Positions 1-49,873 of a stretch of 49,873 nt of DNA are shown one piece after another (positions within the stretch are counted from its first letter, which is position 1; every line of letters begins with the position of its first letter). The DNA comes from Deltaproteobacteria bacterium (GTDB taxonomy: Bacteria > Myxococcota_A > UBA796 > UBA9615). The translations under genes were made by a program, and so were the position numbers. The notes under the pieces were generated by a model. That model was given only the letters and a program-made list of their open reading frames with translations. It made no database searches and was not told the DNA's origin. The stretch spans positions 1-49,873 of the forward strand of contig JAGSHC010000015.1 in NCBI GenBank assembly GCA_023954745.1. Reading direction: 5' to 3'.

Positions 1-2
1 AC

Positions 3-836
3 AGCCCGCACGAGCTGCTGCGCTCTGCCCGCTACCTGTGGTGGATTGTCCGCTCGGACCAGAAGACCATCGACGGCTGGCAGCGGGAGCTCGACGAGGC
101 CACCGCCGAGGAGGCTCGCCTCGACCAGGAGCGGGCGCAGTTGTTGCTGTCGGCGGGCGAGGCCGCCGCCCGACGTGAGGTCGCCCTGTCCGCGCGCGAG
201 GCCGCCGGCGGCAGCCGCGAGTGGACTCCTCCCCGCAAGATCGACGACGGCAACGACGGACGCCGGGTCGTCGCTCGATACACCCAGCCGGTCGTGGAGC
301 GGGTCTGGATCAGCGAGGAGGAGCGCGCGGAGATCCCGGTGACAAAGCGGGAGATCGTCCAGGAGGCCCCTCCAGCCCCCATCGTGGACATGGACCTCTC
401 CTCCGAGTCCGCGCCTCCTCTGGCCACCGAAGAACTGAAGCCCACCGCGCCCTTTGAACGAAGCAAAGCACTGCTGCCGATGCCCGCCCGTGGCGCGCTG
501 GTGCGGTCGGGGCGTGGGCTCGCCATCAAGGCGAAGGCCGGAGACCCCATCCGTGCGGTCCACGGAGGCGAGGTCGCTCGCATCCTCTGGATTCGCGGCT
601 TCGGAAACGTCTGCATTCTCGACCACGGGGAGGGCTGGCACACCGTCTACGGACACGCCGAGGCCTTCTCCGTCGAAGCGGGAGACTGGGTGAACTCGGG
701 GGGCCGCATCGGCACCGTGGGCGACACCGGCTCCCTCGAGGGTGCGCGTCTCCACTTCGAGGTCCGCCAGGACCGCGTCCCGCAGGACCCTCTGGACTGG
801 CTGAAGGTGCCGGCCGGAATCGCGCGACCCGACTGA
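3..836 (+). CDS. EnvC-like LytM (M23-fold) murein hydrolase activator, 3' part
   Basis: The gene enters from the left edge with its reading frame already open. The first roughly 100 visible residues are charged and coiled-coil-like (rich in Glu, Arg, Ala, with many Q/E/L heptads). A variable linker follows, then a C-terminal LytM/M23 fold with the segments HGEGWHTVYGHAE and LHFEVRQD. Active M23 enzymes need an early His/Asp pair and a final HxH. Here the last motif reads RLH and the early His is absent, as in EnvC, which activates amidases rather than cutting peptidoglycan. It should act in the periplasm at division sites. The convergent neighbour is YibQ-like, and envC-yibQ-ctp neighbourhoods are common in proteobacteria, which supports the call. 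The true start lies outside the window. Confidence 0.85.
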   Translation, partial: SPHELLRSARYLWWIVRSDQKTIDGWQRELDEATAEEARLDQERAQLLLSAGEAAARREVALSAREAAGGSREWTPPRKIDDGNDGRRVVARYTQPVVERVWISEEERAEIPVTKREIVQEAPPAPIVDMDLSSESAPPLATEELKPTAPFERSKALLPMPARGALVRSGRGLAIKAKAGDPIRAVHGGEVARILWIRGFGNVCILDHGEGWHTVYGHAEAFSVEAGDWVNSGGRIGTVGDTGSLEGARLHFEVRQDRVPQDPLDWLKVPAGIARPD

Positions 837-849
837 CCGCGCCGAGCGC

Positions 850-1914
850 TCAGCCCCCGGGGAGCGGCGCAAGGCCATGCATGCGCCCGGCCTCCTCGAC
901 GAAGACAATCGGCAGACCGTCTTGCTTCGCCGTGTCCACCAGCGCCTCGGCACGCTCGAGGCCCAGCTTCGTGCCTGGCGCCAGCACGACTCCATAGCCC
1001 CACTGGACAGCGAGGTTCCGCGCGAGCGCCTGCTCTGCGTCCGCGCCAGGACCGTCGTCCCGCCCCAGCGTGGTCGCCACCCGCAGCAGCGGAACACCTG
1101 CCTTCTGGACTTCCTCCGCGTCGAAGCACCCTCTGGGGCATGCGTCCACGAGCGTGAGGCCCGCGGCGGCCAACGGGGCGAGGAACCCGCTGACGTCCGC
1201 CGTGTCGGGGAGCGCACGGTCCATCAGGACCGCGCTGATGTGCGGAATCGCAGCAAGCTGCTCGGCGACGGGCTCGTCGGCTCGCAGAGCACCCACGACG
1301 GCGCGACTTGCCTTGGCTGCCTCACTCGCGATGCGAAGCGTCGGGGGCGCAAAGGGCTCCAGCACGACTCCCAAGGGTGACTTCCACTTGAGGACCCGTT
1401 CGCCCTCCGCGTCGCCCCTCAGGTCGACGAGCAGGACCACCTCGGGGGGATTGGACGGCGGGTGGGGGGGGGAGGCAGGCAACCAGGGCCTCAGCTCGCG
1501 TCGCAACAGGAGGTCGGAGCCATCGAAGACCCGCAGATTCCACAGCAGCGCGTCGGAGCGGGTGACGTAGACGGACGCAGGGCGCAAGCGCGGGTCGTCT
1601 CGCAGGGCGGCCTCCAGCTGCTTCGGACTCATGCCGCGTGGAAGGAGAACCACCGCTCCCTCCCCTGCCCCCGGCTTGGGCGGAAGCTCGCCCCCGGCGG
1701 TGACCACGGCCTGGTCGAGCGCTCGAGCCACCGTCTCCCGGTCGACGGACTCCTCTGTCTCCTGCTCCTCGGGTTGGACATCCGGCACGGGAAAGAGCCG
1801 CACCCAGAGCCAAGGCGCAGCCCGGGTGCCGAAGGTCCACAGCGCCGCCGCCCCGAGCAACATCAGCAGGAGCAGGACCAGAGTGCGTCGAGGGCCGGAG
1901 CGCGAGGCGGTCAC
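850..1914 (-). CDS. Divergent polysaccharide deacetylase family protein (YibQ/DUF610-like)
   Basis: The 354-residue protein has an N-terminal membrane anchor or signal (Leu-rich stretch at residues 12-27). A linker with a Glu cluster and a roughly 220-residue deacetylase-like domain follow. Recognisable segments are VVLLVDLRG, the HISAVLMDRALPDTADV region, and LTLVDACPRG followed by a late GLPIVFVEEAG strand. Family members are found beside envC and ctpA and are thought to act on envelope glycans, although their activity is unproven. Start is the GTG at 1914, whose GTGA overlaps the stop of the upstream ctpA, indicating co-translation. The classical metal-binding His pair of true NodB deacetylases is not obvious, in keeping with the 'divergent' family. 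Confidence 0.75.
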   Translation of the reverse strand: MTASRSGPRRTLVLLLLMLLGAAALWTFGTRAAPWLWVRLFPVPDVQPEEQETEESVDRETVARALDQAVVTAGGELPPKPGAGEGAVVLLPRGMSPKQLEAALRDDPRLRPASVYVTRSDALLWNLRVFDGSDLLLRRELRPWLPASPPHPPSNPPEVVLLVDLRGDAEGERVLKWKSPLGVVLEPFAPPTLRIASEAAKASRAVVGALRADEPVAEQLAAIPHISAVLMDRALPDTADVSGFLAPLAAAGLTLVDACPRGCFDAEEVQKAGVPLLRVATTLGRDDGPGADAEQALARNLAVQWGYGVVLAPGTKLGLERAEALVDTAKQDGLPIVFVEEAGRMHGLAPLPGG

Positions 1915-3185
1915 CGGGGGACGGAGTCCCCGCTGGGGCTCTCGGCCACGGAACGGGCGGCGCGCACCCGGGAAACGAGGGTCTCGGCGTCGCGGAGGTA
2001 GGCAAGCGCCAGAGCCAGCTCGGCGTCGCCCTCGACCCAGTCCGGGGTGGGCGACATCCCCTCGAGCGTGACGGCCACATCGAAGTCCGGGTCGCTCATG
2101 CCGCGCTCCCCGAGGATCAGGTCTGGCTGGATGCCCGAGCCATGGATGCTGCGTCCGCTGGGCGTGTAGTAGCGCGCCGTCGTGAGCTTCAGGGCAGATC
2201 CATCGGGGAGGTCGAAGAACTGCTGCACGGATCCCTTGCCCCAGGTCGTGTAGCCGACGAGCTTGGCGCGGCCGTGGTCCTGGAGGGCTCCCGCAACGAT
2301 CTCGGCCGCGGACGCAGAGCCTCCATCGACGACGACCACAATGGGCAGGTCCCGGTCGGTGCCTCCGGTGCGCGCCCGACCTGCCGGCTCGGGCCGATCG
2401 CGCCCCACCGTGGTGACGATCACTCCCTCAGCGAGCCAGAGGTCAGCCACCGCGACCGCCTGGTTGAGGTAGCCCCCCGGGTTGCCCCGAAGGTCGAGGA
2501 CCAGGCCGGACAGTGGGCCGCCGTTGTTCTCCTTGAGCTCCGCGAGGGCACGTCGGACTTCGTCGGCCGTCCGCCTCTGGAACCGGCTGAGCTTTACCCA
2601 GCCGTGGCCATCAGCGAGGAGGCGGGACTCCACCGAGCGGGTGCGCACCTGGTCCCGACGCACCGGGAAGTCGAGCTCCGCATCCGCCCGCTGCACGGTC
2701 AACACCACGATGGTGCCGCGACGCCCCTTGATCTTCGCAAGCAGGGCATCCTCACCCGCGGTCTCGATGCGCACCCCGTCCACGGCGACGATGAGGTCGC
2801 CGGGGAGCAGGCCCGCCTCCTCGGCAGGCGACCCCTGCATCGGCTGAATGATGTGGATTCCGCCCTCGTTGCTGTCGATGGAGATCCCGACGCCGTAGTA
2901 CTCACCAGAGGTCTGCTCTCGCGTCTCGCGGTATCGGTCCGGGTCCATGAAGACCGAGTGGTCGTCCAGCCCCTGGGTGAGGCCACCGATGGCGTCGTAG
3001 AGGAGGGTGTCCGGCTTGCGTTCGTCGACGTACCGCGACTCGATGAGGGAGAGCGCTTCAGCGAAGACTCGAAGGCGCTCGAAGGGCTCACCCGTGGCCG
3101 AGGCGGTCAACGCGGCACCGGTGATCAGACCCGCGGCGAAGGTGCCGACGAGGACGGGCGCGCGCAGCTTGAGCAGGCGAAGCAT
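1911..3185 (-). CDS. ctpA: C-terminal processing protease CtpA (S41 family)
   Basis: This is a 424-residue periplasmic serine protease. An N-terminal signal or anchor (residues 8-30) is followed by a PDZ domain (about 95-180, with GSPAEEAGLLPGD) and the S41 catalytic core. The core holds LRGNPGGYLNQA and the Ser/Lys dyad: Ser292 in GGSASAAEI and Lys317 in TWGKGSVQ, 25 residues apart as in known family members. It trims C termini of exported proteins, including cell-wall enzymes and their regulators, which suits its position beside EnvC/YibQ genes. The start is ATG 3185. A TAGACT hexamer lies 6 bases upstream, so the message may be leaderless. It overlaps the next gene by 4 bases. Confidence 0.93.
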   Translation of the reverse strand: MLRLLKLRAPVLVGTFAAGLITGAALTASATGEPFERLRVFAEALSLIESRYVDERKPDTLLYDAIGGLTQGLDDHSVFMDPDRYRETREQTSGEYYGVGISIDSNEGGIHIIQPMQGSPAEEAGLLPGDLIVAVDGVRIETAGEDALLAKIKGRRGTIVVLTVQRADAELDFPVRRDQVRTRSVESRLLADGHGWVKLSRFQRRTADEVRRALAELKENNGGPLSGLVLDLRGNPGGYLNQAVAVADLWLAEGVIVTTVGRDRPEPAGRARTGGTDRDLPIVVVVDGGSASAAEIVAGALQDHGRAKLVGYTTWGKGSVQQFFDLPDGSALKLTTARYYTPSGRSIHGSGIQPDLILGERGMSDPDFDVAVTLEGMSPTPDWVEGDAELALALAYLRDAETLVSRVRAARSVAESPSGDSVPR

Positions 3186-3191
3186 CGAGCA

Positions 3192-3197
3192 AGTCTA
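3192..3197 (-). promoter_or_regulatory. Candidate -10 element of ctpA (leaderless geometry)
   Basis: On the minus strand the hexamer TAGACT is followed by six bases and then the ATG of ctpA. No Shine-Dalgarno sequence fits in that gap. Transcription would start at or next to the start codon. No clear -35 was found. Confidence 0.4.
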
Positions 3198-3255
3198 TCG
3201 GACCGGGCCGTCGACGCCCTTGGTTCCCCACGTGCGGAGCGATACGCTGCAACCC

Positions 3256-6171
3256 ATGAAGATGGGTCTCCTGCGTCTGCACCGCTTCGCGTTCGTCCTG
3301 CTCGGCGCCACTTTCGTGGTCGGGTGTCCGAACCCCCAGCCGGTCCAGACGGTCAACCAGCCTCCCCAAATCACCCTGGCGTCGCCCGAAGCGCTGCCCG
3401 ACAACGAGCCCATTCCCATCGAGGTGGGCGAAGGTCTGACCTTCGAGGCCATCGTCGACGACGCCGAGGATCTCAAGGAGGATCTGGTCGTCCACTGGAT
3501 CGCCGAGCGGACGGACCAGGGCGGGGTGCAGTCGGACCTCGGGGACACCACGCCCGACGCATCGGGACGCACCACCAAGATCGTCGGCGGCCTCGAGGCC
3601 GGCCGGTACCAGATCACCGCCCGGGTGGAGGACACCCGGGGAGCGACCGACGAGACGGGCCTGCCGGTCGAGATCTTCACCGTCAACGTCGCCCCCACCG
3701 TGCTGATCACGCAGCCCCAGGTGGGCGCGGACTTCATCGAGGAGGACTCAGTCACCTTCGTGGGCACCGCCACCGACGACCGCGAGCCCACCAGCCTGAG
3801 CGTCGAGTGGTTCAGTGACCGCGATGGTCCTCTGAACTCTGCACCTCCCATCAGCTCTGGGCTGATGACCTTCAGCACCGACACCCTGAGCAACGGTGAG
3901 CACACCGTCACCGTGCGCGTCACCGACGTGGACGGGCTGTTCGGCGAGGACGCGGTGGTCTTCGAGATCATCCCGAAGGACCTCCCCCCCAGCACGCCCA
4001 TCATCGAGATCAACCCTGCGTCGCCGCTGTCGACGGAGGATCTCAGCTGCCTGATCACCGTGGGCTCGGCGGACCCCGACGGTGAGCCGATCACCTACAC
4101 CTACTCCTGGTTCAAGAACGGGGTGCAGGCCCTGATCTCCTCCGCGACGCTCCCCGCGACCGAGACCGCGTCCGGCGAGGAGTGGACCTGCCAGGTCGTG
4201 GCCAACGACGGCACCCTCGACTCGGAACCCGGCGAGGACACGGTCACCATCGACAACCAGCTGCCCACCATCGACAGCGCAGTGCTCGGACCGGCTCTCG
4301 CCTTTGAGACGAGCGTGCTCACGTGCGCAGGCGTGAACTGGCAGGACAACGACGGCGACCCCGAGGGCTACCAGTATCTCTGGCTCGTCGACGGAAGCGT
4401 CGTGACGGGCGTGACCACCGCGACCCTCGACGGCACCTGGTTCGACCGCACCCAGACGGTGCAATGCGAGCTGACCCCAGACGATGGACTCGGGCTCGGC
4501 ACCCCCGTGCTCAGCAACGTCATCACCATCTCCAACTCGGCGCCGACGACGCCGACGATCAGCATCAGCCCGACGCCTCAAGCGGACACGGACGACGACA
4601 TCGTCTGCCAGGTGGACGCAGACTCCGTCGACCCCGACGGCGACCCCTTCGTGTACCTCGTCACCTGGAACCTCAACGGGGTCTACGACGCGACCTACGA
4701 CGGGCAGTGGACGATTCCGAGCGCGACCACCTCCCTGGGAGACACGTGGGAGTGCTCCGTCGCGGGCGACGACCTCGAGGACATCGGGGTCCCCGCCCTC
4801 GTCTCCACGACCGTGCTGCCTGACCCCGGTGACTTCGTCGTCAGCGAGTTCCTGGCGACCCCGGCCGCAGTCACCGACCCCGCAGGCGAGTGGATCGAGC
4901 TGTACAACGCCAGCGGCTCCACCATGAACCTCAACGGGTTCGAGTTGCACGACGACGGCACCGACAGCCACGTCATCAACGCCGACATCGTGCTGCCCGC
5001 AGGTGCGCGGGTGGTGCTCATGCGGAACCTCGACGTATCCACCAACGGCGGGGTGTTCGGTGCGTACGAGTACAGCGGCTTCACCCTCAGCGACACCACG
5101 GATCAGGTGGTGCTCTCCTTCCAGGGCGTCGAGATCGATCGATTCGACTACGACCTGAGCAACTACTCGCCGCCGCTGACCGGCCGGGCCCTCGCTTGGG
5201 ACCCAGGGCTGGGCTCCCCGGACCCCACCTTGAACGACACCGCGTCGAACTGGTGCGGGAGCAGCAACCCGCTCACCGTGCCCGGCAGCGACTTCGGGAC
5301 CCCCGGGGGCGTAAACGACAGTTGCGCTTGCTACTTCAGCGATGGCGACCTCGATGGCTACGGCACCGATGCCTCCTGCGGATACATCGACTGCGACGAC
5401 AACGACCCCGGGTTCTCTCCGGCGGCCGTAGATATCTGCGAAGACTCCATCGATCAGAACTGCGATGGACTCGATGCCATCTGCCCCTGCCTGGACACGG
5501 ACAGTGACGGCGACCAGTGGGGTGACGGGCTCGGATGCGCGACGCCAGACTGCAACGACGCCAACCCCTTCATCTACCCGGGCGCACCGGAGATCTGCGA
5601 CGGCACGGACGACAACTGCTCGGGCACCCCCGACGACGACGCCGCGGCCCTGATGTGCCCGCCCACCAACGGGGTCGTCACCACCTCGTGCAGCAGCGCC
5701 GACTGCATCATCACTGCATGCTCGGCCAATCTCTACGACGTCGACGGCGACTACAGCAACGGCTGCGAAGTCACGGACGTGGTCGTCAACAGCTGCGGAT
5801 CTGCTGTGGACCTGGGCAGCGTCGGGAATGGAGGCGTGAGCGCGTCGGGGGTGGCCAACGTCCCGGCCGCCGGCGGAGCGGACTGGTACGTGGTCGACTT
5901 CCCCAATGGCGGGCGCGGGCCCGGCAACGGCACGCCCAACATCGCCTTGACGCGGAACGACTTCAACGCCTACGAGTTCAACCTCTTCCCCGCCTGCGGG
6001 CAAGGGGCGATCTGCGGGTCGGCACAAGCGTTCTCGTTCACCGACAACGCCGACTCCAGCGGCGCGTACAACCTGAACAACTCCCCCTGGCCCTCCACGG
6101 TCTACATCCAGGTGGTCCGCGCCATCGGCGGACTCACCGACGGCAGCTACCAGCTGACGTTGACCCGCTGA
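3256..6171 (+). CDS. Large surface lipoprotein: Ig-like repeats, lamin-tail domain, MopE-type metal motifs
   Basis: The 971-residue protein starts with a lipoprotein signal (MKMGLLRLH..., lipobox VVGC at about residue 25). About five Ig/PKD-like repeats follow, several beginning 'PTTPTISISP' or 'PPSTPIIEINP' with DPDGDP signatures, suggesting an extended stalk. Next comes a lamin-tail domain (FVVSEFLATPA...GEWIELYN) near residues 530-640. Two putative metal-binding MopE-type blocks then follow (DGDLDGYG...CDDNDP...ICEDSIDQNCDG and a second copy), which in MopE family proteins bind copper or calcium. A Cys-containing C-terminal domain ends the protein. Such architectures are abundant in Myxococcota surface proteins. 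It is divergent from ctpA and lies 19 bases upstream of a radical SAM gene, so it might be co-transcribed with it. Confidence 0.85.
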   Translation: MKMGLLRLHRFAFVLLGATFVVGCPNPQPVQTVNQPPQITLASPEALPDNEPIPIEVGEGLTFEAIVDDAEDLKEDLVVHWIAERTDQGGVQSDLGDTTPDASGRTTKIVGGLEAGRYQITARVEDTRGATDETGLPVEIFTVNVAPTVLITQPQVGADFIEEDSVTFVGTATDDREPTSLSVEWFSDRDGPLNSAPPISSGLMTFSTDTLSNGEHTVTVRVTDVDGLFGEDAVVFEIIPKDLPPSTPIIEINPASPLSTEDLSCLITVGSADPDGEPITYTYSWFKNGVQALISSATLPATETASGEEWTCQVVANDGTLDSEPGEDTVTIDNQLPTIDSAVLGPALAFETSVLTCAGVNWQDNDGDPEGYQYLWLVDGSVVTGVTTATLDGTWFDRTQTVQCELTPDDGLGLGTPVLSNVITISNSAPTTPTISISPTPQADTDDDIVCQVDADSVDPDGDPFVYLVTWNLNGVYDATYDGQWTIPSATTSLGDTWECSVAGDDLEDIGVPALVSTTVLPDPGDFVVSEFLATPAAVTDPAGEWIELYNASGSTMNLNGFELHDDGTDSHVINADIVLPAGARVVLMRNLDVSTNGGVFGAYEYSGFTLSDTTDQVVLSFQGVEIDRFDYDLSNYSPPLTGRALAWDPGLGSPDPTLNDTASNWCGSSNPLTVPGSDFGTPGGVNDSCACYFSDGDLDGYGTDASCGYIDCDDNDPGFSPAAVDICEDSIDQNCDGLDAICPCLDTDSDGDQWGDGLGCATPDCNDANPFIYPGAPEICDGTDDNCSGTPDDDAAALMCPPTNGVVTTSCSSADCIITACSANLYDVDGDYSNGCEVTDVVVNSCGSAVDLGSVGNGGVSASGVANVPAAGGADWYVVDFPNGGRGPGNGTPNIALTRNDFNAYEFNLFPACGQGAICGSAQAFSFTDNADSSGAYNLNNSPWPSTVYIQVVRAIGGLTDGSYQLTLTR

Positions 6172-6190
6172 GACCGCCGAGCCCTCGGGC

Positions 6191-8620
6191 ATGAGCCGCT
6201 CGCCCGACACGCTGCACTCCCCCGCGTCGGCGCTGGTCCTTGCGCGCGCACACAGCGCCCAGGACCTGCGGGAAGCCATCTCCGTCAGCGCCAAGGGCGA
6301 CGGCCAACAGGTCGAGATCCAGCTCGGGCACATGTGCAACAACGTGTGCGGCTTCTGCGTCTCGGGGCAGTTGACCCAGCAGCGCGTGGCGAAGCGTATC
6401 GCCCTCGAACCCATCATCGGTGTGCTCGAGGAGGCACGGGCCCGCGGCGTGTCCCGCGTGACCTTCCTCGGGGGAGAGCCCACCATTCAGCCGTCGTTCC
6501 TTCCCGCCCTCACCAAGGCAGTCGAGCTCGGCTTCCCCGACATCGTCATCTTCACGAACCTCGTGCGAGGGCGAGAGCCGACCTTCCTGGAGAAGGTCGT
6601 GGCCCTCGGACGCTTCACGTGGCGCGTCTCCATTCAAGGGGGCAACCAAGAGGCCCACGACCTCGTCGTGGGACGGACCGGCGCCTTCGCGAAGATCGAG
6701 CAAGGGCTGAGCTGGCTGGGAGAGCGCGGCCACGACCTGACCGCCAACGCCTGCATCAACGAAGACAGCTACCGCTCGGCGCCCGACTACGTGGGGCTGG
6801 TGCAGAGGAGCGGCATCCGCCAGTTGCACCTCGACATGGTGCGGCCCGGCAGCACGGGGGTGCGCGACGAGGCGCACATGAAGCACCTCCTGGCGAAGTA
6901 CTCCGACATGGCGGGGCCGTTGGGCCAGATGTTGGATGCCTTCGACGCCTGGAATCCAGACTTCGAGGTGAACATCGGCAACCTGCCGTTCTGCGTGCTG
7001 CCCCACCACGCCCACCGCATCGCCCATGGAGGCGAGGAGACGCTGACGGTCACCACCGACGACCGAGGCGAGCTCGGCCGCATCTGGAACAAGTACGACT
7101 ACCAAGGCGCCGACAAGGTGCACGCCGAGGCCTGCGGCAGCTGCGCATTCCGACCTCACTGTCGCGGGGTCCCCGCGGGGTACGCAGCGCTGTATGGGAC
7201 CGGCGAGCTGCGAGCCATCTCCGAGGGCGAGATCGAGGGCCTCGACCCCCGGGTGCAGCGCTGGATGGAGACGGGCTGGCGGCCAGGTCGGGGGCCCTCG
7301 GAGCCATCGTTCGAGAGCGAGCCTGCGGTCCCCGCGCCGGCCCCCCGAGACCTCGCCCGGGTCGTACGCCTCGCCAAGCGCATCCAACGCGGGGGGCCCT
7401 ACGGTGGATGGCGGGTCGCGCGCGTTCGGTCGACGTCCCCTTCGTCGGTAGCAGTGCAGTTGGCCCGGAATGGGGACGCCCTCGGGGTGAGCATCGAGGC
7501 TCGGCCTCAGGAGACACCGCCGGTGAAGGTGAGCTTCCAGCTCCCGGCCGGGGTCCCCGAGCAAGAGCTGCGCGGCCCGGTAGAAGCGATCAGCCTTGCT
7601 CTTCGGCGCAAGAAGGGGCCCAGGCCACCTACGCGGGTGAATCACCCGTCGAAGGAGGGAGAGGCCGGCCGCCGGTTGGAGCTCTTCGTCGCCAGCGGGT
7701 GCAACCTGCACTGCGCCTTCTGCTGCGAGTCGGATCGCATCCAGAAGAAGGCGTTCATGCCGTGGCCCGAGCTGGAACGGAAGCTCCTGGAGGCCGCAGC
7801 GGCCGGGGTGGACGTCATCCAGTTCATGGGGGGCGAGGCCACGCTCCACCCTCAGTTCCCCGACGCCTTGAAGCGAGCCAAGGAGCTCGGGATGGGCACG
7901 TACGTCATCACGAACCTCATGCGCTGGCAGCGGCGCGAGTTCGCCGAGGCGGTGGGCCCCTGGCTCGACGAGGTGATGATCTCCATGCACGCCGGAGACG
8001 CCGAGACAGGTCACGAGGTGACCGGGGTGCGCAATTGGTGGCGGGGTTTCCAGGTCGCCGCCCAGAACGCGCGAGAGACGCTGCGGGGCCGCGTGCGCGC
8101 CTCCACCGTGTTGACCCGCCACAACGTCGACCACCTCGAGCAGATCGCCGAAGAGCTGCTTCGGTTCGAGCCTCACGCGTGGGTGATGGGCTGCGCCGTC
8201 CCGGTGGAGGGCACTCGAGTCCCCGCGGCAGACCTGAACCTGACTCTGACCGACCTCAGGGGGATGCGGGATCGGTTCGTGGCCCTGTCCGCCCGCTGCG
8301 CAGCCCGTGGCTGCAAGCTCGTCTTCTTCTCCATTCCCCACTGCGTCCTCGGACCGGAGCTGTGGGACGACTCCCACGATCTGTGGCTCGGCGACCAGGA
8401 CCTGAGCGACAACGCCCCGTCGGCCCCCGAGAGCGTCACCTTCTGGCCGAAGGCGGACGACCTGTCGATCCCGCGGCCCATCACCCTCGCCCGTCGCCGC
8501 AGCGCGGTCTGCGACGGCTGCCAACGAGCCGAGCTCTGTGGTGGCCACTTTGCGGCCTATCTGGACCTGCATGGGGACGGCGAGCTCAAAGCGATCACCG
8601 ATGCCGACTCTGCCGGCTGA
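6191..8620 (+). CDS. Tandem radical SAM/SPASM protein (two complete barrels)
   Basis: The 809-residue protein contains two radical SAM units. Barrel 1 has the cluster motif Cys49-x3-Cys53-x2-Cys56 (CNNVCGFC), a GGEPT loop and a SPASM-like Cys315/318/324 set (CGSCAFRPHC). After a linker rich in Pro and Arg (about 365-490), barrel 2 has Cys504-x3-Cys508-x2-Cys511 (CNLHCAFC), a GGEATLHP loop and Cys774/777/783 (CDGCQRAELC). Both halves therefore keep everything needed for SAM cleavage and auxiliary clusters. SPASM radical SAM enzymes usually modify peptides. No precursor is seen next to it on this strand. The hxs locus starts within 2 kb on the other strand. Its 3' end overlaps the next gene by 20 bases, implying coupled expression. 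Substrate unknown. Confidence 0.85.
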   Translation: MSRSPDTLHSPASALVLARAHSAQDLREAISVSAKGDGQQVEIQLGHMCNNVCGFCVSGQLTQQRVAKRIALEPIIGVLEEARARGVSRVTFLGGEPTIQPSFLPALTKAVELGFPDIVIFTNLVRGREPTFLEKVVALGRFTWRVSIQGGNQEAHDLVVGRTGAFAKIEQGLSWLGERGHDLTANACINEDSYRSAPDYVGLVQRSGIRQLHLDMVRPGSTGVRDEAHMKHLLAKYSDMAGPLGQMLDAFDAWNPDFEVNIGNLPFCVLPHHAHRIAHGGEETLTVTTDDRGELGRIWNKYDYQGADKVHAEACGSCAFRPHCRGVPAGYAALYGTGELRAISEGEIEGLDPRVQRWMETGWRPGRGPSEPSFESEPAVPAPAPRDLARVVRLAKRIQRGGPYGGWRVARVRSTSPSSVAVQLARNGDALGVSIEARPQETPPVKVSFQLPAGVPEQELRGPVEAISLALRRKKGPRPPTRVNHPSKEGEAGRRLELFVASGCNLHCAFCCESDRIQKKAFMPWPELERKLLEAAAAGVDVIQFMGGEATLHPQFPDALKRAKELGMGTYVITNLMRWQRREFAEAVGPWLDEVMISMHAGDAETGHEVTGVRNWWRGFQVAAQNARETLRGRVRASTVLTRHNVDHLEQIAEELLRFEPHAWVMGCAVPVEGTRVPAADLNLTLTDLRGMRDRFVALSARCAARGCKLVFFSIPHCVLGPELWDDSHDLWLGDQDLSDNAPSAPESVTFWPKADDLSIPRPITLARRRSAVCDGCQRAELCGGHFAAYLDLHGDGELKAITDADSAG

Positions 8621-9266
8621 CGGAACGCCCCTGCGGCATCTCGCGGTGATCCCCGACGGCAACCGTCGATGGGCCCGAGCGCGCGGGCTGGGGCCCGAGG
8701 ACGGCCACCGCGCCGGCATCGCCAACGTGGGGGAGACCGCGAGGGCTGCGTTCGCTTCTGGCATCGAGACGTTCAGCTTCTGGTGGGGCTCTCCCGCCAA
8801 TCTGACGAAGAGAGACGCGGCCGAGGTGAGAGGCATCGTCGGGGTCCTGGAGACCTGGCTCGCTGAGGTGGCGCCGGCGCTCTGCGCAGAGGCGGACGCA
8901 CGAGTCGAGGTCATTGGACGCTGGCGGGAGCTGTGCCCGTCGCTGGAGCCCGCGATTGAGGCCTTGCCCACGCATGGGACGCGACATCTGGTCCTGTTCA
9001 TGGCCTACGACGGGCGGGAGGAGATCCGGGCGGCGGCTGAGTCGGACATGAGCTTCGAGGACGCCCTGTGGACGGCGCATCTGCCGCCGGTGGACCTGCT
9101 CATCAGGACTGGGGGCGACGCGCACTTCTCCGCGGGGTTCCTGCTCTGGAAGCTGGCTCAGGCGCAGCTCGCCTTCCCCGACGAACTCTGGCCCGCCTAT
9201 GGCCGCGCGTGTCTCGAGCGAGACCTCGATACGTTCGCCCGCACCCAGCGTCGCTTCGGTCGATAG
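8601..9266 (+). CDS. cis-Prenyltransferase (UppS/Z-isoprenyl diphosphate synthase family)
   Basis: The 221-residue protein has the family's conserved regions: IPDGNRRWARARG near the N terminus (Asp19 equals the catalytic Asp), SFWWGSPANLTKR in place of the usual FSTENW-R, and LIRTGGDAHFSAGFLLWK followed by FPDELWP. Active-site and diphosphate-binding residues are kept, so it should elongate isoprenyl diphosphates in the Z configuration. It is slightly shorter than housekeeping UppS (about 240-250), and region III is unusual. With a radical SAM protein on one side and a putative prenyl-transfer protein on the other, I infer a specialised donor synthase rather than the cell-wall enzyme. Start is ATG 8601, inside the end of the preceding gene. 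An upstream in-frame start also exists but would overlap more. Confidence 0.85.
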   Translation: MPTLPADGTPLRHLAVIPDGNRRWARARGLGPEDGHRAGIANVGETARAAFASGIETFSFWWGSPANLTKRDAAEVRGIVGVLETWLAEVAPALCAEADARVEVIGRWRELCPSLEPAIEALPTHGTRHLVLFMAYDGREEIRAAAESDMSFEDALWTAHLPPVDLLIRTGGDAHFSAGFLLWKLAQAQLAFPDELWPAYGRACLERDLDTFARTQRRFGR

Positions 9267-9270
9267 CTCC

Positions 9271-10257
9271 GTGTCCTCCGAACCGCTCCCGTCCCCCCGA
9301 GCCCACCTCGCGGCGTCGCTGCAGCTCTTCGACGCGCTGGCCGAGGCCTCGGGCGGGCTCGGTGCGTTCCCTGGCGCCGCGCAGTGGCGAGGACACCTGC
9401 ATCGGCCCCGCGCGCTGCCGTCGGTGGTGTCCGCGCGGAACAACGGGCTCAAGATGGACGGCTACGTCACCCGGGGCCCCGACGGGGTCGCATGGGGCTT
9501 TGCGTGCAATGACCGCTGGGAGGGCCGTGCGTTTTGGGCGGTCGCGCGGGGCATCGCAGCAGACCTCGACGCGCTCAACGTCGCCGCCGCTGCGGGTGGC
9601 TACGACGTGGCCCGGGCCGAGGCCCTCCGGGAGGCTCTCGGCACATCGTCTCTCACCATCAGCGTGGGCTTCGACCGCGAGGGAGCCGCTCCTCGCCTGA
9701 AGCTCTACCTCCAGGAGGCGATTCAGGGCACGGGGGTCTCTACGGTGGGGCAGCTCCGCCGGCACGAGGCGCTGCTGGGCGCCCGCCTTCCTGCCGGCCT
9801 GCATGACGAGCTGAAGGTCGGAGTCGTGACTCTGGACCTGCGCGCAGACGGGTCCCACGGGGCCAAGGTCTATCTGGGGGGGGCGGAGGCGCAGGAGCTG
9901 GTGGAGACGCTCACAAGGAGCCTCCCACGGGTCGCGAGAGAGCTCGAGACGCTGGCCGGTGCGCTCCCCTCGCCAAGCCTCGCTTCCTACTACTACGCGA
10001 CGCTGCGGCTCGAGGACGAGCTCCGGGTAGCCCTCAACCCCATCTACGACGTGCACCGGAGGGGGTTTGGCGCCGATGGCGCCCTCGACGACACCTGGGA
10101 CGAAGTGCGCGCCCTGTTTGCAGCCGCGGGGCGGACCGACGAAGACATCGACGCCGTGGTGGATACCCTCCCCTCCCTCCGCCTCGTGCCTACGGCGACG
10201 GCCGTGGAGCGTCGCGCGACGAGCGCGGACCTCTATATGGCGGCCTGGCCCCGCTGA
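9271..10257 (+). CDS. Putative ABBA-fold prenyltransferase (tentative) downstream of prenyl synthase
   Basis: This 328-residue protein has no signal peptide or membrane segment, and I do not recognise it with certainty. It repeats a pattern of alternating strands ending in Lys-x-Tyr: Asp135...Lys144-x-Tyr146 (VGFDREGAAPRLKLYLQ) and Asp189...Lys199-x-Tyr201 (VTLDLRADGSHGAKVYLG). A third Tyr-rich strand (SYYYATLRLEDELRVALNP) and LRLVPT near the end follow. Repeated D...KxY strands are a hallmark of DMATS/ABBA aromatic and peptide prenyltransferases, and the gene follows a prenyl diphosphate synthase by 4 bases. Start is GTG 9271 rather than the in-frame ATG at 9199, which would overlap uppS-like coding. 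It could instead be an unrelated beta-rich protein. Confidence 0.45.
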   Translation: MSSEPLPSPRAHLAASLQLFDALAEASGGLGAFPGAAQWRGHLHRPRALPSVVSARNNGLKMDGYVTRGPDGVAWGFACNDRWEGRAFWAVARGIAADLDALNVAAAAGGYDVARAEALREALGTSSLTISVGFDREGAAPRLKLYLQEAIQGTGVSTVGQLRRHEALLGARLPAGLHDELKVGVVTLDLRADGSHGAKVYLGGAEAQELVETLTRSLPRVARELETLAGALPSPSLASYYYATLRLEDELRVALNPIYDVHRRGFGADGALDDTWDEVRALFAAAGRTDEDIDAVVDTLPSLRLVPTATAVERRATSADLYMAAWPR

Positions 10258-10303
10258 GGCGGACGGGCAGAAGCGGCGAACCAGTGCGCCACCTGGAGTC
10301 GTT

Positions 10304-10897
10304 TCAGCCCCGGGGAGCCGCGAACAGCAGGTCTGAGTGGTCTCCGGCTCTCCAGGCCACGAGCCAGCGATGGGGCAGCTGACCCGCCGGTCCCAGGCTC
10401 ACCTCCCCGACTCCCTCGACCATCCACTGGTCCCAGCCCGAGGCGCCGCCCAGGCGGAGCAAGGCAGCTGTCCGCTCTGCCTCCACACCGGCCACCTCCA
10501 GCTTCACCGGACCGACGTACAGGAGAGTGATGGTCTGGGAGGCTTCCCCTTCGGGAGTGATGGCGGCTCCCCGGGCGAGGGTCGCGGGGAGCTCGATGCT
10601 CCTCGCGGGAGCATCCACCGAGGCGGACACGCGCTCCACGAACCGGTTGGGGTGGAGCTCGAACGTGGTTCGGTCGAGCTCGCGGGGTGCGTCGTCTTCC
10701 ACGATGGACCGCACGCGCAGACGGGACAGGACGCCATCAGGCCCCCTCCGCGTCCGACTCCGCACGACGAGCTTGTCTCCCCCGCGGTCGAGCCACACCG
10801 CAAAGTCGGCACGCTCTCCGCGCCACAGGAAGTCGTCGAGGCGCGCCTCGTCTCGAGACGGGCCCAGAGGGGTAATGCGGAGTGGAGAGTCAAACAC
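10304..10897 (-). CDS. Uncharacterised protein, last gene of the hxs-like operon
   Basis: The 197-residue protein has no signal peptide or membrane segment. It begins VFDSPLRITPLG and looks beta-rich (FAVWLDRGGDKLVVRS, FELHPNRFVERVSASV, ITLLYVGPVKLEVAG), with few cysteines and no motif I can name. The start GTG 10897 lies 5 bases inside the end of the membrane-protein gene upstream, so the two are probably translated together. The longer in-frame extension to 11071 lies wholly within the upstream gene and was rejected. It ends 46 bases from the convergent prenyltransferase-like gene. Function unknown. Its place at the end of a RiPP operon fits an accessory or product-binding role, but nothing in the sequence shows this. 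Confidence 0.6.
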   Translation of the reverse strand: MFDSPLRITPLGPSRDEARLDDFLWRGERADFAVWLDRGGDKLVVRSRTRRGPDGVLSRLRVRSIVEDDAPRELDRTTFELHPNRFVERVSASVDAPARSIELPATLARGAAITPEGEASQTITLLYVGPVKLEVAGVEAERTAALLRLGGASGWDQWMVEGVGEVSLGPAGQLPHRWLVAWRAGDHSDLLFAAPRG

Positions 10898-11561
10898 CGT
10901 CGTCCTCCGCCCGCCAGGCCAGGGCGACGAGCACCACCGCGGCCAGCTCGGCTCCCTCGTCGGCCTGGTCTCCGCCCGCCAGGAGGGCCGTCCCCCCCGC
11001 AAGCACCAGGAGGACGACGACGGCGGGTAAGAAGGATGCATGAAGGCGAGGGAGACGGATCCGACCCGCAAAGCCAGTCAAGGCGGCGGGCCATCGCGCG
11101 TGCAGCGAGAGGACAACGCACACAAAGAGCGGCACGAGACGCCAGGCAGCCTCCAGGCCGGGGAGGTTGTGGGTGTTGAGGTTCCCCGATGTCGATTGGG
11201 CGCTGACGAGCCAGTCAGGGGTGACCACCGCGGTGATCCATTGGCCATAGTCGAGCTCTTCGAGCAGGACAGCGACGGAACCCAGGGCCATCCAGGGGGC
11301 ACCCTGAGAGAAGGCGCGCACCGCCACCCCGGCGAGCACTCCCGCGGTCAGCACCTCCACGAGGCCCTCTTTGCCCACGATGAACCCTTCCAGGGCCGCA
11401 GGGAGCGGGACAAAGAGAAGAGGAACTGCGGCCAGGCAGGCGGCGCCTAGCAACGCGCGACGGTCCCGCCCCTCGGTGCGGGGCCAGAGGCGCACCACCA
11501 ACATGGCGACGGCAGCCGCCGCGGCGAGATGCTCGACGTGGGTCCACTCCAGGGCCTTCAT
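10890..11561 (-). CDS. Polytopic membrane protein of the hxs-like operon
   Basis: The 223-residue protein has about six or seven hydrophobic segments (for example residues 9-24, 36-55, 65-85, 90-105, 145-162, 178-196, 203-217). A conserved-looking signature sits in a loop, EELDYGQWITAVVTPDWL, followed by NLNTHNLPG. It resembles uncharacterised bacterial membrane proteins carrying E-E-x-x-W/Y-GQ plus N-x-x-N-L/T-HN motifs. The role of these is unknown, so neither transport nor lipid chemistry can be assigned. ATGA overlap with the stop of the upstream tandem radical SAM gene shows tight coupling. It is the only clear integral membrane protein in the locus, so it is a candidate for export, anchoring or membrane-linked maturation. 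Confidence 0.75.
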   Translation of the reverse strand: MKALEWTHVEHLAAAAAVAMLVVRLWPRTEGRDRRALLGAACLAAVPLLFVPLPAALEGFIVGKEGLVEVLTAGVLAGVAVRAFSQGAPWMALGSVAVLLEELDYGQWITAVVTPDWLVSAQSTSGNLNTHNLPGLEAAWRLVPLFVCVVLSLHARWPAALTGFAGRIRLPRLHASFLPAVVVLLVLAGGTALLAGGDQADEGAELAAVVLVALAWRAEDDGV

Positions 11562-13594
11562 CCGGCGTCCGCGACGAGGGGATTGAGCGCGGTGGTGGGG
11601 CGGCGCGCGGCGTACTCGGCGTACACGCCTGTGCAGAGCCTGCGCATCGTGCAGGAGGCGCAGGCGTCGACGTGGGTCCGCTTTCGGTCCGGTCGCCAGT
11701 TGTAGAAGTCCTCGAAGACCGCCTTGCCCGGGCGCCGCGCCCACTCCGATGTCACCCGCGGGTCCCAGTGCAGGTCGTTGGAGAGCATGCGGTGCTCTCC
11801 CAACAAGCACATGGGCACGCCGAAGAAGCGAACGACCATGTCGCCGGCCCGGGCGGGGACGTGCGGCAAGACGCGGGCGAGGTCCTCCAACGGGACCGCG
11901 AGTTCGTCGTAGCGGTCGAGCGCGGCGCCCTCCGGTGTGGTGTTGGAGACCACGAGGAGCTGCGCTCCGAGGGATGCAGCGAGCGCCGCCGTGTCGGGGA
12001 GGAGGTCGATGTTCGCTCGGGTGACGACGGTGTTGACGGCGGCCATGAAGCCCGGCCTGCCCTGGACCGCGAGACGAAGGGCCGAGGTCACTTGCTCGAA
12101 GCTGCCTTCGCGACCGGCCAGGGCGTCGTGCACTTCGGCGGTGGGCCCGTGCAGCGAGAAGAGCGCTTCGTCGAGATGCGGCAGGGCGCGGTCGGCGAAC
12201 TCCTCCCGGGCGAGCATGGTCCCGATGGTGCCGACGGAGGTGCGCATTCCCAGGCCCTTGGCGAGGGCCAGGATCTCCACGAACTGCGGGTGCACGGTGG
12301 GCTCACCGCCCGTGAGATGCACTGCATGCACCCCACGTTGGGAGTGCTTGCGCAGCACCTTGCCCACCCTGGAGGCCGTCACCGGGAAGCTTCGAAAGGC
12401 GCGCATCCGGTGGTCTTCGGAGCAGAACACGCACCGCTCAGGGCAGTGGTAGGTCACGTGCAGCTCCAAGCGGCGCATCACCTGCCCCTCGGGCCCGATC
12501 CATGGAGTGGCGCCCTGGGGCGCCGGGTCCAACACGGGCAGCGCCTCGAATGCAGCCCGCTGGTCGTGCTGCTTGCGCCGGCGCTTCCACCGGGCCCAGT
12601 CGCCGTACAAGGACTCCACGAGCCCGCTCAGAGCGGCATCTGCGGCCCGGGTGCTCTGGACGATCTTGTCGGGCAGCTCCTGTTGAAGCAGATCCCAGGT
12701 GCGCGCTGCTCCGGCGTCCAGGTCCTCCACACGCGGGGGCTCGTCCAGCGAGCCCAGTCGGGTCTGGGAGCCCAGCTCCTCGAGCTTGCCCGAGAGGACC
12801 ACGTTGCTGGTGTGGATGCTGGCGTCGGAGTCGACCACCAGCCCCGTGTTGAAGAACGGTGTGGGGGCCCACACGAAGAGATTGCGCAGGTAGAGGTACT
12901 CCCCCGCGTCCCACATCGCTCGCACGCGGTCGCCGATGGCCGTGAAGCCAGCCCGCAGCGAGGTGAGCTGGTCCTCGCGCCACGGAATGAAGTAGCCGGG
13001 CAACAGATTGAACCGGCGGAGTCCCAGCCCCAGGAGATGCTCGAAGTTCTCGGCCGCGCGATGGGCCGTCGCCGGTGGGATCGTCTGGGTGATGACGACC
13101 CGGGGCGTCGCCACGATGCGCGGCATCATCGTCAGCAGGTGGGCGTAGGCGTCCGCGACCCCGGGCAGCGCCTTGCGAAAGCGCCGGTGGTCTTCGGGCG
13201 CTCCGTCCATCGAGATGGTGAGGATCGCCTTCGGCTCCGCCGCGACCCAGTCGAGCCAAGCATCCGTGAGCCCGAGGCCGTTCGTCGACACGTAGACACG
13301 GCGAATCTCGGGGCGGGCCGCCGCGGCCGCCGTGGCCGCACGCACGACATCGGGGACGAGCAGGGGCTCACCTCCGAAGATCTTGATGTCCCCCCCGCCG
13401 TAGCTCCCCGCGAAGAGATCCACCGCGCGCACCGCGTCAGCCACGGAGAGCTCGGGCATGCCGTCTTTTGCCGTGGGGCAATAGGCGCAGCGGAGGTCAC
13501 AGCGGCGTGTGACGGTGAGGATGAGGGTGCGGGCGGGGCCGCGTTCGTCGATGGGGCCGGGGTCCTGCGCGCGCGGTGCCGTCGGCCCTACCAC
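11558..13594 (-). CDS. Tandem radical SAM protein directly after the Hxs precursor
   Basis: The 678-residue protein has two radical SAM barrels. Barrel 1 carries Cys32-x3-Cys36-x2-Cys39 (CDLRCAYC) and FGGEPLL, and appears to lack its own SPASM cysteines. Barrel 2 carries Cys384-x3-Cys388-x2-Cys391 (CPERCVFC) and TGGEPTVHP. It ends in a SPASM-like CASCTMRRLC. GTG 13594 is the likely start and overlaps the precursor's TAG (GTGGTAG), so translation is linked to the precursor. It ends in an ATGA overlap with the membrane-protein gene. Position suggests it acts on the HGS peptide alongside HxsB, but the target residues cannot be inferred. Confidence 0.85.
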   Translation of the reverse strand: MVGPTAPRAQDPGPIDERGPARTLILTVTRRCDLRCAYCPTAKDGMPELSVADAVRAVDLFAGSYGGGDIKIFGGEPLLVPDVVRAATAAAAARPEIRRVYVSTNGLGLTDAWLDWVAAEPKAILTISMDGAPEDHRRFRKALPGVADAYAHLLTMMPRIVATPRVVITQTIPPATAHRAAENFEHLLGLGLRRFNLLPGYFIPWREDQLTSLRAGFTAIGDRVRAMWDAGEYLYLRNLFVWAPTPFFNTGLVVDSDASIHTSNVVLSGKLEELGSQTRLGSLDEPPRVEDLDAGAARTWDLLQQELPDKIVQSTRAADAALSGLVESLYGDWARWKRRRKQHDQRAAFEALPVLDPAPQGATPWIGPEGQVMRRLELHVTYHCPERCVFCSEDHRMRAFRSFPVTASRVGKVLRKHSQRGVHAVHLTGGEPTVHPQFVEILALAKGLGMRTSVGTIGTMLAREEFADRALPHLDEALFSLHGPTAEVHDALAGREGSFEQVTSALRLAVQGRPGFMAAVNTVVTRANIDLLPDTAALAASLGAQLLVVSNTTPEGAALDRYDELAVPLEDLARVLPHVPARAGDMVVRFFGVPMCLLGEHRMLSNDLHWDPRVTSEWARRPGKAVFEDFYNWRPDRKRTHVDACASCTMRRLCTGVYAEYAARRPTTALNPLVADAG

Positions 13595-13863
13595 TGCCCG
13601 TGGGAGCCGTGCGACCCGTGGGAGCCGTGCGAACCATGGGAACCGTGCGAGCCGTGCGAACCATGGGAGCCGTGCGAACCATGGGAGCCGTGCGAGCAGT
13701 GCTGGGCGAGGACCCAGCCCGAGTTCTGATCGTCGCGCAGCACCGAGCGTGCCTGCTCCTGGAGTTCCTCAGAAGCTGCCCGCTCCACCGACTGCGCCTC
13801 ATCCACCTGCAGGAAGTGCGCGGCGTTGCGGCGAGGTTTCGGCAGGTCGTTGTCGAAGGCCAT
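13588..13863 (-). CDS. hxsA: HxsA-type RiPP precursor with His-Gly-Ser repeats
   Basis: The 91-residue peptide has a charged, helical leader (MAFDNDLPKPRRNAAH..., about 57 residues, no signal peptide). The C-terminal core follows VLAQ and consists of HCS, ten HGS units and a final HGQW. The codons vary synonymously from unit to unit (CAC/CAT, GGC/GGT/GGG, TCC/TCG), showing that the peptide repeat, not the DNA, is kept. His-Xaa-Ser repeats define HxsA, the substrate of the HxsB/HxsC radical SAM pair. A good ribosome site (GGAG, 7 bases from ATG 13863) sits in the end of hxsB. The single core Cys and terminal Trp are notable possible anchor points. The leader segment RRNAAHFLQVDEAQSVERA is a plausible recognition region. 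Confidence 0.9.
   Translation of the reverse strand: MAFDNDLPKPRRNAAHFLQVDEAQSVERAASEELQEQARSVLRDDQNSGWVLAQHCSHGSHGSHGSHGSHGSHGSHGSHGSHGSHGSHGQW
13591..13701 (-). repeat. Tandem 9-bp repeat encoding the HGS core
   Basis: Twelve consecutive tripeptide units encode HCS, ten HGS, and HGQ followed by W. Units alternate between a few synonymous codon combinations, giving imperfect 9/18-bp periodicity. It is a coding repeat, not a CRISPR or structural DNA repeat. Confidence 0.9.
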
Positions 13864-13867
13864 CGAG

Positions 13868-15451
13868 TTACTCCAGCACCGGAAGGCGGCTGTGACCAGA
13901 CGTCGGTCCACCACTCTCCACCGAAGAAGGATCCCTTACGGGTGGCGCAGCGTCCAGCCCTTCCTCGGGGTCTCGAGGTCGACTGATCGTCCAGCGGCGG
14001 AAGATTCGCTCCACAGAGCCGTCCTCGTCGCCGTCGAGCTTGCTCAGCAAGAACCGCGCAATTCCCATGTGTTCAGCGCACTTCGGCGTGCGGGCGCGCT
14101 GGGCGAAGAGGTCCTTCTGCAGCATGTAGTTGTGGAGCGGACGCACCCCACAGAATGGTGCGTTCCAGCAGTCGGCACACATTGGGAGCGAGTCCAGGAT
14201 CGAGGCGACGGCGATCGCCTTCACCGTGGGGTGATTCACCGCCTCGTCGAAGGTGGTGTTGTCGACGTGCCCGAGATCGAACAGATCGTCGCCCATGGCC
14301 GCGATCATCCGGGCCTCGTCCGAGGCGTGGATCGAGCCGTCGTACATGTAGGCGAGCTGGCCAGTTCCCGAGCCCACGGGAGAGCGGATGTCCACGAAGT
14401 TGGGGTCATCGGGAGTCAGCATCTTCATGAGGAACACCGAGGCGGTGCCCTCGGAGATCTCGACGCCCTGCCGGTTGAGCTCGAGGATGTACTCCAGGCA
14501 GTTCGTATAGAACTCCAGGTACTCCTCGGGGCTGTAGCCGATGCGCTTCCATGTGGACATGGCGAACCCGAACGGATTCAGCGGGCGCAGATGGATGTTC
14601 TTGATGCCGAGGCTGACGTAGAGGTCAATGACCTCCTTCCAGTGGTCGATGGTCTTGCGCGTCGTGGTCATCAGCGCGTCGACGTGCCACAGACGCGGGT
14701 CCCGACCGAGTTCGATGTACCGGTTGTTGAACCACTCGATCCAGTGGATGACGCTGTCGTAGGCGTTGCTGCCCTTCTGCCAGGTGCGGTTGTAGTTGTG
14801 GACCTCCGCCGGGCCGTCGAGGCTGGTGCAGACCATGACGTTGTTGCGAACGAGCCACTCGGCCATCTCCTCGGTCATCGTCGTCATGTTGGTGACGAGG
14901 GAGTGCTCGAGGCGCTTGTTCTCGTACCGGTTCTTCTCCCGGCTGTACTCCACGATGAACTTGAGGGACTCGAACGCCACCGTGGGTTCGCCGCCCTGAA
15001 ACTCGATGTTCAAGTACGGCGAGGGGGTCTGCATGATGTGGTCGACGACCTTCTTCGCCGTCTCCAGCGACATGTCGGTGTCGACGCGGTCCATCTCGGT
15101 GCGCGAGGCATGGCAGTAGCGGCAGTTCTGATTGCACCGCAGCGTCGTGATGATGATCCCCAGATGGGGCCCTTGCCCGAGGAAGCGCTTCTTGCGCCTC
15201 AGCCGAGAAGCGAGGCCCGCCACGTCGAGGTCGTTGCGGATGAATCCCTTCGCCTGCAGGACCGCATGCCGAGGATGCTCCTCGTCGATGCGCCCTCCGA
15301 GCAGGTCCTCGAACTCCGGCTCGTCGAGGAGCTCCCAGTCCCCGACGTCATTGGTGATGACCACCCGCTGTCCGATGCGCCCGAACCTGAACCAGGCGAG
15401 CTCGTCGGAGGCGACCTGCGGGCGACGCAGAGTGATGCTTCGCTGACTCAT
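13868..15451 (-). CDS. hxsB: His-Xaa-Ser system radical SAM maturase HxsB
   Basis: The 527-residue radical SAM/SPASM enzyme has an N-terminal RRE-like or substrate-binding region (residues 1-95, with RFGRIGQRVVITNDVGD). The cluster motif is Cys106-x3-Cys110-x2-Cys113 (CNQNCRYC). EFQGGEPT, VTNMTTMTEEM and CTSLDGP follow. A C-terminal SPASM segment contains MCADCWNAPFCG, and CAEHMG follows. This arrangement, with 'FQGGEPT', 'LDGP' and 'NPFG', matches the HxsB branch. Immediate neighbours are HxsD-like genes upstream (ATGA overlap) and the HGS precursor 4 bases downstream, the expected setting. It installs radical-derived modifications in HxsA. The Pro/Ser-rich C-terminal tail of about 45 residues is not typical of the catalytic core. 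Confidence 0.88.
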   Translation of the reverse strand: MSQRSITLRRPQVASDELAWFRFGRIGQRVVITNDVGDWELLDEPEFEDLLGGRIDEEHPRHAVLQAKGFIRNDLDVAGLASRLRRKKRFLGQGPHLGIIITTLRCNQNCRYCHASRTEMDRVDTDMSLETAKKVVDHIMQTPSPYLNIEFQGGEPTVAFESLKFIVEYSREKNRYENKRLEHSLVTNMTTMTEEMAEWLVRNNVMVCTSLDGPAEVHNYNRTWQKGSNAYDSVIHWIEWFNNRYIELGRDPRLWHVDALMTTTRKTIDHWKEVIDLYVSLGIKNIHLRPLNPFGFAMSTWKRIGYSPEEYLEFYTNCLEYILELNRQGVEISEGTASVFLMKMLTPDDPNFVDIRSPVGSGTGQLAYMYDGSIHASDEARMIAAMGDDLFDLGHVDNTTFDEAVNHPTVKAIAVASILDSLPMCADCWNAPFCGVRPLHNYMLQKDLFAQRARTPKCAEHMGIARFLLSKLDGDEDGSVERIFRRWTISRPRDPEEGLDAAPPVRDPSSVESGGPTSGHSRLPVLE

Positions 15452-15678
15452 GCAGCACCTCCCGAACGGCTCGCAGCCGTCTCGGCGAGCACATAGTTGG
15501 CGAGCTCGTCGACGAGGACGTCCTCGTGGCGGGGGTCGATCTCCGTCACGGCGAGTACAAAGGCGTCGGCGTCCTCCGAGAGGGCGATCCGGGCAAACTT
15601 GCCGAACGCCTCGACGCCCGCGTGCACGGCGTCCGCTGCATAGAGGGACCGGTCGAACCGTACGACGGCGTCAGCCAC
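15448..15678 (-). CDS. Small HxsD-like protein (second copy)
   Basis: The 76-residue protein runs VADAVVRFDRSLYAADAVHA...IALSEDADAFVLAVTEIDP...VDELANYVLAET. It keeps the HxsD layout: an opening 'FD-SLY--DAV' segment, a central strand pair, then 'EL-N-(V/L)L'. It is much shorter than the neighbouring HxsD and lacks the C-terminal Arg-rich helix. Start GTG 15678 overlaps the upstream hxsD by 8 bases, and its stop overlaps hxsB (ATGA). Small HxsD-like proteins in other loci are thought to be partners that bring precursor and radical SAM enzyme together. That role is inferred here. Longer in-frame starts run through hxsD and were rejected. Confidence 0.65.
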   Translation of the reverse strand: MADAVVRFDRSLYAADAVHAGVEAFGKFARIALSEDADAFVLAVTEIDPRHEDVLVDELANYVLAETAASRSGGAA

Positions 15679-16120
15679 CGACGGATCCTTGGCCCGAGCG
15701 TTCCCAGGGGACCTCGATCTCGAGCGGATCGTCGTCGAGATCCTCGGCATCGAGTTCAGCGAGCAGCGCGTCGATGCTCGCGCGGCCGTCGTTCCCGAAG
15801 AAGGCCCGGGCGAGGGTGTACTCCCGAATCTGAGAGGTCGCCTCACTCACCTGCCGCCGCACCATCTGGTTGAGCAGCTCGTTGGCGAACTCCCCCGCGA
15901 GAGCAACCAACTGGTCTTCAGTGGCAGCTCCACGACTTCGTAGGCGCACCCGGACGTGACCATCCGACGGCCGCGTCAGAAAGACGTAGGCGCGGTCGAC
16001 GAAGAGGTAGGCCGCCCCATAGACGGCCTCCTTCGCGTAGAGCTCTTCGTGGAGGTCGAAGGAGACAGCCCGGGCACCGAGGTCGTAGACCAGTTCGAGG
16101 TCGTCCGCGCCGTCGCTCAC
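15671..16120 (-). CDS. hxsD: HxsD, His-Xaa-Ser system accessory protein
   Basis: The 149-residue protein has the HxsD core: FDLHEELYAKEAVYGAAYLFVDRAYVFLT (residues 21-49), a beta-strand VRVRLR, then EFANELLNQMVRRQVSEAT and IREYTLARAFF. The 'NELL-Q--R' helix is typical of the family. A disordered acidic C-terminal tail of about 40 residues (ELDAEDLDDDPLE) is extra. HxsD has no known catalytic motif and is presumed to assist precursor binding. Start GTG 16120 forms a GTGA overlap with the upstream Tat-protein gene, placing it in the same translational chain as hxsB and hxsA. Confidence 0.75.
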   Translation of the reverse strand: MSDGADDLELVYDLGARAVSFDLHEELYAKEAVYGAAYLFVDRAYVFLTRPSDGHVRVRLRSRGAATEDQLVALAGEFANELLNQMVRRQVSEATSQIREYTLARAFFGNDGRASIDALLAELDAEDLDDDPLEIEVPWERSGQGSVGG

Positions 16121-16689
16121 AGAAGCGCTCCCGGTTCCGCAGAGAGGTACTTCTCGATGCGCTGCTCGTGGGTAAGAAGATCCGAGGGGACCACCCCCGT
16201 CGCCCCAGCAAGCTCGGCCAGGGCACGCAGGGCGAGTCCCAGGTCCTCCGCGGTGGCCAGGCTGCCCTGACCGTCGTTCATCACGAGGAAGTCCAGCTCG
16301 TCGGTGCTGGCAGGCCCCACGGCGCAGCCGCCATTGGCGCAGACATGCACGCGGGCCATGACACCGTCTCGGGAGAGCACGACGAGCATCGCGCCCTTCT
16401 CGGGAGCCCGGACCTCGGTCAATCGCCATCCATCGCGCACCTCATCACCGATCCCCACCGGCGAGAAGATCTCGGCAGGACCGGCCTCAGCCTCCGCTCC
16501 GAGCGCAATCCCAGCCTCGACTTCAGCCACCCGCTCAGGCGACTTCTGGGTGATCTCTCCGGCCGTCCGACGTGACGAGGACTCCGCCTCGCCGGCACGT
16601 GCGGCGCCCATGCCGAGCATCGGCGCGGTCAGGACGGCAGCGCTCGCAGCGAGCACCTTCCGACGATCGTGGTCCACGTTGTCCTTCAT
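16117..16689 (-). CDS. Tat-exported protein of the hxs-like operon
   Basis: The 190-residue protein has a twin-arginine signal at its start (DRRKVLAASAAVLTAPMLG, then ARA as the likely cleavage site). The mature part has a Pro/Glu-rich linker and a compact domain with VHVCANGGCAVGPAS and NDGQGSLATAEDLGLALRALAEL, so a Cys-x4-Cys pair could bind metal or form a disulfide. I do not recognise the domain. Tat export is used for folded, often cofactor-bearing proteins, so the gene links the cytoplasmic maturation genes to something done outside the membrane. ATG 16689 is chosen over GTG 16692 because GGAGGT lies 5 bases upstream. It overlaps hxsD by 4 bases. Confidence 0.75.
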   Translation of the reverse strand: MKDNVDHDRRKVLAASAAVLTAPMLGMGAARAGEAESSSRRTAGEITQKSPERVAEVEAGIALGAEAEAGPAEIFSPVGIGDEVRDGWRLTEVRAPEKGAMLVVLSRDGVMARVHVCANGGCAVGPASTDELDFLVMNDGQGSLATAEDLGLALRALAELAGATGVVPSDLLTHEQRIEKYLSAEPGALL

Positions 16690-16709
16690 CACTCACCTCC
16701 GCGTGCGAC

Positions 16710-16723
16710 GAGCCCTGGGGCTC
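16710..16723 (-). promoter_or_regulatory. Small inverted repeat ahead of the Tat-protein gene
   Basis: GAGCC-CCAG-GGCTC lies in the 55-base gap between the third and fourth genes of the minus-strand run, just upstream of the GGAGGT ribosome site. It is the only real gap in the operon and might tune expression of the hxsD-hxsB-hxsA part. It could also be chance in GC-rich DNA. Confidence 0.3.
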
Positions 16724-16744
16724 CTCAAGCCCGCCGAGGATAGC

Positions 16745-17863
16745 CTAACCGGCTACCTCCGCCCCGGAAGACCGTGTCTGGGGCTGTCCTTCGCGGTCCA
16801 TCGACCGCACCGCACTGGCCGGAACTCCGAGGGCTCGCAGCCGCGCCCGTCCCCGAGCCTCCACTGAAGGCTGCTCCGTGGTCGACCGACGGCCCGCCCG
16901 CGCGCGGATGCGCTGGATCAGCTCCGGCGCAGGCTCGCCTCGAAGCACCGCGCGGAGGACGGGCATCACGTCGCCAAAGACGGGCGACAGCTCACGCTCG
17001 TCAAAGGACCTCGCCATCGAGAACATCCCGGCACAGATGGAGTCGTAGGAGCAGCTGTCACATGCCACGCCCTTCCCGTGCAGGAACTCCTTCTGGTGCA
17101 CGAAGCCCTTGTCGTCGAGAAAGCGAATGCAGCGCTCCTCCTCCTTGACGATCTTTCGCGTCTCCGTGGACGCCCAGGCGTACCGGGGCATGAAGCACAG
17201 CGGGACCCGCTCGGCGCGAAAGGTCCGCCCGTTGGCGTGCAGGTAGTCCATGGCACGCTCGAGCGACACCTGGAACTCGTGGTGGCGCGCGATGCAGTCG
17301 GGGTTGTCCTCGGCGCGGTTCCCGTCGGGGTCCATGTTGTTCCACACGAAGTGGCGTACATGAGGGAAGCGCTCGCAGATCCATCGCACGGTCTCGTCGA
17401 GGTGGTGCGCGTTGTAGCTGCAGATCACGGTGTTGATGTCGCACGTGATGCCAAGCACCGGGACCAACTCCAGACAGCCGACCAGGGTCTCCCAGGCGCC
17501 CCGGTACTTCGTGATGAAGTCGTGCACCTCCTGCCGTGAGCTGTGGAGCGACACGTGGATGTGGCTCAAGCCCGCATCCACCAGCCGCCGGAAGAACGCC
17601 TCCTCGGCGAGCAGCTGCCCGTTGGTGATCATTCGGCTGTGCAACCCCAGCGACTTCGCGTGTTCCAGCGCGGGGATCAGGAGCGGAGACAGGCTCGGCT
17701 CGCCGCCGGTCAGGATCACCCCGTCGTAGCCGAGCTCTGCGAGACGATCGAGCTCGCCGCGCATGGCGTCCTCCCCCAACTCCACGCCCGTAGGCGGGTT
17801 CGAGCAGAACCGACATCCCTGGTAGCAGTCGCGGGTGAGCTGGAGATATCCGAGGTTCGCCAT
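16745..17863 (-). CDS. Radical SAM/SPASM protein, possible HxsC counterpart
   Basis: The 372-residue radical SAM protein has Cys13-x3-Cys17-x2-Cys20 almost at the N terminus (CYQGCRFCSNPP), LTGGEPSLSP, MITNG, and a HVSLHSSRQEVHDF segment. Auxiliary-cluster cysteines follow, including ERCIRF and CDSCSYDSICAG. The length and the CxxxCxxCSxPP motif resemble HxsC, the second maturase of the Hxs system, but I cannot confirm the subfamily. It begins in a TGATG overlap with the upstream radical SAM gene. The C-terminal roughly 60 residues (RRSTTEQPSVEARGR...) are low-complexity and variable. Its likely substrate is the HGS precursor or the Tat protein encoded just downstream. Confidence 0.8.
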   Translation of the reverse strand: MANLGYLQLTRDCYQGCRFCSNPPTGVELGEDAMRGELDRLAELGYDGVILTGGEPSLSPLLIPALEHAKSLGLHSRMITNGQLLAEEAFFRRLVDAGLSHIHVSLHSSRQEVHDFITKYRGAWETLVGCLELVPVLGITCDINTVICSYNAHHLDETVRWICERFPHVRHFVWNNMDPDGNRAEDNPDCIARHHEFQVSLERAMDYLHANGRTFRAERVPLCFMPRYAWASTETRKIVKEEERCIRFLDDKGFVHQKEFLHGKGVACDSCSYDSICAGMFSMARSFDERELSPVFGDVMPVLRAVLRGEPAPELIQRIRARAGRRSTTEQPSVEARGRARLRALGVPASAVRSMDREGQPQTRSSGAEVAG

Positions 17864-19707
17864 CAGCCGAGGATCTCCAGCCGACGACGACGACGCGCTT
17901 CGGCCTTGTCCCGCGCGAGGACCGCCAACGGGTCCTGGGGCGAGCTCCCTGGCCCGGCGAACCCCGGCAGGGATGGGGCCGAGAGCTCGGGGGGCCGCCC
18001 GGTGGCCAACCGGGGCGGAGGCTCCGGGTAGAGCGCCTCGAGCTGGGACGCGGCGGACGCGGCCCACTCTCCCTCGACCGGAGCGCACAGCGACAAACCC
18101 TGGTCCCGCACCATGTTGATGTGGGGTCCCTCGCAGCGACTCTCGACCGAGCAGTCGACACAGCGCAACGAGCGCGCCCGGTAGCGCGAGTCGACGTGGT
18201 GCACCGCGAGCGGGCGAATGGCGAGCCGCCCGGTGGCGGAGTCGAAGAGACTGACGGGCAAGCGCACCGGATCGGGCACCAGGCGCGCCCCCGGGGCGAG
18301 ACACGCCGGCAGCCCCGACACGGGGACGGGGAGCGCGAGCGAGCGGAAGAAGGCCGCCGGGTCCCGTACGTCCTCCGCAGCTGCGTCACTGAGCCGCTCC
18401 CACGTGGGCTGACGGATGCTGATGGCATCGAGATTCCCCTCCACCGCCGCGCGATGCTCCAACAGCCAGGGCGCCGTGCGGACGTTGAGGAGGATGCTGA
18501 GTCGGTGGGTCAGAACCTGTCCCGGGTTGCCAAGCAGCAGGTCCAGCTGCCCGGCGTCACCCACCTCCAGGGTGCTCTCTGGCGGGACCAGGGCGAGGCT
18601 CTCGGCGTCGAGCTCGTCGACCGCCAATAGGAGCCGGGTCGAGGGCAGGTTCAGCGGAGCCAACTCGCGCACGTGCCCGAGCCCCAGCGCGAGACCTCCC
18701 GCGCCGAACGCCAGGCTGTCCCCATCGCGCACGAGCTCCCCAGCCTCCACCCGGGGCGACGCGCCGAGGTCGAGCCACTGCACCGTGCGATCCCGCAACG
18801 AGGCGATGACGCGGTCCGCCGACGTGCAGAAGGGTTCGATGAAGCAGTGCACACAGCGCTCCGGCTGCCGACAGTCCAGCGGCGCGCCACCGTCGAGATA
18901 TCGCCGCACCTGGTAGCGCCGACCGTTCACCTCATCGAGCATCTTGTGAGGGTCCTGGATCAGGTCCTCGAGCCCCTCCAGATACGAGACTGGGAACCGA
19001 TTCGTCCAGACGACGAAGCCTGGATGTCGGTTGAGACGGAAGACCTTGTGCAGGGTCTCGATGTGCTCGCGGGGGTCGTAGAAGAGCTCGTCGCGATGCT
19101 CGAAAGCCGCCGCCTGCGGGATCACGTGGAGAAGGTCGAACTCGGTGACGCCGAGGCCGATGCACAGCTCCAGCACCCGATCGATCACGCCCACGTTCTG
19201 CTTGTTGATGACGACGTCGGCGTTGACGATGACTTCCCGGCGTCGGACGGCGCGGACCATCCCCTTGATCAGGCGCTTGAACGAGCCCGGATGCTGGGTG
19301 AGGTGGTCGTGCAAGGCCTCCGTGTGGCCGTGCAAGGAGAAGGTGATCTCACCGAGCCCGGCGACCACGGCGTCCTTGTAGAAGGCGGCGTCGGCGAACA
19401 TCCAACCGTTGGTCACCGTCTGGACCCGGTCGTAGCCCATTCCCTTCGCCGCAGCGACAAGCTCGTGGAAGCGGGGGTGCAGCGACGCCTCTCCTCCGCT
19501 GATGATCACCTTGTCCGCGTCCAGCTCCGTGCGGCCTCGAGAGAGCTCGGCCACGACGTCGTCGAACGGCAAGAACAGGTTCCGCGGCGTGTCCGAGTCG
19601 AGGCAGAACAGGCAGCGGGAGTTGCACGCCGTGACCGCCCGCACCCAGTGCTTCTTGCGGTTGGCGATGCGCTCGCGCTCGAGCATGTCCTCGCGCACGT
19701 CCGTCAT
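17863..19707 (-). CDS. Radical SAM/SPASM protein with a degenerate second half
   Basis: The 614-residue protein has an N-terminal half that is an intact radical SAM enzyme: Cys28-x3-Cys32-x2-Cys35 (CNSRCLFC), ISGGEASLHP, TVTNGWM, ITFSLHGHTEALHD and a SPASM-like CVHCFIEPFCTS. Residues from about 340 on have no CxxxCxxC but keep a barrel-like run of strands, then CLAPGARLVPDPVRLPVSLF and CVDCSVESRCEG. This looks like a second SPASM domain attached to a dead radical SAM barrel. I infer a tandem ancestor in which the second half lost the SAM cluster. The gene starts in an ATGA overlap with the cluster-less radical SAM gene upstream, so the two proteins may work as a pair. Confidence 0.8.
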   Translation of the reverse strand: MTDVREDMLERERIANRKKHWVRAVTACNSRCLFCLDSDTPRNLFLPFDDVVAELSRGRTELDADKVIISGGEASLHPRFHELVAAAKGMGYDRVQTVTNGWMFADAAFYKDAVVAGLGEITFSLHGHTEALHDHLTQHPGSFKRLIKGMVRAVRRREVIVNADVVINKQNVGVIDRVLELCIGLGVTEFDLLHVIPQAAAFEHRDELFYDPREHIETLHKVFRLNRHPGFVVWTNRFPVSYLEGLEDLIQDPHKMLDEVNGRRYQVRRYLDGGAPLDCRQPERCVHCFIEPFCTSADRVIASLRDRTVQWLDLGASPRVEAGELVRDGDSLAFGAGGLALGLGHVRELAPLNLPSTRLLLAVDELDAESLALVPPESTLEVGDAGQLDLLLGNPGQVLTHRLSILLNVRTAPWLLEHRAAVEGNLDAISIRQPTWERLSDAAAEDVRDPAAFFRSLALPVPVSGLPACLAPGARLVPDPVRLPVSLFDSATGRLAIRPLAVHHVDSRYRARSLRCVDCSVESRCEGPHINMVRDQGLSLCAPVEGEWAASAASQLEALYPEPPPRLATGRPPELSAPSLPGFAGPGSSPQDPLAVLARDKAEARRRRRLEILG

Positions 19708-20765
19708 GCCGAGGTCCCCAGCTGATGCGCCTTGCGCACGCGATGCCGCTCGTCGTCGCTCCACCGGCCCATCGGCGTGGGGTCGGCATGCACCTCCACG
19801 CGGGGCGCCGCGCGCACTGCCTCCCGCAGCAGATCTGGAGCGTCCGGGTGGGCCAGAGCGTCGTCCCCCAAGATGCGAAGGACGGCGGGGCGACGCTCCA
19901 GAGCGAGCACGAGGCGCCGACGTACGGCACGCCGGTCCTCCTCCGCCGTCCACTCCAGGTCCGCCGTGTCGGCGTCTCCCGTGGGCGACTGGCGAAGCTC
20001 CAGAGAGCCGAAGGTCTGCACGTAGGAGTGGGGCAGCCCGGAGCACTGCTCGGTGCACTCCGCACAGCGGGCGCCCGTGCCGGACTCCTCCTCGAGGACA
20101 TGAGGCTGAAGGTTCACGGGAACCGCGCAGAGCGGGAGGCCCCGAAGTTGCACCTGGAGCCCTGCCCGAAGAGCCTCGGCGCCAGCTTCGGCGAGCGGGC
20201 GGGCGAGCAGACGGATCCGCGCGCCGAGGGCCACCCGACGGTCAGCGGCGACGTGCTCCAGCCGGACGGCCCGAAACCCTACGGACCGAACCCCGAGAGC
20301 GACCAACGTCGAGACGGTGGCTGCCAGACCAAGGATCCCGGGCCGGACCAGCGGGATCTCCACGTGCACCGCCAAACCGCCCGAGACCGCGGCTCGTACG
20401 CCTCGCAGGATCGACTTCGCCTCAGCGACACCAGCCACCCAGTCATGGCAGGCCGGCGACGCCGAGTAGAGGCACACGGACAGACCGAGTCCCGAGGTGG
20501 CACGCAAGCGCTCGAGGACGCGAGGAGAGCGGAGCGCGATCCCCGTCGTGCTCACCACCACGGGACGGTCGACCATCCCGAGGAGCGCGAGGAAGTCTGG
20601 CCGCGCGAGCACGTCTCCTCCGTCCAACAGAAGGATGCCCGGCGCGCTCCGGGCGCTGCGCACCACGCCCAGCGGCACGGGTCCGACGGCAGCCTCATCA
20701 CGCCAGCCCGCCGTGCCGGGGACTCCCGCGGCGACACGACTCAGACGTTGGGATGGCGCAACCAT
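19704..20765 (-). CDS. Radical SAM-fold protein lacking the 4Fe-4S/SAM cysteine motif
   Basis: The 353-residue protein has the radical SAM barrel pattern (GILLLDGGDVLARPDFLALL in place of the GGEP strand, then VVVSTTGIAL, LSVCLYSASPACHDWVAG and VHVEIPLVRPG). The N-terminal region where CxxxCxxC should stand contains no cysteine. A SPASM-like set remains (LPLCAVP, then CAECTEQCSG). It therefore probably cannot cleave SAM but could still bind peptide or auxiliary clusters. It is the first gene of the eleven-gene minus-strand run. A TACAAT hexamer lies 6 bases before ATG 20765. The longer in-frame extension to 21554 runs antisense through the divergent hydroxylase gene and was rejected. Confidence 0.75.
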   Translation of the reverse strand: MVAPSQRLSRVAAGVPGTAGWRDEAAVGPVPLGVVRSARSAPGILLLDGGDVLARPDFLALLGMVDRPVVVSTTGIALRSPRVLERLRATSGLGLSVCLYSASPACHDWVAGVAEAKSILRGVRAAVSGGLAVHVEIPLVRPGILGLAATVSTLVALGVRSVGFRAVRLEHVAADRRVALGARIRLLARPLAEAGAEALRAGLQVQLRGLPLCAVPVNLQPHVLEEESGTGARCAECTEQCSGLPHSYVQTFGSLELRQSPTGDADTADLEWTAEEDRRAVRRRLVLALERRPAVLRILGDDALAHPDAPDLLREAVRAAPRVEVHADPTPMGRWSDDERHRVRKAHQLGTSA

Positions 20766-20771
20766 GGCGGG

Positions 20772-20777
20772 ATTGTA
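20772..20777 (-). promoter_or_regulatory. -10 element of the hxs-like operon (leaderless geometry)
   Basis: On the minus strand TACAAT (5 of 6 consensus) is followed by CCCGCC and then the ATG of the first gene. The expected transcription start falls on the start codon, and there is no room for a ribosome site. The -35 region is weak. Confidence 0.5.
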
Positions 20778-20822
20778 GGGCCCACCTGAGCCATCGGCAG
20801 GCCAGAGCGACGAGGGCCTCGG

Positions 20823-20828
20823 CATACT
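20823..20828 (+). promoter_or_regulatory. -10 element of the HExxH gene (leaderless geometry)
   Basis: CATACT is followed by six bases (CGCGTC) and then GTG 20835. The spacing is identical to that of the divergent operon promoter in the same 69-base gap, so both directions may be controlled together. Confidence 0.4.
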
Positions 20829-20834
20829 CGCGTC

Positions 20835-22028
20835 GTGGCCCCCCTCCCCCATGGACTTCTGCTGCTCCCACGACCCGGTGAGAACACCACCGGCAGCCTG
20901 CGTCGAAAGGTGCGGCTGCTCGCCATTCGCGACCTCCTGGGACTCGGCACGCCGTGGTCGGCAGCCCTCGAAGCCACCCTGCGGACCGCGTCGGCCCAGA
21001 CCCTCGCCTCCGTGGGCGCGCCGGACGTCCTGCCCTCGCTGCTGGCCGCGCGGAGCGGCCTCGTCTCCCTGCCCGAGGCGCTGTCTCGTGCAGTCCCGAA
21101 CCTGCTGTGCTCGTTGCACGCTGCCGGCGTGCGTCCTCCGGAGCCGATCCTCTACGAGGGCCCAGTCGCCCACCTCGCAGGCCTCGGCGCGCGCAGCGTG
21201 CACCTCGAGAGACCCGGCCGCGCCGTGCTCCTCGACGCGGCCGGTCTGTCCGTCGAGCTCGCCGACGGCGCCCATGTCGACGTCGAGCAACTCCCCTCGC
21301 TGCCGTCTTCTCACCCACTCCCCGGGACGGGCGTCGCCCTCTGCCTGGACGACACGAACCCGTTGTCCCACCTCGAGGACCACCCCGACAAGGCAGGCAA
21401 CGCAGTGGATCTGGGCGGGCATTCCCTCGACGAGTGGACCCGCGAGCTGGGCAAGGCCTTCGACGTCATCAAGTCTGGGCTGCCCCACTGGTTCGACGAG
21501 CTGCCCCAGAGCCTGTGCCGACTCCTCCCGGTGGGCTACGAGCCCGAGCGTCACCTCTCAGCCAGCTACGGCGACGCTCCGGGCATTGCGTACCTGACCC
21601 TGCACCCCAGCGGGCTGACCCTCGCGGAGGCCGTCGTACACGAGACGCAGCACGGCAAGCTGAACCTGCTCCTGTGGCTTGACGAAGTCCTCGAGAACGG
21701 CCGCACCGACTGGGCCACCTCTCCGGTACGGCCGGACCTGCGCCCCCTGATGGGCGTGCTGCTCGCGGTGCATGCGTTCATTCCGGTGGCCGCACTCCAC
21801 GCCCGCCTCCTCGCCGCGGGACACCCCCTCGCCGCCGGCCCCAGCTTCGAGCGACGCCGCACCGAGGTGCTCTCAGGCAACGAAGGCGGCCTCGCAGTGC
21901 TTCGAACCAAGGCCCGCCCAACGCGGGTCGGCGCGCGCCTCCTGGAGGCCCTGGAGGCCTTGCACGCCGCAACCCTGACCGGGGTCCCGGCTCTCCCCGA
22001 GGCAACCCGCGCACTGCCGCCGGGATAG
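20835..22028 (+). CDS. HExxH-type putative RiPP beta-hydroxylase
   Basis: The 397-residue protein is largely helical, with no signal peptide. Its key feature is His269-Glu270-x2-His273 in AEAVVHETQHGKLNLLLWL, the signature of the HExxH family found in RiPP loci. This family is now described as alpha-ketoglutarate/iron-dependent peptide beta-hydroxylases rather than proteases. Upstream segments (CLDDTNPLSHLEDHPDKAGN) and a GLAVLRTKA stretch near the C terminus are also family-like. The gene is divergent from the hxs-like operon with a shared 69-base promoter region, so it is probably co-regulated. His or Ser side chains of the HGS core are plausible targets, by inference only. Start GTG 20835 is supported by the frame and promoter geometry. 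Confidence 0.75.
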   Translation: MAPLPHGLLLLPRPGENTTGSLRRKVRLLAIRDLLGLGTPWSAALEATLRTASAQTLASVGAPDVLPSLLAARSGLVSLPEALSRAVPNLLCSLHAAGVRPPEPILYEGPVAHLAGLGARSVHLERPGRAVLLDAAGLSVELADGAHVDVEQLPSLPSSHPLPGTGVALCLDDTNPLSHLEDHPDKAGNAVDLGGHSLDEWTRELGKAFDVIKSGLPHWFDELPQSLCRLLPVGYEPERHLSASYGDAPGIAYLTLHPSGLTLAEAVVHETQHGKLNLLLWLDEVLENGRTDWATSPVRPDLRPLMGVLLAVHAFIPVAALHARLLAAGHPLAAGPSFERRRTEVLSGNEGGLAVLRTKARPTRVGARLLEALEALHAATLTGVPALPEATRALPPG

Positions 22029-22048
22029 TGGACGGGCCCGAGAGCCGG

Positions 22049-22079
22049 TTGACACCCCTCCAAAAGGGAACCCAATGAT
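22049..22079 (+). promoter_or_regulatory. Candidate promoter of the PilZ gene
   Basis: A perfect TTGACA (22049-22054) lies in the gap after the HExxH gene. An AATGAT (22074-22079) at 19 bases is the best -10. A G-rich ribosome site (GAGGGGG) precedes GTG 22107. Confidence 0.4.
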
Positions 22080-22106
22080 GAGCGGCAACGGATCTGAGGG
22101 GGTCGA

Positions 22107-22454
22107 GTGACCAACGAGAAGCGAGCGTTCGAGCGCAAGCAACTGCGCCTGGAGCTGAACTACCGACACGCCGATGGCGGCAACTTCCTCTTTGAGCGCA
22201 GCACGAACATCAGCGATGGCGGAATCTTCATCGAGACCGCCCACCCGCTCCCCACGGGGGCGACGTTGGTGATTCGCTTCACTCCCCCCGGGGGCGACGA
22301 GATTGAGGTCGACGGCCGGGTGGCCTGGGTCAATCTGGTGCGCACGGGGGACGAAAACCCCAACCCCGGGATGGGCATCCGCTGGGTGGACCTCACTCCA
22401 GAGCAGCGCGAGATCATCGGCTCGATCGTCAAGACCGTCGCGATTCTGGGCTGA
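22107..22454 (+). CDS. PilZ-domain c-di-GMP-binding protein
   Basis: The 115-residue protein is a stand-alone PilZ domain of the type common in Myxococcota. The c-di-GMP signature is present: RKQLR near residue 10 (RxxxR) and NISDGG near residue 35 ((D/N)xSxxG). The barrel (TLVIRFTPPGGDEIEVDGRVAWV) and a C-terminal helix follow. It should bind cyclic di-GMP in the cytoplasm and signal to motility, surface polysaccharide or secretion systems through protein contacts. GTG 22107 is chosen because it follows a G-rich ribosome site. It lies convergent to rimO with an 11-base gap. Confidence 0.85.
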   Translation: MTNEKRAFERKQLRLELNYRHADGGNFLFERSTNISDGGIFIETAHPLPTGATLVIRFTPPGGDEIEVDGRVAWVNLVRTGDENPNPGMGIRWVDLTPEQREIIGSIVKTVAILG

Positions 22455-22465
22455 GCGCGGAGCGC

Positions 22466-23860
22466 CTACTCCAGCACGTGACCGACGAGGTCGTAGCCAG
22501 CGATGTCGGTGATCTCCACCTTGACGATGTCGCCGAAGGCGGCCCGTCCCGCGTCGTTGATCAGGACCCGGCCATCGATCTCGGGCGCCTGACGCGGCGT
22601 GCGGCCCACCCACAGCAGCTCGGTCTCGGGATGCATGCCCTCGACGAGCACGTCGGTGACGCGCCCCAGCTGGTCGGTGTTGTTCTCCAGGTGCAGCTCC
22701 TGCTGGAGCGTCATCAGCCGATCGCGGCGTTCCTGGCGGACCTCTTCCGGCACCTGGTTCGGAAGGTGCGCCGCCGGCGTCTCGTCCTGGGGTGAGAAGG
22801 TAAACACTCCGGCGTTGTCGAAGCGCTGCTCCTCGACGAACTCCATGAGCTCCTCGAAGTGCCCCTCGGTCTCGCCGGGGAAGCCCACGATGAAGCCAGT
22901 CCGGATGGCGACGTCGGGGATGCGGGTCCTCAGCTTGGTGAGCAGCTTGCGGGTGCGGTCGCTGCTCACTCCCCGGCGCATGGCCTTGAGGATGGGGTTG
23001 CTGATGTGCTGGAGCGGCATGTCGATGTACGGCACGACCTTGTCGAGATCGACGAACGCATCGATGAGGTCATCCTTGAACTTCGCCGGGTAGCTGTAGA
23101 GCAGCCGAATCCACTCGATGCCATCCACCCCGTTGAGCGCCCGCAGCAAGTCGGGCAGGCGATCGGGGCCGATGTCCCGCCCCCAGGAGTTGCTGTCCTG
23201 ACCGACCAGGTTCAGCTCCTTGACGCCCCGGGCAGCGAGAGCACGAGCCTCGTCCACGATGACGTCCATGGAGCGACTCATCAGGTCCCCGCGAAGCTGC
23301 GGGATGATGCAGAAGGTGCAGCGCTGAGGGCAGCCTTCGAGGATCTTCACGTAGGCCGACCACGCAGTGAGCGTGTTGACTCGCGCCTCCGCTCCCTGCA
23401 CGTAGACCGGCTCGCCGACGATGTCGCGAGGGACGTCGCCGCGCGCCACCACCTCGAGGATGCGGTGGTAGTCACCGGTCCCCACAAAGGCGTCCACCTC
23501 GGGGAGCTCGTCCTTGAGCGCGTCGTGGTGCCGCTGCGCCATGCACCCACTGACGACGAGCTTGCGCGCGCTCCCGCCCTTCCGAAGGGCCGCCATCTCG
23601 AGCACCGTCTCGACGGACTCGGTGGTGGCCGCGTCGATGAACGTGCAGGTGTTCACGACAATGACGTCCGCGCCCTCGGGGGAGTCCGAGAGCTCGTAGC
23701 CCGCGCCTCCCAGCCGAGCGAGCATGACCTCGCTGTCGGTTCGGTTCTTGGGGCATCCGAGGCTCACGAAGTGCACCCGCTGGCCATCGCCGCGGAGCTC
23801 ATCGGGGAGCGTGGGAAGCGGCGCAGGGCCGGGCTGAATAATGGGGAGTCGCGAACTCAT
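22466..23860 (-). CDS. rimO: Ribosomal protein S12 methylthiotransferase RimO
   Basis: The 464-residue protein has an N-terminal UPF0004 domain with three cluster cysteines (Cys36 in LGCPKNRTD, Cys72 in NTCTF, Cys106 in SGCMAQ). A radical SAM domain with Cys177-x3-Cys181-x2-Cys184 (GCPQRCTFC) and a C-terminal TRAM domain (to VGHVLE) follow. The LGCPKN-TDSE opening separates RimO from MiaB. It methylthiolates an aspartate in ribosomal protein S12. This is a housekeeping enzyme unrelated to the nearby RiPP radical SAM genes. It lies in the same direction as lolA-ftsK, 66 bases downstream of lolA. Confidence 0.93.
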   Translation of the reverse strand: MSSRLPIIQPGPAPLPTLPDELRGDGQRVHFVSLGCPKNRTDSEVMLARLGGAGYELSDSPEGADVIVVNTCTFIDAATTESVETVLEMAALRKGGSARKLVVSGCMAQRHHDALKDELPEVDAFVGTGDYHRILEVVARGDVPRDIVGEPVYVQGAEARVNTLTAWSAYVKILEGCPQRCTFCIIPQLRGDLMSRSMDVIVDEARALAARGVKELNLVGQDSNSWGRDIGPDRLPDLLRALNGVDGIEWIRLLYSYPAKFKDDLIDAFVDLDKVVPYIDMPLQHISNPILKAMRRGVSSDRTRKLLTKLRTRIPDVAIRTGFIVGFPGETEGHFEELMEFVEEQRFDNAGVFTFSPQDETPAAHLPNQVPEEVRQERRDRLMTLQQELHLENNTDQLGRVTDVLVEGMHPETELLWVGRTPRQAPEIDGRVLINDAGRAAFGDIVKVEITDIAGYDLVGHVLE

Positions 23861-23926
23861 CGGCGCGGAGGGTTGTTCAGCGCCGGGGTTACGTCAAGGA
23901 CGGCGTGTCGCGCCATCCCTCCCTGC

Positions 23927-24592
23927 TCAGTCCCCCTGGACGGTGCGCCAGCCCTCGCGGTCGGTGTAGACGAAGTCCGCGTCGGGTAGGTCGTCGGGCG
24001 TGGTGACGTTCGTGAGCACCATGTCCGTGCGGTCCCCGAAGGGGGTCAGCATCGCCACCCCAGCCACACGATGCGTCTCCGCGTCGAGATACACCCGCAG
24101 CGACTCCACCGAGCCGTCTGCCTCGAGCGGGGTCATCTTGAGGGCGATGGCGCCCGGAACCGGGGACTTCGCCTCGGTGTCCATGGCGACCCGGAACTGC
24201 TTGCGAGGGTCCGCGCTCCCCGTGAGGAAGCCATAGTAGGTCTGGAGCATCTCGCTCACCGTGCGAAACACCGTGGCCTTCTTGTCCTCCTCGTCGAGGA
24301 TCCAAAGCGTCGTCCCGTCCGAGAGCCACTGGGTCTTCGTGGGCGCAATGAAGTCCCACCGCATCTTGCCGGGAGCCTCCATGGCGATGGTCCCGGTCTG
24401 GACGACGGGCTCGAAGTAGGACATGCCCGTCGTGGTCTGGGTGAAGGACGCAGAGATGGCCTTCATGCCCTTGTGAGCTTCGGCCATCTTCGTGAGAGTC
24501 GCGTCCACCGTGAGGGCAGCGGGCTTCGCGTCGTCGGCGAGAGAGAGGCCCGGCAACAGTGCGAGGGCCAGGCCAAGGAGGAGAGCGCGCAT
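23927..24592 (-). CDS. lolA: Outer-membrane lipoprotein carrier protein LolA
   Basis: The 221-residue periplasmic protein has a signal peptide (MRALLLGLALALLPGLSLA). The LolA half-barrel fold is shown by ISASFTQTT, GTIAMEAPGKMRWDF, DGTTLWILDEEDKKA and the late VYTDREGW region. It carries lipoproteins from the Lol ABC transporter to the outer membrane, and the many lipoproteins encoded nearby would depend on it. ATG 24592 overlaps the stop of ftsK (TGATG). A longer in-frame start would run far into ftsK and lacks a signal peptide. The ftsK-lolA pair is a common arrangement. Confidence 0.88.
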   Translation of the reverse strand: MRALLLGLALALLPGLSLADDAKPAALTVDATLTKMAEAHKGMKAISASFTQTTTGMSYFEPVVQTGTIAMEAPGKMRWDFIAPTKTQWLSDGTTLWILDEEDKKATVFRTVSEMLQTYYGFLTGSADPRKQFRVAMDTEAKSPVPGAIALKMTPLEADGSVESLRVYLDAETHRVAGVAMLTPFGDRTDMVLTNVTTPDDLPDADFVYTDREGWRTVQGD

Positions 24593-27500
24593 CAGAGGGG
24601 GTTGGCGAAGACCTGGCGCGGCTTGGCGCCGTTGGCGGGGCCGATCACACCGTTGCGCTCCATGGAGTCCATGATCCGCGCAGCCCGGTTGTAGCCGAGC
24701 CCCAGCTTGCGCTGGAGCAGGGAGGTGCTCGCCTTGCCCATCTGGGCGACACATGCCACCGCTTTGTCGTACATCGCGTCCAACTCCTCGTCCGGTCCGT
24801 CGCCGTCCTCGTCCTCTTCTCCCCCCGCCAGCACCTGCTCAACGTATCGGGGAGTGCCCTGGGACTTGAGGTGGGCGACGATCTCTTCCACTTCCTCGTC
24901 TGAGACGAAGGCACCGTGGATTCTCTTCAGATCAGAAGAACCCGGGGGCAGGAAAAGACCATCCCCCATCCCGAGAAGATTCTCGGCGCCATTGGCGTCG
25001 AGCACGGTGCGGGAGTCGACCTTGCTACTGACCTTGAAGGACAGCCGCGTGGGAAAGTTGGCCTTGATGAGACCGGTGATGACGTCCACGGAGGGACGCT
25101 GGGTGGCGAGCAGCATGTGGATGCCGGCGGCGCGCGCCATCTGGGCGAGTCGGACGATGGATTCTTCGACTTCCTTGCGCGCGACCATCATGAGGTCGGC
25201 GAGCTCGTCGATGACGATGACGATGTAGGGCATCTTCTCGGGAGGACCGATCGGCTCGCCTCCTCGGCTCTTGAAGCAGACGTTGTCGGAGCCCTTCTCA
25301 CGTCCGCAGTCGGGCCGGGGAGTGTCCTTGCCCGCGAGCACGTCCTCCTGCCACTGAGCCCAGTCCTTCGTGAGGCCCTCTGCCTTCTCGTTGTATCCGA
25401 TGATGTTCCGCACGTTCATGGCGGCGAGGACCTTGTACCGACGCGTCATCTCCTCGACGGCCCAGCGCAGCGCGACGGCCGCCTTCTTCGGCGAGGTGAC
25501 CACCGGGACGAGGAGGTGGGGGATCCCGTCGTAGATGCTGAACTCCAGCATCTTCGGGTCCACGAGGATCATGCGGAGCTCATCGGGCGTCTTGCTGTAG
25601 AGCAGCGAGAGGATGAACGAGTTCACGCAGACGGACTTGCCGGACCCGGTGGTGCCCGCCACGAGGATGTGGGGCATCTTCGCCCAGTCCGAGGTGACCG
25701 GCTGGGCGTCGATGGCCTTGCCGATGGCCAGGGGCAAGCGAAGCTTCGGGTTGCGGAACTCGTTGCTCGCCAGGATCTCCTTGAGATAGATGATCTCGCG
25801 GGTCTTGCTCGGGATCTCGATGCCCACGGCGCCCTTGCCCGGAATCGGCGCCACGATGCGCACTCGCGTGGCCCGCAGAGCCATGGCGAGATCGTTCTCC
25901 AGGTTCGCGATGCGGCTCACCTTGATCCCGGGGGCGGGCTCGAACTCGAACATCGTGACGACGGGGCCCGGCAGGATGTCGGTGACGCGTCCCTTGACGT
26001 TGTAGTGACCCAGGGTCTCCTCGAGACGCGCGGCCTGGGCCTCCAGGTCGCCTTCGTCGATCTCGCGGGAGCCGCGGGGAGGCGACTTCAGCAGAGACAT
26101 GGCCGGGAGCTCGAAGGGACCGGAGGAGGTGTCGGGCCGGCGAATCCGGCGGCGACTGGCCTCATCCGCGGAGGAGTCCCTCGGGCGGGAGATGCTGGGC
26201 TTGAGCTGCGGAGCAGGCTCAGCCTTGCGGGCTGGGGCCGCGGGGACAGGAGCCGGGGCAGCGCCGGATGCTGCCTGCTCAGCGGGGGGAGCGAGCTGAG
26301 CCGCTGACGCTGGAGCTGGAGCTGCGCCGCGGCGACGAATCTCCGCGTGCACGATGCCCATGCCGGTAGCGCCCCGCAGGGAGTCCACCCGATAGGCGGA
26401 GTCCTCGTTCGGTTCCGGCGCCCTGGCTGCGACCGCGCTGGTGTTCAGCACGGGCAACTCGGCACCGTCCTGGGTCGGGATCGGCGCGATGACCGGGGGC
26501 GGGGTGAGGCCCGGAGGCTCAGGGACGGCCGCCGGGGGAGGCGTGGGCTGCATCGCGGTGGGGATGCGCACCCGAGACCGGCGAGGGGCCGCTGCCTCGG
26601 CGGACTCGGTGACAGGCGGCGTCACCGGGGGGGCGGCAAACAACGAGGAACGCCGGGGAGCGCGCTCGTCCACCAGCGCCTGTGGCGCGGGGACCACGAC
26701 GGACGGATCCAGCTCGAGCTCCGGCAGCTCCCGGTCGTCCTCTCGCTCCACATGAGCAGGCGCCCCGAGCAGACGCTCCTCTTCGAGGATCGCGATGCGC
26801 TCCTCTCGGGCGAAGCGGCGCTCCTCGCGAGCGAGGGCACGCGACTCCGACAGTTCGTCCAGCCAACGCAGCAACCAGCCGCGGGCGGAGCCGAGGCCGC
26901 CCTGGACCCCCCGCTTCGCCCCGCGCACTCCGGCGCCGGCCACTCCGACGATGGGCTTCGCGCCCGCTTGGGCACCGCGACCAAGACCGCGAGCGACGGT
27001 GCTCATGCGCATGCCGAAGGCGAGGCGCGCGCCGATGAGCAGGGTGGTCGTGCCGACGATGCCCGACCCCAGGGTGGAGACCGTGCGCAAGCCGAGAGCA
27101 GCCAGAAGCTCGCCGAGCCCACCGCCCCCGGTAATGCGGGCGCCCCGGAACGGCACATCGGGGAACGCCAGCTGCACGAGCAGCGCGAGCGAGCCGAGCA
27201 CAAGGGCGAACCCACAAGCCTGGAGCCAGCGGTTCGATGGACGCTCTCGGCCGAAGATGGCGAGGGCCGCGAGCAACAAGAGGGGCGGCAGCGCGAAGGC
27301 GGTGAGACCGAGCAGGCCCACCGTTGCATCGGCGAGGGTCGCGCCGAGGGGTCCGATCCAGTTGTGAATCGTCTCGGCGCCCGCATCTCCCCACTGGCCC
27401 ACGAGTCGGTCGCGGGGATGGAAGCTGAGCAGACTGAGGAGGAAGAGCGCCGAGGCGGCGAGGGCGACGAGGCCGCCAATCTCCCGCGTCGCGGACACGC

Positions 27501-27666
27501 CCATGGCGCGGATGGACATCAGCCGGCTTCGGCTTCGCCCTTCATCGTCCCGCGCGAGGACCGAACTCCCACGGCGCACCCGCACCGGCTTCTTGGCCTT
27601 TGCCTGGATGCGCTTGTCACTCCGGCGGGTCTTGCCCTTCCGAGGTCGGATTTCCGTTGGCTCCAT
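24592..27666 (-). CDS. ftsK: DNA translocase FtsK/SpoIIIE
   Basis: The 1024-residue protein has a basic N terminus and about four membrane segments within residues 60-210. A long Pro/Ala/Glu-rich linker (about 270-530) leads to the motor domain, with Walker A GTTGSGKS around residue 670, Walker B IVIVIDELADLMM and the ATQRPSVDVITG segment. The C-terminal gamma winged helix (LGLGYNRAARIMDSME) reads chromosome-polarity sequences. It pumps DNA through the septum and activates dimer resolution. A short insert with two Cys (PDCGREKGSDNVC) just before Walker B is a lineage feature. The start overlaps the end of the RNase J gene by 50 bases. Confidence 0.95.
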   Translation of the reverse strand: MEPTEIRPRKGKTRRSDKRIQAKAKKPVRVRRGSSVLARDDEGRSRSRLMSIRAMGVSATREIGGLVALAASALFLLSLLSFHPRDRLVGQWGDAGAETIHNWIGPLGATLADATVGLLGLTAFALPPLLLLAALAIFGRERPSNRWLQACGFALVLGSLALLVQLAFPDVPFRGARITGGGGLGELLAALGLRTVSTLGSGIVGTTTLLIGARLAFGMRMSTVARGLGRGAQAGAKPIVGVAGAGVRGAKRGVQGGLGSARGWLLRWLDELSESRALAREERRFAREERIAILEEERLLGAPAHVEREDDRELPELELDPSVVVPAPQALVDERAPRRSSLFAAPPVTPPVTESAEAAAPRRSRVRIPTAMQPTPPPAAVPEPPGLTPPPVIAPIPTQDGAELPVLNTSAVAARAPEPNEDSAYRVDSLRGATGMGIVHAEIRRRGAAPAPASAAQLAPPAEQAASGAAPAPVPAAPARKAEPAPQLKPSISRPRDSSADEASRRRIRRPDTSSGPFELPAMSLLKSPPRGSREIDEGDLEAQAARLEETLGHYNVKGRVTDILPGPVVTMFEFEPAPGIKVSRIANLENDLAMALRATRVRIVAPIPGKGAVGIEIPSKTREIIYLKEILASNEFRNPKLRLPLAIGKAIDAQPVTSDWAKMPHILVAGTTGSGKSVCVNSFILSLLYSKTPDELRMILVDPKMLEFSIYDGIPHLLVPVVTSPKKAAVALRWAVEEMTRRYKVLAAMNVRNIIGYNEKAEGLTKDWAQWQEDVLAGKDTPRPDCGREKGSDNVCFKSRGGEPIGPPEKMPYIVIVIDELADLMMVARKEVEESIVRLAQMARAAGIHMLLATQRPSVDVITGLIKANFPTRLSFKVSSKVDSRTVLDANGAENLLGMGDGLFLPPGSSDLKRIHGAFVSDEEVEEIVAHLKSQGTPRYVEQVLAGGEEDEDGDGPDEELDAMYDKAVACVAQMGKASTSLLQRKLGLGYNRAARIMDSMERNGVIGPANGAKPRQVFANPL

Positions 27667-29416
27667 CGCGAGTTCCGTCAGGCTGGTGTGCGTCGAGTTC
27701 GGCGTAACTTACCATGCCGTCCAGGTGCAGCAGCCGGGCCAAGCACGGCGGCTTGCTGCCCACCTCGCGCCTCACGATCGAGCGCAGGGTCAGACGCGCC
27801 TTCTCGCTCGCCTCTCCCTCGTCGTCGATGGGGTCCCACAGGCTCAGCTTGCGGTGCATCGTCAGGCCCAACCGGCGTTCCAGCGACGACGTCTCAACGA
27901 CCGCCACGAGCCCCAGGGCGTGGACGACGGGGGTGCCGGCCACGCGGCCGTCGCGCCAGGGGACCACCACGGTCGCGGCGCCCGACTGGCCTGCCTTTCG
28001 TCGGGTGGAGAGCGCCGGGTCCCGGGCGGGAAACACGGCGCCTCCGTAGGCCACCCACTGCTGGGTGGTCTTCGCTTCTCCATGGGTGACGACATCGGTG
28101 GACACATCCAGCTCCAGCGTCTGCCCGGTGCGGAGGGAGAGGAGTCGTTCCGGCCCCACCCTCCGTGCGAGCGCGCTCTGGTGCTGGATCAGGTGCCAGG
28201 GCTCCCCGTGAATCGGCAGCACAAAGCGTGGCTGGACAAGGTCGAGCCACTCCCCCACCTCGTCACTGTGCCCGTGGCCCGAGGTGTGGAGACCGTGGCT
28301 CCCTTCACCCCAGGGCGGCACGACCGTCACCCCGGCCTCCGCGAAGCGGTTCACCAGTCCACCGACGGTGCGTTCCCCGCCGGGGATCACCCGCGCGCTC
28401 CAGATGACCATGTCGCCCTTTCCCAGGGTGAGGCGCGAGTCCTCGCCGCGCGCGATGCGAGCGAGGGGCGCGCGCCACTCACCCTGGCTGCCGGTCACGA
28501 GGACCAGGAGCTTGCTCTTCGGCGTCTCCTCGATGGCATCGATGGACAGGAGCTCGCCGGACCGCACGGGCAACAGGCCGGCCTCGATGGCGGCGCGGGC
28601 CGTCTCCTCCGCCGAGCGTCCGTAGATGGCGAAGCGGCGACCGGTGGCCCGGGCGACCTGGAGGCAGCCCAACATCCTCTCGACGTGGGAGCTGAACGTC
28701 GTGACGATGACGGCGCCTGTTGCCTTCTCCGCCACCTCGGTCAGTCGAGCGACGACGTCTCGCTCGGGCAGGGTGCGCCCCGGCTTCGCGCCGCTGGTGG
28801 AGTCCACGAGAGCGAGGTCGACGCCCCCATCTCCGATGGCCTTCAGCCCTGCGGCGTCGGTCGGGGGGCCCAGCAGGGGGTCGACCTGCATCCTGAAGTC
28901 GCCGGAGTGCACCACGGTCCCACCGGGACCTCGCATCGCGAGCGAGCACGCTTCGGGGAGAGAGTGGGTGACGCGCAGCCAGGTGAGCTCGGTCTCGCCG
29001 ACGGTGATGGTCTCGCCGGGGTGAACGAGGCGTCGCTCCAGCGGGGCGGAACCCTTGGGCGCGTCGCGGTCGAACCGGCGGCGCAGGAGGGTCATCGTCC
29101 ACGGGGTCGCATAGACCGGAAGTCCCGGGAGCGCCGCGAGGAGATCGGGCACCGCGCCTAGATGGTCGAGGTGTCCGTGGGTCAGGAGCAGACCCCGCAG
29201 ACGCCCCTCCTTCGCCCGCTGAAGCGCCGGCTCGAACGACGGGAGGATGCGGTCGATCCCCGGGTCCGAGGGCGGCGGAAACAGGATTCCGCAGTCCACG
29301 AGAAAGGAGTCTGGACCGTTGTCGACCACCATGTGGTGGTGACCCATCTGGCCGAGCCCCCCGACAGGCTCGATACGAAGCGGGGCGCCCATCGGAGGGG
29401 CGGGCGTGCTGCTCAC
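27617..29416 (-). CDS. rnj: Ribonuclease J family metallo-beta-lactamase nuclease
   Basis: The 599-residue protein has the metallo-beta-lactamase motif His80-x-His82-x-Asp84-His85 (THGHLDH). VTHSLPEACSLAM and HSGDFR metal ligands, the beta-CASP motif region (TFSSHVERM, GRSAEET) and TGSQGEWRAPLARIA follow, with a C-terminal domain ending in an acidic tail. Length and motif order match RNase J, which combines endo- and 5' exonuclease activity in RNA decay and maturation. GTG 29416 forms a GTGA overlap with the upstream oxidoreductase gene. It may form part of a long minus-strand transcript with the sugar genes. Confidence 0.85.
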   Translation of the reverse strand: MSSTPAPPMGAPLRIEPVGGLGQMGHHHMVVDNGPDSFLVDCGILFPPPSDPGIDRILPSFEPALQRAKEGRLRGLLLTHGHLDHLGAVPDLLAALPGLPVYATPWTMTLLRRRFDRDAPKGSAPLERRLVHPGETITVGETELTWLRVTHSLPEACSLAMRGPGGTVVHSGDFRMQVDPLLGPPTDAAGLKAIGDGGVDLALVDSTSGAKPGRTLPERDVVARLTEVAEKATGAVIVTTFSSHVERMLGCLQVARATGRRFAIYGRSAEETARAAIEAGLLPVRSGELLSIDAIEETPKSKLLVLVTGSQGEWRAPLARIARGEDSRLTLGKGDMVIWSARVIPGGERTVGGLVNRFAEAGVTVVPPWGEGSHGLHTSGHGHSDEVGEWLDLVQPRFVLPIHGEPWHLIQHQSALARRVGPERLLSLRTGQTLELDVSTDVVTHGEAKTTQQWVAYGGAVFPARDPALSTRRKAGQSGAATVVVPWRDGRVAGTPVVHALGLVAVVETSSLERRLGLTMHRKLSLWDPIDDEGEASEKARLTLRSIVRREVGSKPPCLARLLHLDGMVSYAELDAHQPDGTRDGANGNPTSEGQDPPE

Positions 29417-30438
29417 GAGAGAAGCGAGATCGGGGCCCCGTCACTGTCCATCGATTGCTGACCGGCCTGGAGAATGCGCACGACGTCGCGTCCTTGGGTA
29501 CCGGGGGTGTCGGGCGTGCGGCCCTCCCGGATGCAGTCGACGAAGTGCTGACACTCCAGCAGGAGGGGCTCAGTGCCCTGGATCGAGGGGATCCAGATGT
29601 CTCCCTGCCGCAGCGTGATGAGGTCGGCGTAGGTCTGGTAGTCGACGGTGCGCTCTGCGCCCTTGTCGTACACCCGCACCTTCTCGCGGGGCGCGGTGTC
29701 ATCGAAGGTCACCATGCGACGCGAGCCGACGAGGGTCAGCAGCCGGGACTTGTGCGGGTCGAGCCACGAGGTATGCACCTCTGCCATCTGACCGCCCTCG
29801 AACTTCACGTTGGCGAAGACCACGTCCTCGATCTCCGGCCTCAGGTACGCGGCCCCACGGGCGCTGATGGTCACCGGGGAGGAGTCGAGCAGGTGCAGGA
29901 TGATCGAGAGGTCGTGAGGCGCCAGGGACCACCAGGCGGACTCGTCGGAGCGGACGACTCCAAGGTTCACGCGCTGGCAGTACAGGTAGTGGAGGTCTCC
30001 GATCTCCCCACTCTGGATCTGGTCTTTGATCCATCGAATTGCGGGGTGGTGGATCATCAGGTGCCCGACCATCAGCGTCAGGCCGCGCTCCTCCGCGAGG
30101 TCGACCAGCTCGTCGGCGTGGGCACCCTCCAAGGTGAGCGGCTTCTCCACAAACACGTGCTTGCCGGCCTGCAGGGCCGCCAGAGTCAGCTCGTAGTGGC
30201 TCGCTGCTGGGGTGCAGACCGCCACGGCGTCTACATCCGAGCTGCTCAGCATCGCCTCGTAGTCGGCGGTCACCTGGGCGTTGGGGGCCAAGGTGCGTGC
30301 CCGATCTCGGTTCGTCTCGGAGAGGTCCGCGACCCAGCGCAACTCCGCCCGCTTGAGACGGGTGAAGTTCCGAACGATGTTCTTGCCCCAGTAGCCGGCG
30401 CCAACGACGCCGAGACCGAGAGTTTCCAGCGAGCTCAT
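29413..30438 (-). CDS. Gfo/Idh/MocA sugar-nucleotide dehydrogenase (WlbA/WbpB-like)
   Basis: The 341-residue protein has a Rossmann dinucleotide motif (GLGVVGAGYWGKN), CTPAASHYE, the EKPLTLEGAHA catalytic loop and GHLMIHHPAIRWIK, a segment typical of the WlbA/WbpB branch. These enzymes oxidise C3 of UDP-N-acetylglucosaminuronate on the route to 2,3-diamino sugars. The adjacent left-handed-helix acetyltransferase and epimerase genes match such a sugar pathway for surface polysaccharide. The downstream aminotransferase (WlbC/WbpE) is not in the window. The start ATG 30438 gives an ATGA overlap with the acetyltransferase gene. Confidence 0.8.
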   Translation of the reverse strand: MSSLETLGLGVVGAGYWGKNIVRNFTRLKRAELRWVADLSETNRDRARTLAPNAQVTADYEAMLSSSDVDAVAVCTPAASHYELTLAALQAGKHVFVEKPLTLEGAHADELVDLAEERGLTLMVGHLMIHHPAIRWIKDQIQSGEIGDLHYLYCQRVNLGVVRSDESAWWSLAPHDLSIILHLLDSSPVTISARGAAYLRPEIEDVVFANVKFEGGQMAEVHTSWLDPHKSRLLTLVGSRRMVTFDDTAPREKVRVYDKGAERTVDYQTYADLITLRQGDIWIPSIQGTEPLLLECQHFVDCIREGRTPDTPGTQGRDVVRILQAGQQSMDSDGAPISLLS

Positions 30439-31013
30439 GCAGAGGTCTCCAAGACGAGGTCGACCCCTTGCATCGCATAGCGGTCCGCGCAGGACGCGCA
30501 CTCCGCAGCGCCCGAGACGAGGTTCAGGCGCTCGCCGCAGCGGCACACCCAGCCCAGCTGCCGGGCCGGAATTCCGACCACGAGGGCGTGGGCCGGGACC
30601 CTCGAGGTCACGACGGCGCCAGCACCGACCATGCAGTACGCGCCGAGGTCGTTGCCGCAGACGATGGTGGAGTTCGCACCCACCGTGGAGCCGGTGCCCA
30701 CCCTGGTGGGCATGAACTCCGTCTTCCGCTCCACGTGGGCCCGCGGGTTGATGACATTCGTGAACACGCAGCTCGGCCCCAGGAACACGTCGTCCTCGAT
30801 GACGACTCCCTTGTAGACCGAGACGTTGTTCTGGATCTTCACCCCGTCGCCGATGCGCACATTGCCGTCGATGTTGACGTTCTGTCCCAAGATGCAGCGC
30901 TCACCGAGGGTCGAGCCCCCCTGCACGTGGCAGAAGAACCAGATCTTCGTTCCCGCGCCGATCTCCACGTCGTCGTCGATGTACGAACTCTCGTGGACGA
31001 AGTAGTCGTTCAT
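30435..31013 (-). CDS. Hexapeptide-repeat N-acetyltransferase (WlbB/WbpD-like) with zinc ribbon
   Basis: The 192-residue protein has a left-handed beta-helix of hexapeptide repeats (IGAGTKIWFFCHV, LGQNVNIDGNVRIGDGVKIQNNV), DVFLGPSCVFTNVINPRA and a late VGIPARQLGW. It is nearly identical in plan to WlbB/WbpD, which acetylate the 3-amino group of UDP-diaminouronic acid. After the enzyme core a short tail carries two Cys pairs (CRCGE and CASC), a small zinc-ribbon-like motif also seen in some relatives. It overlaps its neighbours by 4 bases on both sides. Confidence 0.85.
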   Translation of the reverse strand: MNDYFVHESSYIDDDVEIGAGTKIWFFCHVQGGSTLGERCILGQNVNIDGNVRIGDGVKIQNNVSVYKGVVIEDDVFLGPSCVFTNVINPRAHVERKTEFMPTRVGTGSTVGANSTIVCGNDLGAYCMVGAGAVVTSRVPAHALVVGIPARQLGWVCRCGERLNLVSGAAECASCADRYAMQGVDLVLETSA

Positions 31014-31975
31014 GCCTTCTCCGGCCCCCCGGTGGGCTCGAGCATCGACCGGAGGCCCGCGCCGAGCGGCATGGTGGCACTCCAGTCCAGGGTCTGTCGG
31101 ATCGCCGACAGATCCGCACAGCTGTGAAGGATGTCCCCGTCGCGGGCGGGTCCGTGCGCGGCGGGTAGGTCCACTCCGAAGACCGAGGCGATCTCACTCC
31201 AGAGTTCCAGGAGGGTCACGGCGCGTCCGGTGCCGACGTTGAAGGGCCCCGCCGACCCACCCTCCCCGACCCTCTCGGCCAGCAGGATCAACGCGGCCAC
31301 GACGTCGTCCACGTGCACGAAGTCGCGGGTCTGGAGCCCGTCGCCAAAGATCGTCGGCGCCTCACCCCGGCGGGCAGCCGCAGCGAAGGCGGCGATCACC
31401 GCGGCGTAGGCACCGCCGGAGTCCTGCCCGGGGCCGTAGACATTGAAGAGACGCACCGCGCCAAAGCCTGCATGGTCGTCAGCCCAGGCGTAGCCGAGCG
31501 TCTCTCCGCGCGCCTTCGAGTCTGCGTAGGGCGAGAGCGCCTGAAGCGGGCTCGTCTCACCCACCGGCAGCTGCGCGGGATCGCCGTAGACGGCGCACGA
31601 GGAGGTGAACACCACGCTGCGTGCGCCCGCGCTCCTCGATGCTTCGAGCACCTTCTGCATCCCGACGATGTTGATGCGCTCCGTGCGCTCGGGGTTCACC
31701 ACGCTCTCGGGGACCGAAACCTGAGCCGCGAGGTGGAACACAGCCTCGGCGCCCGCAGCGGCCGCGCGCAGCACCTCGTCATCGAGGATCGAGCCCTCGA
31801 TGAACCGGAGCCCGTCGTGCACCCGAGGGAGAGCGTCGCGACTGCCAGTCGACAGGTCGTCCAGCACCACCACCGACCAACCCCGAGCGAGCAGGGCACG
31901 CACGAGACTGCTGCCGATGAAGCCTGCGCCGCCGGTCACCAGAGCGCCGCGCGACGGAGCCGCGGTCGTACTCAT
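31010..31975 (-). CDS. NAD-dependent epimerase/dehydratase (UDP-sugar 4-epimerase-like)
   Basis: The 321-residue extended short-chain dehydrogenase has the NAD motif GGAGFIGSS, DDLSTGSRD, the catalytic SSCAVYGDP and Tyr-x3-Lys (SPYADSKARGE), and NVYGPGQD with GTGRAVTLLEL. It most resembles UDP-glucose/N-acetylglucosamine 4-epimerases that supply polysaccharide assembly. It follows the outer-membrane barrel gene by 22 bases and overlaps the acetyltransferase gene. ATG 31975 is preferred over the longer extension to 32050, which would overlap the barrel gene. Confidence 0.85.
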   Translation of the reverse strand: MSTTAAPSRGALVTGGAGFIGSSLVRALLARGWSVVVLDDLSTGSRDALPRVHDGLRFIEGSILDDEVLRAAAAGAEAVFHLAAQVSVPESVVNPERTERINIVGMQKVLEASRSAGARSVVFTSSCAVYGDPAQLPVGETSPLQALSPYADSKARGETLGYAWADDHAGFGAVRLFNVYGPGQDSGGAYAAVIAAFAAAARRGEAPTIFGDGLQTRDFVHVDDVVAALILLAERVGEGGSAGPFNVGTGRAVTLLELWSEIASVFGVDLPAAHGPARDGDILHSCADLSAIRQTLDWSATMPLGAGLRSMLEPTGGPEKA

Positions 31976-31997
31976 GAGAAGCTCGAGGGGTCTGGGG

Positions 31998-33233
31998 CTA
32001 CTTGAAGCCCAGCGTGAAGCCGAGCGTGACGGTGTTGTCGATGTACTCACCGACGTCCGTGCTGGACGGGTTCACGGCACTGAAGCGGTACCCGGCCTCC
32101 ACGTGGAAGAACTCCGCGACCATGATGTCGAGGCCGAGCCCGGCGGTCCACTGATGCTCAGTACGCGTCGTGTGGCCAGCAAGGTTTCGGTAGTTCCAGG
32201 AGAAGTCGAAGTTCGCGGAGAGACGCTGGAAGAAGAGCCCCTGGTACTTGAAGTACGCCTGGGTGTTCTCAATGCGGCTCGCGTAGTACGCGAAGGTGTA
32301 GTCACGGGAAAACCCGAAAGCGAGTCGCTGCGTCGTGACGGGCCGGATGGCGAACTCGACGCGCCCAAGGATGCCCTCGGGGCCCGTGAGGGACGGAGTC
32401 GCCGCCGCCGGGTCGAAGTAGACCCCGCCGTAACCGACCTGAGCCAGGAGCGACAGCTTCCGCGTGATGTCGCCCTTGATGCCGAACCAGACCCGCCAGA
32501 ACCAGGCTGGATCCTGCTGGCTCGAGGCGGACTGACCGCCGTCGACCCGGCCCCACATGATGCGCCCGAACTCGCCCTCGAAGAGGAGGTGGCTTCGGGG
32601 GAAGAACTTCCAGTCGAGTCCCGCCCCACCGGCCAACTCATGGCGATTGCCCAGCTGCACGGGGTTCAGGGTGACCAGGACGGGGGAGAAGTAGGCGCGG
32701 TTCCAGTTCCAACGCGCGTTCACGTTGATCTGGAACGCCTTCGTCGGCCGGAAGTGCAGCCCGATGGGCACGTTGGCACCGAGGTTCTGCTCGGTGCCAT
32801 CACCAAAACCACGAGTCGCCGGCGCGTTGAAGACTTCGGGGTTGGTGCTGAACCCGACCTTGCTCCGCCGCCCCGCGTCGATTCCAGCGGCGACTCCGAA
32901 GTCGGTGACGCGTCGGAAGACGTTGTGGTTGGTGCCGCCGAGATTGAAGTACGTGAAGAAGCGGTAGTAGGTGTCGAGCGTGAACCGGAAGTCGTCTCCC
33001 GGATACACGATCCCGAAGTACGGCTTCACCCACAGGCCGAAGTCCGGCTGCGGGTTGGTGGCATCTCGATAGACGTTGGTGTCGAAGATCGCGCTGACGT
33101 TGACGCCAGGCTTCGCCACGAGGGGACCAAGCGGAAGACCGCTCTCCGACGCAACAGCAGGCCGAACCAGGAGCATGGCGAGTGCCATCCCCACGATCCA
33201 CGCGCACCCTGTGAGTGGCGCTCGATGCTTCAC
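31998..33233 (-). CDS. Outer-membrane beta-barrel protein
   Basis: The 411-residue protein has a signal peptide (VGMALAMLLVRPAVA). After it come many alternating amphipathic strands with aromatic girdles (NVNARWNWNRAYF, FEGEFGRIMWGRV, SANFDFSWNYRNLAG). It ends with an aromatic-rich strand (TVTLGFTLGFK), as expected for BamA-dependent barrels. It precedes sugar-nucleotide genes. In Myxococcota, barrels of this size accompany exopolysaccharide export, so a polysaccharide-exit role is possible but not shown. The start is GTG 33233, and a TTGATT/GATAAC promoter lies upstream. Confidence 0.75.
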   Translation of the reverse strand: MKHRAPLTGCAWIVGMALAMLLVRPAVASESGLPLGPLVAKPGVNVSAIFDTNVYRDATNPQPDFGLWVKPYFGIVYPGDDFRFTLDTYYRFFTYFNLGGTNHNVFRRVTDFGVAAGIDAGRRSKVGFSTNPEVFNAPATRGFGDGTEQNLGANVPIGLHFRPTKAFQINVNARWNWNRAYFSPVLVTLNPVQLGNRHELAGGAGLDWKFFPRSHLLFEGEFGRIMWGRVDGGQSASSQQDPAWFWRVWFGIKGDITRKLSLLAQVGYGGVYFDPAAATPSLTGPEGILGRVEFAIRPVTTQRLAFGFSRDYTFAYYASRIENTQAYFKYQGLFFQRLSANFDFSWNYRNLAGHTTRTEHQWTAGLGLDIMVAEFFHVEAGYRFSAVNPSSTDVGEYIDNTVTLGFTLGFK

Positions 33234-33322
33234 CGCTACCGTTCTCCGCTTCCGCCAGCCACGTCTGTCACCGCTCGTGCTCGAGTCCCGCTCAGGAGTA
33301 CCCCCGAGGCGAACGAGCCACC

Positions 33323-33351
33323 GTTATCCATCATTCGAAGCTTTGAATCAA
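33323..33351 (-). promoter_or_regulatory. Candidate promoter of the outer-membrane barrel gene
   Basis: TTGATT (33346-33351) and GATAAC (33323-33328) on the minus strand are separated by 17 bases, about 90 bases upstream of the start codon. Confidence 0.4.
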
Positions 33352-33360
33352 GCAAGGGGA

Positions 33361-33377
33361 GCGATTGGATCAATCGC
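33361..33377 (-). terminator. Perfect 7-bp inverted repeat at the end of the small exported gene
   Basis: GCGATTG and CAATCGC with a 3-base loop span the stop codon of the exported protein gene and lie just before the next promoter. There is no strong U-tract, so termination is uncertain. Confidence 0.35.
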
Positions 33378-33876
33378 GCTGCGACGCTTCTTCCGTCCGG
33401 GTACTCCCGTCCGGTGAGGCCCCGAAGTTGTCGTCACCGCGGTCGGAGCTGTCTCCGCCGCTCACCGTCACCGACATCGAAGACCCCTCGCCAAGATCCT
33501 TCGCCCCCTTACAACTGTTGGCCCGGCTGATCGCCGAGTCGACGTTGGTCTCGAGGGGAATGATCTTCTGCTTCTCGATGTCGACCTGATCGTTGTTCTG
33601 ATTGTTGTTTGCCGCGTCGATGTTGGCCTTGATCCCGTCCGCGTCCGTCTTGTACGTGGTGAGAAGGCCCTTCTCGGTGTTCAGGCAGTTGAGCTTGGTC
33701 GGATCCGACGACCCGGCGATCATCCCGTCGATCTCGCCGAGAGCATTGTCGATCTTCCCGACAAGGCCGCTCGCGGGATTCTCGGTACCTGAGGCCGCAC
33801 CATGGGCAACCCCGGCGATCGCAAGCGAGCCGCAAAGCAGAGCTAGGGTCGTCAATCGACCAATCATGGGCCGCAT
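33370..33876 (-). CDS. Small exported protein of unknown function
   Basis: The 168-residue protein has a signal peptide (LTTLALLCGSLAIAGVAHGAA). The mature chain is polar and helical, with two Cys (KLNCLNTEK and ANSCKGAK, perhaps a disulfide) and an Asn/Gln-rich middle (NNNQNNDQ). Its C-terminal tail is Ser/Asp-rich and disordered. I do not recognise it. It stands alone behind a good promoter (TTGACA/GATACT) and an AGGAG ribosome site 8 bases from ATG 33876. It is lower in GC than its neighbours at some codons (Asn/Lys-rich), as expected for a periplasmic or surface protein. Confidence 0.75.
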   Translation of the reverse strand: MRPMIGRLTTLALLCGSLAIAGVAHGAASGTENPASGLVGKIDNALGEIDGMIAGSSDPTKLNCLNTEKGLLTTYKTDADGIKANIDAANNNQNNDQVDIEKQKIIPLETNVDSAISRANSCKGAKDLGEGSSMSVTVSGGDSSDRGDDNFGASPDGSTRTEEASQRD

Positions 33877-33910
33877 CACTCACACTCCTACAAGTCGGGA
33901 ACAGTCTTAG

Positions 33911-33940
33911 AGTATCGGGCTTCTATGCCCCATTTGTCAA
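33911..33940 (-). promoter_or_regulatory. Sigma-70-like promoter of the small exported protein
   Basis: On the minus strand a perfect TTGACA (33935-33940) is followed after 18 bases by GATACT (33911-33916). An AGGAG ribosome site lies at 33885-33889. This is the best promoter in the window. Confidence 0.65.
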
Positions 33941-33979
33941 TGCGCGACGACGCACCTGCGAGTACCTCATCGGCTGTTT

Positions 33980-34007
33980 CAGGCCGGACTGCATGCGAGC
34001 CGGCCTG
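33980..34007. terminator. Strong hairpin downstream of the Glt-like operon
   Basis: A perfect 8-bp inverted repeat (CAGGCCGG / CCGGCCTG) with a 12-base loop lies in the 253-base gap between the FHA/TonB gene and the exported-protein gene. No U-tract follows on either strand. It may be a terminator of the GC-rich type or a protein-binding palindrome. Confidence 0.4.
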
Positions 34008-34043
34008 TCCCATGAGAATGAAGGTCCAAGAGCCTCGCCGGAC

Positions 34044-34063
34044 CCAGGCACAACCGTGCCCGG
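34044..34063 (-). terminator. Second hairpin after the FHA/TonB gene
   Basis: CCGGGCAC and GTGCCTGG (one G-U pair) flank a 4-base loop, 67 bases downstream of the stop codon on the minus strand. It is not followed by a U-tract. The rest of the 33880-34129 gap holds only this, the hairpin at 33980-34007 and a promoter. Confidence 0.3.
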
Positions 34064-34129
34064 CCCACGCAGACTGATCTCATCTCGGATGGAGGAGGGC
34101 GGTGCGCGAGACCCGCGGCGCCCAGATGC

Positions 34130-35545
34130 CTACTGGCTCGAGAAGACCCAGTTGTACCCGTCGACCTCGATGTCGTCCTCGGGAGCGGGGAACTTGATCC
34201 GCTTCAGCTCCTTGGCAATGCACTGCCCGAGCGCGGCATTCCCGGTGGAGTTCCCGACGATGTCGACGTCGCTCGGAGAGCCGCTGGGGGTGATGATCCA
34301 GTAGGCCGTCACCTTGCCGCCGAGGTCGGGGTTCGACTTCAGTTCCTTCTCGTAGCAGGCCCGGATCCGCGCGTTGTAGCGCTTCATCGTGGACCGGACG
34401 GAGGCTGCGTCCTCGCTGCTGCCGATGTCCACGGACCCCGTATCCATCACGGCCTTGGGAGCCTTCGCTTCCTTGACGACCGCGCCGCCCTTGTCGCCGC
34501 CGGCGCCGCCGAGGTCACCGATGCCTGCCGCCCCGTCGCCACCGCCACCGCCACGGAGACCAGCCTGGTCCACGTCACGACGTCCAATCACCACGCCAGA
34601 GCTGTTGGCCAGCGCTTCGCCGACATCGTCCGCGAGTCCGCTGCCGTCACTGAGGAGGTCTGCGACCGCACCTTCTCGGGAGGAGTCCCCCGCAGTACCG
34701 ATGAGCGCGAGAAGCCCCTTGCTCGCCGCCTCTTCTTCGAGACGTGCGCGCTTCTCTTCGGGGCTCTCCTGAGGCTCTTCCGGCTCGTCGGAGCCCGCAG
34801 GCTCCTCCGCAGGCTCTTCGACAGGCGCGGGGGTCTCGGCCTCCTTCTCAACCACTTCGTCCGACTCGCCTTCGACGTTCTCGTCGACGGGCTTCGGCTC
34901 CTCCTCGGGAGGAAGCAGCATCTTGACGAAGCGATCGGGCAGGTCCTCGAGCCGCACCTTCTTTGGCGGCGGTTGAGACTCGATCCAGATCACGACTGCG
35001 GTGTGGAGGAGCGCCGAAAACAGCACGATGGCGAAGAACAGCCAGTCGACGTCCTCCCACCGGAAGGCGCGGAAGTCGCCACCCCGGGCACGCATCGGCT
35101 GCGGCGGGGGTGCAACGAACTGGAACAGGAAGGTGTACTCGCCGACGTAGACCTTGCCGCGATTCGTCGGCCCGAGTGTGAGCTCGAACCAACTCCCCTT
35201 CTTCTTCGCCTGGCCCTTCTGGGCCAACGAAGCGAGGGTGACGACCTTGTCGCCTACCGCCACCTTGCCGTGCATCTCTCCCGTGAACTGAAGGGCGTAC
35301 CCCCCGGTCCGGGGCGAGAAGATCTCGAAGCGCCGTGCAGGCAGCTTCGCTTCGGAGATGACGACGGTGCAGCGCGGATGAGAACCGACGGTCACTGATT
35401 GACCCGCCGGAATCAGGCGCTCTTCGACGATTCGCCCCGAGTGAATGATGCCGAGGCGAAGGATCTTTGGCTGCGGTGCACGTCCTGCTCCAGAGCGCGA
35501 GGCTCCAGAACTTCTACGTGGTCGCTGCGCTGGCTGTGCGCCCAT
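34130..35545 (-). CDS. FHA-like/TonB-type envelope protein (GltG/AgmX/PglI-like)
   Basis: The 471-residue protein starts with a cytoplasmic FHA-like beta domain (residues about 28-150; VTVGSHPRCTVVISEAKLPARRFE). One transmembrane helix (about 168-188, FFAIVLFSALLHTAVVIW), a long acidic Pro/Glu periplasmic linker and a Gly-rich stretch follow. A TonB/AgmX-PglI C-terminal domain ends it (MKRYNARIRACYEKELKSNP...GKVTAYWIITPSG). This plan matches GltG/NfsG, which spans the inner membrane and reaches outer partners in the gliding or spore-coat machine. It is last in a TolQ-TolR-TolR operon that would supply proton-driven force. The gap from the upstream TolR is 81 bases. Confidence 0.85.
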   Translation of the reverse strand: MGAQPAQRPRRSSGASRSGAGRAPQPKILRLGIIHSGRIVEERLIPAGQSVTVGSHPRCTVVISEAKLPARRFEIFSPRTGGYALQFTGEMHGKVAVGDKVVTLASLAQKGQAKKKGSWFELTLGPTNRGKVYVGEYTFLFQFVAPPPQPMRARGGDFRAFRWEDVDWLFFAIVLFSALLHTAVVIWIESQPPPKKVRLEDLPDRFVKMLLPPEEEPKPVDENVEGESDEVVEKEAETPAPVEEPAEEPAGSDEPEEPQESPEEKRARLEEEAASKGLLALIGTAGDSSREGAVADLLSDGSGLADDVGEALANSSGVVIGRRDVDQAGLRGGGGGDGAAGIGDLGGAGGDKGGAVVKEAKAPKAVMDTGSVDIGSSEDAASVRSTMKRYNARIRACYEKELKSNPDLGGKVTAYWIITPSGSPSDVDIVGNSTGNAALGQCIAKELKRIKFPAPEDDIEVDGYNWVFSSQ

Positions 35546-35626
35546 TCAGGTCCTCTCGCTGAGGCCCGTCCCGTCAACACGACGGAGCGGGGTCTCTTCC
35601 GGCACGGGTCTCGTGACCTACGTCGT

Positions 35627-36112
35627 CTATTCGGACTTGTAGACGACGAACTTGAATTCTGCGAACTGCGCCTGTCCTGCGGTGTACATCACCTCACGGA
35701 CGAGACTGAAGGGGATCTCCCGGTCGCACTGCAGAAGAATTCGCCCCTTGAACTTGTTCGCGGGGTTCCGCTCTGCCAGCGCCTTCGCCTCGTCTGCCTT
35801 CTCCTTGAGTGTATCAAACAGAGGCGAGATCAGGGTTCCGCGCTTGTACTCCTCGCCGACGATCCCACCGGAGACGTCCACGACCTTCACACCATCGACG
35901 GTGATGTTCACCTTGCTGACCACGGCGTTCACCGCGAGCTCCGGCGGCTTTTGAGCCGAAGAGCTGGGCAGGCGCAGGTCATCAGACGGCGCAATCTGGA
36001 TGTCCTCAGTCGAATACGACTTCAGGAGGAACACCAGAATGATGGTCATGATGTCCATCAAGCTGGTGATGTTCAGCTTTGCTTCTGCGGGTGGCTCGCG
36101 ACGCTTGCTCAT
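35627..36112 (-). CDS. TolR/ExbD/AglS-type motor subunit with the key Asp
   Basis: The 161-residue protein has a short cytoplasmic N terminus and one membrane helix, LNITSLMDIMTIILVFLL, containing Asp20, the residue that carries protons in ExbD/TolR motors. A periplasmic domain with ILLQCDREIPFSLVREVMYTAGQAQFAEFKFVVYK follows. It works with the TolQ-like protein encoded two genes upstream. The ribosome site precedes ATG 36112. It is the second of two TolR genes, and only this one keeps the membrane Asp. Confidence 0.88.
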   Translation of the reverse strand: MSKRREPPAEAKLNITSLMDIMTIILVFLLKSYSTEDIQIAPSDDLRLPSSSAQKPPELAVNAVVSKVNITVDGVKVVDVSGGIVGEEYKRGTLISPLFDTLKEKADEAKALAERNPANKFKGRILLQCDREIPFSLVREVMYTAGQAQFAEFKFVVYKSE

Positions 36113-36133
36113 CGTTCGTTTCCTCGCCGATCT

Positions 36134-36748
36134 CTACTTCGCGCCGCCGGCGACGACGACGTTGGGGAAGAGAAGCTCGCGCTCCGTCGCACCCTCGGGC
36201 TTGTGGTCTCGCGTGTGGTCCATCACCCCAACCAGCACGTGGTAGGCGATGTCCGCATTGGGCGCGATGATCACGTTCTCCTCATCGGGGTACTCGTCCT
36301 TCACCTGAACGACGAGCTCCTTGAGGGCCTTGAAATCATGGCAGGGGGTCTCGTGCTGGCACTCGGGAGCGCCGCCACACTGCGCCTTGCGGCAGTACGC
36401 GTCGTCCGAGGTCAGCCCCACCGTCGGAGCGTTGGACTTTTCAGCCACCGCTCCAGGACCGCCTTCGCCACCACCGAGGACCGCAGCGGATCCTGCGACC
36501 GTGAATCCCTCTGCCGTGATTCCGACAGTGAGGTTCAGGGGCGGCTTGTCGTCCTTCTTGTCCACATTCGTCTGCGGGGCACCGATGGCCGGCAGCGACG
36601 AGTCGATCACCGCGAGGGTCACGAACTGCGCAGAGGCGAGAAGGAACGGAATCAGCAGCGTCATGAGGTTCATGAACGGCAGCAGATTCAGCTCAATGTC
36701 TTCTTGACCGCCCGAGTTGCGGCGTCGACCAGATGGCTTGTAGCTCAT
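36134..36748 (-). CDS. TolR/ExbD/AglV-type subunit lacking the membrane Asp
   Basis: The 204-residue protein has a membrane segment, LNLLPFMNLMTLLIPFLL, where the usual TolR Asp is replaced by Asn27. The periplasmic part is long and includes a Cys-rich insert (CRKAQCGGAPECQHETPC) plus a typical TolR end (ENVIIAPNADIAYHVLVGVMD). In two-subunit-type motors such as AglRQS one paralogue may be structural. The Cys cluster, four Cys in 18 residues, suggests disulfides. ATG 36748 is chosen over 36751 because GGAG lies 5 bases away instead of 2. Confidence 0.82.
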   Translation of the reverse strand: MSYKPSGRRRNSGGQEDIELNLLPFMNLMTLLIPFLLASAQFVTLAVIDSSLPAIGAPQTNVDKKDDKPPLNLTVGITAEGFTVAGSAAVLGGGEGGPGAVAEKSNAPTVGLTSDDAYCRKAQCGGAPECQHETPCHDFKALKELVVQVKDEYPDEENVIIAPNADIAYHVLVGVMDHTRDHKPEGATERELLFPNVVVAGGAK

Positions 36749-36831
36749 CATCTCTCCGGGTGTGGAACGAGCAGGCTCCTGCTCATGACAGGAGCCTGCT
36801 CCGGAGGTTCCCGCGAAAGTTCAGCAACCGC

Positions 36832-37488
36832 TTAGGAAGCGGCGCCTTCTTCCTTGAGCGCACCGCGGTTGCGAGCGGCCAGCAAGTTGATCAGCTTGAC
36901 GCTGTACTGGTCGATCTCGTCGATGAGCTTGCGGGTGCGGTTCTCGATGACCGAGTGGCAGATCATCACCGGGATGGCGACGACCAGGCCGAACGCCGTG
37001 GTGTACATGGCGACCGAGATACCGGAGGCCAGCATGGTCTGCTTGGTCTCGGGGGAGGCAGCAGCAACCGCCTTGAACGCCTGGACGAGACCGGAAATGG
37101 TCCCGAGCAGTCCGAGCAGGGTGGCGACGTTTGCCCACATGCCGAGGTAGGCAGTGCGCTTCTGCAGCATCGGGACCACCTCGAGGGTGGCCTCCTCAAC
37201 CGCAGTGGTGATGTCTTCGGTGCGTCGGTTGGCGCGGGTAAGCCCGGCCTTGAGCACCTTGGTGAGGGCAGCGTTGCTCTCCGCGTTGCACAGCTTGATG
37301 GCGCGGTCGATGTTGTTGGCCATGATCAGCTTCTGAACTTGGGCCATGAACGCAGCGCCGTTCAAGTTGTAGCGGAAGAGAATCATGTACCCACGCTCGA
37401 TCACGGTCGCCATAGCGATGACCGAGACGACGAGGATGATGTACATGAAGGGTCCGCCGTCGCGGAAGAAGTTGAGGACGAACGACAT
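36832..37488 (-). CDS. TolQ/ExbB/AglR-type proton channel subunit
   Basis: The 218-residue protein has three membrane helices (residues about 14-35, 115-140, 155-180). The conserved segment ANVATLLGLLGTISGLVQAF and the Thr/Ser-rich MYTTAFGLVVAIPVMI are typical of TolQ/ExbB/MotA proteins. With two TolR-type partners and a TonB-type protein downstream it should form a proton-driven motor. It opens with GGAGGT 9 bases before ATG 37488. Confidence 0.9.
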   Translation of the reverse strand: MSFVLNFFRDGGPFMYIILVVSVIAMATVIERGYMILFRYNLNGAAFMAQVQKLIMANNIDRAIKLCNAESNAALTKVLKAGLTRANRRTEDITTAVEEATLEVVPMLQKRTAYLGMWANVATLLGLLGTISGLVQAFKAVAAASPETKQTMLASGISVAMYTTAFGLVVAIPVMICHSVIENRTRKLIDEIDQYSVKLINLLAARNRGALKEEGAAS

Positions 37489-37532
37489 CTCTACAGGACC
37501 TCCGATGGCACGAGCGCCGATTTCGACGCATT

Positions 37533-37562
37533 GAGTCCGCGAGGGATGTCTCTCACGGACTC
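37533..37562 (-). promoter_or_regulatory. Hairpin in the gap before the motor genes
   Basis: A 7-bp inverted repeat (GAGTCCG / CGGACTC) with a small inner GAG/CTC lies in the 105-base gap between the 94-residue protein gene and the TolQ-like gene. It might be an RNA-processing or attenuation site. Confidence 0.35.
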
Positions 37563-37593
37563 GGGAATCTCACTTGCGGCTGAGGGCTGTTCC

Positions 37594-37878
37594 CTAGAAC
37601 GGGGCCTTCTCTACCGACTTCACAATTTTGGGGATGAAGCTCTCTTTTAGCTGAAGCGTCTCGAGATCTTCCTGTTCTTGCCTGGTGATGATGTAGCCGA
37701 CTTCGGGCTTATGGACATAGCCCTCAATCGTGTCTGCTTCTTCTTCACCGAACGTGATCTTTTTTCGACGCCCCTGTGCGTCTGCGTCCGCAGGGTACAC
37801 AGGCAGTGCCATCAAGCCAAGAAGGAGGCCTACGATGAGCTTCGCGAAGAACGGAGGAACGTAAGTGTTCGTTTTCAT
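37594..37878 (-). CDS. Small exported protein preceding the motor genes
   Basis: The 94-residue protein has a signal peptide (LIVGLLLGLMALPVYPADADA). Its mature domain is short and charged (RRKKITFGEEEADTIEGYVHKPE, then YIITRQEQEDLETLQLKESF). Small proteins of this layout occur before TolQ/TolR genes in Myxococcota and may be a periplasmic partner of the motor, but its function is unknown. ATG 37878 is preferred to GTG 37893 because GGAAGAA is well spaced. A TATAAT sits about 23 bases upstream. Confidence 0.75.
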   Translation of the reverse strand: MKTNTYVPPFFAKLIVGLLLGLMALPVYPADADAQGRRKKITFGEEEADTIEGYVHKPEVGYIITRQEQEDLETLQLKESFIPKIVKSVEKAPF

Positions 37879-37900
37879 TGCCGATTCTTCCACGTGTCGA

Positions 37901-37906
37901 ATTATA
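37901..37906 (-). promoter_or_regulatory. Perfect TATAAT upstream of the motor genes
   Basis: A perfect TATAAT on the minus strand lies between the TPR lipoprotein and the 94-residue protein gene. A TTGACT only 10 bases upstream is too close to act as a classical -35. It suggests that the motor genes can be transcribed separately from the TPR genes. Confidence 0.5.
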
Positions 37907-37945
37907 GGGCGCCGGAAGTCAACCTAGCAAGCTGAGCAACCGGGT

Positions 37946-39394
37946 CTACTGACCCTCAGCGCCGCCCGAGGTTCCCGAGTTTTGCGTTTCCGCAGCCTTT
38001 GCTGCTTCCGCCGCCTTTCGAGCCTTTTCGGCCGCGCGTGCCTTCTTCTTCGCCTCGCGGTCCGCCTTCTTGCGAATGCGCTCCTTCGCGCGCTCCGCCT
38101 CCGTGATGTAGGAGTGCACCGGATCGTCGTCAGCGATCACTCCTCCATCTTTGAGCCGCTCTGCCTTGTACTTGTTGTACGTCGTGAGGGCGGAGCTGTA
38201 GTCCTTGTCGAAGTCGGCCTGGAGGATCCCGAGGTTGAGCATGGCCGCGAGGGCGTGCTCGCTTCCTCCAATGACAACCTCGTCGTAGAGACGCCGCGCG
38301 TTCTCGACATCGCCGGTCCCCCGGTATGCGACTCCGAGATCCAACTTGATCGCGTCGCTCCCCGGCAGAGTGCGGTGCGCCTGCTCCAGCAGGGCCCTCG
38401 CCCCCTCGAAGTCGTAGTTCTTCAGCTTGATGTACGCCAGGTTCACCATCGCGCCCACATGATCGGGGTCGAGGGCGCGGGCTGCGTTGAACCGCTCCTC
38501 GGCGGCGTATTCCTTGCCCATCCGGAAGAAGACCAAGCCCATGTTCGCCTGGATTGAGGCGCTGTCACCGCCACCGGGCACCGATGCCTCCGCCTTCAAG
38601 AAGACGAAGCGAGCGAGCTCGAGTTGACCCTGGTCGAGGTAGCAGAGCCCCAGCGTGTTGTAGGCGTCGAGGCTGTTGCTGTTGATCCGAAGGATCCCCT
38701 TGGCCTTGTCGAGGGCCTTCTGGGTGCGTCCCTGCTTCCGCAGGATCCTCGCCACTCCGTTGAGCAGTTCGACGTTGTCCTTGTCCTTGGCGAGTCCGAG
38801 TTCGAAGGTCCTCGCGGCCCCCGCGAACTCACCAGCGCGCTCCATCGTGAGTCCGAGGGCCAGGTAGGCATCGATCCGCTCAGGCTCGAGATCCTTCGCC
38901 TTCTTCAGCGATCGCTTCGCCTCGGGAAGGTTGTTCATCTTGAGCTGAAGGCGCCCGAGGTTGTACCAGGCCTCTGAGAAGTCCGGCACGAGCTGCACGG
39001 CTCGGCTCAGGCGGTCTAGAGCCGCAGCCTCGTTCGGGGCGGCGCCCTGGATGCTCATCTGAAGGGCGACCGCCTCCTCGAACAGCTGCTTCGCCTGCTC
39101 CTCGGGCGGTGGCTCCCAGATCGGCTGTCCCCCGGCATCGAACATGGGGTTGCCGGCGCCGTCCAGGGCCTGCATCCGCCCGTCGGTGTTCTTGTACCGA
39201 CCGTCAGCCATCAGTTCGAACGGCAAGTTCCCCGTCGCGCCGGGTGCCGGAGTCGTTTCCTCGGCCGCGGGCGCCGGGGTCGTCGCCGTCGCTGTCCCAG
39301 AGGTCGTCGTGCCGGTGCCCATTGGGCACCCTTCGGCTCCGAGACCAAATGCGGCGCCAACGAGAGCGAGAAGTGCGAAGCCGCGGAGACTCAT
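37946..39394 (-). CDS. TPR lipoprotein (GltE/AglT-like)
   Basis: The 482-residue protein has a lipoprotein-type signal ending near Cys23 (LGAEGCPMG). A Thr/Pro/Ala-rich linker follows. About eight tetratricopeptide repeats come next (for example FSEAWYNLGRLQLKMNN, VELLNGVARILRKQG, AYNTLGLCYLDQGQLELA), then a highly charged Lys/Ala tail (KKADREAKKKARAAEKARKAAEAAK). TPR lipoproteins of this size belong to the outer-membrane part of the gliding/sporulation machine. It overlaps the upstream giant TPR gene by 4 bases. Confidence 0.82.
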   Translation of the reverse strand: MSLRGFALLALVGAAFGLGAEGCPMGTGTTTSGTATATTPAPAAEETTPAPGATGNLPFELMADGRYKNTDGRMQALDGAGNPMFDAGGQPIWEPPPEEQAKQLFEEAVALQMSIQGAAPNEAAALDRLSRAVQLVPDFSEAWYNLGRLQLKMNNLPEAKRSLKKAKDLEPERIDAYLALGLTMERAGEFAGAARTFELGLAKDKDNVELLNGVARILRKQGRTQKALDKAKGILRINSNSLDAYNTLGLCYLDQGQLELARFVFLKAEASVPGGGDSASIQANMGLVFFRMGKEYAAEERFNAARALDPDHVGAMVNLAYIKLKNYDFEGARALLEQAHRTLPGSDAIKLDLGVAYRGTGDVENARRLYDEVVIGGSEHALAAMLNLGILQADFDKDYSSALTTYNKYKAERLKDGGVIADDDPVHSYITEAERAKERIRKKADREAKKKARAAEKARKAAEAAKAAETQNSGTSGGAEGQ

Positions 39395-42300
39395 CGGCTC
39401 ACCTCGAGGGCCGCATAGAGGTTCGGATCGTGCAGCATCCAGGCCGTGGGATCCGCCTCGGTGATGGGAGCGGGCACCTCCTGGGTGTCCGACTCGATGA
39501 CCGTGCTCTCCTCGGGCTTGAACACCGGGTAGGTGTTCTCATCGATGAGGTTGAGCTCCTTCAGCGCCTCGTCGACCCAAGGGTTGTGACGCTTCTTGCT
39601 CTTCGCGAAGTCCACGACCGCCTTGAAAGACTCGATCGCCTTGTTCTCGAGAGGCTCCGCCTGCTTCTGCAGCTGCTCGACGTAGACCTCGAAGAGGTCC
39701 ACGTTCTCTTCGACCTCGGGAGGGATCGGAGCCTGAAGCCAGGACTCGGCGTGCGCCTTGAACGTCAGGCCCTTGTAGTAGAGCGCCATCGATTGGTACT
39801 GGAAGTCCGGGTACTCGAGGACCATGTCGTCGAACGCCTTCGCGAGGGAGACGTTCCACTCGGCCTTCCGCGTCAGGATGTCCTTGTCCTTCGCGATCAC
39901 ACCGGTGAAGACCAGCTCCTTGTACTCGTCGTACTCGGCGATGATCGGCTCGATGTGGAGCCCCGCTGCGATCTGTATCCCGACGCCCTGGAGTTGGTCC
40001 TTCAGCAAAGCGTAGTTCTCGGTGATCGCGGCGCGGCGCCGATCGGCGTCGCGATTCTTGCCGGCCTCCTCGGAGTAGTCCGCGAGCTTGCCCTGCGTCT
40101 CCATCCAAAGGTCCGCGTCCTCCTCGCCGTACTCCTCGAGCCACTCCTGGTAGATGCGAATCGCTGCGGAGCGGTCGTTCGCGCTCTCGTACAGCTCCGC
40201 TGAACGGTAGAGCACGTCCTTGGCATCGGGGAGATCCGGGTAGGCCCCGTGGTACTCCTCGTAGCTGACCGCCGCCTCGCGGAACCGGCCGAGGCCGATC
40301 TTCAGGAACGCCGCGTTGAAGATGGCGTTGGGCGTGTCTTCGTGATCGGGGTGGTACGTGGCCACCTCTTCGTAGTACTTGACCGCCTTCTCGAGCTCGA
40401 GCACACGCTCGTAGTTCGACGCCATCTTCCAGAAGGTGGCTGGCGCCTGCTCGGACTCGGGGAACTCCCGGAGCAGCTTCTCGTAGTACGAGTTGCTCTG
40501 GTCCGTGTTGCCCAGCTTCGAGTAGGCCTGAGCGACGTTGTAGAGCACCAGGTCGATGTTCTTCGGCTCGGCGCGGCTCGACTCGTCGGCGTAGAGGTCG
40601 TAGTAGGCCTCGAACGCCTCGACGGCGCACTTGTACCGCTCCTCGTTGTAGGCGAGCTCACCCTCCTTGAAGAGACCCTTCTTCTCGAGGTCGGTGAACG
40701 CGTCGAACTGCGCTGTGGCGAGGTCTGCGTCCGATCCGAGCTGCATGCCGGCGAACCGCGAAGCCGACTGGCGCATGCGGGTCAGCTGGCCCGTGTAGAG
40801 ATACGAGTCGACGATCTGACCGGCCGCCGACTGAGCAAACTCGCTCTCCGGGTACGCCGCGATGATCTCCTCGTAGATCCGCCGGGACTCCGGCAGCTGG
40901 TTCGAGTAGTAGTAGATCTGCCCGATGTCGTAGAGGAACACCGACATGTCGGGGTGTTGGGGGTCGGCTTCCTGGAGCCGGCGAACCGCGGCGACATACG
41001 TCGTCGAGATCTCGGACAGGTCCAAGCGGCGGTACTGGATCTTCTCGCCCAGCGGCGGCTTGATGACTGCGAGCGCCTCAGGCCGGGTCGTGACGTCTCC
41101 GTCCCGCTCCTTCCAGAGGTAGTTCGACGCGTAGGCGATGCCCGCGATGGCTTCCTTGCGGTACTCGTCCTCGGGGTAACCGAAGAGCCGCTCGTACTGC
41201 TCGATGGAGTTCGCCCACTGCTCGGCGCCGAAGTAGGTCTCTGCGAGGTAGAAGTTCAGCTCGTAGGCGTTGCCCGCGAACGGATACCGCTCGAGGTACT
41301 CCTCGTACTTCCTCGCGGCAGCGAGGTAGTCCTCGGGGAGGCCGCTCTTGTTCGCCTTGTCGTGGTAGCTGTAGGCAACCCACTGGAGCGACTGAAGGAT
41401 GTACTGCGTCGCAGATGCGATGGCGTCCTTGTTGTTCTTGTTCGCCTCGTACCACTTGCCGTCGAGGCCGTACCTGTTGGTCAGGACGATGCGGGCGTCG
41501 GCGGCTCCATCGGGATCGGGAAGCGGCAGGTTCTGATAGAGGACGACGACCGTGTTCTGAAACTCCGGCCCCTCGGCTGCGAGGGGATACCGCGCCTGGA
41601 GGCGCTGATAGGCGTCGATGGCATCCTCGAACCGGGCCTGCTCGACCAGGACGCCCGCGACCTGCTTCAAGACCTCGAAGGTCCATCGGCGCTCGGAGCC
41701 GAGTCCGTCCAGCTTCGCCATGGAGTACTCCATGGGGGTCTTGCTGGCCTCCTCGAAGAGCTCGAACTCCGACTGCTCCTGGGAGAGGTCAGCGAGCGAA
41801 ATGGCCAGGTAGCGCACGGCCTCAGGCTTGAGGTCCGCTTCGCGACCCGTGCGGGCCTCGCGCTTCTCGGCCCACTCGATCAGGTCGGTGAAGCGGTCGA
41901 CGGCGACGTCGAGGTCATCGACCTTGTAGTAGGCCCACGCAACCTTGTAGAGGGCGAGCTCGAAGAGCCGCTGGTCCGTGTCGTCCCACTTCTCCTCGGC
42001 TTCGCGGTCCCGACGGGCCTCGAACTCACCGAGGATCTTCTCGTAGTGGTAGAGCGCCTGGTCGAGCTGGTTCTCTTCGAAGTAGATGTCCGCGAGCCGG
42101 AAGAACGCCTGGGCCCGGTACGTCGAGTCGGGGACGTTGTCGACCAGGGCCTGGTAGGTCTCTCGCGCCTTCTCCGGGTCTTCGTTGCGGCTCGCCTCGT
42201 CCGAGTAGGTGTACCCGAGCATGTAATAGACAGCGCCCAGATCTCCGTACTCGGGGAAGTCGCGGATGATGCGCTTGTACAGCGCGATCGACTTTCGATA

Positions 42301-42927
42301 GTCCTTGCGGGGCGGCTCGGGCAGGTACTCGAGCTTGCCGGCGTCGAAGAGGTCAGCGAGTTCGTCGTACTCCTCGTTGTCGACGAGGAACTGCTCGTCC
42401 GCGTCTTCGAAGTACAGCTCGCCGAGGCGGAACATCCGACGGGCGGTGTACGCCGACTCTTCGTGTTCGTTGACGAACTTCTCGTGGGCCTCGATGGCCT
42501 TCTTGCGCAGGATGCGCTCCTCGAGGTCCGCCTTGTTCACGAGGCGCTCGTAGCCCTCCCGAAGCTCGGAGACCTCGGTGTCGTACTGACGAAGGACGAT
42601 GCGGTTGACCTCCTCGCCGAACTCCGCGACGCGAAGCTCATACCGCTCGTGGGTCTGGCGGAAGAGATCGAGCTCGCTGTCGTCAGCCTGCTCGCTCCCA
42701 TCGCCGGTCTCGACCTCCTCGAGGTCTGCGTCGCCCACGATCTCCGTCTCCGGCTCGTCTTCGGGCAGCGCTTCGGGCTCTTCGTCCTCTTCGCACGCGT
42801 CGAGCTGGACCGGTCCAGCATTGGCGACCGGCTGCTCCTCGGCGTCCTCCTCGGCCTGGGCAAACGCCAGAGCGGGGATCAGGAGAAGCAGCGCCAGCAG
42901 GCTTCGAATCAAGGCCTGCATGCTCAT
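39391..42927 (-). CDS. Large periplasmic TPR protein (GltD/AgnA-like)
   Basis: The 1178-residue protein has a signal peptide (SLLALLLLIPALAFAQ) and a strongly acidic N-terminal region (Glu/Asp-rich to about residue 80). The rest consists of many degenerate TPR hairpins (for example FQNTVVVLYQNL, YKCAVEAFEAYYDLY, AVSYEEYHGAYPDLPDAK). It matches the size and composition of the largest TPR proteins of Myxococcota gliding loci. It probably forms a periplasmic scaffold. It overlaps genes on both sides by 4 bases, indicating one transcript. Confidence 0.82.
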   Translation of the reverse strand: MSMQALIRSLLALLLLIPALAFAQAEEDAEEQPVANAGPVQLDACEEDEEPEALPEDEPETEIVGDADLEEVETGDGSEQADDSELDLFRQTHERYELRVAEFGEEVNRIVLRQYDTEVSELREGYERLVNKADLEERILRKKAIEAHEKFVNEHEESAYTARRMFRLGELYFEDADEQFLVDNEEYDELADLFDAGKLEYLPEPPRKDYRKSIALYKRIIRDFPEYGDLGAVYYMLGYTYSDEASRNEDPEKARETYQALVDNVPDSTYRAQAFFRLADIYFEENQLDQALYHYEKILGEFEARRDREAEEKWDDTDQRLFELALYKVAWAYYKVDDLDVAVDRFTDLIEWAEKREARTGREADLKPEAVRYLAISLADLSQEQSEFELFEEASKTPMEYSMAKLDGLGSERRWTFEVLKQVAGVLVEQARFEDAIDAYQRLQARYPLAAEGPEFQNTVVVLYQNLPLPDPDGAADARIVLTNRYGLDGKWYEANKNNKDAIASATQYILQSLQWVAYSYHDKANKSGLPEDYLAAARKYEEYLERYPFAGNAYELNFYLAETYFGAEQWANSIEQYERLFGYPEDEYRKEAIAGIAYASNYLWKERDGDVTTRPEALAVIKPPLGEKIQYRRLDLSEISTTYVAAVRRLQEADPQHPDMSVFLYDIGQIYYYSNQLPESRRIYEEIIAAYPESEFAQSAAGQIVDSYLYTGQLTRMRQSASRFAGMQLGSDADLATAQFDAFTDLEKKGLFKEGELAYNEERYKCAVEAFEAYYDLYADESSRAEPKNIDLVLYNVAQAYSKLGNTDQSNSYYEKLLREFPESEQAPATFWKMASNYERVLELEKAVKYYEEVATYHPDHEDTPNAIFNAAFLKIGLGRFREAAVSYEEYHGAYPDLPDAKDVLYRSAELYESANDRSAAIRIYQEWLEEYGEEDADLWMETQGKLADYSEEAGKNRDADRRRAAITENYALLKDQLQGVGIQIAAGLHIEPIIAEYDEYKELVFTGVIAKDKDILTRKAEWNVSLAKAFDDMVLEYPDFQYQSMALYYKGLTFKAHAESWLQAPIPPEVEENVDLFEVYVEQLQKQAEPLENKAIESFKAVVDFAKSKKRHNPWVDEALKELNLIDENTYPVFKPEESTVIESDTQEVPAPITEADPTAWMLHDPNLYAALEVSR

Positions 42928-45350
42928 TCCTCCTCCTCCAACACATCGCTGAAAGCGTCCTGCAGGATGCGGAGTCGGATGTTGCTCTCTCGAGCCAGGG
43001 AGCGCTTCTCCTGGCTCAGGGACTCCTTGCGGTACCAGTACACGTCCGCAACGCCCATGTCGGCGCGGGTGAGCATGTCCTCGTAGAAGTCCACGACGTT
43101 CACGAAGGCGTTCTTTCCGATGCGACCGGAGACCCGGGTGTTCTCGTCGCCGATCTCGTCGCCTTCGACCGCGAGACCCGTGACCTCGGTCCGCTGCCGC
43201 GAGACTTCGAGCTTGATGGCGGCCACTTCCGTGGCCTCCGCCTCGTCGAGCCGGGACTTGAGCGCCCCCGAGGAGGTGTCCAGGCGAAGAAGACGCGCCC
43301 GCAGGTCGTCCACCTTGCTCAGAACCGCACTGCTTCCCGCACTCCGGCGCAGATCCCGGAGTTGAGCTTCCTTGCTGTCGAGCTCGGCGACCGCATCGCC
43401 TTGGCGCGCCCTCAGGTCTTCGTTCGCCCGGATGAGCAGCCGGCCCGTGAGGACTCGGGGCGACAAGCGCTTACGCAGCTCGTGCAGGTCTTGAAGGGCG
43501 GCCTGCAGGTCACGGCGCTCTTCGTTGATCTCCCCGCGCAGTTCGAGTTCCTGGTCCCGGGTGCGCTCACCGCGATTCCGGGCCCCGACCATGTACTCCT
43601 CGACGGCCAGGAGCCGGTCGAGGATGTCTCGGGAAGCGAGCTCCACGTGGTAGAGGCGGGTGGCCACGGCCTGGGCCTGCATGTCGAGGGTCTCCACCCG
43701 CTCCTGTGCCCTTCGCTGTGCATCTGCCAGGACAGTTGCTGCGTTGCCCGAGGCTCGGATTGCATCCACGCCGCTCTGGGCAGACGACGGCAGGTTCTCC
43801 TCGAAGTAGCGAAGCTCGATGTCGACGAGACGCTGGCGGAGCAGCACGCCGGCCGCATCTGTGGACGAGACCTGCTGGCGATGCAGTCGATAGACCTGCA
43901 GAAGGTCACGACTGGCGCTCTCCGAGAGGGCGCGCTCGAGGAGATCGAGAAGGTCATCGGCGTCGTCGATGTCGTCTTGCTGCCGGTACAAGTCACCGGA
44001 GATGCGGACCGCTTCGCCGACGCGCTCGTCTTCCTTCGCCTTGCGCACGGCCGCCGACGGCACGGTGAGGTCGGCCTCGGCGACGAAGCGCTCGTCGTCC
44101 ACCAGCTGGTTGAAGTAGACCATCGGGTCTGCACCCGACGTGACGATCTGACCCACGAGGACCTTGACGTCCTCGAAGTGTCGGGATGCGTCGCCATACT
44201 CGGCGATGGCGTCGTCGTAGCTGGCCATCTTCACCCGCACATGGCCGCCGAGGAGCCGGAGGGCCGGCTCCCGCACGTCGTTGGGGAACGAGAGGTTGAA
44301 GATCTCGATTGCGTCCAGCGCGGAGCCGTATCGCTGCTCGCGGCGGAGCTCGACCTCCTCCTGGGCGGCGGACTCGATGTTGGCCCAGATGCGCTCGTAG
44401 AGAGCGTCGGCGTAGTACAGCGAGCCAGCGCCGATCTTCGCGTAGGCCATGATCGCGTCGGGCACCTCGCCCCGCTCGTAGTGGAGGCGAGCGATGGCCA
44501 GGTTGCACAGGTCCTTGACCCGCTCGTGGTCCTCGGTGCTCCGGGGGAACCCGAGGGTCTCCTGGAACTTCACCAGAGCCTGCCGGTACTTCTGCGTGGC
44601 GAGGTCCTCGTCGCCCTTCTCGAGAGCGTTCCGACCTTCCTGCACCAGGATGGCACCACTGAAGTAGTGCGCCTGCGGCGTGTAGGTCGAGCCGCGGGGG
44701 AAGGCGGCGAAGATCGCCTGGGACTCGGGCAGCTTCTCCTGGAAGAACAGGGTCTTCCCCATCTCGTACCGGATGCGGAGCGAGGTGGGGCTTCCGTCCT
44801 GGGACGAGCGCACGAACGTGTTGTAGTACTGGTTGAACAGCGAGACGTTGCCGGTTCGCCCGTAAATCTCGATGAGCTTGAGCAGCGAGTCCCCGTGGAA
44901 GGGGTGGGTCGCTCCCTGGTCGACGATGTTCTTGAACCTGGCCTGGGCCGGGATGAAGTTTCCGTCGAGGAACAGGCACTGCGCCAGGTTCCATTCGGCT
45001 CGAGGAAGCCGCTGATCGCCCTTGAGATCCTCGTTCTCGATCAGCGAGAAGAACAGGAGCGCGCAGCGCTCGTAGTCCTCGACCACGAAGGCATAGAGGG
45101 CCTCGTCGTATCGCTCGGAGCTGATGCGGGGGCTGCGAGAGAGTGAGCCGGCAGAGATCTCGCCCTGCAGACCGTTGAAGCGCTGCTCGAGACCAGCCAC
45201 CTCGGACTCGACGAGGCTGAGATCGTTTTCGAGCGCAGAACGCCGCTGCGCATCGGCCGGAGCCGCGGCCAGGAGCACCGCCAGCACCGCCAGCAGCGGT
45301 ACAGCGAAGTGGCGCCTCAGTGGAGGCGCGTCTGGGATGCGGGCCTCCAC
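42924..45350 (-). CDS. Periplasmic TPR/coiled-coil protein of the Glt-like operon
   Basis: The 808-residue protein has a signal peptide (VPLLAVLAVLLAAAPADAQ). TPR-like repeats span residues about 80-400 (YDEALYAFVVEDYERCALLFFSL; ADALYERIWANIES). A long Arg/Glu/Leu coiled coil runs from 500 to 760 (ILDRLLAVEEYMVGARNRGERTRDQELE). It is a further scaffold element between the membranes. Its GTG start follows immediately after the stop of the upstream gene (no gap), so translation is linked. I cannot name the exact Glt/Nfs subunit. Confidence 0.8.
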   Translation of the reverse strand: MEARIPDAPPLRRHFAVPLLAVLAVLLAAAPADAQRRSALENDLSLVESEVAGLEQRFNGLQGEISAGSLSRSPRISSERYDEALYAFVVEDYERCALLFFSLIENEDLKGDQRLPRAEWNLAQCLFLDGNFIPAQARFKNIVDQGATHPFHGDSLLKLIEIYGRTGNVSLFNQYYNTFVRSSQDGSPTSLRIRYEMGKTLFFQEKLPESQAIFAAFPRGSTYTPQAHYFSGAILVQEGRNALEKGDEDLATQKYRQALVKFQETLGFPRSTEDHERVKDLCNLAIARLHYERGEVPDAIMAYAKIGAGSLYYADALYERIWANIESAAQEEVELRREQRYGSALDAIEIFNLSFPNDVREPALRLLGGHVRVKMASYDDAIAEYGDASRHFEDVKVLVGQIVTSGADPMVYFNQLVDDERFVAEADLTVPSAAVRKAKEDERVGEAVRISGDLYRQQDDIDDADDLLDLLERALSESASRDLLQVYRLHRQQVSSTDAAGVLLRQRLVDIELRYFEENLPSSAQSGVDAIRASGNAATVLADAQRRAQERVETLDMQAQAVATRLYHVELASRDILDRLLAVEEYMVGARNRGERTRDQELELRGEINEERRDLQAALQDLHELRKRLSPRVLTGRLLIRANEDLRARQGDAVAELDSKEAQLRDLRRSAGSSAVLSKVDDLRARLLRLDTSSGALKSRLDEAEATEVAAIKLEVSRQRTEVTGLAVEGDEIGDENTRVSGRIGKNAFVNVVDFYEDMLTRADMGVADVYWYRKESLSQEKRSLARESNIRLRILQDAFSDVLEEEE

Positions 45351-46148
45351 CTACTCGCCACCCTCGGAAACCTCGGACTCGCCGCCACCCTTGGCAGCGC
45401 CCTTCGTGGGACGGACACGGAACTCGACCGTCGGCCCTTCCACGTAGTCGGCCATCGGACCGCCCTTCTTGAACAAGACGGAGTCAATCCGGCTGGTCTG
45501 GCCATCGGGGGCCACGAAGGAGTAGGACGCAGAGAACTGGAAGCTGTAGTCAGACAGGTACTCGAAGAGTCCCGCGCCCCGCCCCTTGATGACCCCGGTC
45601 GCGCTGAGGGTGTGGTTCCCCGGCGGGATGTTCGCCTCGAAGATCTCAGCCTTCTTCGTCTTGCTGAGCTCCCCGGCCGACGACGCGTCGGTCGCCTGGT
45701 AGATCGGGTTGCCATCGAAGTAGTAGGTCACCGACTCGAGGGCGTAGGCCGGCCCGAGGTTGTTGACGTGGCGGATCACCGTCTTGGCCCCACTGACGAC
45801 CCCGCGGATCACCTTCTCCTCGAGGAGGAGCAGGCGCGCCTTGCTTCGGAAGACCTTCTCCTTGAGCTCGTTCACGTCGGCCTCGACGGTCTTCAGCTCG
45901 CGGAAGATGCTCATTTCCGGATCGCCGTCGGCGTCGGCGCTGGCGGTGGCCGCCGGCGCCTCCTCCGCCTCAGGAGCAGCGTCCTCCGCAGCGGGGGCCT
46001 CGTCGGCGCCCTCCTCCGCAGGCTCAGCGGTCTCCTCTGCGGCGGCGTCGCCACCCTCGTCGCCCTGGGCGTGAGCCAATCCTGGCAGGACCAGGAGAAG
46101 CGCCAGGACCCCTGTCGAGAGTCCGATCGTTCGCAATTGCTCGAGCAT
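45351..46148 (-). CDS. Periplasmic adaptor protein of the Glt-like operon
   Basis: The 265-residue protein is often mislabelled 'dihydrolipoamide acetyltransferase' in myxobacteria because of its Ala/Glu/Pro-rich linker. It has a signal peptide (LALLLVLPGLAHAQG), the linker (about 30-85), a short coiled coil (ELKTVEADVNELKEKVFRSK) and a beta-rich domain (VTYYFDGNPIYQATD, IPPGNHTLSATGVI). No lipoyl Lys motif is present. It is the first gene of the operon. ATG 46148 is favoured over TTG 46151 because GGAG lies 8 bases upstream. Confidence 0.78.
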   Translation of the reverse strand: MLEQLRTIGLSTGVLALLLVLPGLAHAQGDEGGDAAAEETAEPAEEGADEAPAAEDAAPEAEEAPAATASADADGDPEMSIFRELKTVEADVNELKEKVFRSKARLLLLEEKVIRGVVSGAKTVIRHVNNLGPAYALESVTYYFDGNPIYQATDASSAGELSKTKKAEIFEANIPPGNHTLSATGVIKGRGAGLFEYLSDYSFQFSASYSFVAPDGQTSRIDSVLFKKGGPMADYVEGPTVEFRVRPTKGAAKGGGESEVSEGGE

Positions 46149-46312
46149 CAAAGTTCTCCGCTGTCCATCACGCGCCCCCGCGCGCAGGACGGTCGACTAT
46201 GGCCTCGGGGGAAGGCCCAAAAATCGGGCGTACGTCTCCCAAGAGCGTCTCCGCACAGGAAAAGGTACGTCGCCTGCCTTTGGCGCGTCAATCGACCGGA
46301 AGTCGTAGCGTC

Positions 46313-46318
46313 TACGAT
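46313..46318 (+). promoter_or_regulatory. -10-like element of the binding-protein gene
   Basis: TACGAT is followed by 7 bases and then ATG 46326, leaving no room for a ribosome site. The 177-base divergent gap otherwise holds AT-richer stretches and a weak TTGACG (46286-46291, minus strand) for the Glt-like operon. Confidence 0.4.
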
Positions 46319-46325
46319 CTGTCGA

Positions 46326-47876
46326 ATGGGTTCACTCCATATCGCCGGCCCCGGGCCGCTCGCGATCGCGCTGATTGCGTCGCTCTTGTTGTCCTGCGGG
46401 CGTCCTGCACCGCCTGATGACGAACTCGTGTTCCTCATCGGCAGTTGGCCAACAAACCTGGACCCTCGCTTCGTCCCGGATGCCTGGTCGGAGAAGATCG
46501 CCCACCTCGTCTTCTCGCCGCTACTCATCCGCGATCCCCGGGGGGAGCTGCGTCCGCACCTCGCGGAGAGTCACGAATTCGCGTCGGCCACGGAGGTGAT
46601 CGTGCGCCTGCGAGACGACGCGTATTTTCACGACCGAACTCCGGTCCGCGCCTCCGACGTGGTGGCGACCTACCGGTCGATCCTCGATCCAGCGCTTGGA
46701 AGCGTGAAGAGACTGTCTCTGGACGCCATCTCGGACGTGAGCGAAGTGGCGCCTCGCACCGTTCGCTTTTCCTTGCATCGACCTCACGCGCCTTTTCTCC
46801 AGGTGCTCGCCAGCATCGGGATCGCTCAAGAGAGCGAGATCCTCGCAAACGGCACCGCCGGGGACGTTCTTTGGACGGGGAGCGGTCCGTTCCTATTCGA
46901 AGAAATCGACACAGGGGCCCATCTCCTGCTCGGCCGGAACCCCGAATGGTTCGGCGGGAGGGTAGGCGTCGAGCACGTGCGCTTTCGGGTCGTGCCCGAC
47001 GCAACGGTGCGGTCGTTGGAGCTGCTTCGCGGTTCAGCGGACATCACCCAGAACGACCTGCCGCCCCACGTCCTGGACCATCTCTCCGCGAGCCCGGACC
47101 TCGTGGTCGAGACGGCGGAGTCCACCCTGGTCAAGTACCTCGCCTTCAACCTCGAGCGGCCGCCGCTCGACGATGTGCGAGTCCGGCGGGCGATCGCGAT
47201 GGCCATCGACCGCGAGGCGATCACGCGGCACAAGCTGCGCGGCTTCGCCACGGTGGCGCACAGCTTCCTGCACCCGGACTCGTGGGCCTATGCGGGCGAC
47301 ATCAGCGTGCTTCGGCACGACCCAGTGGGCGCCAGGGCGCTTCTCGATGAGGCCGGCCTTCCCCAGCCCGCGGACGGATCCGCGCGTCTCCACCTCGTCT
47401 TCCGCACCTCCCAGGACGAGACGGCTATCGCGGTGGCGAAGATCCTCAGGCGCGACCTGGCCGCCGTCGGCATCGAGATGGAGCTGCGCAGCAACGAGTG
47501 GGGGGTGTTCTTTGCCGACATCAAGCAAGGCGACTTCGACCTCTACACGCTGAGCGGTGTCGGAATCAACGATCCCGATTGGTACAGCTTCGTGATGCAC
47601 TCGGACTCCCAGCCTCCCAGCGGAGCGAACCGGGAGCTCTACGACGACGCGACGATGGATGCCCTCCTCGAAGCCGGTCGATCGACGTCGGCGCGGGGCG
47701 TGCGGGCGACCCTGTATCGGCAGGTGCAGCACCTCGCAGCGCGAGACCTTCCCCTCGTGCCGCTCTGGTACCAACACAACGTCACGGTGCGGGGCGCGGA
47801 CGTGCAGGGCTGGGAGATGACTCCGGGCGGAGGGATCGACGCGTTGGCCCACACGAGCAAAGGGGCCGGCCCGTGA
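46326..47876 (+). CDS. ABC transporter substrate-binding lipoprotein (OppA/DppA family)
   Basis: The 516-residue protein has a lipoprotein signal with lipobox LLSC (Cys24). A family-5 solute-binding fold follows: VFLIGSWPTNLDPRF, EVIVRLRDDAYFHDRTPVRASDV, VRRAIAMAIDREAI and DWYSFVMHSDS. It binds peptides or related ligands outside the inner membrane. The gene overlaps the first permease by 4 bases (GTGA). The ligand cannot be predicted. Confidence 0.92.
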   Translation: MGSLHIAGPGPLAIALIASLLLSCGRPAPPDDELVFLIGSWPTNLDPRFVPDAWSEKIAHLVFSPLLIRDPRGELRPHLAESHEFASATEVIVRLRDDAYFHDRTPVRASDVVATYRSILDPALGSVKRLSLDAISDVSEVAPRTVRFSLHRPHAPFLQVLASIGIAQESEILANGTAGDVLWTGSGPFLFEEIDTGAHLLLGRNPEWFGGRVGVEHVRFRVVPDATVRSLELLRGSADITQNDLPPHVLDHLSASPDLVVETAESTLVKYLAFNLERPPLDDVRVRRAIAMAIDREAITRHKLRGFATVAHSFLHPDSWAYAGDISVLRHDPVGARALLDEAGLPQPADGSARLHLVFRTSQDETAIAVAKILRRDLAAVGIEMELRSNEWGVFFADIKQGDFDLYTLSGVGINDPDWYSFVMHSDSQPPSGANRELYDDATMDALLEAGRSTSARGVRATLYRQVQHLAARDLPLVPLWYQHNVTVRGADVQGWEMTPGGGIDALAHTSKGAGP

Positions 47877-48790
47877 GTCGCTGGCTGCTCGCGCGGATCG
47901 CACTGCTGCCCTTGCTCCTTCTTGCGGTCAGTGCGGGGACCTTCCTGCTCTCGGAGCTCGTTCCCGGGGACCCGGTCGACTTCATGATCGGCGAGAACGC
48001 CACGTCGGAGCGAAAGAGCGAACTACGGGCTGCCTACCACCTCGACGATCCCCTGGGCGAGCGGTTCGTTCGCTTCTACGCCGAGCTGCTGAGCGGCGAG
48101 CTCAGGTCGCTTCACACCCGGCGTCCGGTCATTGAGATCCTCGCTGAGCGCCTCCCCAACACCGGCCGGCTCGCGCTCGCCGCGTTGCTCGTCTCCGCGC
48201 TCGTGGCGATCCCCCTGGGGACGCTCGCGGCGCGAAAGCGAGGCACGTGGATCGACGACTCCTCGATGCTGGTCGCGCTCGTGGGGATCTCCGTCCCCTC
48301 GTTCTGGCTGGGGCCCATGCTCATCATCGTGTTCGCCATCGGGCTCGGTTGGTTCCCAGTGTCCGGCGCCGACGCTCCAGGATCCATCGTGCTGCCCGCG
48401 CTGACCCTCGGGCTCGGGATGGCGTCGATTCTGACCCGCATCACACGCGCGTCGGTGCTCGAGACCCTCGGCCAGGACTACATCCGCGCCGCGCGGGCTC
48501 GGGGGTTGTCGGAGCGCACCGTGGTCGTGCGTCACGCCCTGCGCACCGCTGCGATCCCCATCGTCACGGTGCTCGGTCTGCAGCTCGGCGCCTTGCTCAC
48601 GGGCACCGTGATCACCGAGGAGATCTTTGCCTGGCCGGGGGTCGGGCGGGAGATCGTCCAGGCGGTGAGGTCGCGCGACCTGCCGATGGTCCAAGGATCC
48701 GTCCTGCTCCTTGCGACGATCTGGGCGGTGGTGAACACGCTCACCGACGTGGCGTACGCGATCCTCGACCCCCGGGTGGCCCTTCGATGA
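47873..48790 (+). CDS. ABC transporter permease (DppB/OppB family)
   Basis: The 305-residue protein has six membrane helices. The N-terminal VPGDPVDFM segment and the EAA-loop-type cytoplasmic motif DYIRAARARGLSERTVVVRHALR are characteristic of DppB/OppB. GTG 47873 overlaps the binding-protein stop, and its stop overlaps the next permease (ATGA). Confidence 0.92.
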   Translation: MSRWLLARIALLPLLLLAVSAGTFLLSELVPGDPVDFMIGENATSERKSELRAAYHLDDPLGERFVRFYAELLSGELRSLHTRRPVIEILAERLPNTGRLALAALLVSALVAIPLGTLAARKRGTWIDDSSMLVALVGISVPSFWLGPMLIIVFAIGLGWFPVSGADAPGSIVLPALTLGLGMASILTRITRASVLETLGQDYIRAARARGLSERTVVVRHALRTAAIPIVTVLGLQLGALLTGTVITEEIFAWPGVGREIVQAVRSRDLPMVQGSVLLLATIWAVVNTLTDVAYAILDPRVALR

Positions 48791-49635
48791 GCCGACGCAC
48801 GCTGTGGTCGCGGCTCGCCCGCCGCACCACCGTCCGGGTCGGGGCCCTCGTCCTCGCCCTGGTGGTGGGTGCGGCGGTCGCCGGCCCGTGGGTCGCGCCC
48901 GAGGCGGCCGACGCCTGCTTGCTCGAGCGCGAGCTCGAGACGCCCTCCCTGAGCCATTGGCTGGGCACGGACGCCGACGGGTGCGACATCGCTGGCCTGC
49001 TCGCCCACGGGGCGGGTCTCTCGCTTCAGGTGGGGCTGGTCGTGGTCACGGTCAGCGCCGTCTTGGGGACGCTCCTTGGCCTCCTCGCGGGCATGCGCGG
49101 AGGCTGGGTCGACCGGCTGCTGATGTTCGTCCTGGAGTGCTTCCAGGCCTTCCCAGGCTTCCTCGTTGCCCTCTCGATCCTGGCGGTCGCCCCCCGACCC
49201 TCGGTGGGACTGGTGATCGCTGCCCTCTGCGTCTCCGGCTGGGTGGGATACGCGCGGCTGGTGCGGGGTCAGGCCCTGTTGCTCCGAGAGAGTGACTACG
49301 TGCTGGCGGCCAGAGCCCTGGGGCACTCCGAGGGACACATCGCGATCCGTGAGGTGCTCCCCAACCTCGTCTCACCGGTGATCGTGCAAGCCACCTTTGG
49401 GCTCGCTGGGGCGATCCTGGCCGAAGCGGGGCTCTCGTTCCTCGGTCTCGGGGTGCCGCCAGGAACCCCGTCGTGGGGAGCGATGCTCCACCAGGGACGG
49501 AGCTACCTGTTGGTCGCTCCGTGGCTCTCGATCGTCCCTGGAGTCGCCATCGCCGCCACGGTGATGGCCTTCAATTTCTTGGGGGATGCGCTCAGAGATG
49601 CGCTGGACCCGACCCTGCGGGGGTCGGGGAACTAG
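48787..49635 (+). CDS. ABC transporter permease (DppC/OppC family)
   Basis: The 282-residue partner permease has DYVLAARALGHSEGHIAIREVLPN as its EAA loop, preceded by HWLGTDADGCDIAG (the usual LGTD-x-GRD region) and followed by EAGLSFLGLGVPPGTPSWG. It completes a membrane pair with the upstream gene. No ATPase genes follow, since a convergent gene begins within 50 bases, so the ATPases must be encoded elsewhere. Confidence 0.92.
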   Translation: MSRRTLWSRLARRTTVRVGALVLALVVGAAVAGPWVAPEAADACLLERELETPSLSHWLGTDADGCDIAGLLAHGAGLSLQVGLVVVTVSAVLGTLLGLLAGMRGGWVDRLLMFVLECFQAFPGFLVALSILAVAPRPSVGLVIAALCVSGWVGYARLVRGQALLLRESDYVLAARALGHSEGHIAIREVLPNLVSPVIVQATFGLAGAILAEAGLSFLGLGVPPGTPSWGAMLHQGRSYLLVAPWLSIVPGVAIAATVMAFNFLGDALRDALDPTLRGSGN

Positions 49636-49679
49636 ACCGTGTCTTCCGGGCTCACCGGGCGCGGCGGGCCGGGCTCCGG

Positions 49680-49873
49680 CTAGTTGGCCGAGTCGTCGTC
49701 GTCCCCGGCCGAGTCATCGTCGTCTCCCGCGGAGTCGTCGTCGTCTCCCGCGGAGTCGTCGTCGTCTCCCGCCGAGTCGTCGTCGTCTCCCGCCGAGTCG
49801 TCGTCGTCTCCCGCGGAGTCGTCGTCGTCACCCGCGGAGTCGTCGTCGTCACCGGCCGAGTCGTCGTCGTCAC
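49680..49873 (-). CDS. C-terminal acidic DDDDSAG-repeat tail of a protein entering from the right
   Basis: The minus-strand frame ending TAG at 49680 reads as about nine repeats of DDDDSAG, closing with DDDDSAN. Between repeats the bases vary only at synonymous positions (GAC/GAT, GGA/GGG/GGT, GCG/GCC, TCC/TCG). The alternative Thr-rich frame would change residues. Such highly acidic tails occur on exported proteins of Myxococcota and may bind calcium or act as flexible spacers. The gene starts outside the window and its identity is unknown. Confidence 0.7.
   Translation of the reverse strand, partial: DDDDSAGDDDDSAGDDDDSAGDDDDSAGDDDDSAGDDDDSAGDDDDSAGDDDDSAGDDDDSAN

Follow-up and report, generated by a model that had tools for sequence, protein, structure and literature searches.

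The Hxs system comprises HxsA, HxsB, HxsC and HxsD (TIGR03976-TIGR03979) and is credited in PMC9062424 to Haft and Basu. A second group of enzymes of relevance here, the aKG-HExxH peptide beta-hydroxylases ChlH, PflC, PosC and BpmH, targets His, Asp or consecutive Gln residues (PMC12636437). NCBIfam already holds a further precursor type, HxsA4 (NF038313), and a search of the open literature found no study of either HxsA4 or the chemistry of Hxs systems.

Within the window, the whole 49,873-nucleotide stretch of DNA that we analysed, positions 6191-22028 encode a precursor, HxsB, two HxsD-type proteins, a Tat-type protein, an aKG-HExxH protein and six proteins with a radical SAM fold (Table 1). 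The six (L, I, G, C, B and A, where G is HxsB) together contain nine barrels, seven of which carry CX3CX2C. Neighbouring minus-strand genes of the cluster mostly overlap by 1-8 bases. Like the Hxs system, the locus has HxsB and HxsD proteins scoring above cut-off, a His-Xaa-Ser repeat precursor and an HxsC-type protein, A. It departs from that system in a pure (HGS)n core of the HxsA4 type, capped by HCS and by QW/SW, a second HxsD-like protein, an HxsC-type protein that is cluster-less here, the Tat-type protein D, an HExxH hydroxylase and the added radical SAM families B, C, I1, I2 and I3.

Table 1. Genes of the Hxs-type locus and its flanks, with positions in the window and supporting matches
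Gene	Position	Strand	Description	Match or relative
L	6191..8620	+	Tandem radical SAM protein, two barrels	Two PF04055 domains
M-N	8601-10257		Prenyl pair
K	10304..10897	-	Protein	44% relative in L061
J	10890..11561	-	Membrane protein	46% relative in L061
I	11558..13594	-	I1 + I2 radical SAM fusion, two barrels	Two PF04055 domains
H	13588..13863	-	HxsA4 precursor, 91 aa	NF038313, 92 bits (cut-off 55)
G	13868..15451	-	HxsB radical SAM/SPASM maturase	TIGR03978, 497.5 bits (cut-off 370)
F	15448..15678	-	HxsD-like protein	NF038315, 65 bits (cut-off 41)
E	15671..16120	-	HxsD	TIGR03976, 58.2 bits (cut-off 50)
D	16117..16689	-	Tat-type signal protein (RR motif)
C	16745..17863	-	Radical SAM/twitch protein	TIGR03977, 97 bits (cut-off 268; 267.9)
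B	17863..19707	-	Radical SAM/twitch domain and dead second (C-terminal) barrel with auxiliary cysteines only	PF04055, 51.6 bits
A	19704..20765	-	HxsC-type radical SAM protein without CX3CX2C; auxiliary LPxC...CxxCx3-5C retained
P	20835..22028	+ (divergent from A)	aKG-HExxH-type peptide beta-hydroxylase	TIGR04267, 96 bits (cut-off 40)

Curated models and the identity of the locus

A preliminary description of this DNA had claimed the gene content, order and overlaps of the region, and these were confirmed with small corrections; the Tat-type, membrane and divergent HExxH genes that it listed are all present. The HGS-repeat precursor, HxsB and two HxsD-like proteins that it named are borne out by NF038313, TIGR03978, TIGR03976 and NF038315, all of which score above cut-off. 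Because the precursor, HxsB, HxsD, the HxsD-like protein and the HExxH protein all exceed curated NCBIfam cut-offs, we consider the locus probably to be an expanded HxsA4-type RiPP pathway, a variant of the Hxs system. The TIGR03977 (HxsC) cut-off of 267.9 bits is reached by no protein of the window (best, L at 99.8 bits), and the locus is therefore a variant rather than a canonical HxsABCD set. Likeness to the NCBIfam HxsA4/HxsC4 subtype is evident in the score of H and in the I3 proteins of related loci, which align to the whole of HxsC4 with 133-165 bits (164.7 in L059). It differs from that subtype in that every tested protein falls short of the 500-bit cut-off for HxsC4 (NF038332), the best in the window being L at 110.6 bits. 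There is no specific NCBIfam model for B, C, I1, I2 or D, and J and K match no Pfam family and have recognised relatives only within the same genus.

E has a predicted structure (pLDDT 82) resembling the Rpb11/RpoL-type dimerisation fold. The RR motif of D is invariant in a 20-row alignment, from a family of 44 sequences, and D is paired with an HGS precursor in four related loci (L051, L086, L089 and L093). The model of D (pLDDT 77) found no match in the PDB, and profiles of D and E searched against PDB sequences gave zero matches. P combines a TIGR04267 domain above cut-off with the HExxH motif, which 32 of 33 relatives retain, and belongs by these features to the aKG-HExxH family. As in the hydroxylases of PMC12636437, the TIGR04267 domain lies beside a radical SAM maturase; unlike them, P is a stand-alone gene paired with a His-Gly-Ser repeat precursor, and it is a putative hydroxylase.

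Radical SAM families

Protein C had been put forward as a possible HxsC. Its 97 bits, below the cut-off of 268, and its separate clade with B rule this out; C is a separate family, sister in our tree to the N-terminal domain of B, and is the most conserved member of the set (58-80% identity across 10 aligned relatives). The tandem radical SAM protein, the protein joining a radical SAM domain to a dead barrel and the cluster-less protein of the preliminary description are all present. For the last of these, absence of CX3CX2C holds for A, which also lacks GGE, and it is A, not C, that is HxsC-type. By tree and alignment A groups with HxsC and with the dead half of B, a placement of divergent sequences with SH-aLRT values of 88-92. 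B has one CX3CX2C and two auxiliary motifs, as do its relatives: its C-terminal half lacks the radical-cluster motif and retains the auxiliary cysteines. The auxiliary motif is retained in 31 dead relatives of A; L042, L055 and L059 have intact versions. A belongs with HxsC and, on these motifs, is predicted to be active in certain lineages and dead in this one.

Could A and the dead half of B simply be decaying genes without function? A is divergent (27-39% identity in its matches), is 353 aa long here as compared with 573 aa in L061, and has lost both CX3CX2C and GGE, all as expected of decay. We nonetheless regard loss of function as doubtful, given that the auxiliary cysteine motif persists in 31 cluster-less relatives and in the dead half of B. 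Cysteines retained in this way would fit a helper that binds the peptide, a partner protein or an iron-sulfur cluster.

The precursor and its C-terminus

The core of H, at 13591-13701, consists of HCS, ten HGS units and HGQW, and is preceded by a leader. H is a member of repeat family D1 and scores only 22 bits against HxsA itself (TIGR03979, cut-off 121.65). Across 62 distinct arrays the repeat is pure, with 943 HGS units against 36 HAS, 7 HSS and one QGS. These HGS units use 40 of 48 possible synonymous codings, and 38 of the 62 arrays contain serine codons of both the TCN and the AGY type. Thus, the breadth of synonymous coding and the mixing of serine codon types indicate strong selection on the HGS tripeptide. 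A simpler, HGSW version of the system was found in one genome, G224.

I1, which has no auxiliary motif, and I2, which is twitch-type, are fused in the window and encoded by separate genes in the relatives examined. CX3CX2C is retained in 32 of 32 I1 and 39 of 39 I2 sequences. Presence of I1 follows an HGQW, as opposed to HGSW, terminus of the precursor: both occurred in 32 cases and neither in 64, with three exceptions in each direction (p 1e-19, from counts that ignore relatedness). Outside the class, I1 and QW were found together in 6 cases, I1 only in 2, QW only in 0 and neither in 62. Since I1 tracks HGQW versus HGSW, the terminal Gln-Trp is the probable target of I1 and I2.

Co-occurrence of the extra genes with HxsB and HxsA4

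All co-occurrence counts given here ignore relatedness and the incompleteness of metagenome-assembled genomes. In the class (71 genomes), 33 genomes have both HxsB and C, and 4 and 3 have one alone (Fisher p 2e-12). In the phylum (284 genomes), 91 have C and HxsB, 6 only C, 5 only HxsB and 182 neither; the corresponding counts for C and HxsA4 in the same genomes are 84, 13, 4 and 183. A search for homologues of the extra genes regularly lacking an HxsA-like precursor, the refutation that the preliminary description had set for itself, found C together with HxsB in 91 of the 102 system-positive genomes. It also reached distant genomes through C alone (Elusimicrobia, Omnitrophota, Bradymonadales and others), where HxsB was above cut-off in 10 of 10 and HxsA4 had a match in all 10, above cut-off in 8. 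Arrays of Elusimicrobia and Omnitrophota had been considered as HxsA-free controls, their flanks being devoid of a precursor, yet whole-genome searches recovered HxsA4 and HxsB in every case. In genome G164, long distances or contig boundaries separate C, HxsB and HxsA4, so their association is not just one of neighbourhood. Co-occurrence in the phylum and in distant genomes therefore upholds the earlier proposal that the added radical SAM genes go together with HxsB and a precursor of HxsA type.

These distributions bear directly on whether the locus is an ordinary Hxs system into which genome rearrangement brought unrelated radical SAM genes. Radical SAM matches number 77 in the genome as a whole, and the M-N pair is itself a bystander, both of which would suit such an origin. 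It is nevertheless highly improbable: gene order is conserved in many families, co-occurrence in the phylum is near-complete with unlinked genes included, and the set is found in other phyla. The C-HxsB counts in 284 genomes and the 10 of 10 distant genomes contradict it.

The preliminary description noted prenyl genes beside the locus; the M-N pair is not part of the shared system. M belongs to the cis-prenyltransferase family (PF01255, 134 bits), and both genomes of the genus have M-N and the Hxs operon in convergent orientation. Of 71 class genomes, 5 contain N, which beyond the genus does not adjoin Hxs genes; this distribution rules out M-N as core genes. M-N is a lineage-specific neighbour. 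Conserved K-x-Y motifs would suggest that N is a prenyltransferase, an assignment that gains no support from Pfam or the PDB, where N has no match. Whether L belongs to the system is uncertain. Its N-terminal half is nearest I3 (HxsC4-like) in the tree and 43% identical to a protein in another Hxs locus, L194; its C-terminal half is 47% identical to a protein in L136 that lies beside another M-N pair. Prenylation of the precursor by L, M and N, for example at the terminal Trp, could be read from the family of M, the convergent arrangement and the resemblance of the N-terminal half of L, but appears quite improbable given the sparse, unlinked distribution of N and its failure to match any recognised family.

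A different division of labour would have HxsA4, HxsB and HxsD make the peptide and A, B, C and I make a radical-derived cofactor or small molecule with which the peptide is loaded or which it uses. The Elusimicrobia arrays L118 and L123 resemble the present locus in having relatives of B, C, I-type proteins and HxsC, with HxsA4 and HxsB in the same genomes; they differ in carrying NifH-like and nitrogenase-component-like proteins, which are absent from the window cluster. Related arrays of Elusimicrobia also have B12-binding radical SAM genes, and it follows that part of such an array could serve another pathway. NifH-like, nitrogenase-component-like and B12-binding genes accompany arrays in Omnitrophota as well, as in cofactor pathways; by family score, many of the array proteins resemble MoaA or PqqE, and C stands away from HxsB and HxsA4 in G164. 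We judge two separate pathways unlikely, however, in that I1 goes with particular residues at the very C-terminus of the precursor, as fits a peptide-modifying role, and C is almost never found without HxsB. A published study of nitrogenase paralogues reportedly bears on radical SAM arrays of Elusimicrobia with nitrogenase-like genes.

Proposed pathway and significance

Within the favored reading of an expanded HxsA4-type RiPP pathway, we infer that all cluster enzymes modify one peptide. The ribosomal precursor would consist of a conserved leader and a long (His-Gly-Ser)n core that begins with HCS and ends with Gln-Trp. HxsD and the HxsD-like protein, perhaps as a heterodimer, probably present the precursor. 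The invariant His and Ser of every repeat are the probable targets of HxsB, the twitch-type proteins C, B and I3, and A. A would serve as a cluster-less helper here and as an active HxsC-type enzyme in some lineages. I1 and I2 are predicted to tailor the terminal Gln-Trp, and P, by analogy with known His, Asp and Gln hydroxylases, probably beta-hydroxylates repeat residues. D probably takes the folded product, or a complex containing it, across the inner membrane. Our best guess as to biological use, offered loosely, is a surface or secreted His-rich polymer that probably handles metal.

More tentatively, the product may be a RiPP of a kind not known before, a long poly(His-Gly-Ser) chain modified at every repeat by a radical SAM team and an HExxH hydroxylase, with its Gln-Trp end tailored separately, from a pathway that in Elusimicrobia recruited nitrogenase-like reductases. 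If so, the recruited reductases would give the orphan nitrogenase paralogues of Elusimicrobia a substrate. The data themselves link orphan nitrogenase-like genes of Elusimicrobia with a peptide pathway. With about six to seven conserved radical SAM families per repeat peptide, the system would rank among the most enzyme-rich RiPP pathways. The data yield testable assignments, namely I1 and I2 to the terminal Gln-Trp and, for the repeat, the enzymes held in common, and the HxsC-type proteins provide a natural gradation between active and cluster-less forms.

Composition of the cluster

The preliminary description of positions 6191-22028 as an expanded His-Xaa-Ser (Hxs) RiPP locus with six radical SAM-fold proteins agrees with gene content, order and family scores. 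A minus-strand run of mostly overlapping genes comprises A (HxsC-type, without CX3CX2C), B and C (radical SAM/twitch proteins), D to H, I (radical SAM proteins I1 and I2 fused as one gene), J (membrane protein) and K. Nine radical SAM barrels are spread over six window proteins, with CX3CX2C in seven. An NCBIfam search matched the precursor type to the existing HxsA4 model and gave no specific model for B, C, D, I1 or I2. Our literature search found no description of the multi-enzyme system, its phylum-wide link or the I1/Gln-Trp link. As judged from sequence, the locus is a variant of the Hxs RiPP system.

Features of the Hxs cluster and its neighbours
Feature	Position	Strand	Assignment
Lipoprotein-like gene	3256-6171		971 aa, upstream of L; Ig-like, lamin-tail and MopE metal-binding motifs
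L-M-N	6191-10257	plus	convergent toward K
M-N	8601-10257	plus	prenyl pair
K	ends 10304	minus	last gene of run
H		minus	HxsA4 precursor (NF038313, 92 bits; cut-off 55)
G		minus	HxsB (497 bits; cut-off 370)
F		minus	HxsD-like, above curated cut-off
E		minus	HxsD, above curated cut-off
A	20765-19704	minus	first gene of run
P	20835-22028	plus, divergent from A	aKG-HExxH protein, above curated cut-off
PilZ-domain gene	22107-22454		between P and RimO-like gene; also in L061
RimO/MiaB-like gene	22466-23860		radical SAM methylthiotransferase, 80% identity at same place in L061; ordinary neighbour

C had been proposed as a possible HxsC, a grouping that belongs instead to A, which clusters with canonical HxsC and the dead half of B (SH-aLRT 88-92). 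CX3CX2C is retained in A relatives of loci L042, L055 and L059 and lost from A in the window, L052, L061, L062 and L067, most of which still carry an auxiliary LPxC...CxxC...C motif; this combination recurs in 31 cluster-less relatives. The radical motif is present in nearly every copy of C, I1, I2, HxsB and I3, an HxsC4-like family whose closest window counterpart in the tree is the N-half of the tandem radical SAM protein L.

Precursor and helper proteins

Among 62 distinct arrays from related loci, repeat units were 943 HGS, 36 HAS and 7 HSS, with a few of other kinds. HGS was encoded by 40 of 48 possible synonymous codings, and TCN and AGY serine codons were mixed within 38 arrays. By these sequence patterns, the His-Gly-Ser repeat is under selection. 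Loss of His or Ser is very rare, and the middle Gly tolerates replacement by Ala or Ser; this pattern makes His and Ser the likely sites of modification. In a first set of 38 precursors HCS opens every core, and HGQW closes all 34 complete cores, of 3 to 49 units each.

The Arg-Arg signal of D is invariant, and at several loci D pairs with a precursor; both features suggest that D is a partner exported by the Tat route. A PDB search with the modelled fold of D gave no match. Doubling of precursor and/or D within loci L051, L086, L089 and L093 suggests that the two form a unit. The HxsD model (beta-beta-alpha-beta-beta-alpha) is nearest to Rpb11/RpoL-type dimerisation subunits (E 7e-4, TM 0.37-0.55), making pairing with the HxsD-like protein plausible, if weakly so. 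HExxH relatives described in the literature act as hydroxylases on His, Asp or consecutive Gln residues (PMC12636437).

Conservation

Among 71 class genomes, HxsB was above cut-off in 37, C in 36 and both in 33; the seven with only one are mostly fragmented MAGs. Relatives usually have P divergent from A-B-C, an Ig-like lipoprotein next in some families, then D-E-F-G-H-I1-I2-I3. Ig-like proteins weakly similar to the window's lipoprotein-like protein lie inside the cluster in L044, L048, L062 and others.

Queried against genome contigs, C returned 57 loci, chiefly from Deltaproteobacteria and Myxococcota MAGs, the others from Elusimicrobia, Omnitrophota and Bradymonadales. The proposal that all genes serve one modified peptide survived its own test: HxsB scored above cut-off (493-558 bits) in all ten distant genomes reached via C alone, and each also had an HxsA4 match, which passed its cut-off in eight; the matches in G071 and G078 fell below it and adjoin HxsB. 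Their precursors share the core and end in HGQW, HGSW, HGAW or, in two Elusimicrobia loci (L171, L174), HCRGGWCNPRC. The proposal did not hold for prenyl genes, since M (cis-prenyltransferase) and N, which has conserved K-x-Y motifs, travel as a two-gene unit mostly far from Hxs genes (window, L135, L136, L137).

In a 284-genome phylum sample, C and HxsB co-occurred in 91 genomes (6 had only C, 5 only HxsB and 182 neither), C and HxsA4 in 84 (13, 4 and 183), and HxsB and HxsA4 in 86 (10, 2 and 186). P-values, down to 4e-60, treat genomes as independent and are overstated; the pattern across families stands apart from them. C, HxsB and HxsA4 lie apart from one another in G164. An HGSW-type system lies at about 415-423 kb of contig 1 (L186, L187) in G224, a single-contig genome of 10,327,335 bp.

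HGQW and HGSW ends define two precursor subtypes. The I1 family and an HGSHGQW-stop DNA pattern each occur in 35 genomes, 32 of them common; the six mismatches comprise a precursor truncated at the end of its contig (G019), two genomes in which I1 scores weakly (G084, G089) and three MAGs that are incomplete. Beyond the class, I1 and HGQW occur together in six genomes, two have I1 only (the weak scores), and 62 system-positive genomes have neither. Families f15, f43 and f19 each contain both states, and locus by locus I1 adjoins HGQW precursors, never HGSW ones. This correlation is best explained by I1, together with I2, working on the Gln-Trp end or depending on it; part of the pattern could also come from co-transfer of linked genes as a block.

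Proteins related to B, C, I and the HxsC type are encoded as an array beside NifH-family genes in Elusimicrobia (L118, L123, the latter with nitrogenase-component-like genes) and beside B12-binding radical SAM genes in Omnitrophota (L116) and L125. Such neighbours keep alive the reading of two pathways in one cluster, the array being separate from the HxsA4/HxsB peptide. HxsB and HxsA4 are present in these genomes too, and in L169 and L170 they share a contig with the array. The link of the array to HxsB/HxsA4 genomes would also offer a substrate for the orphan nitrogenase-like genes.
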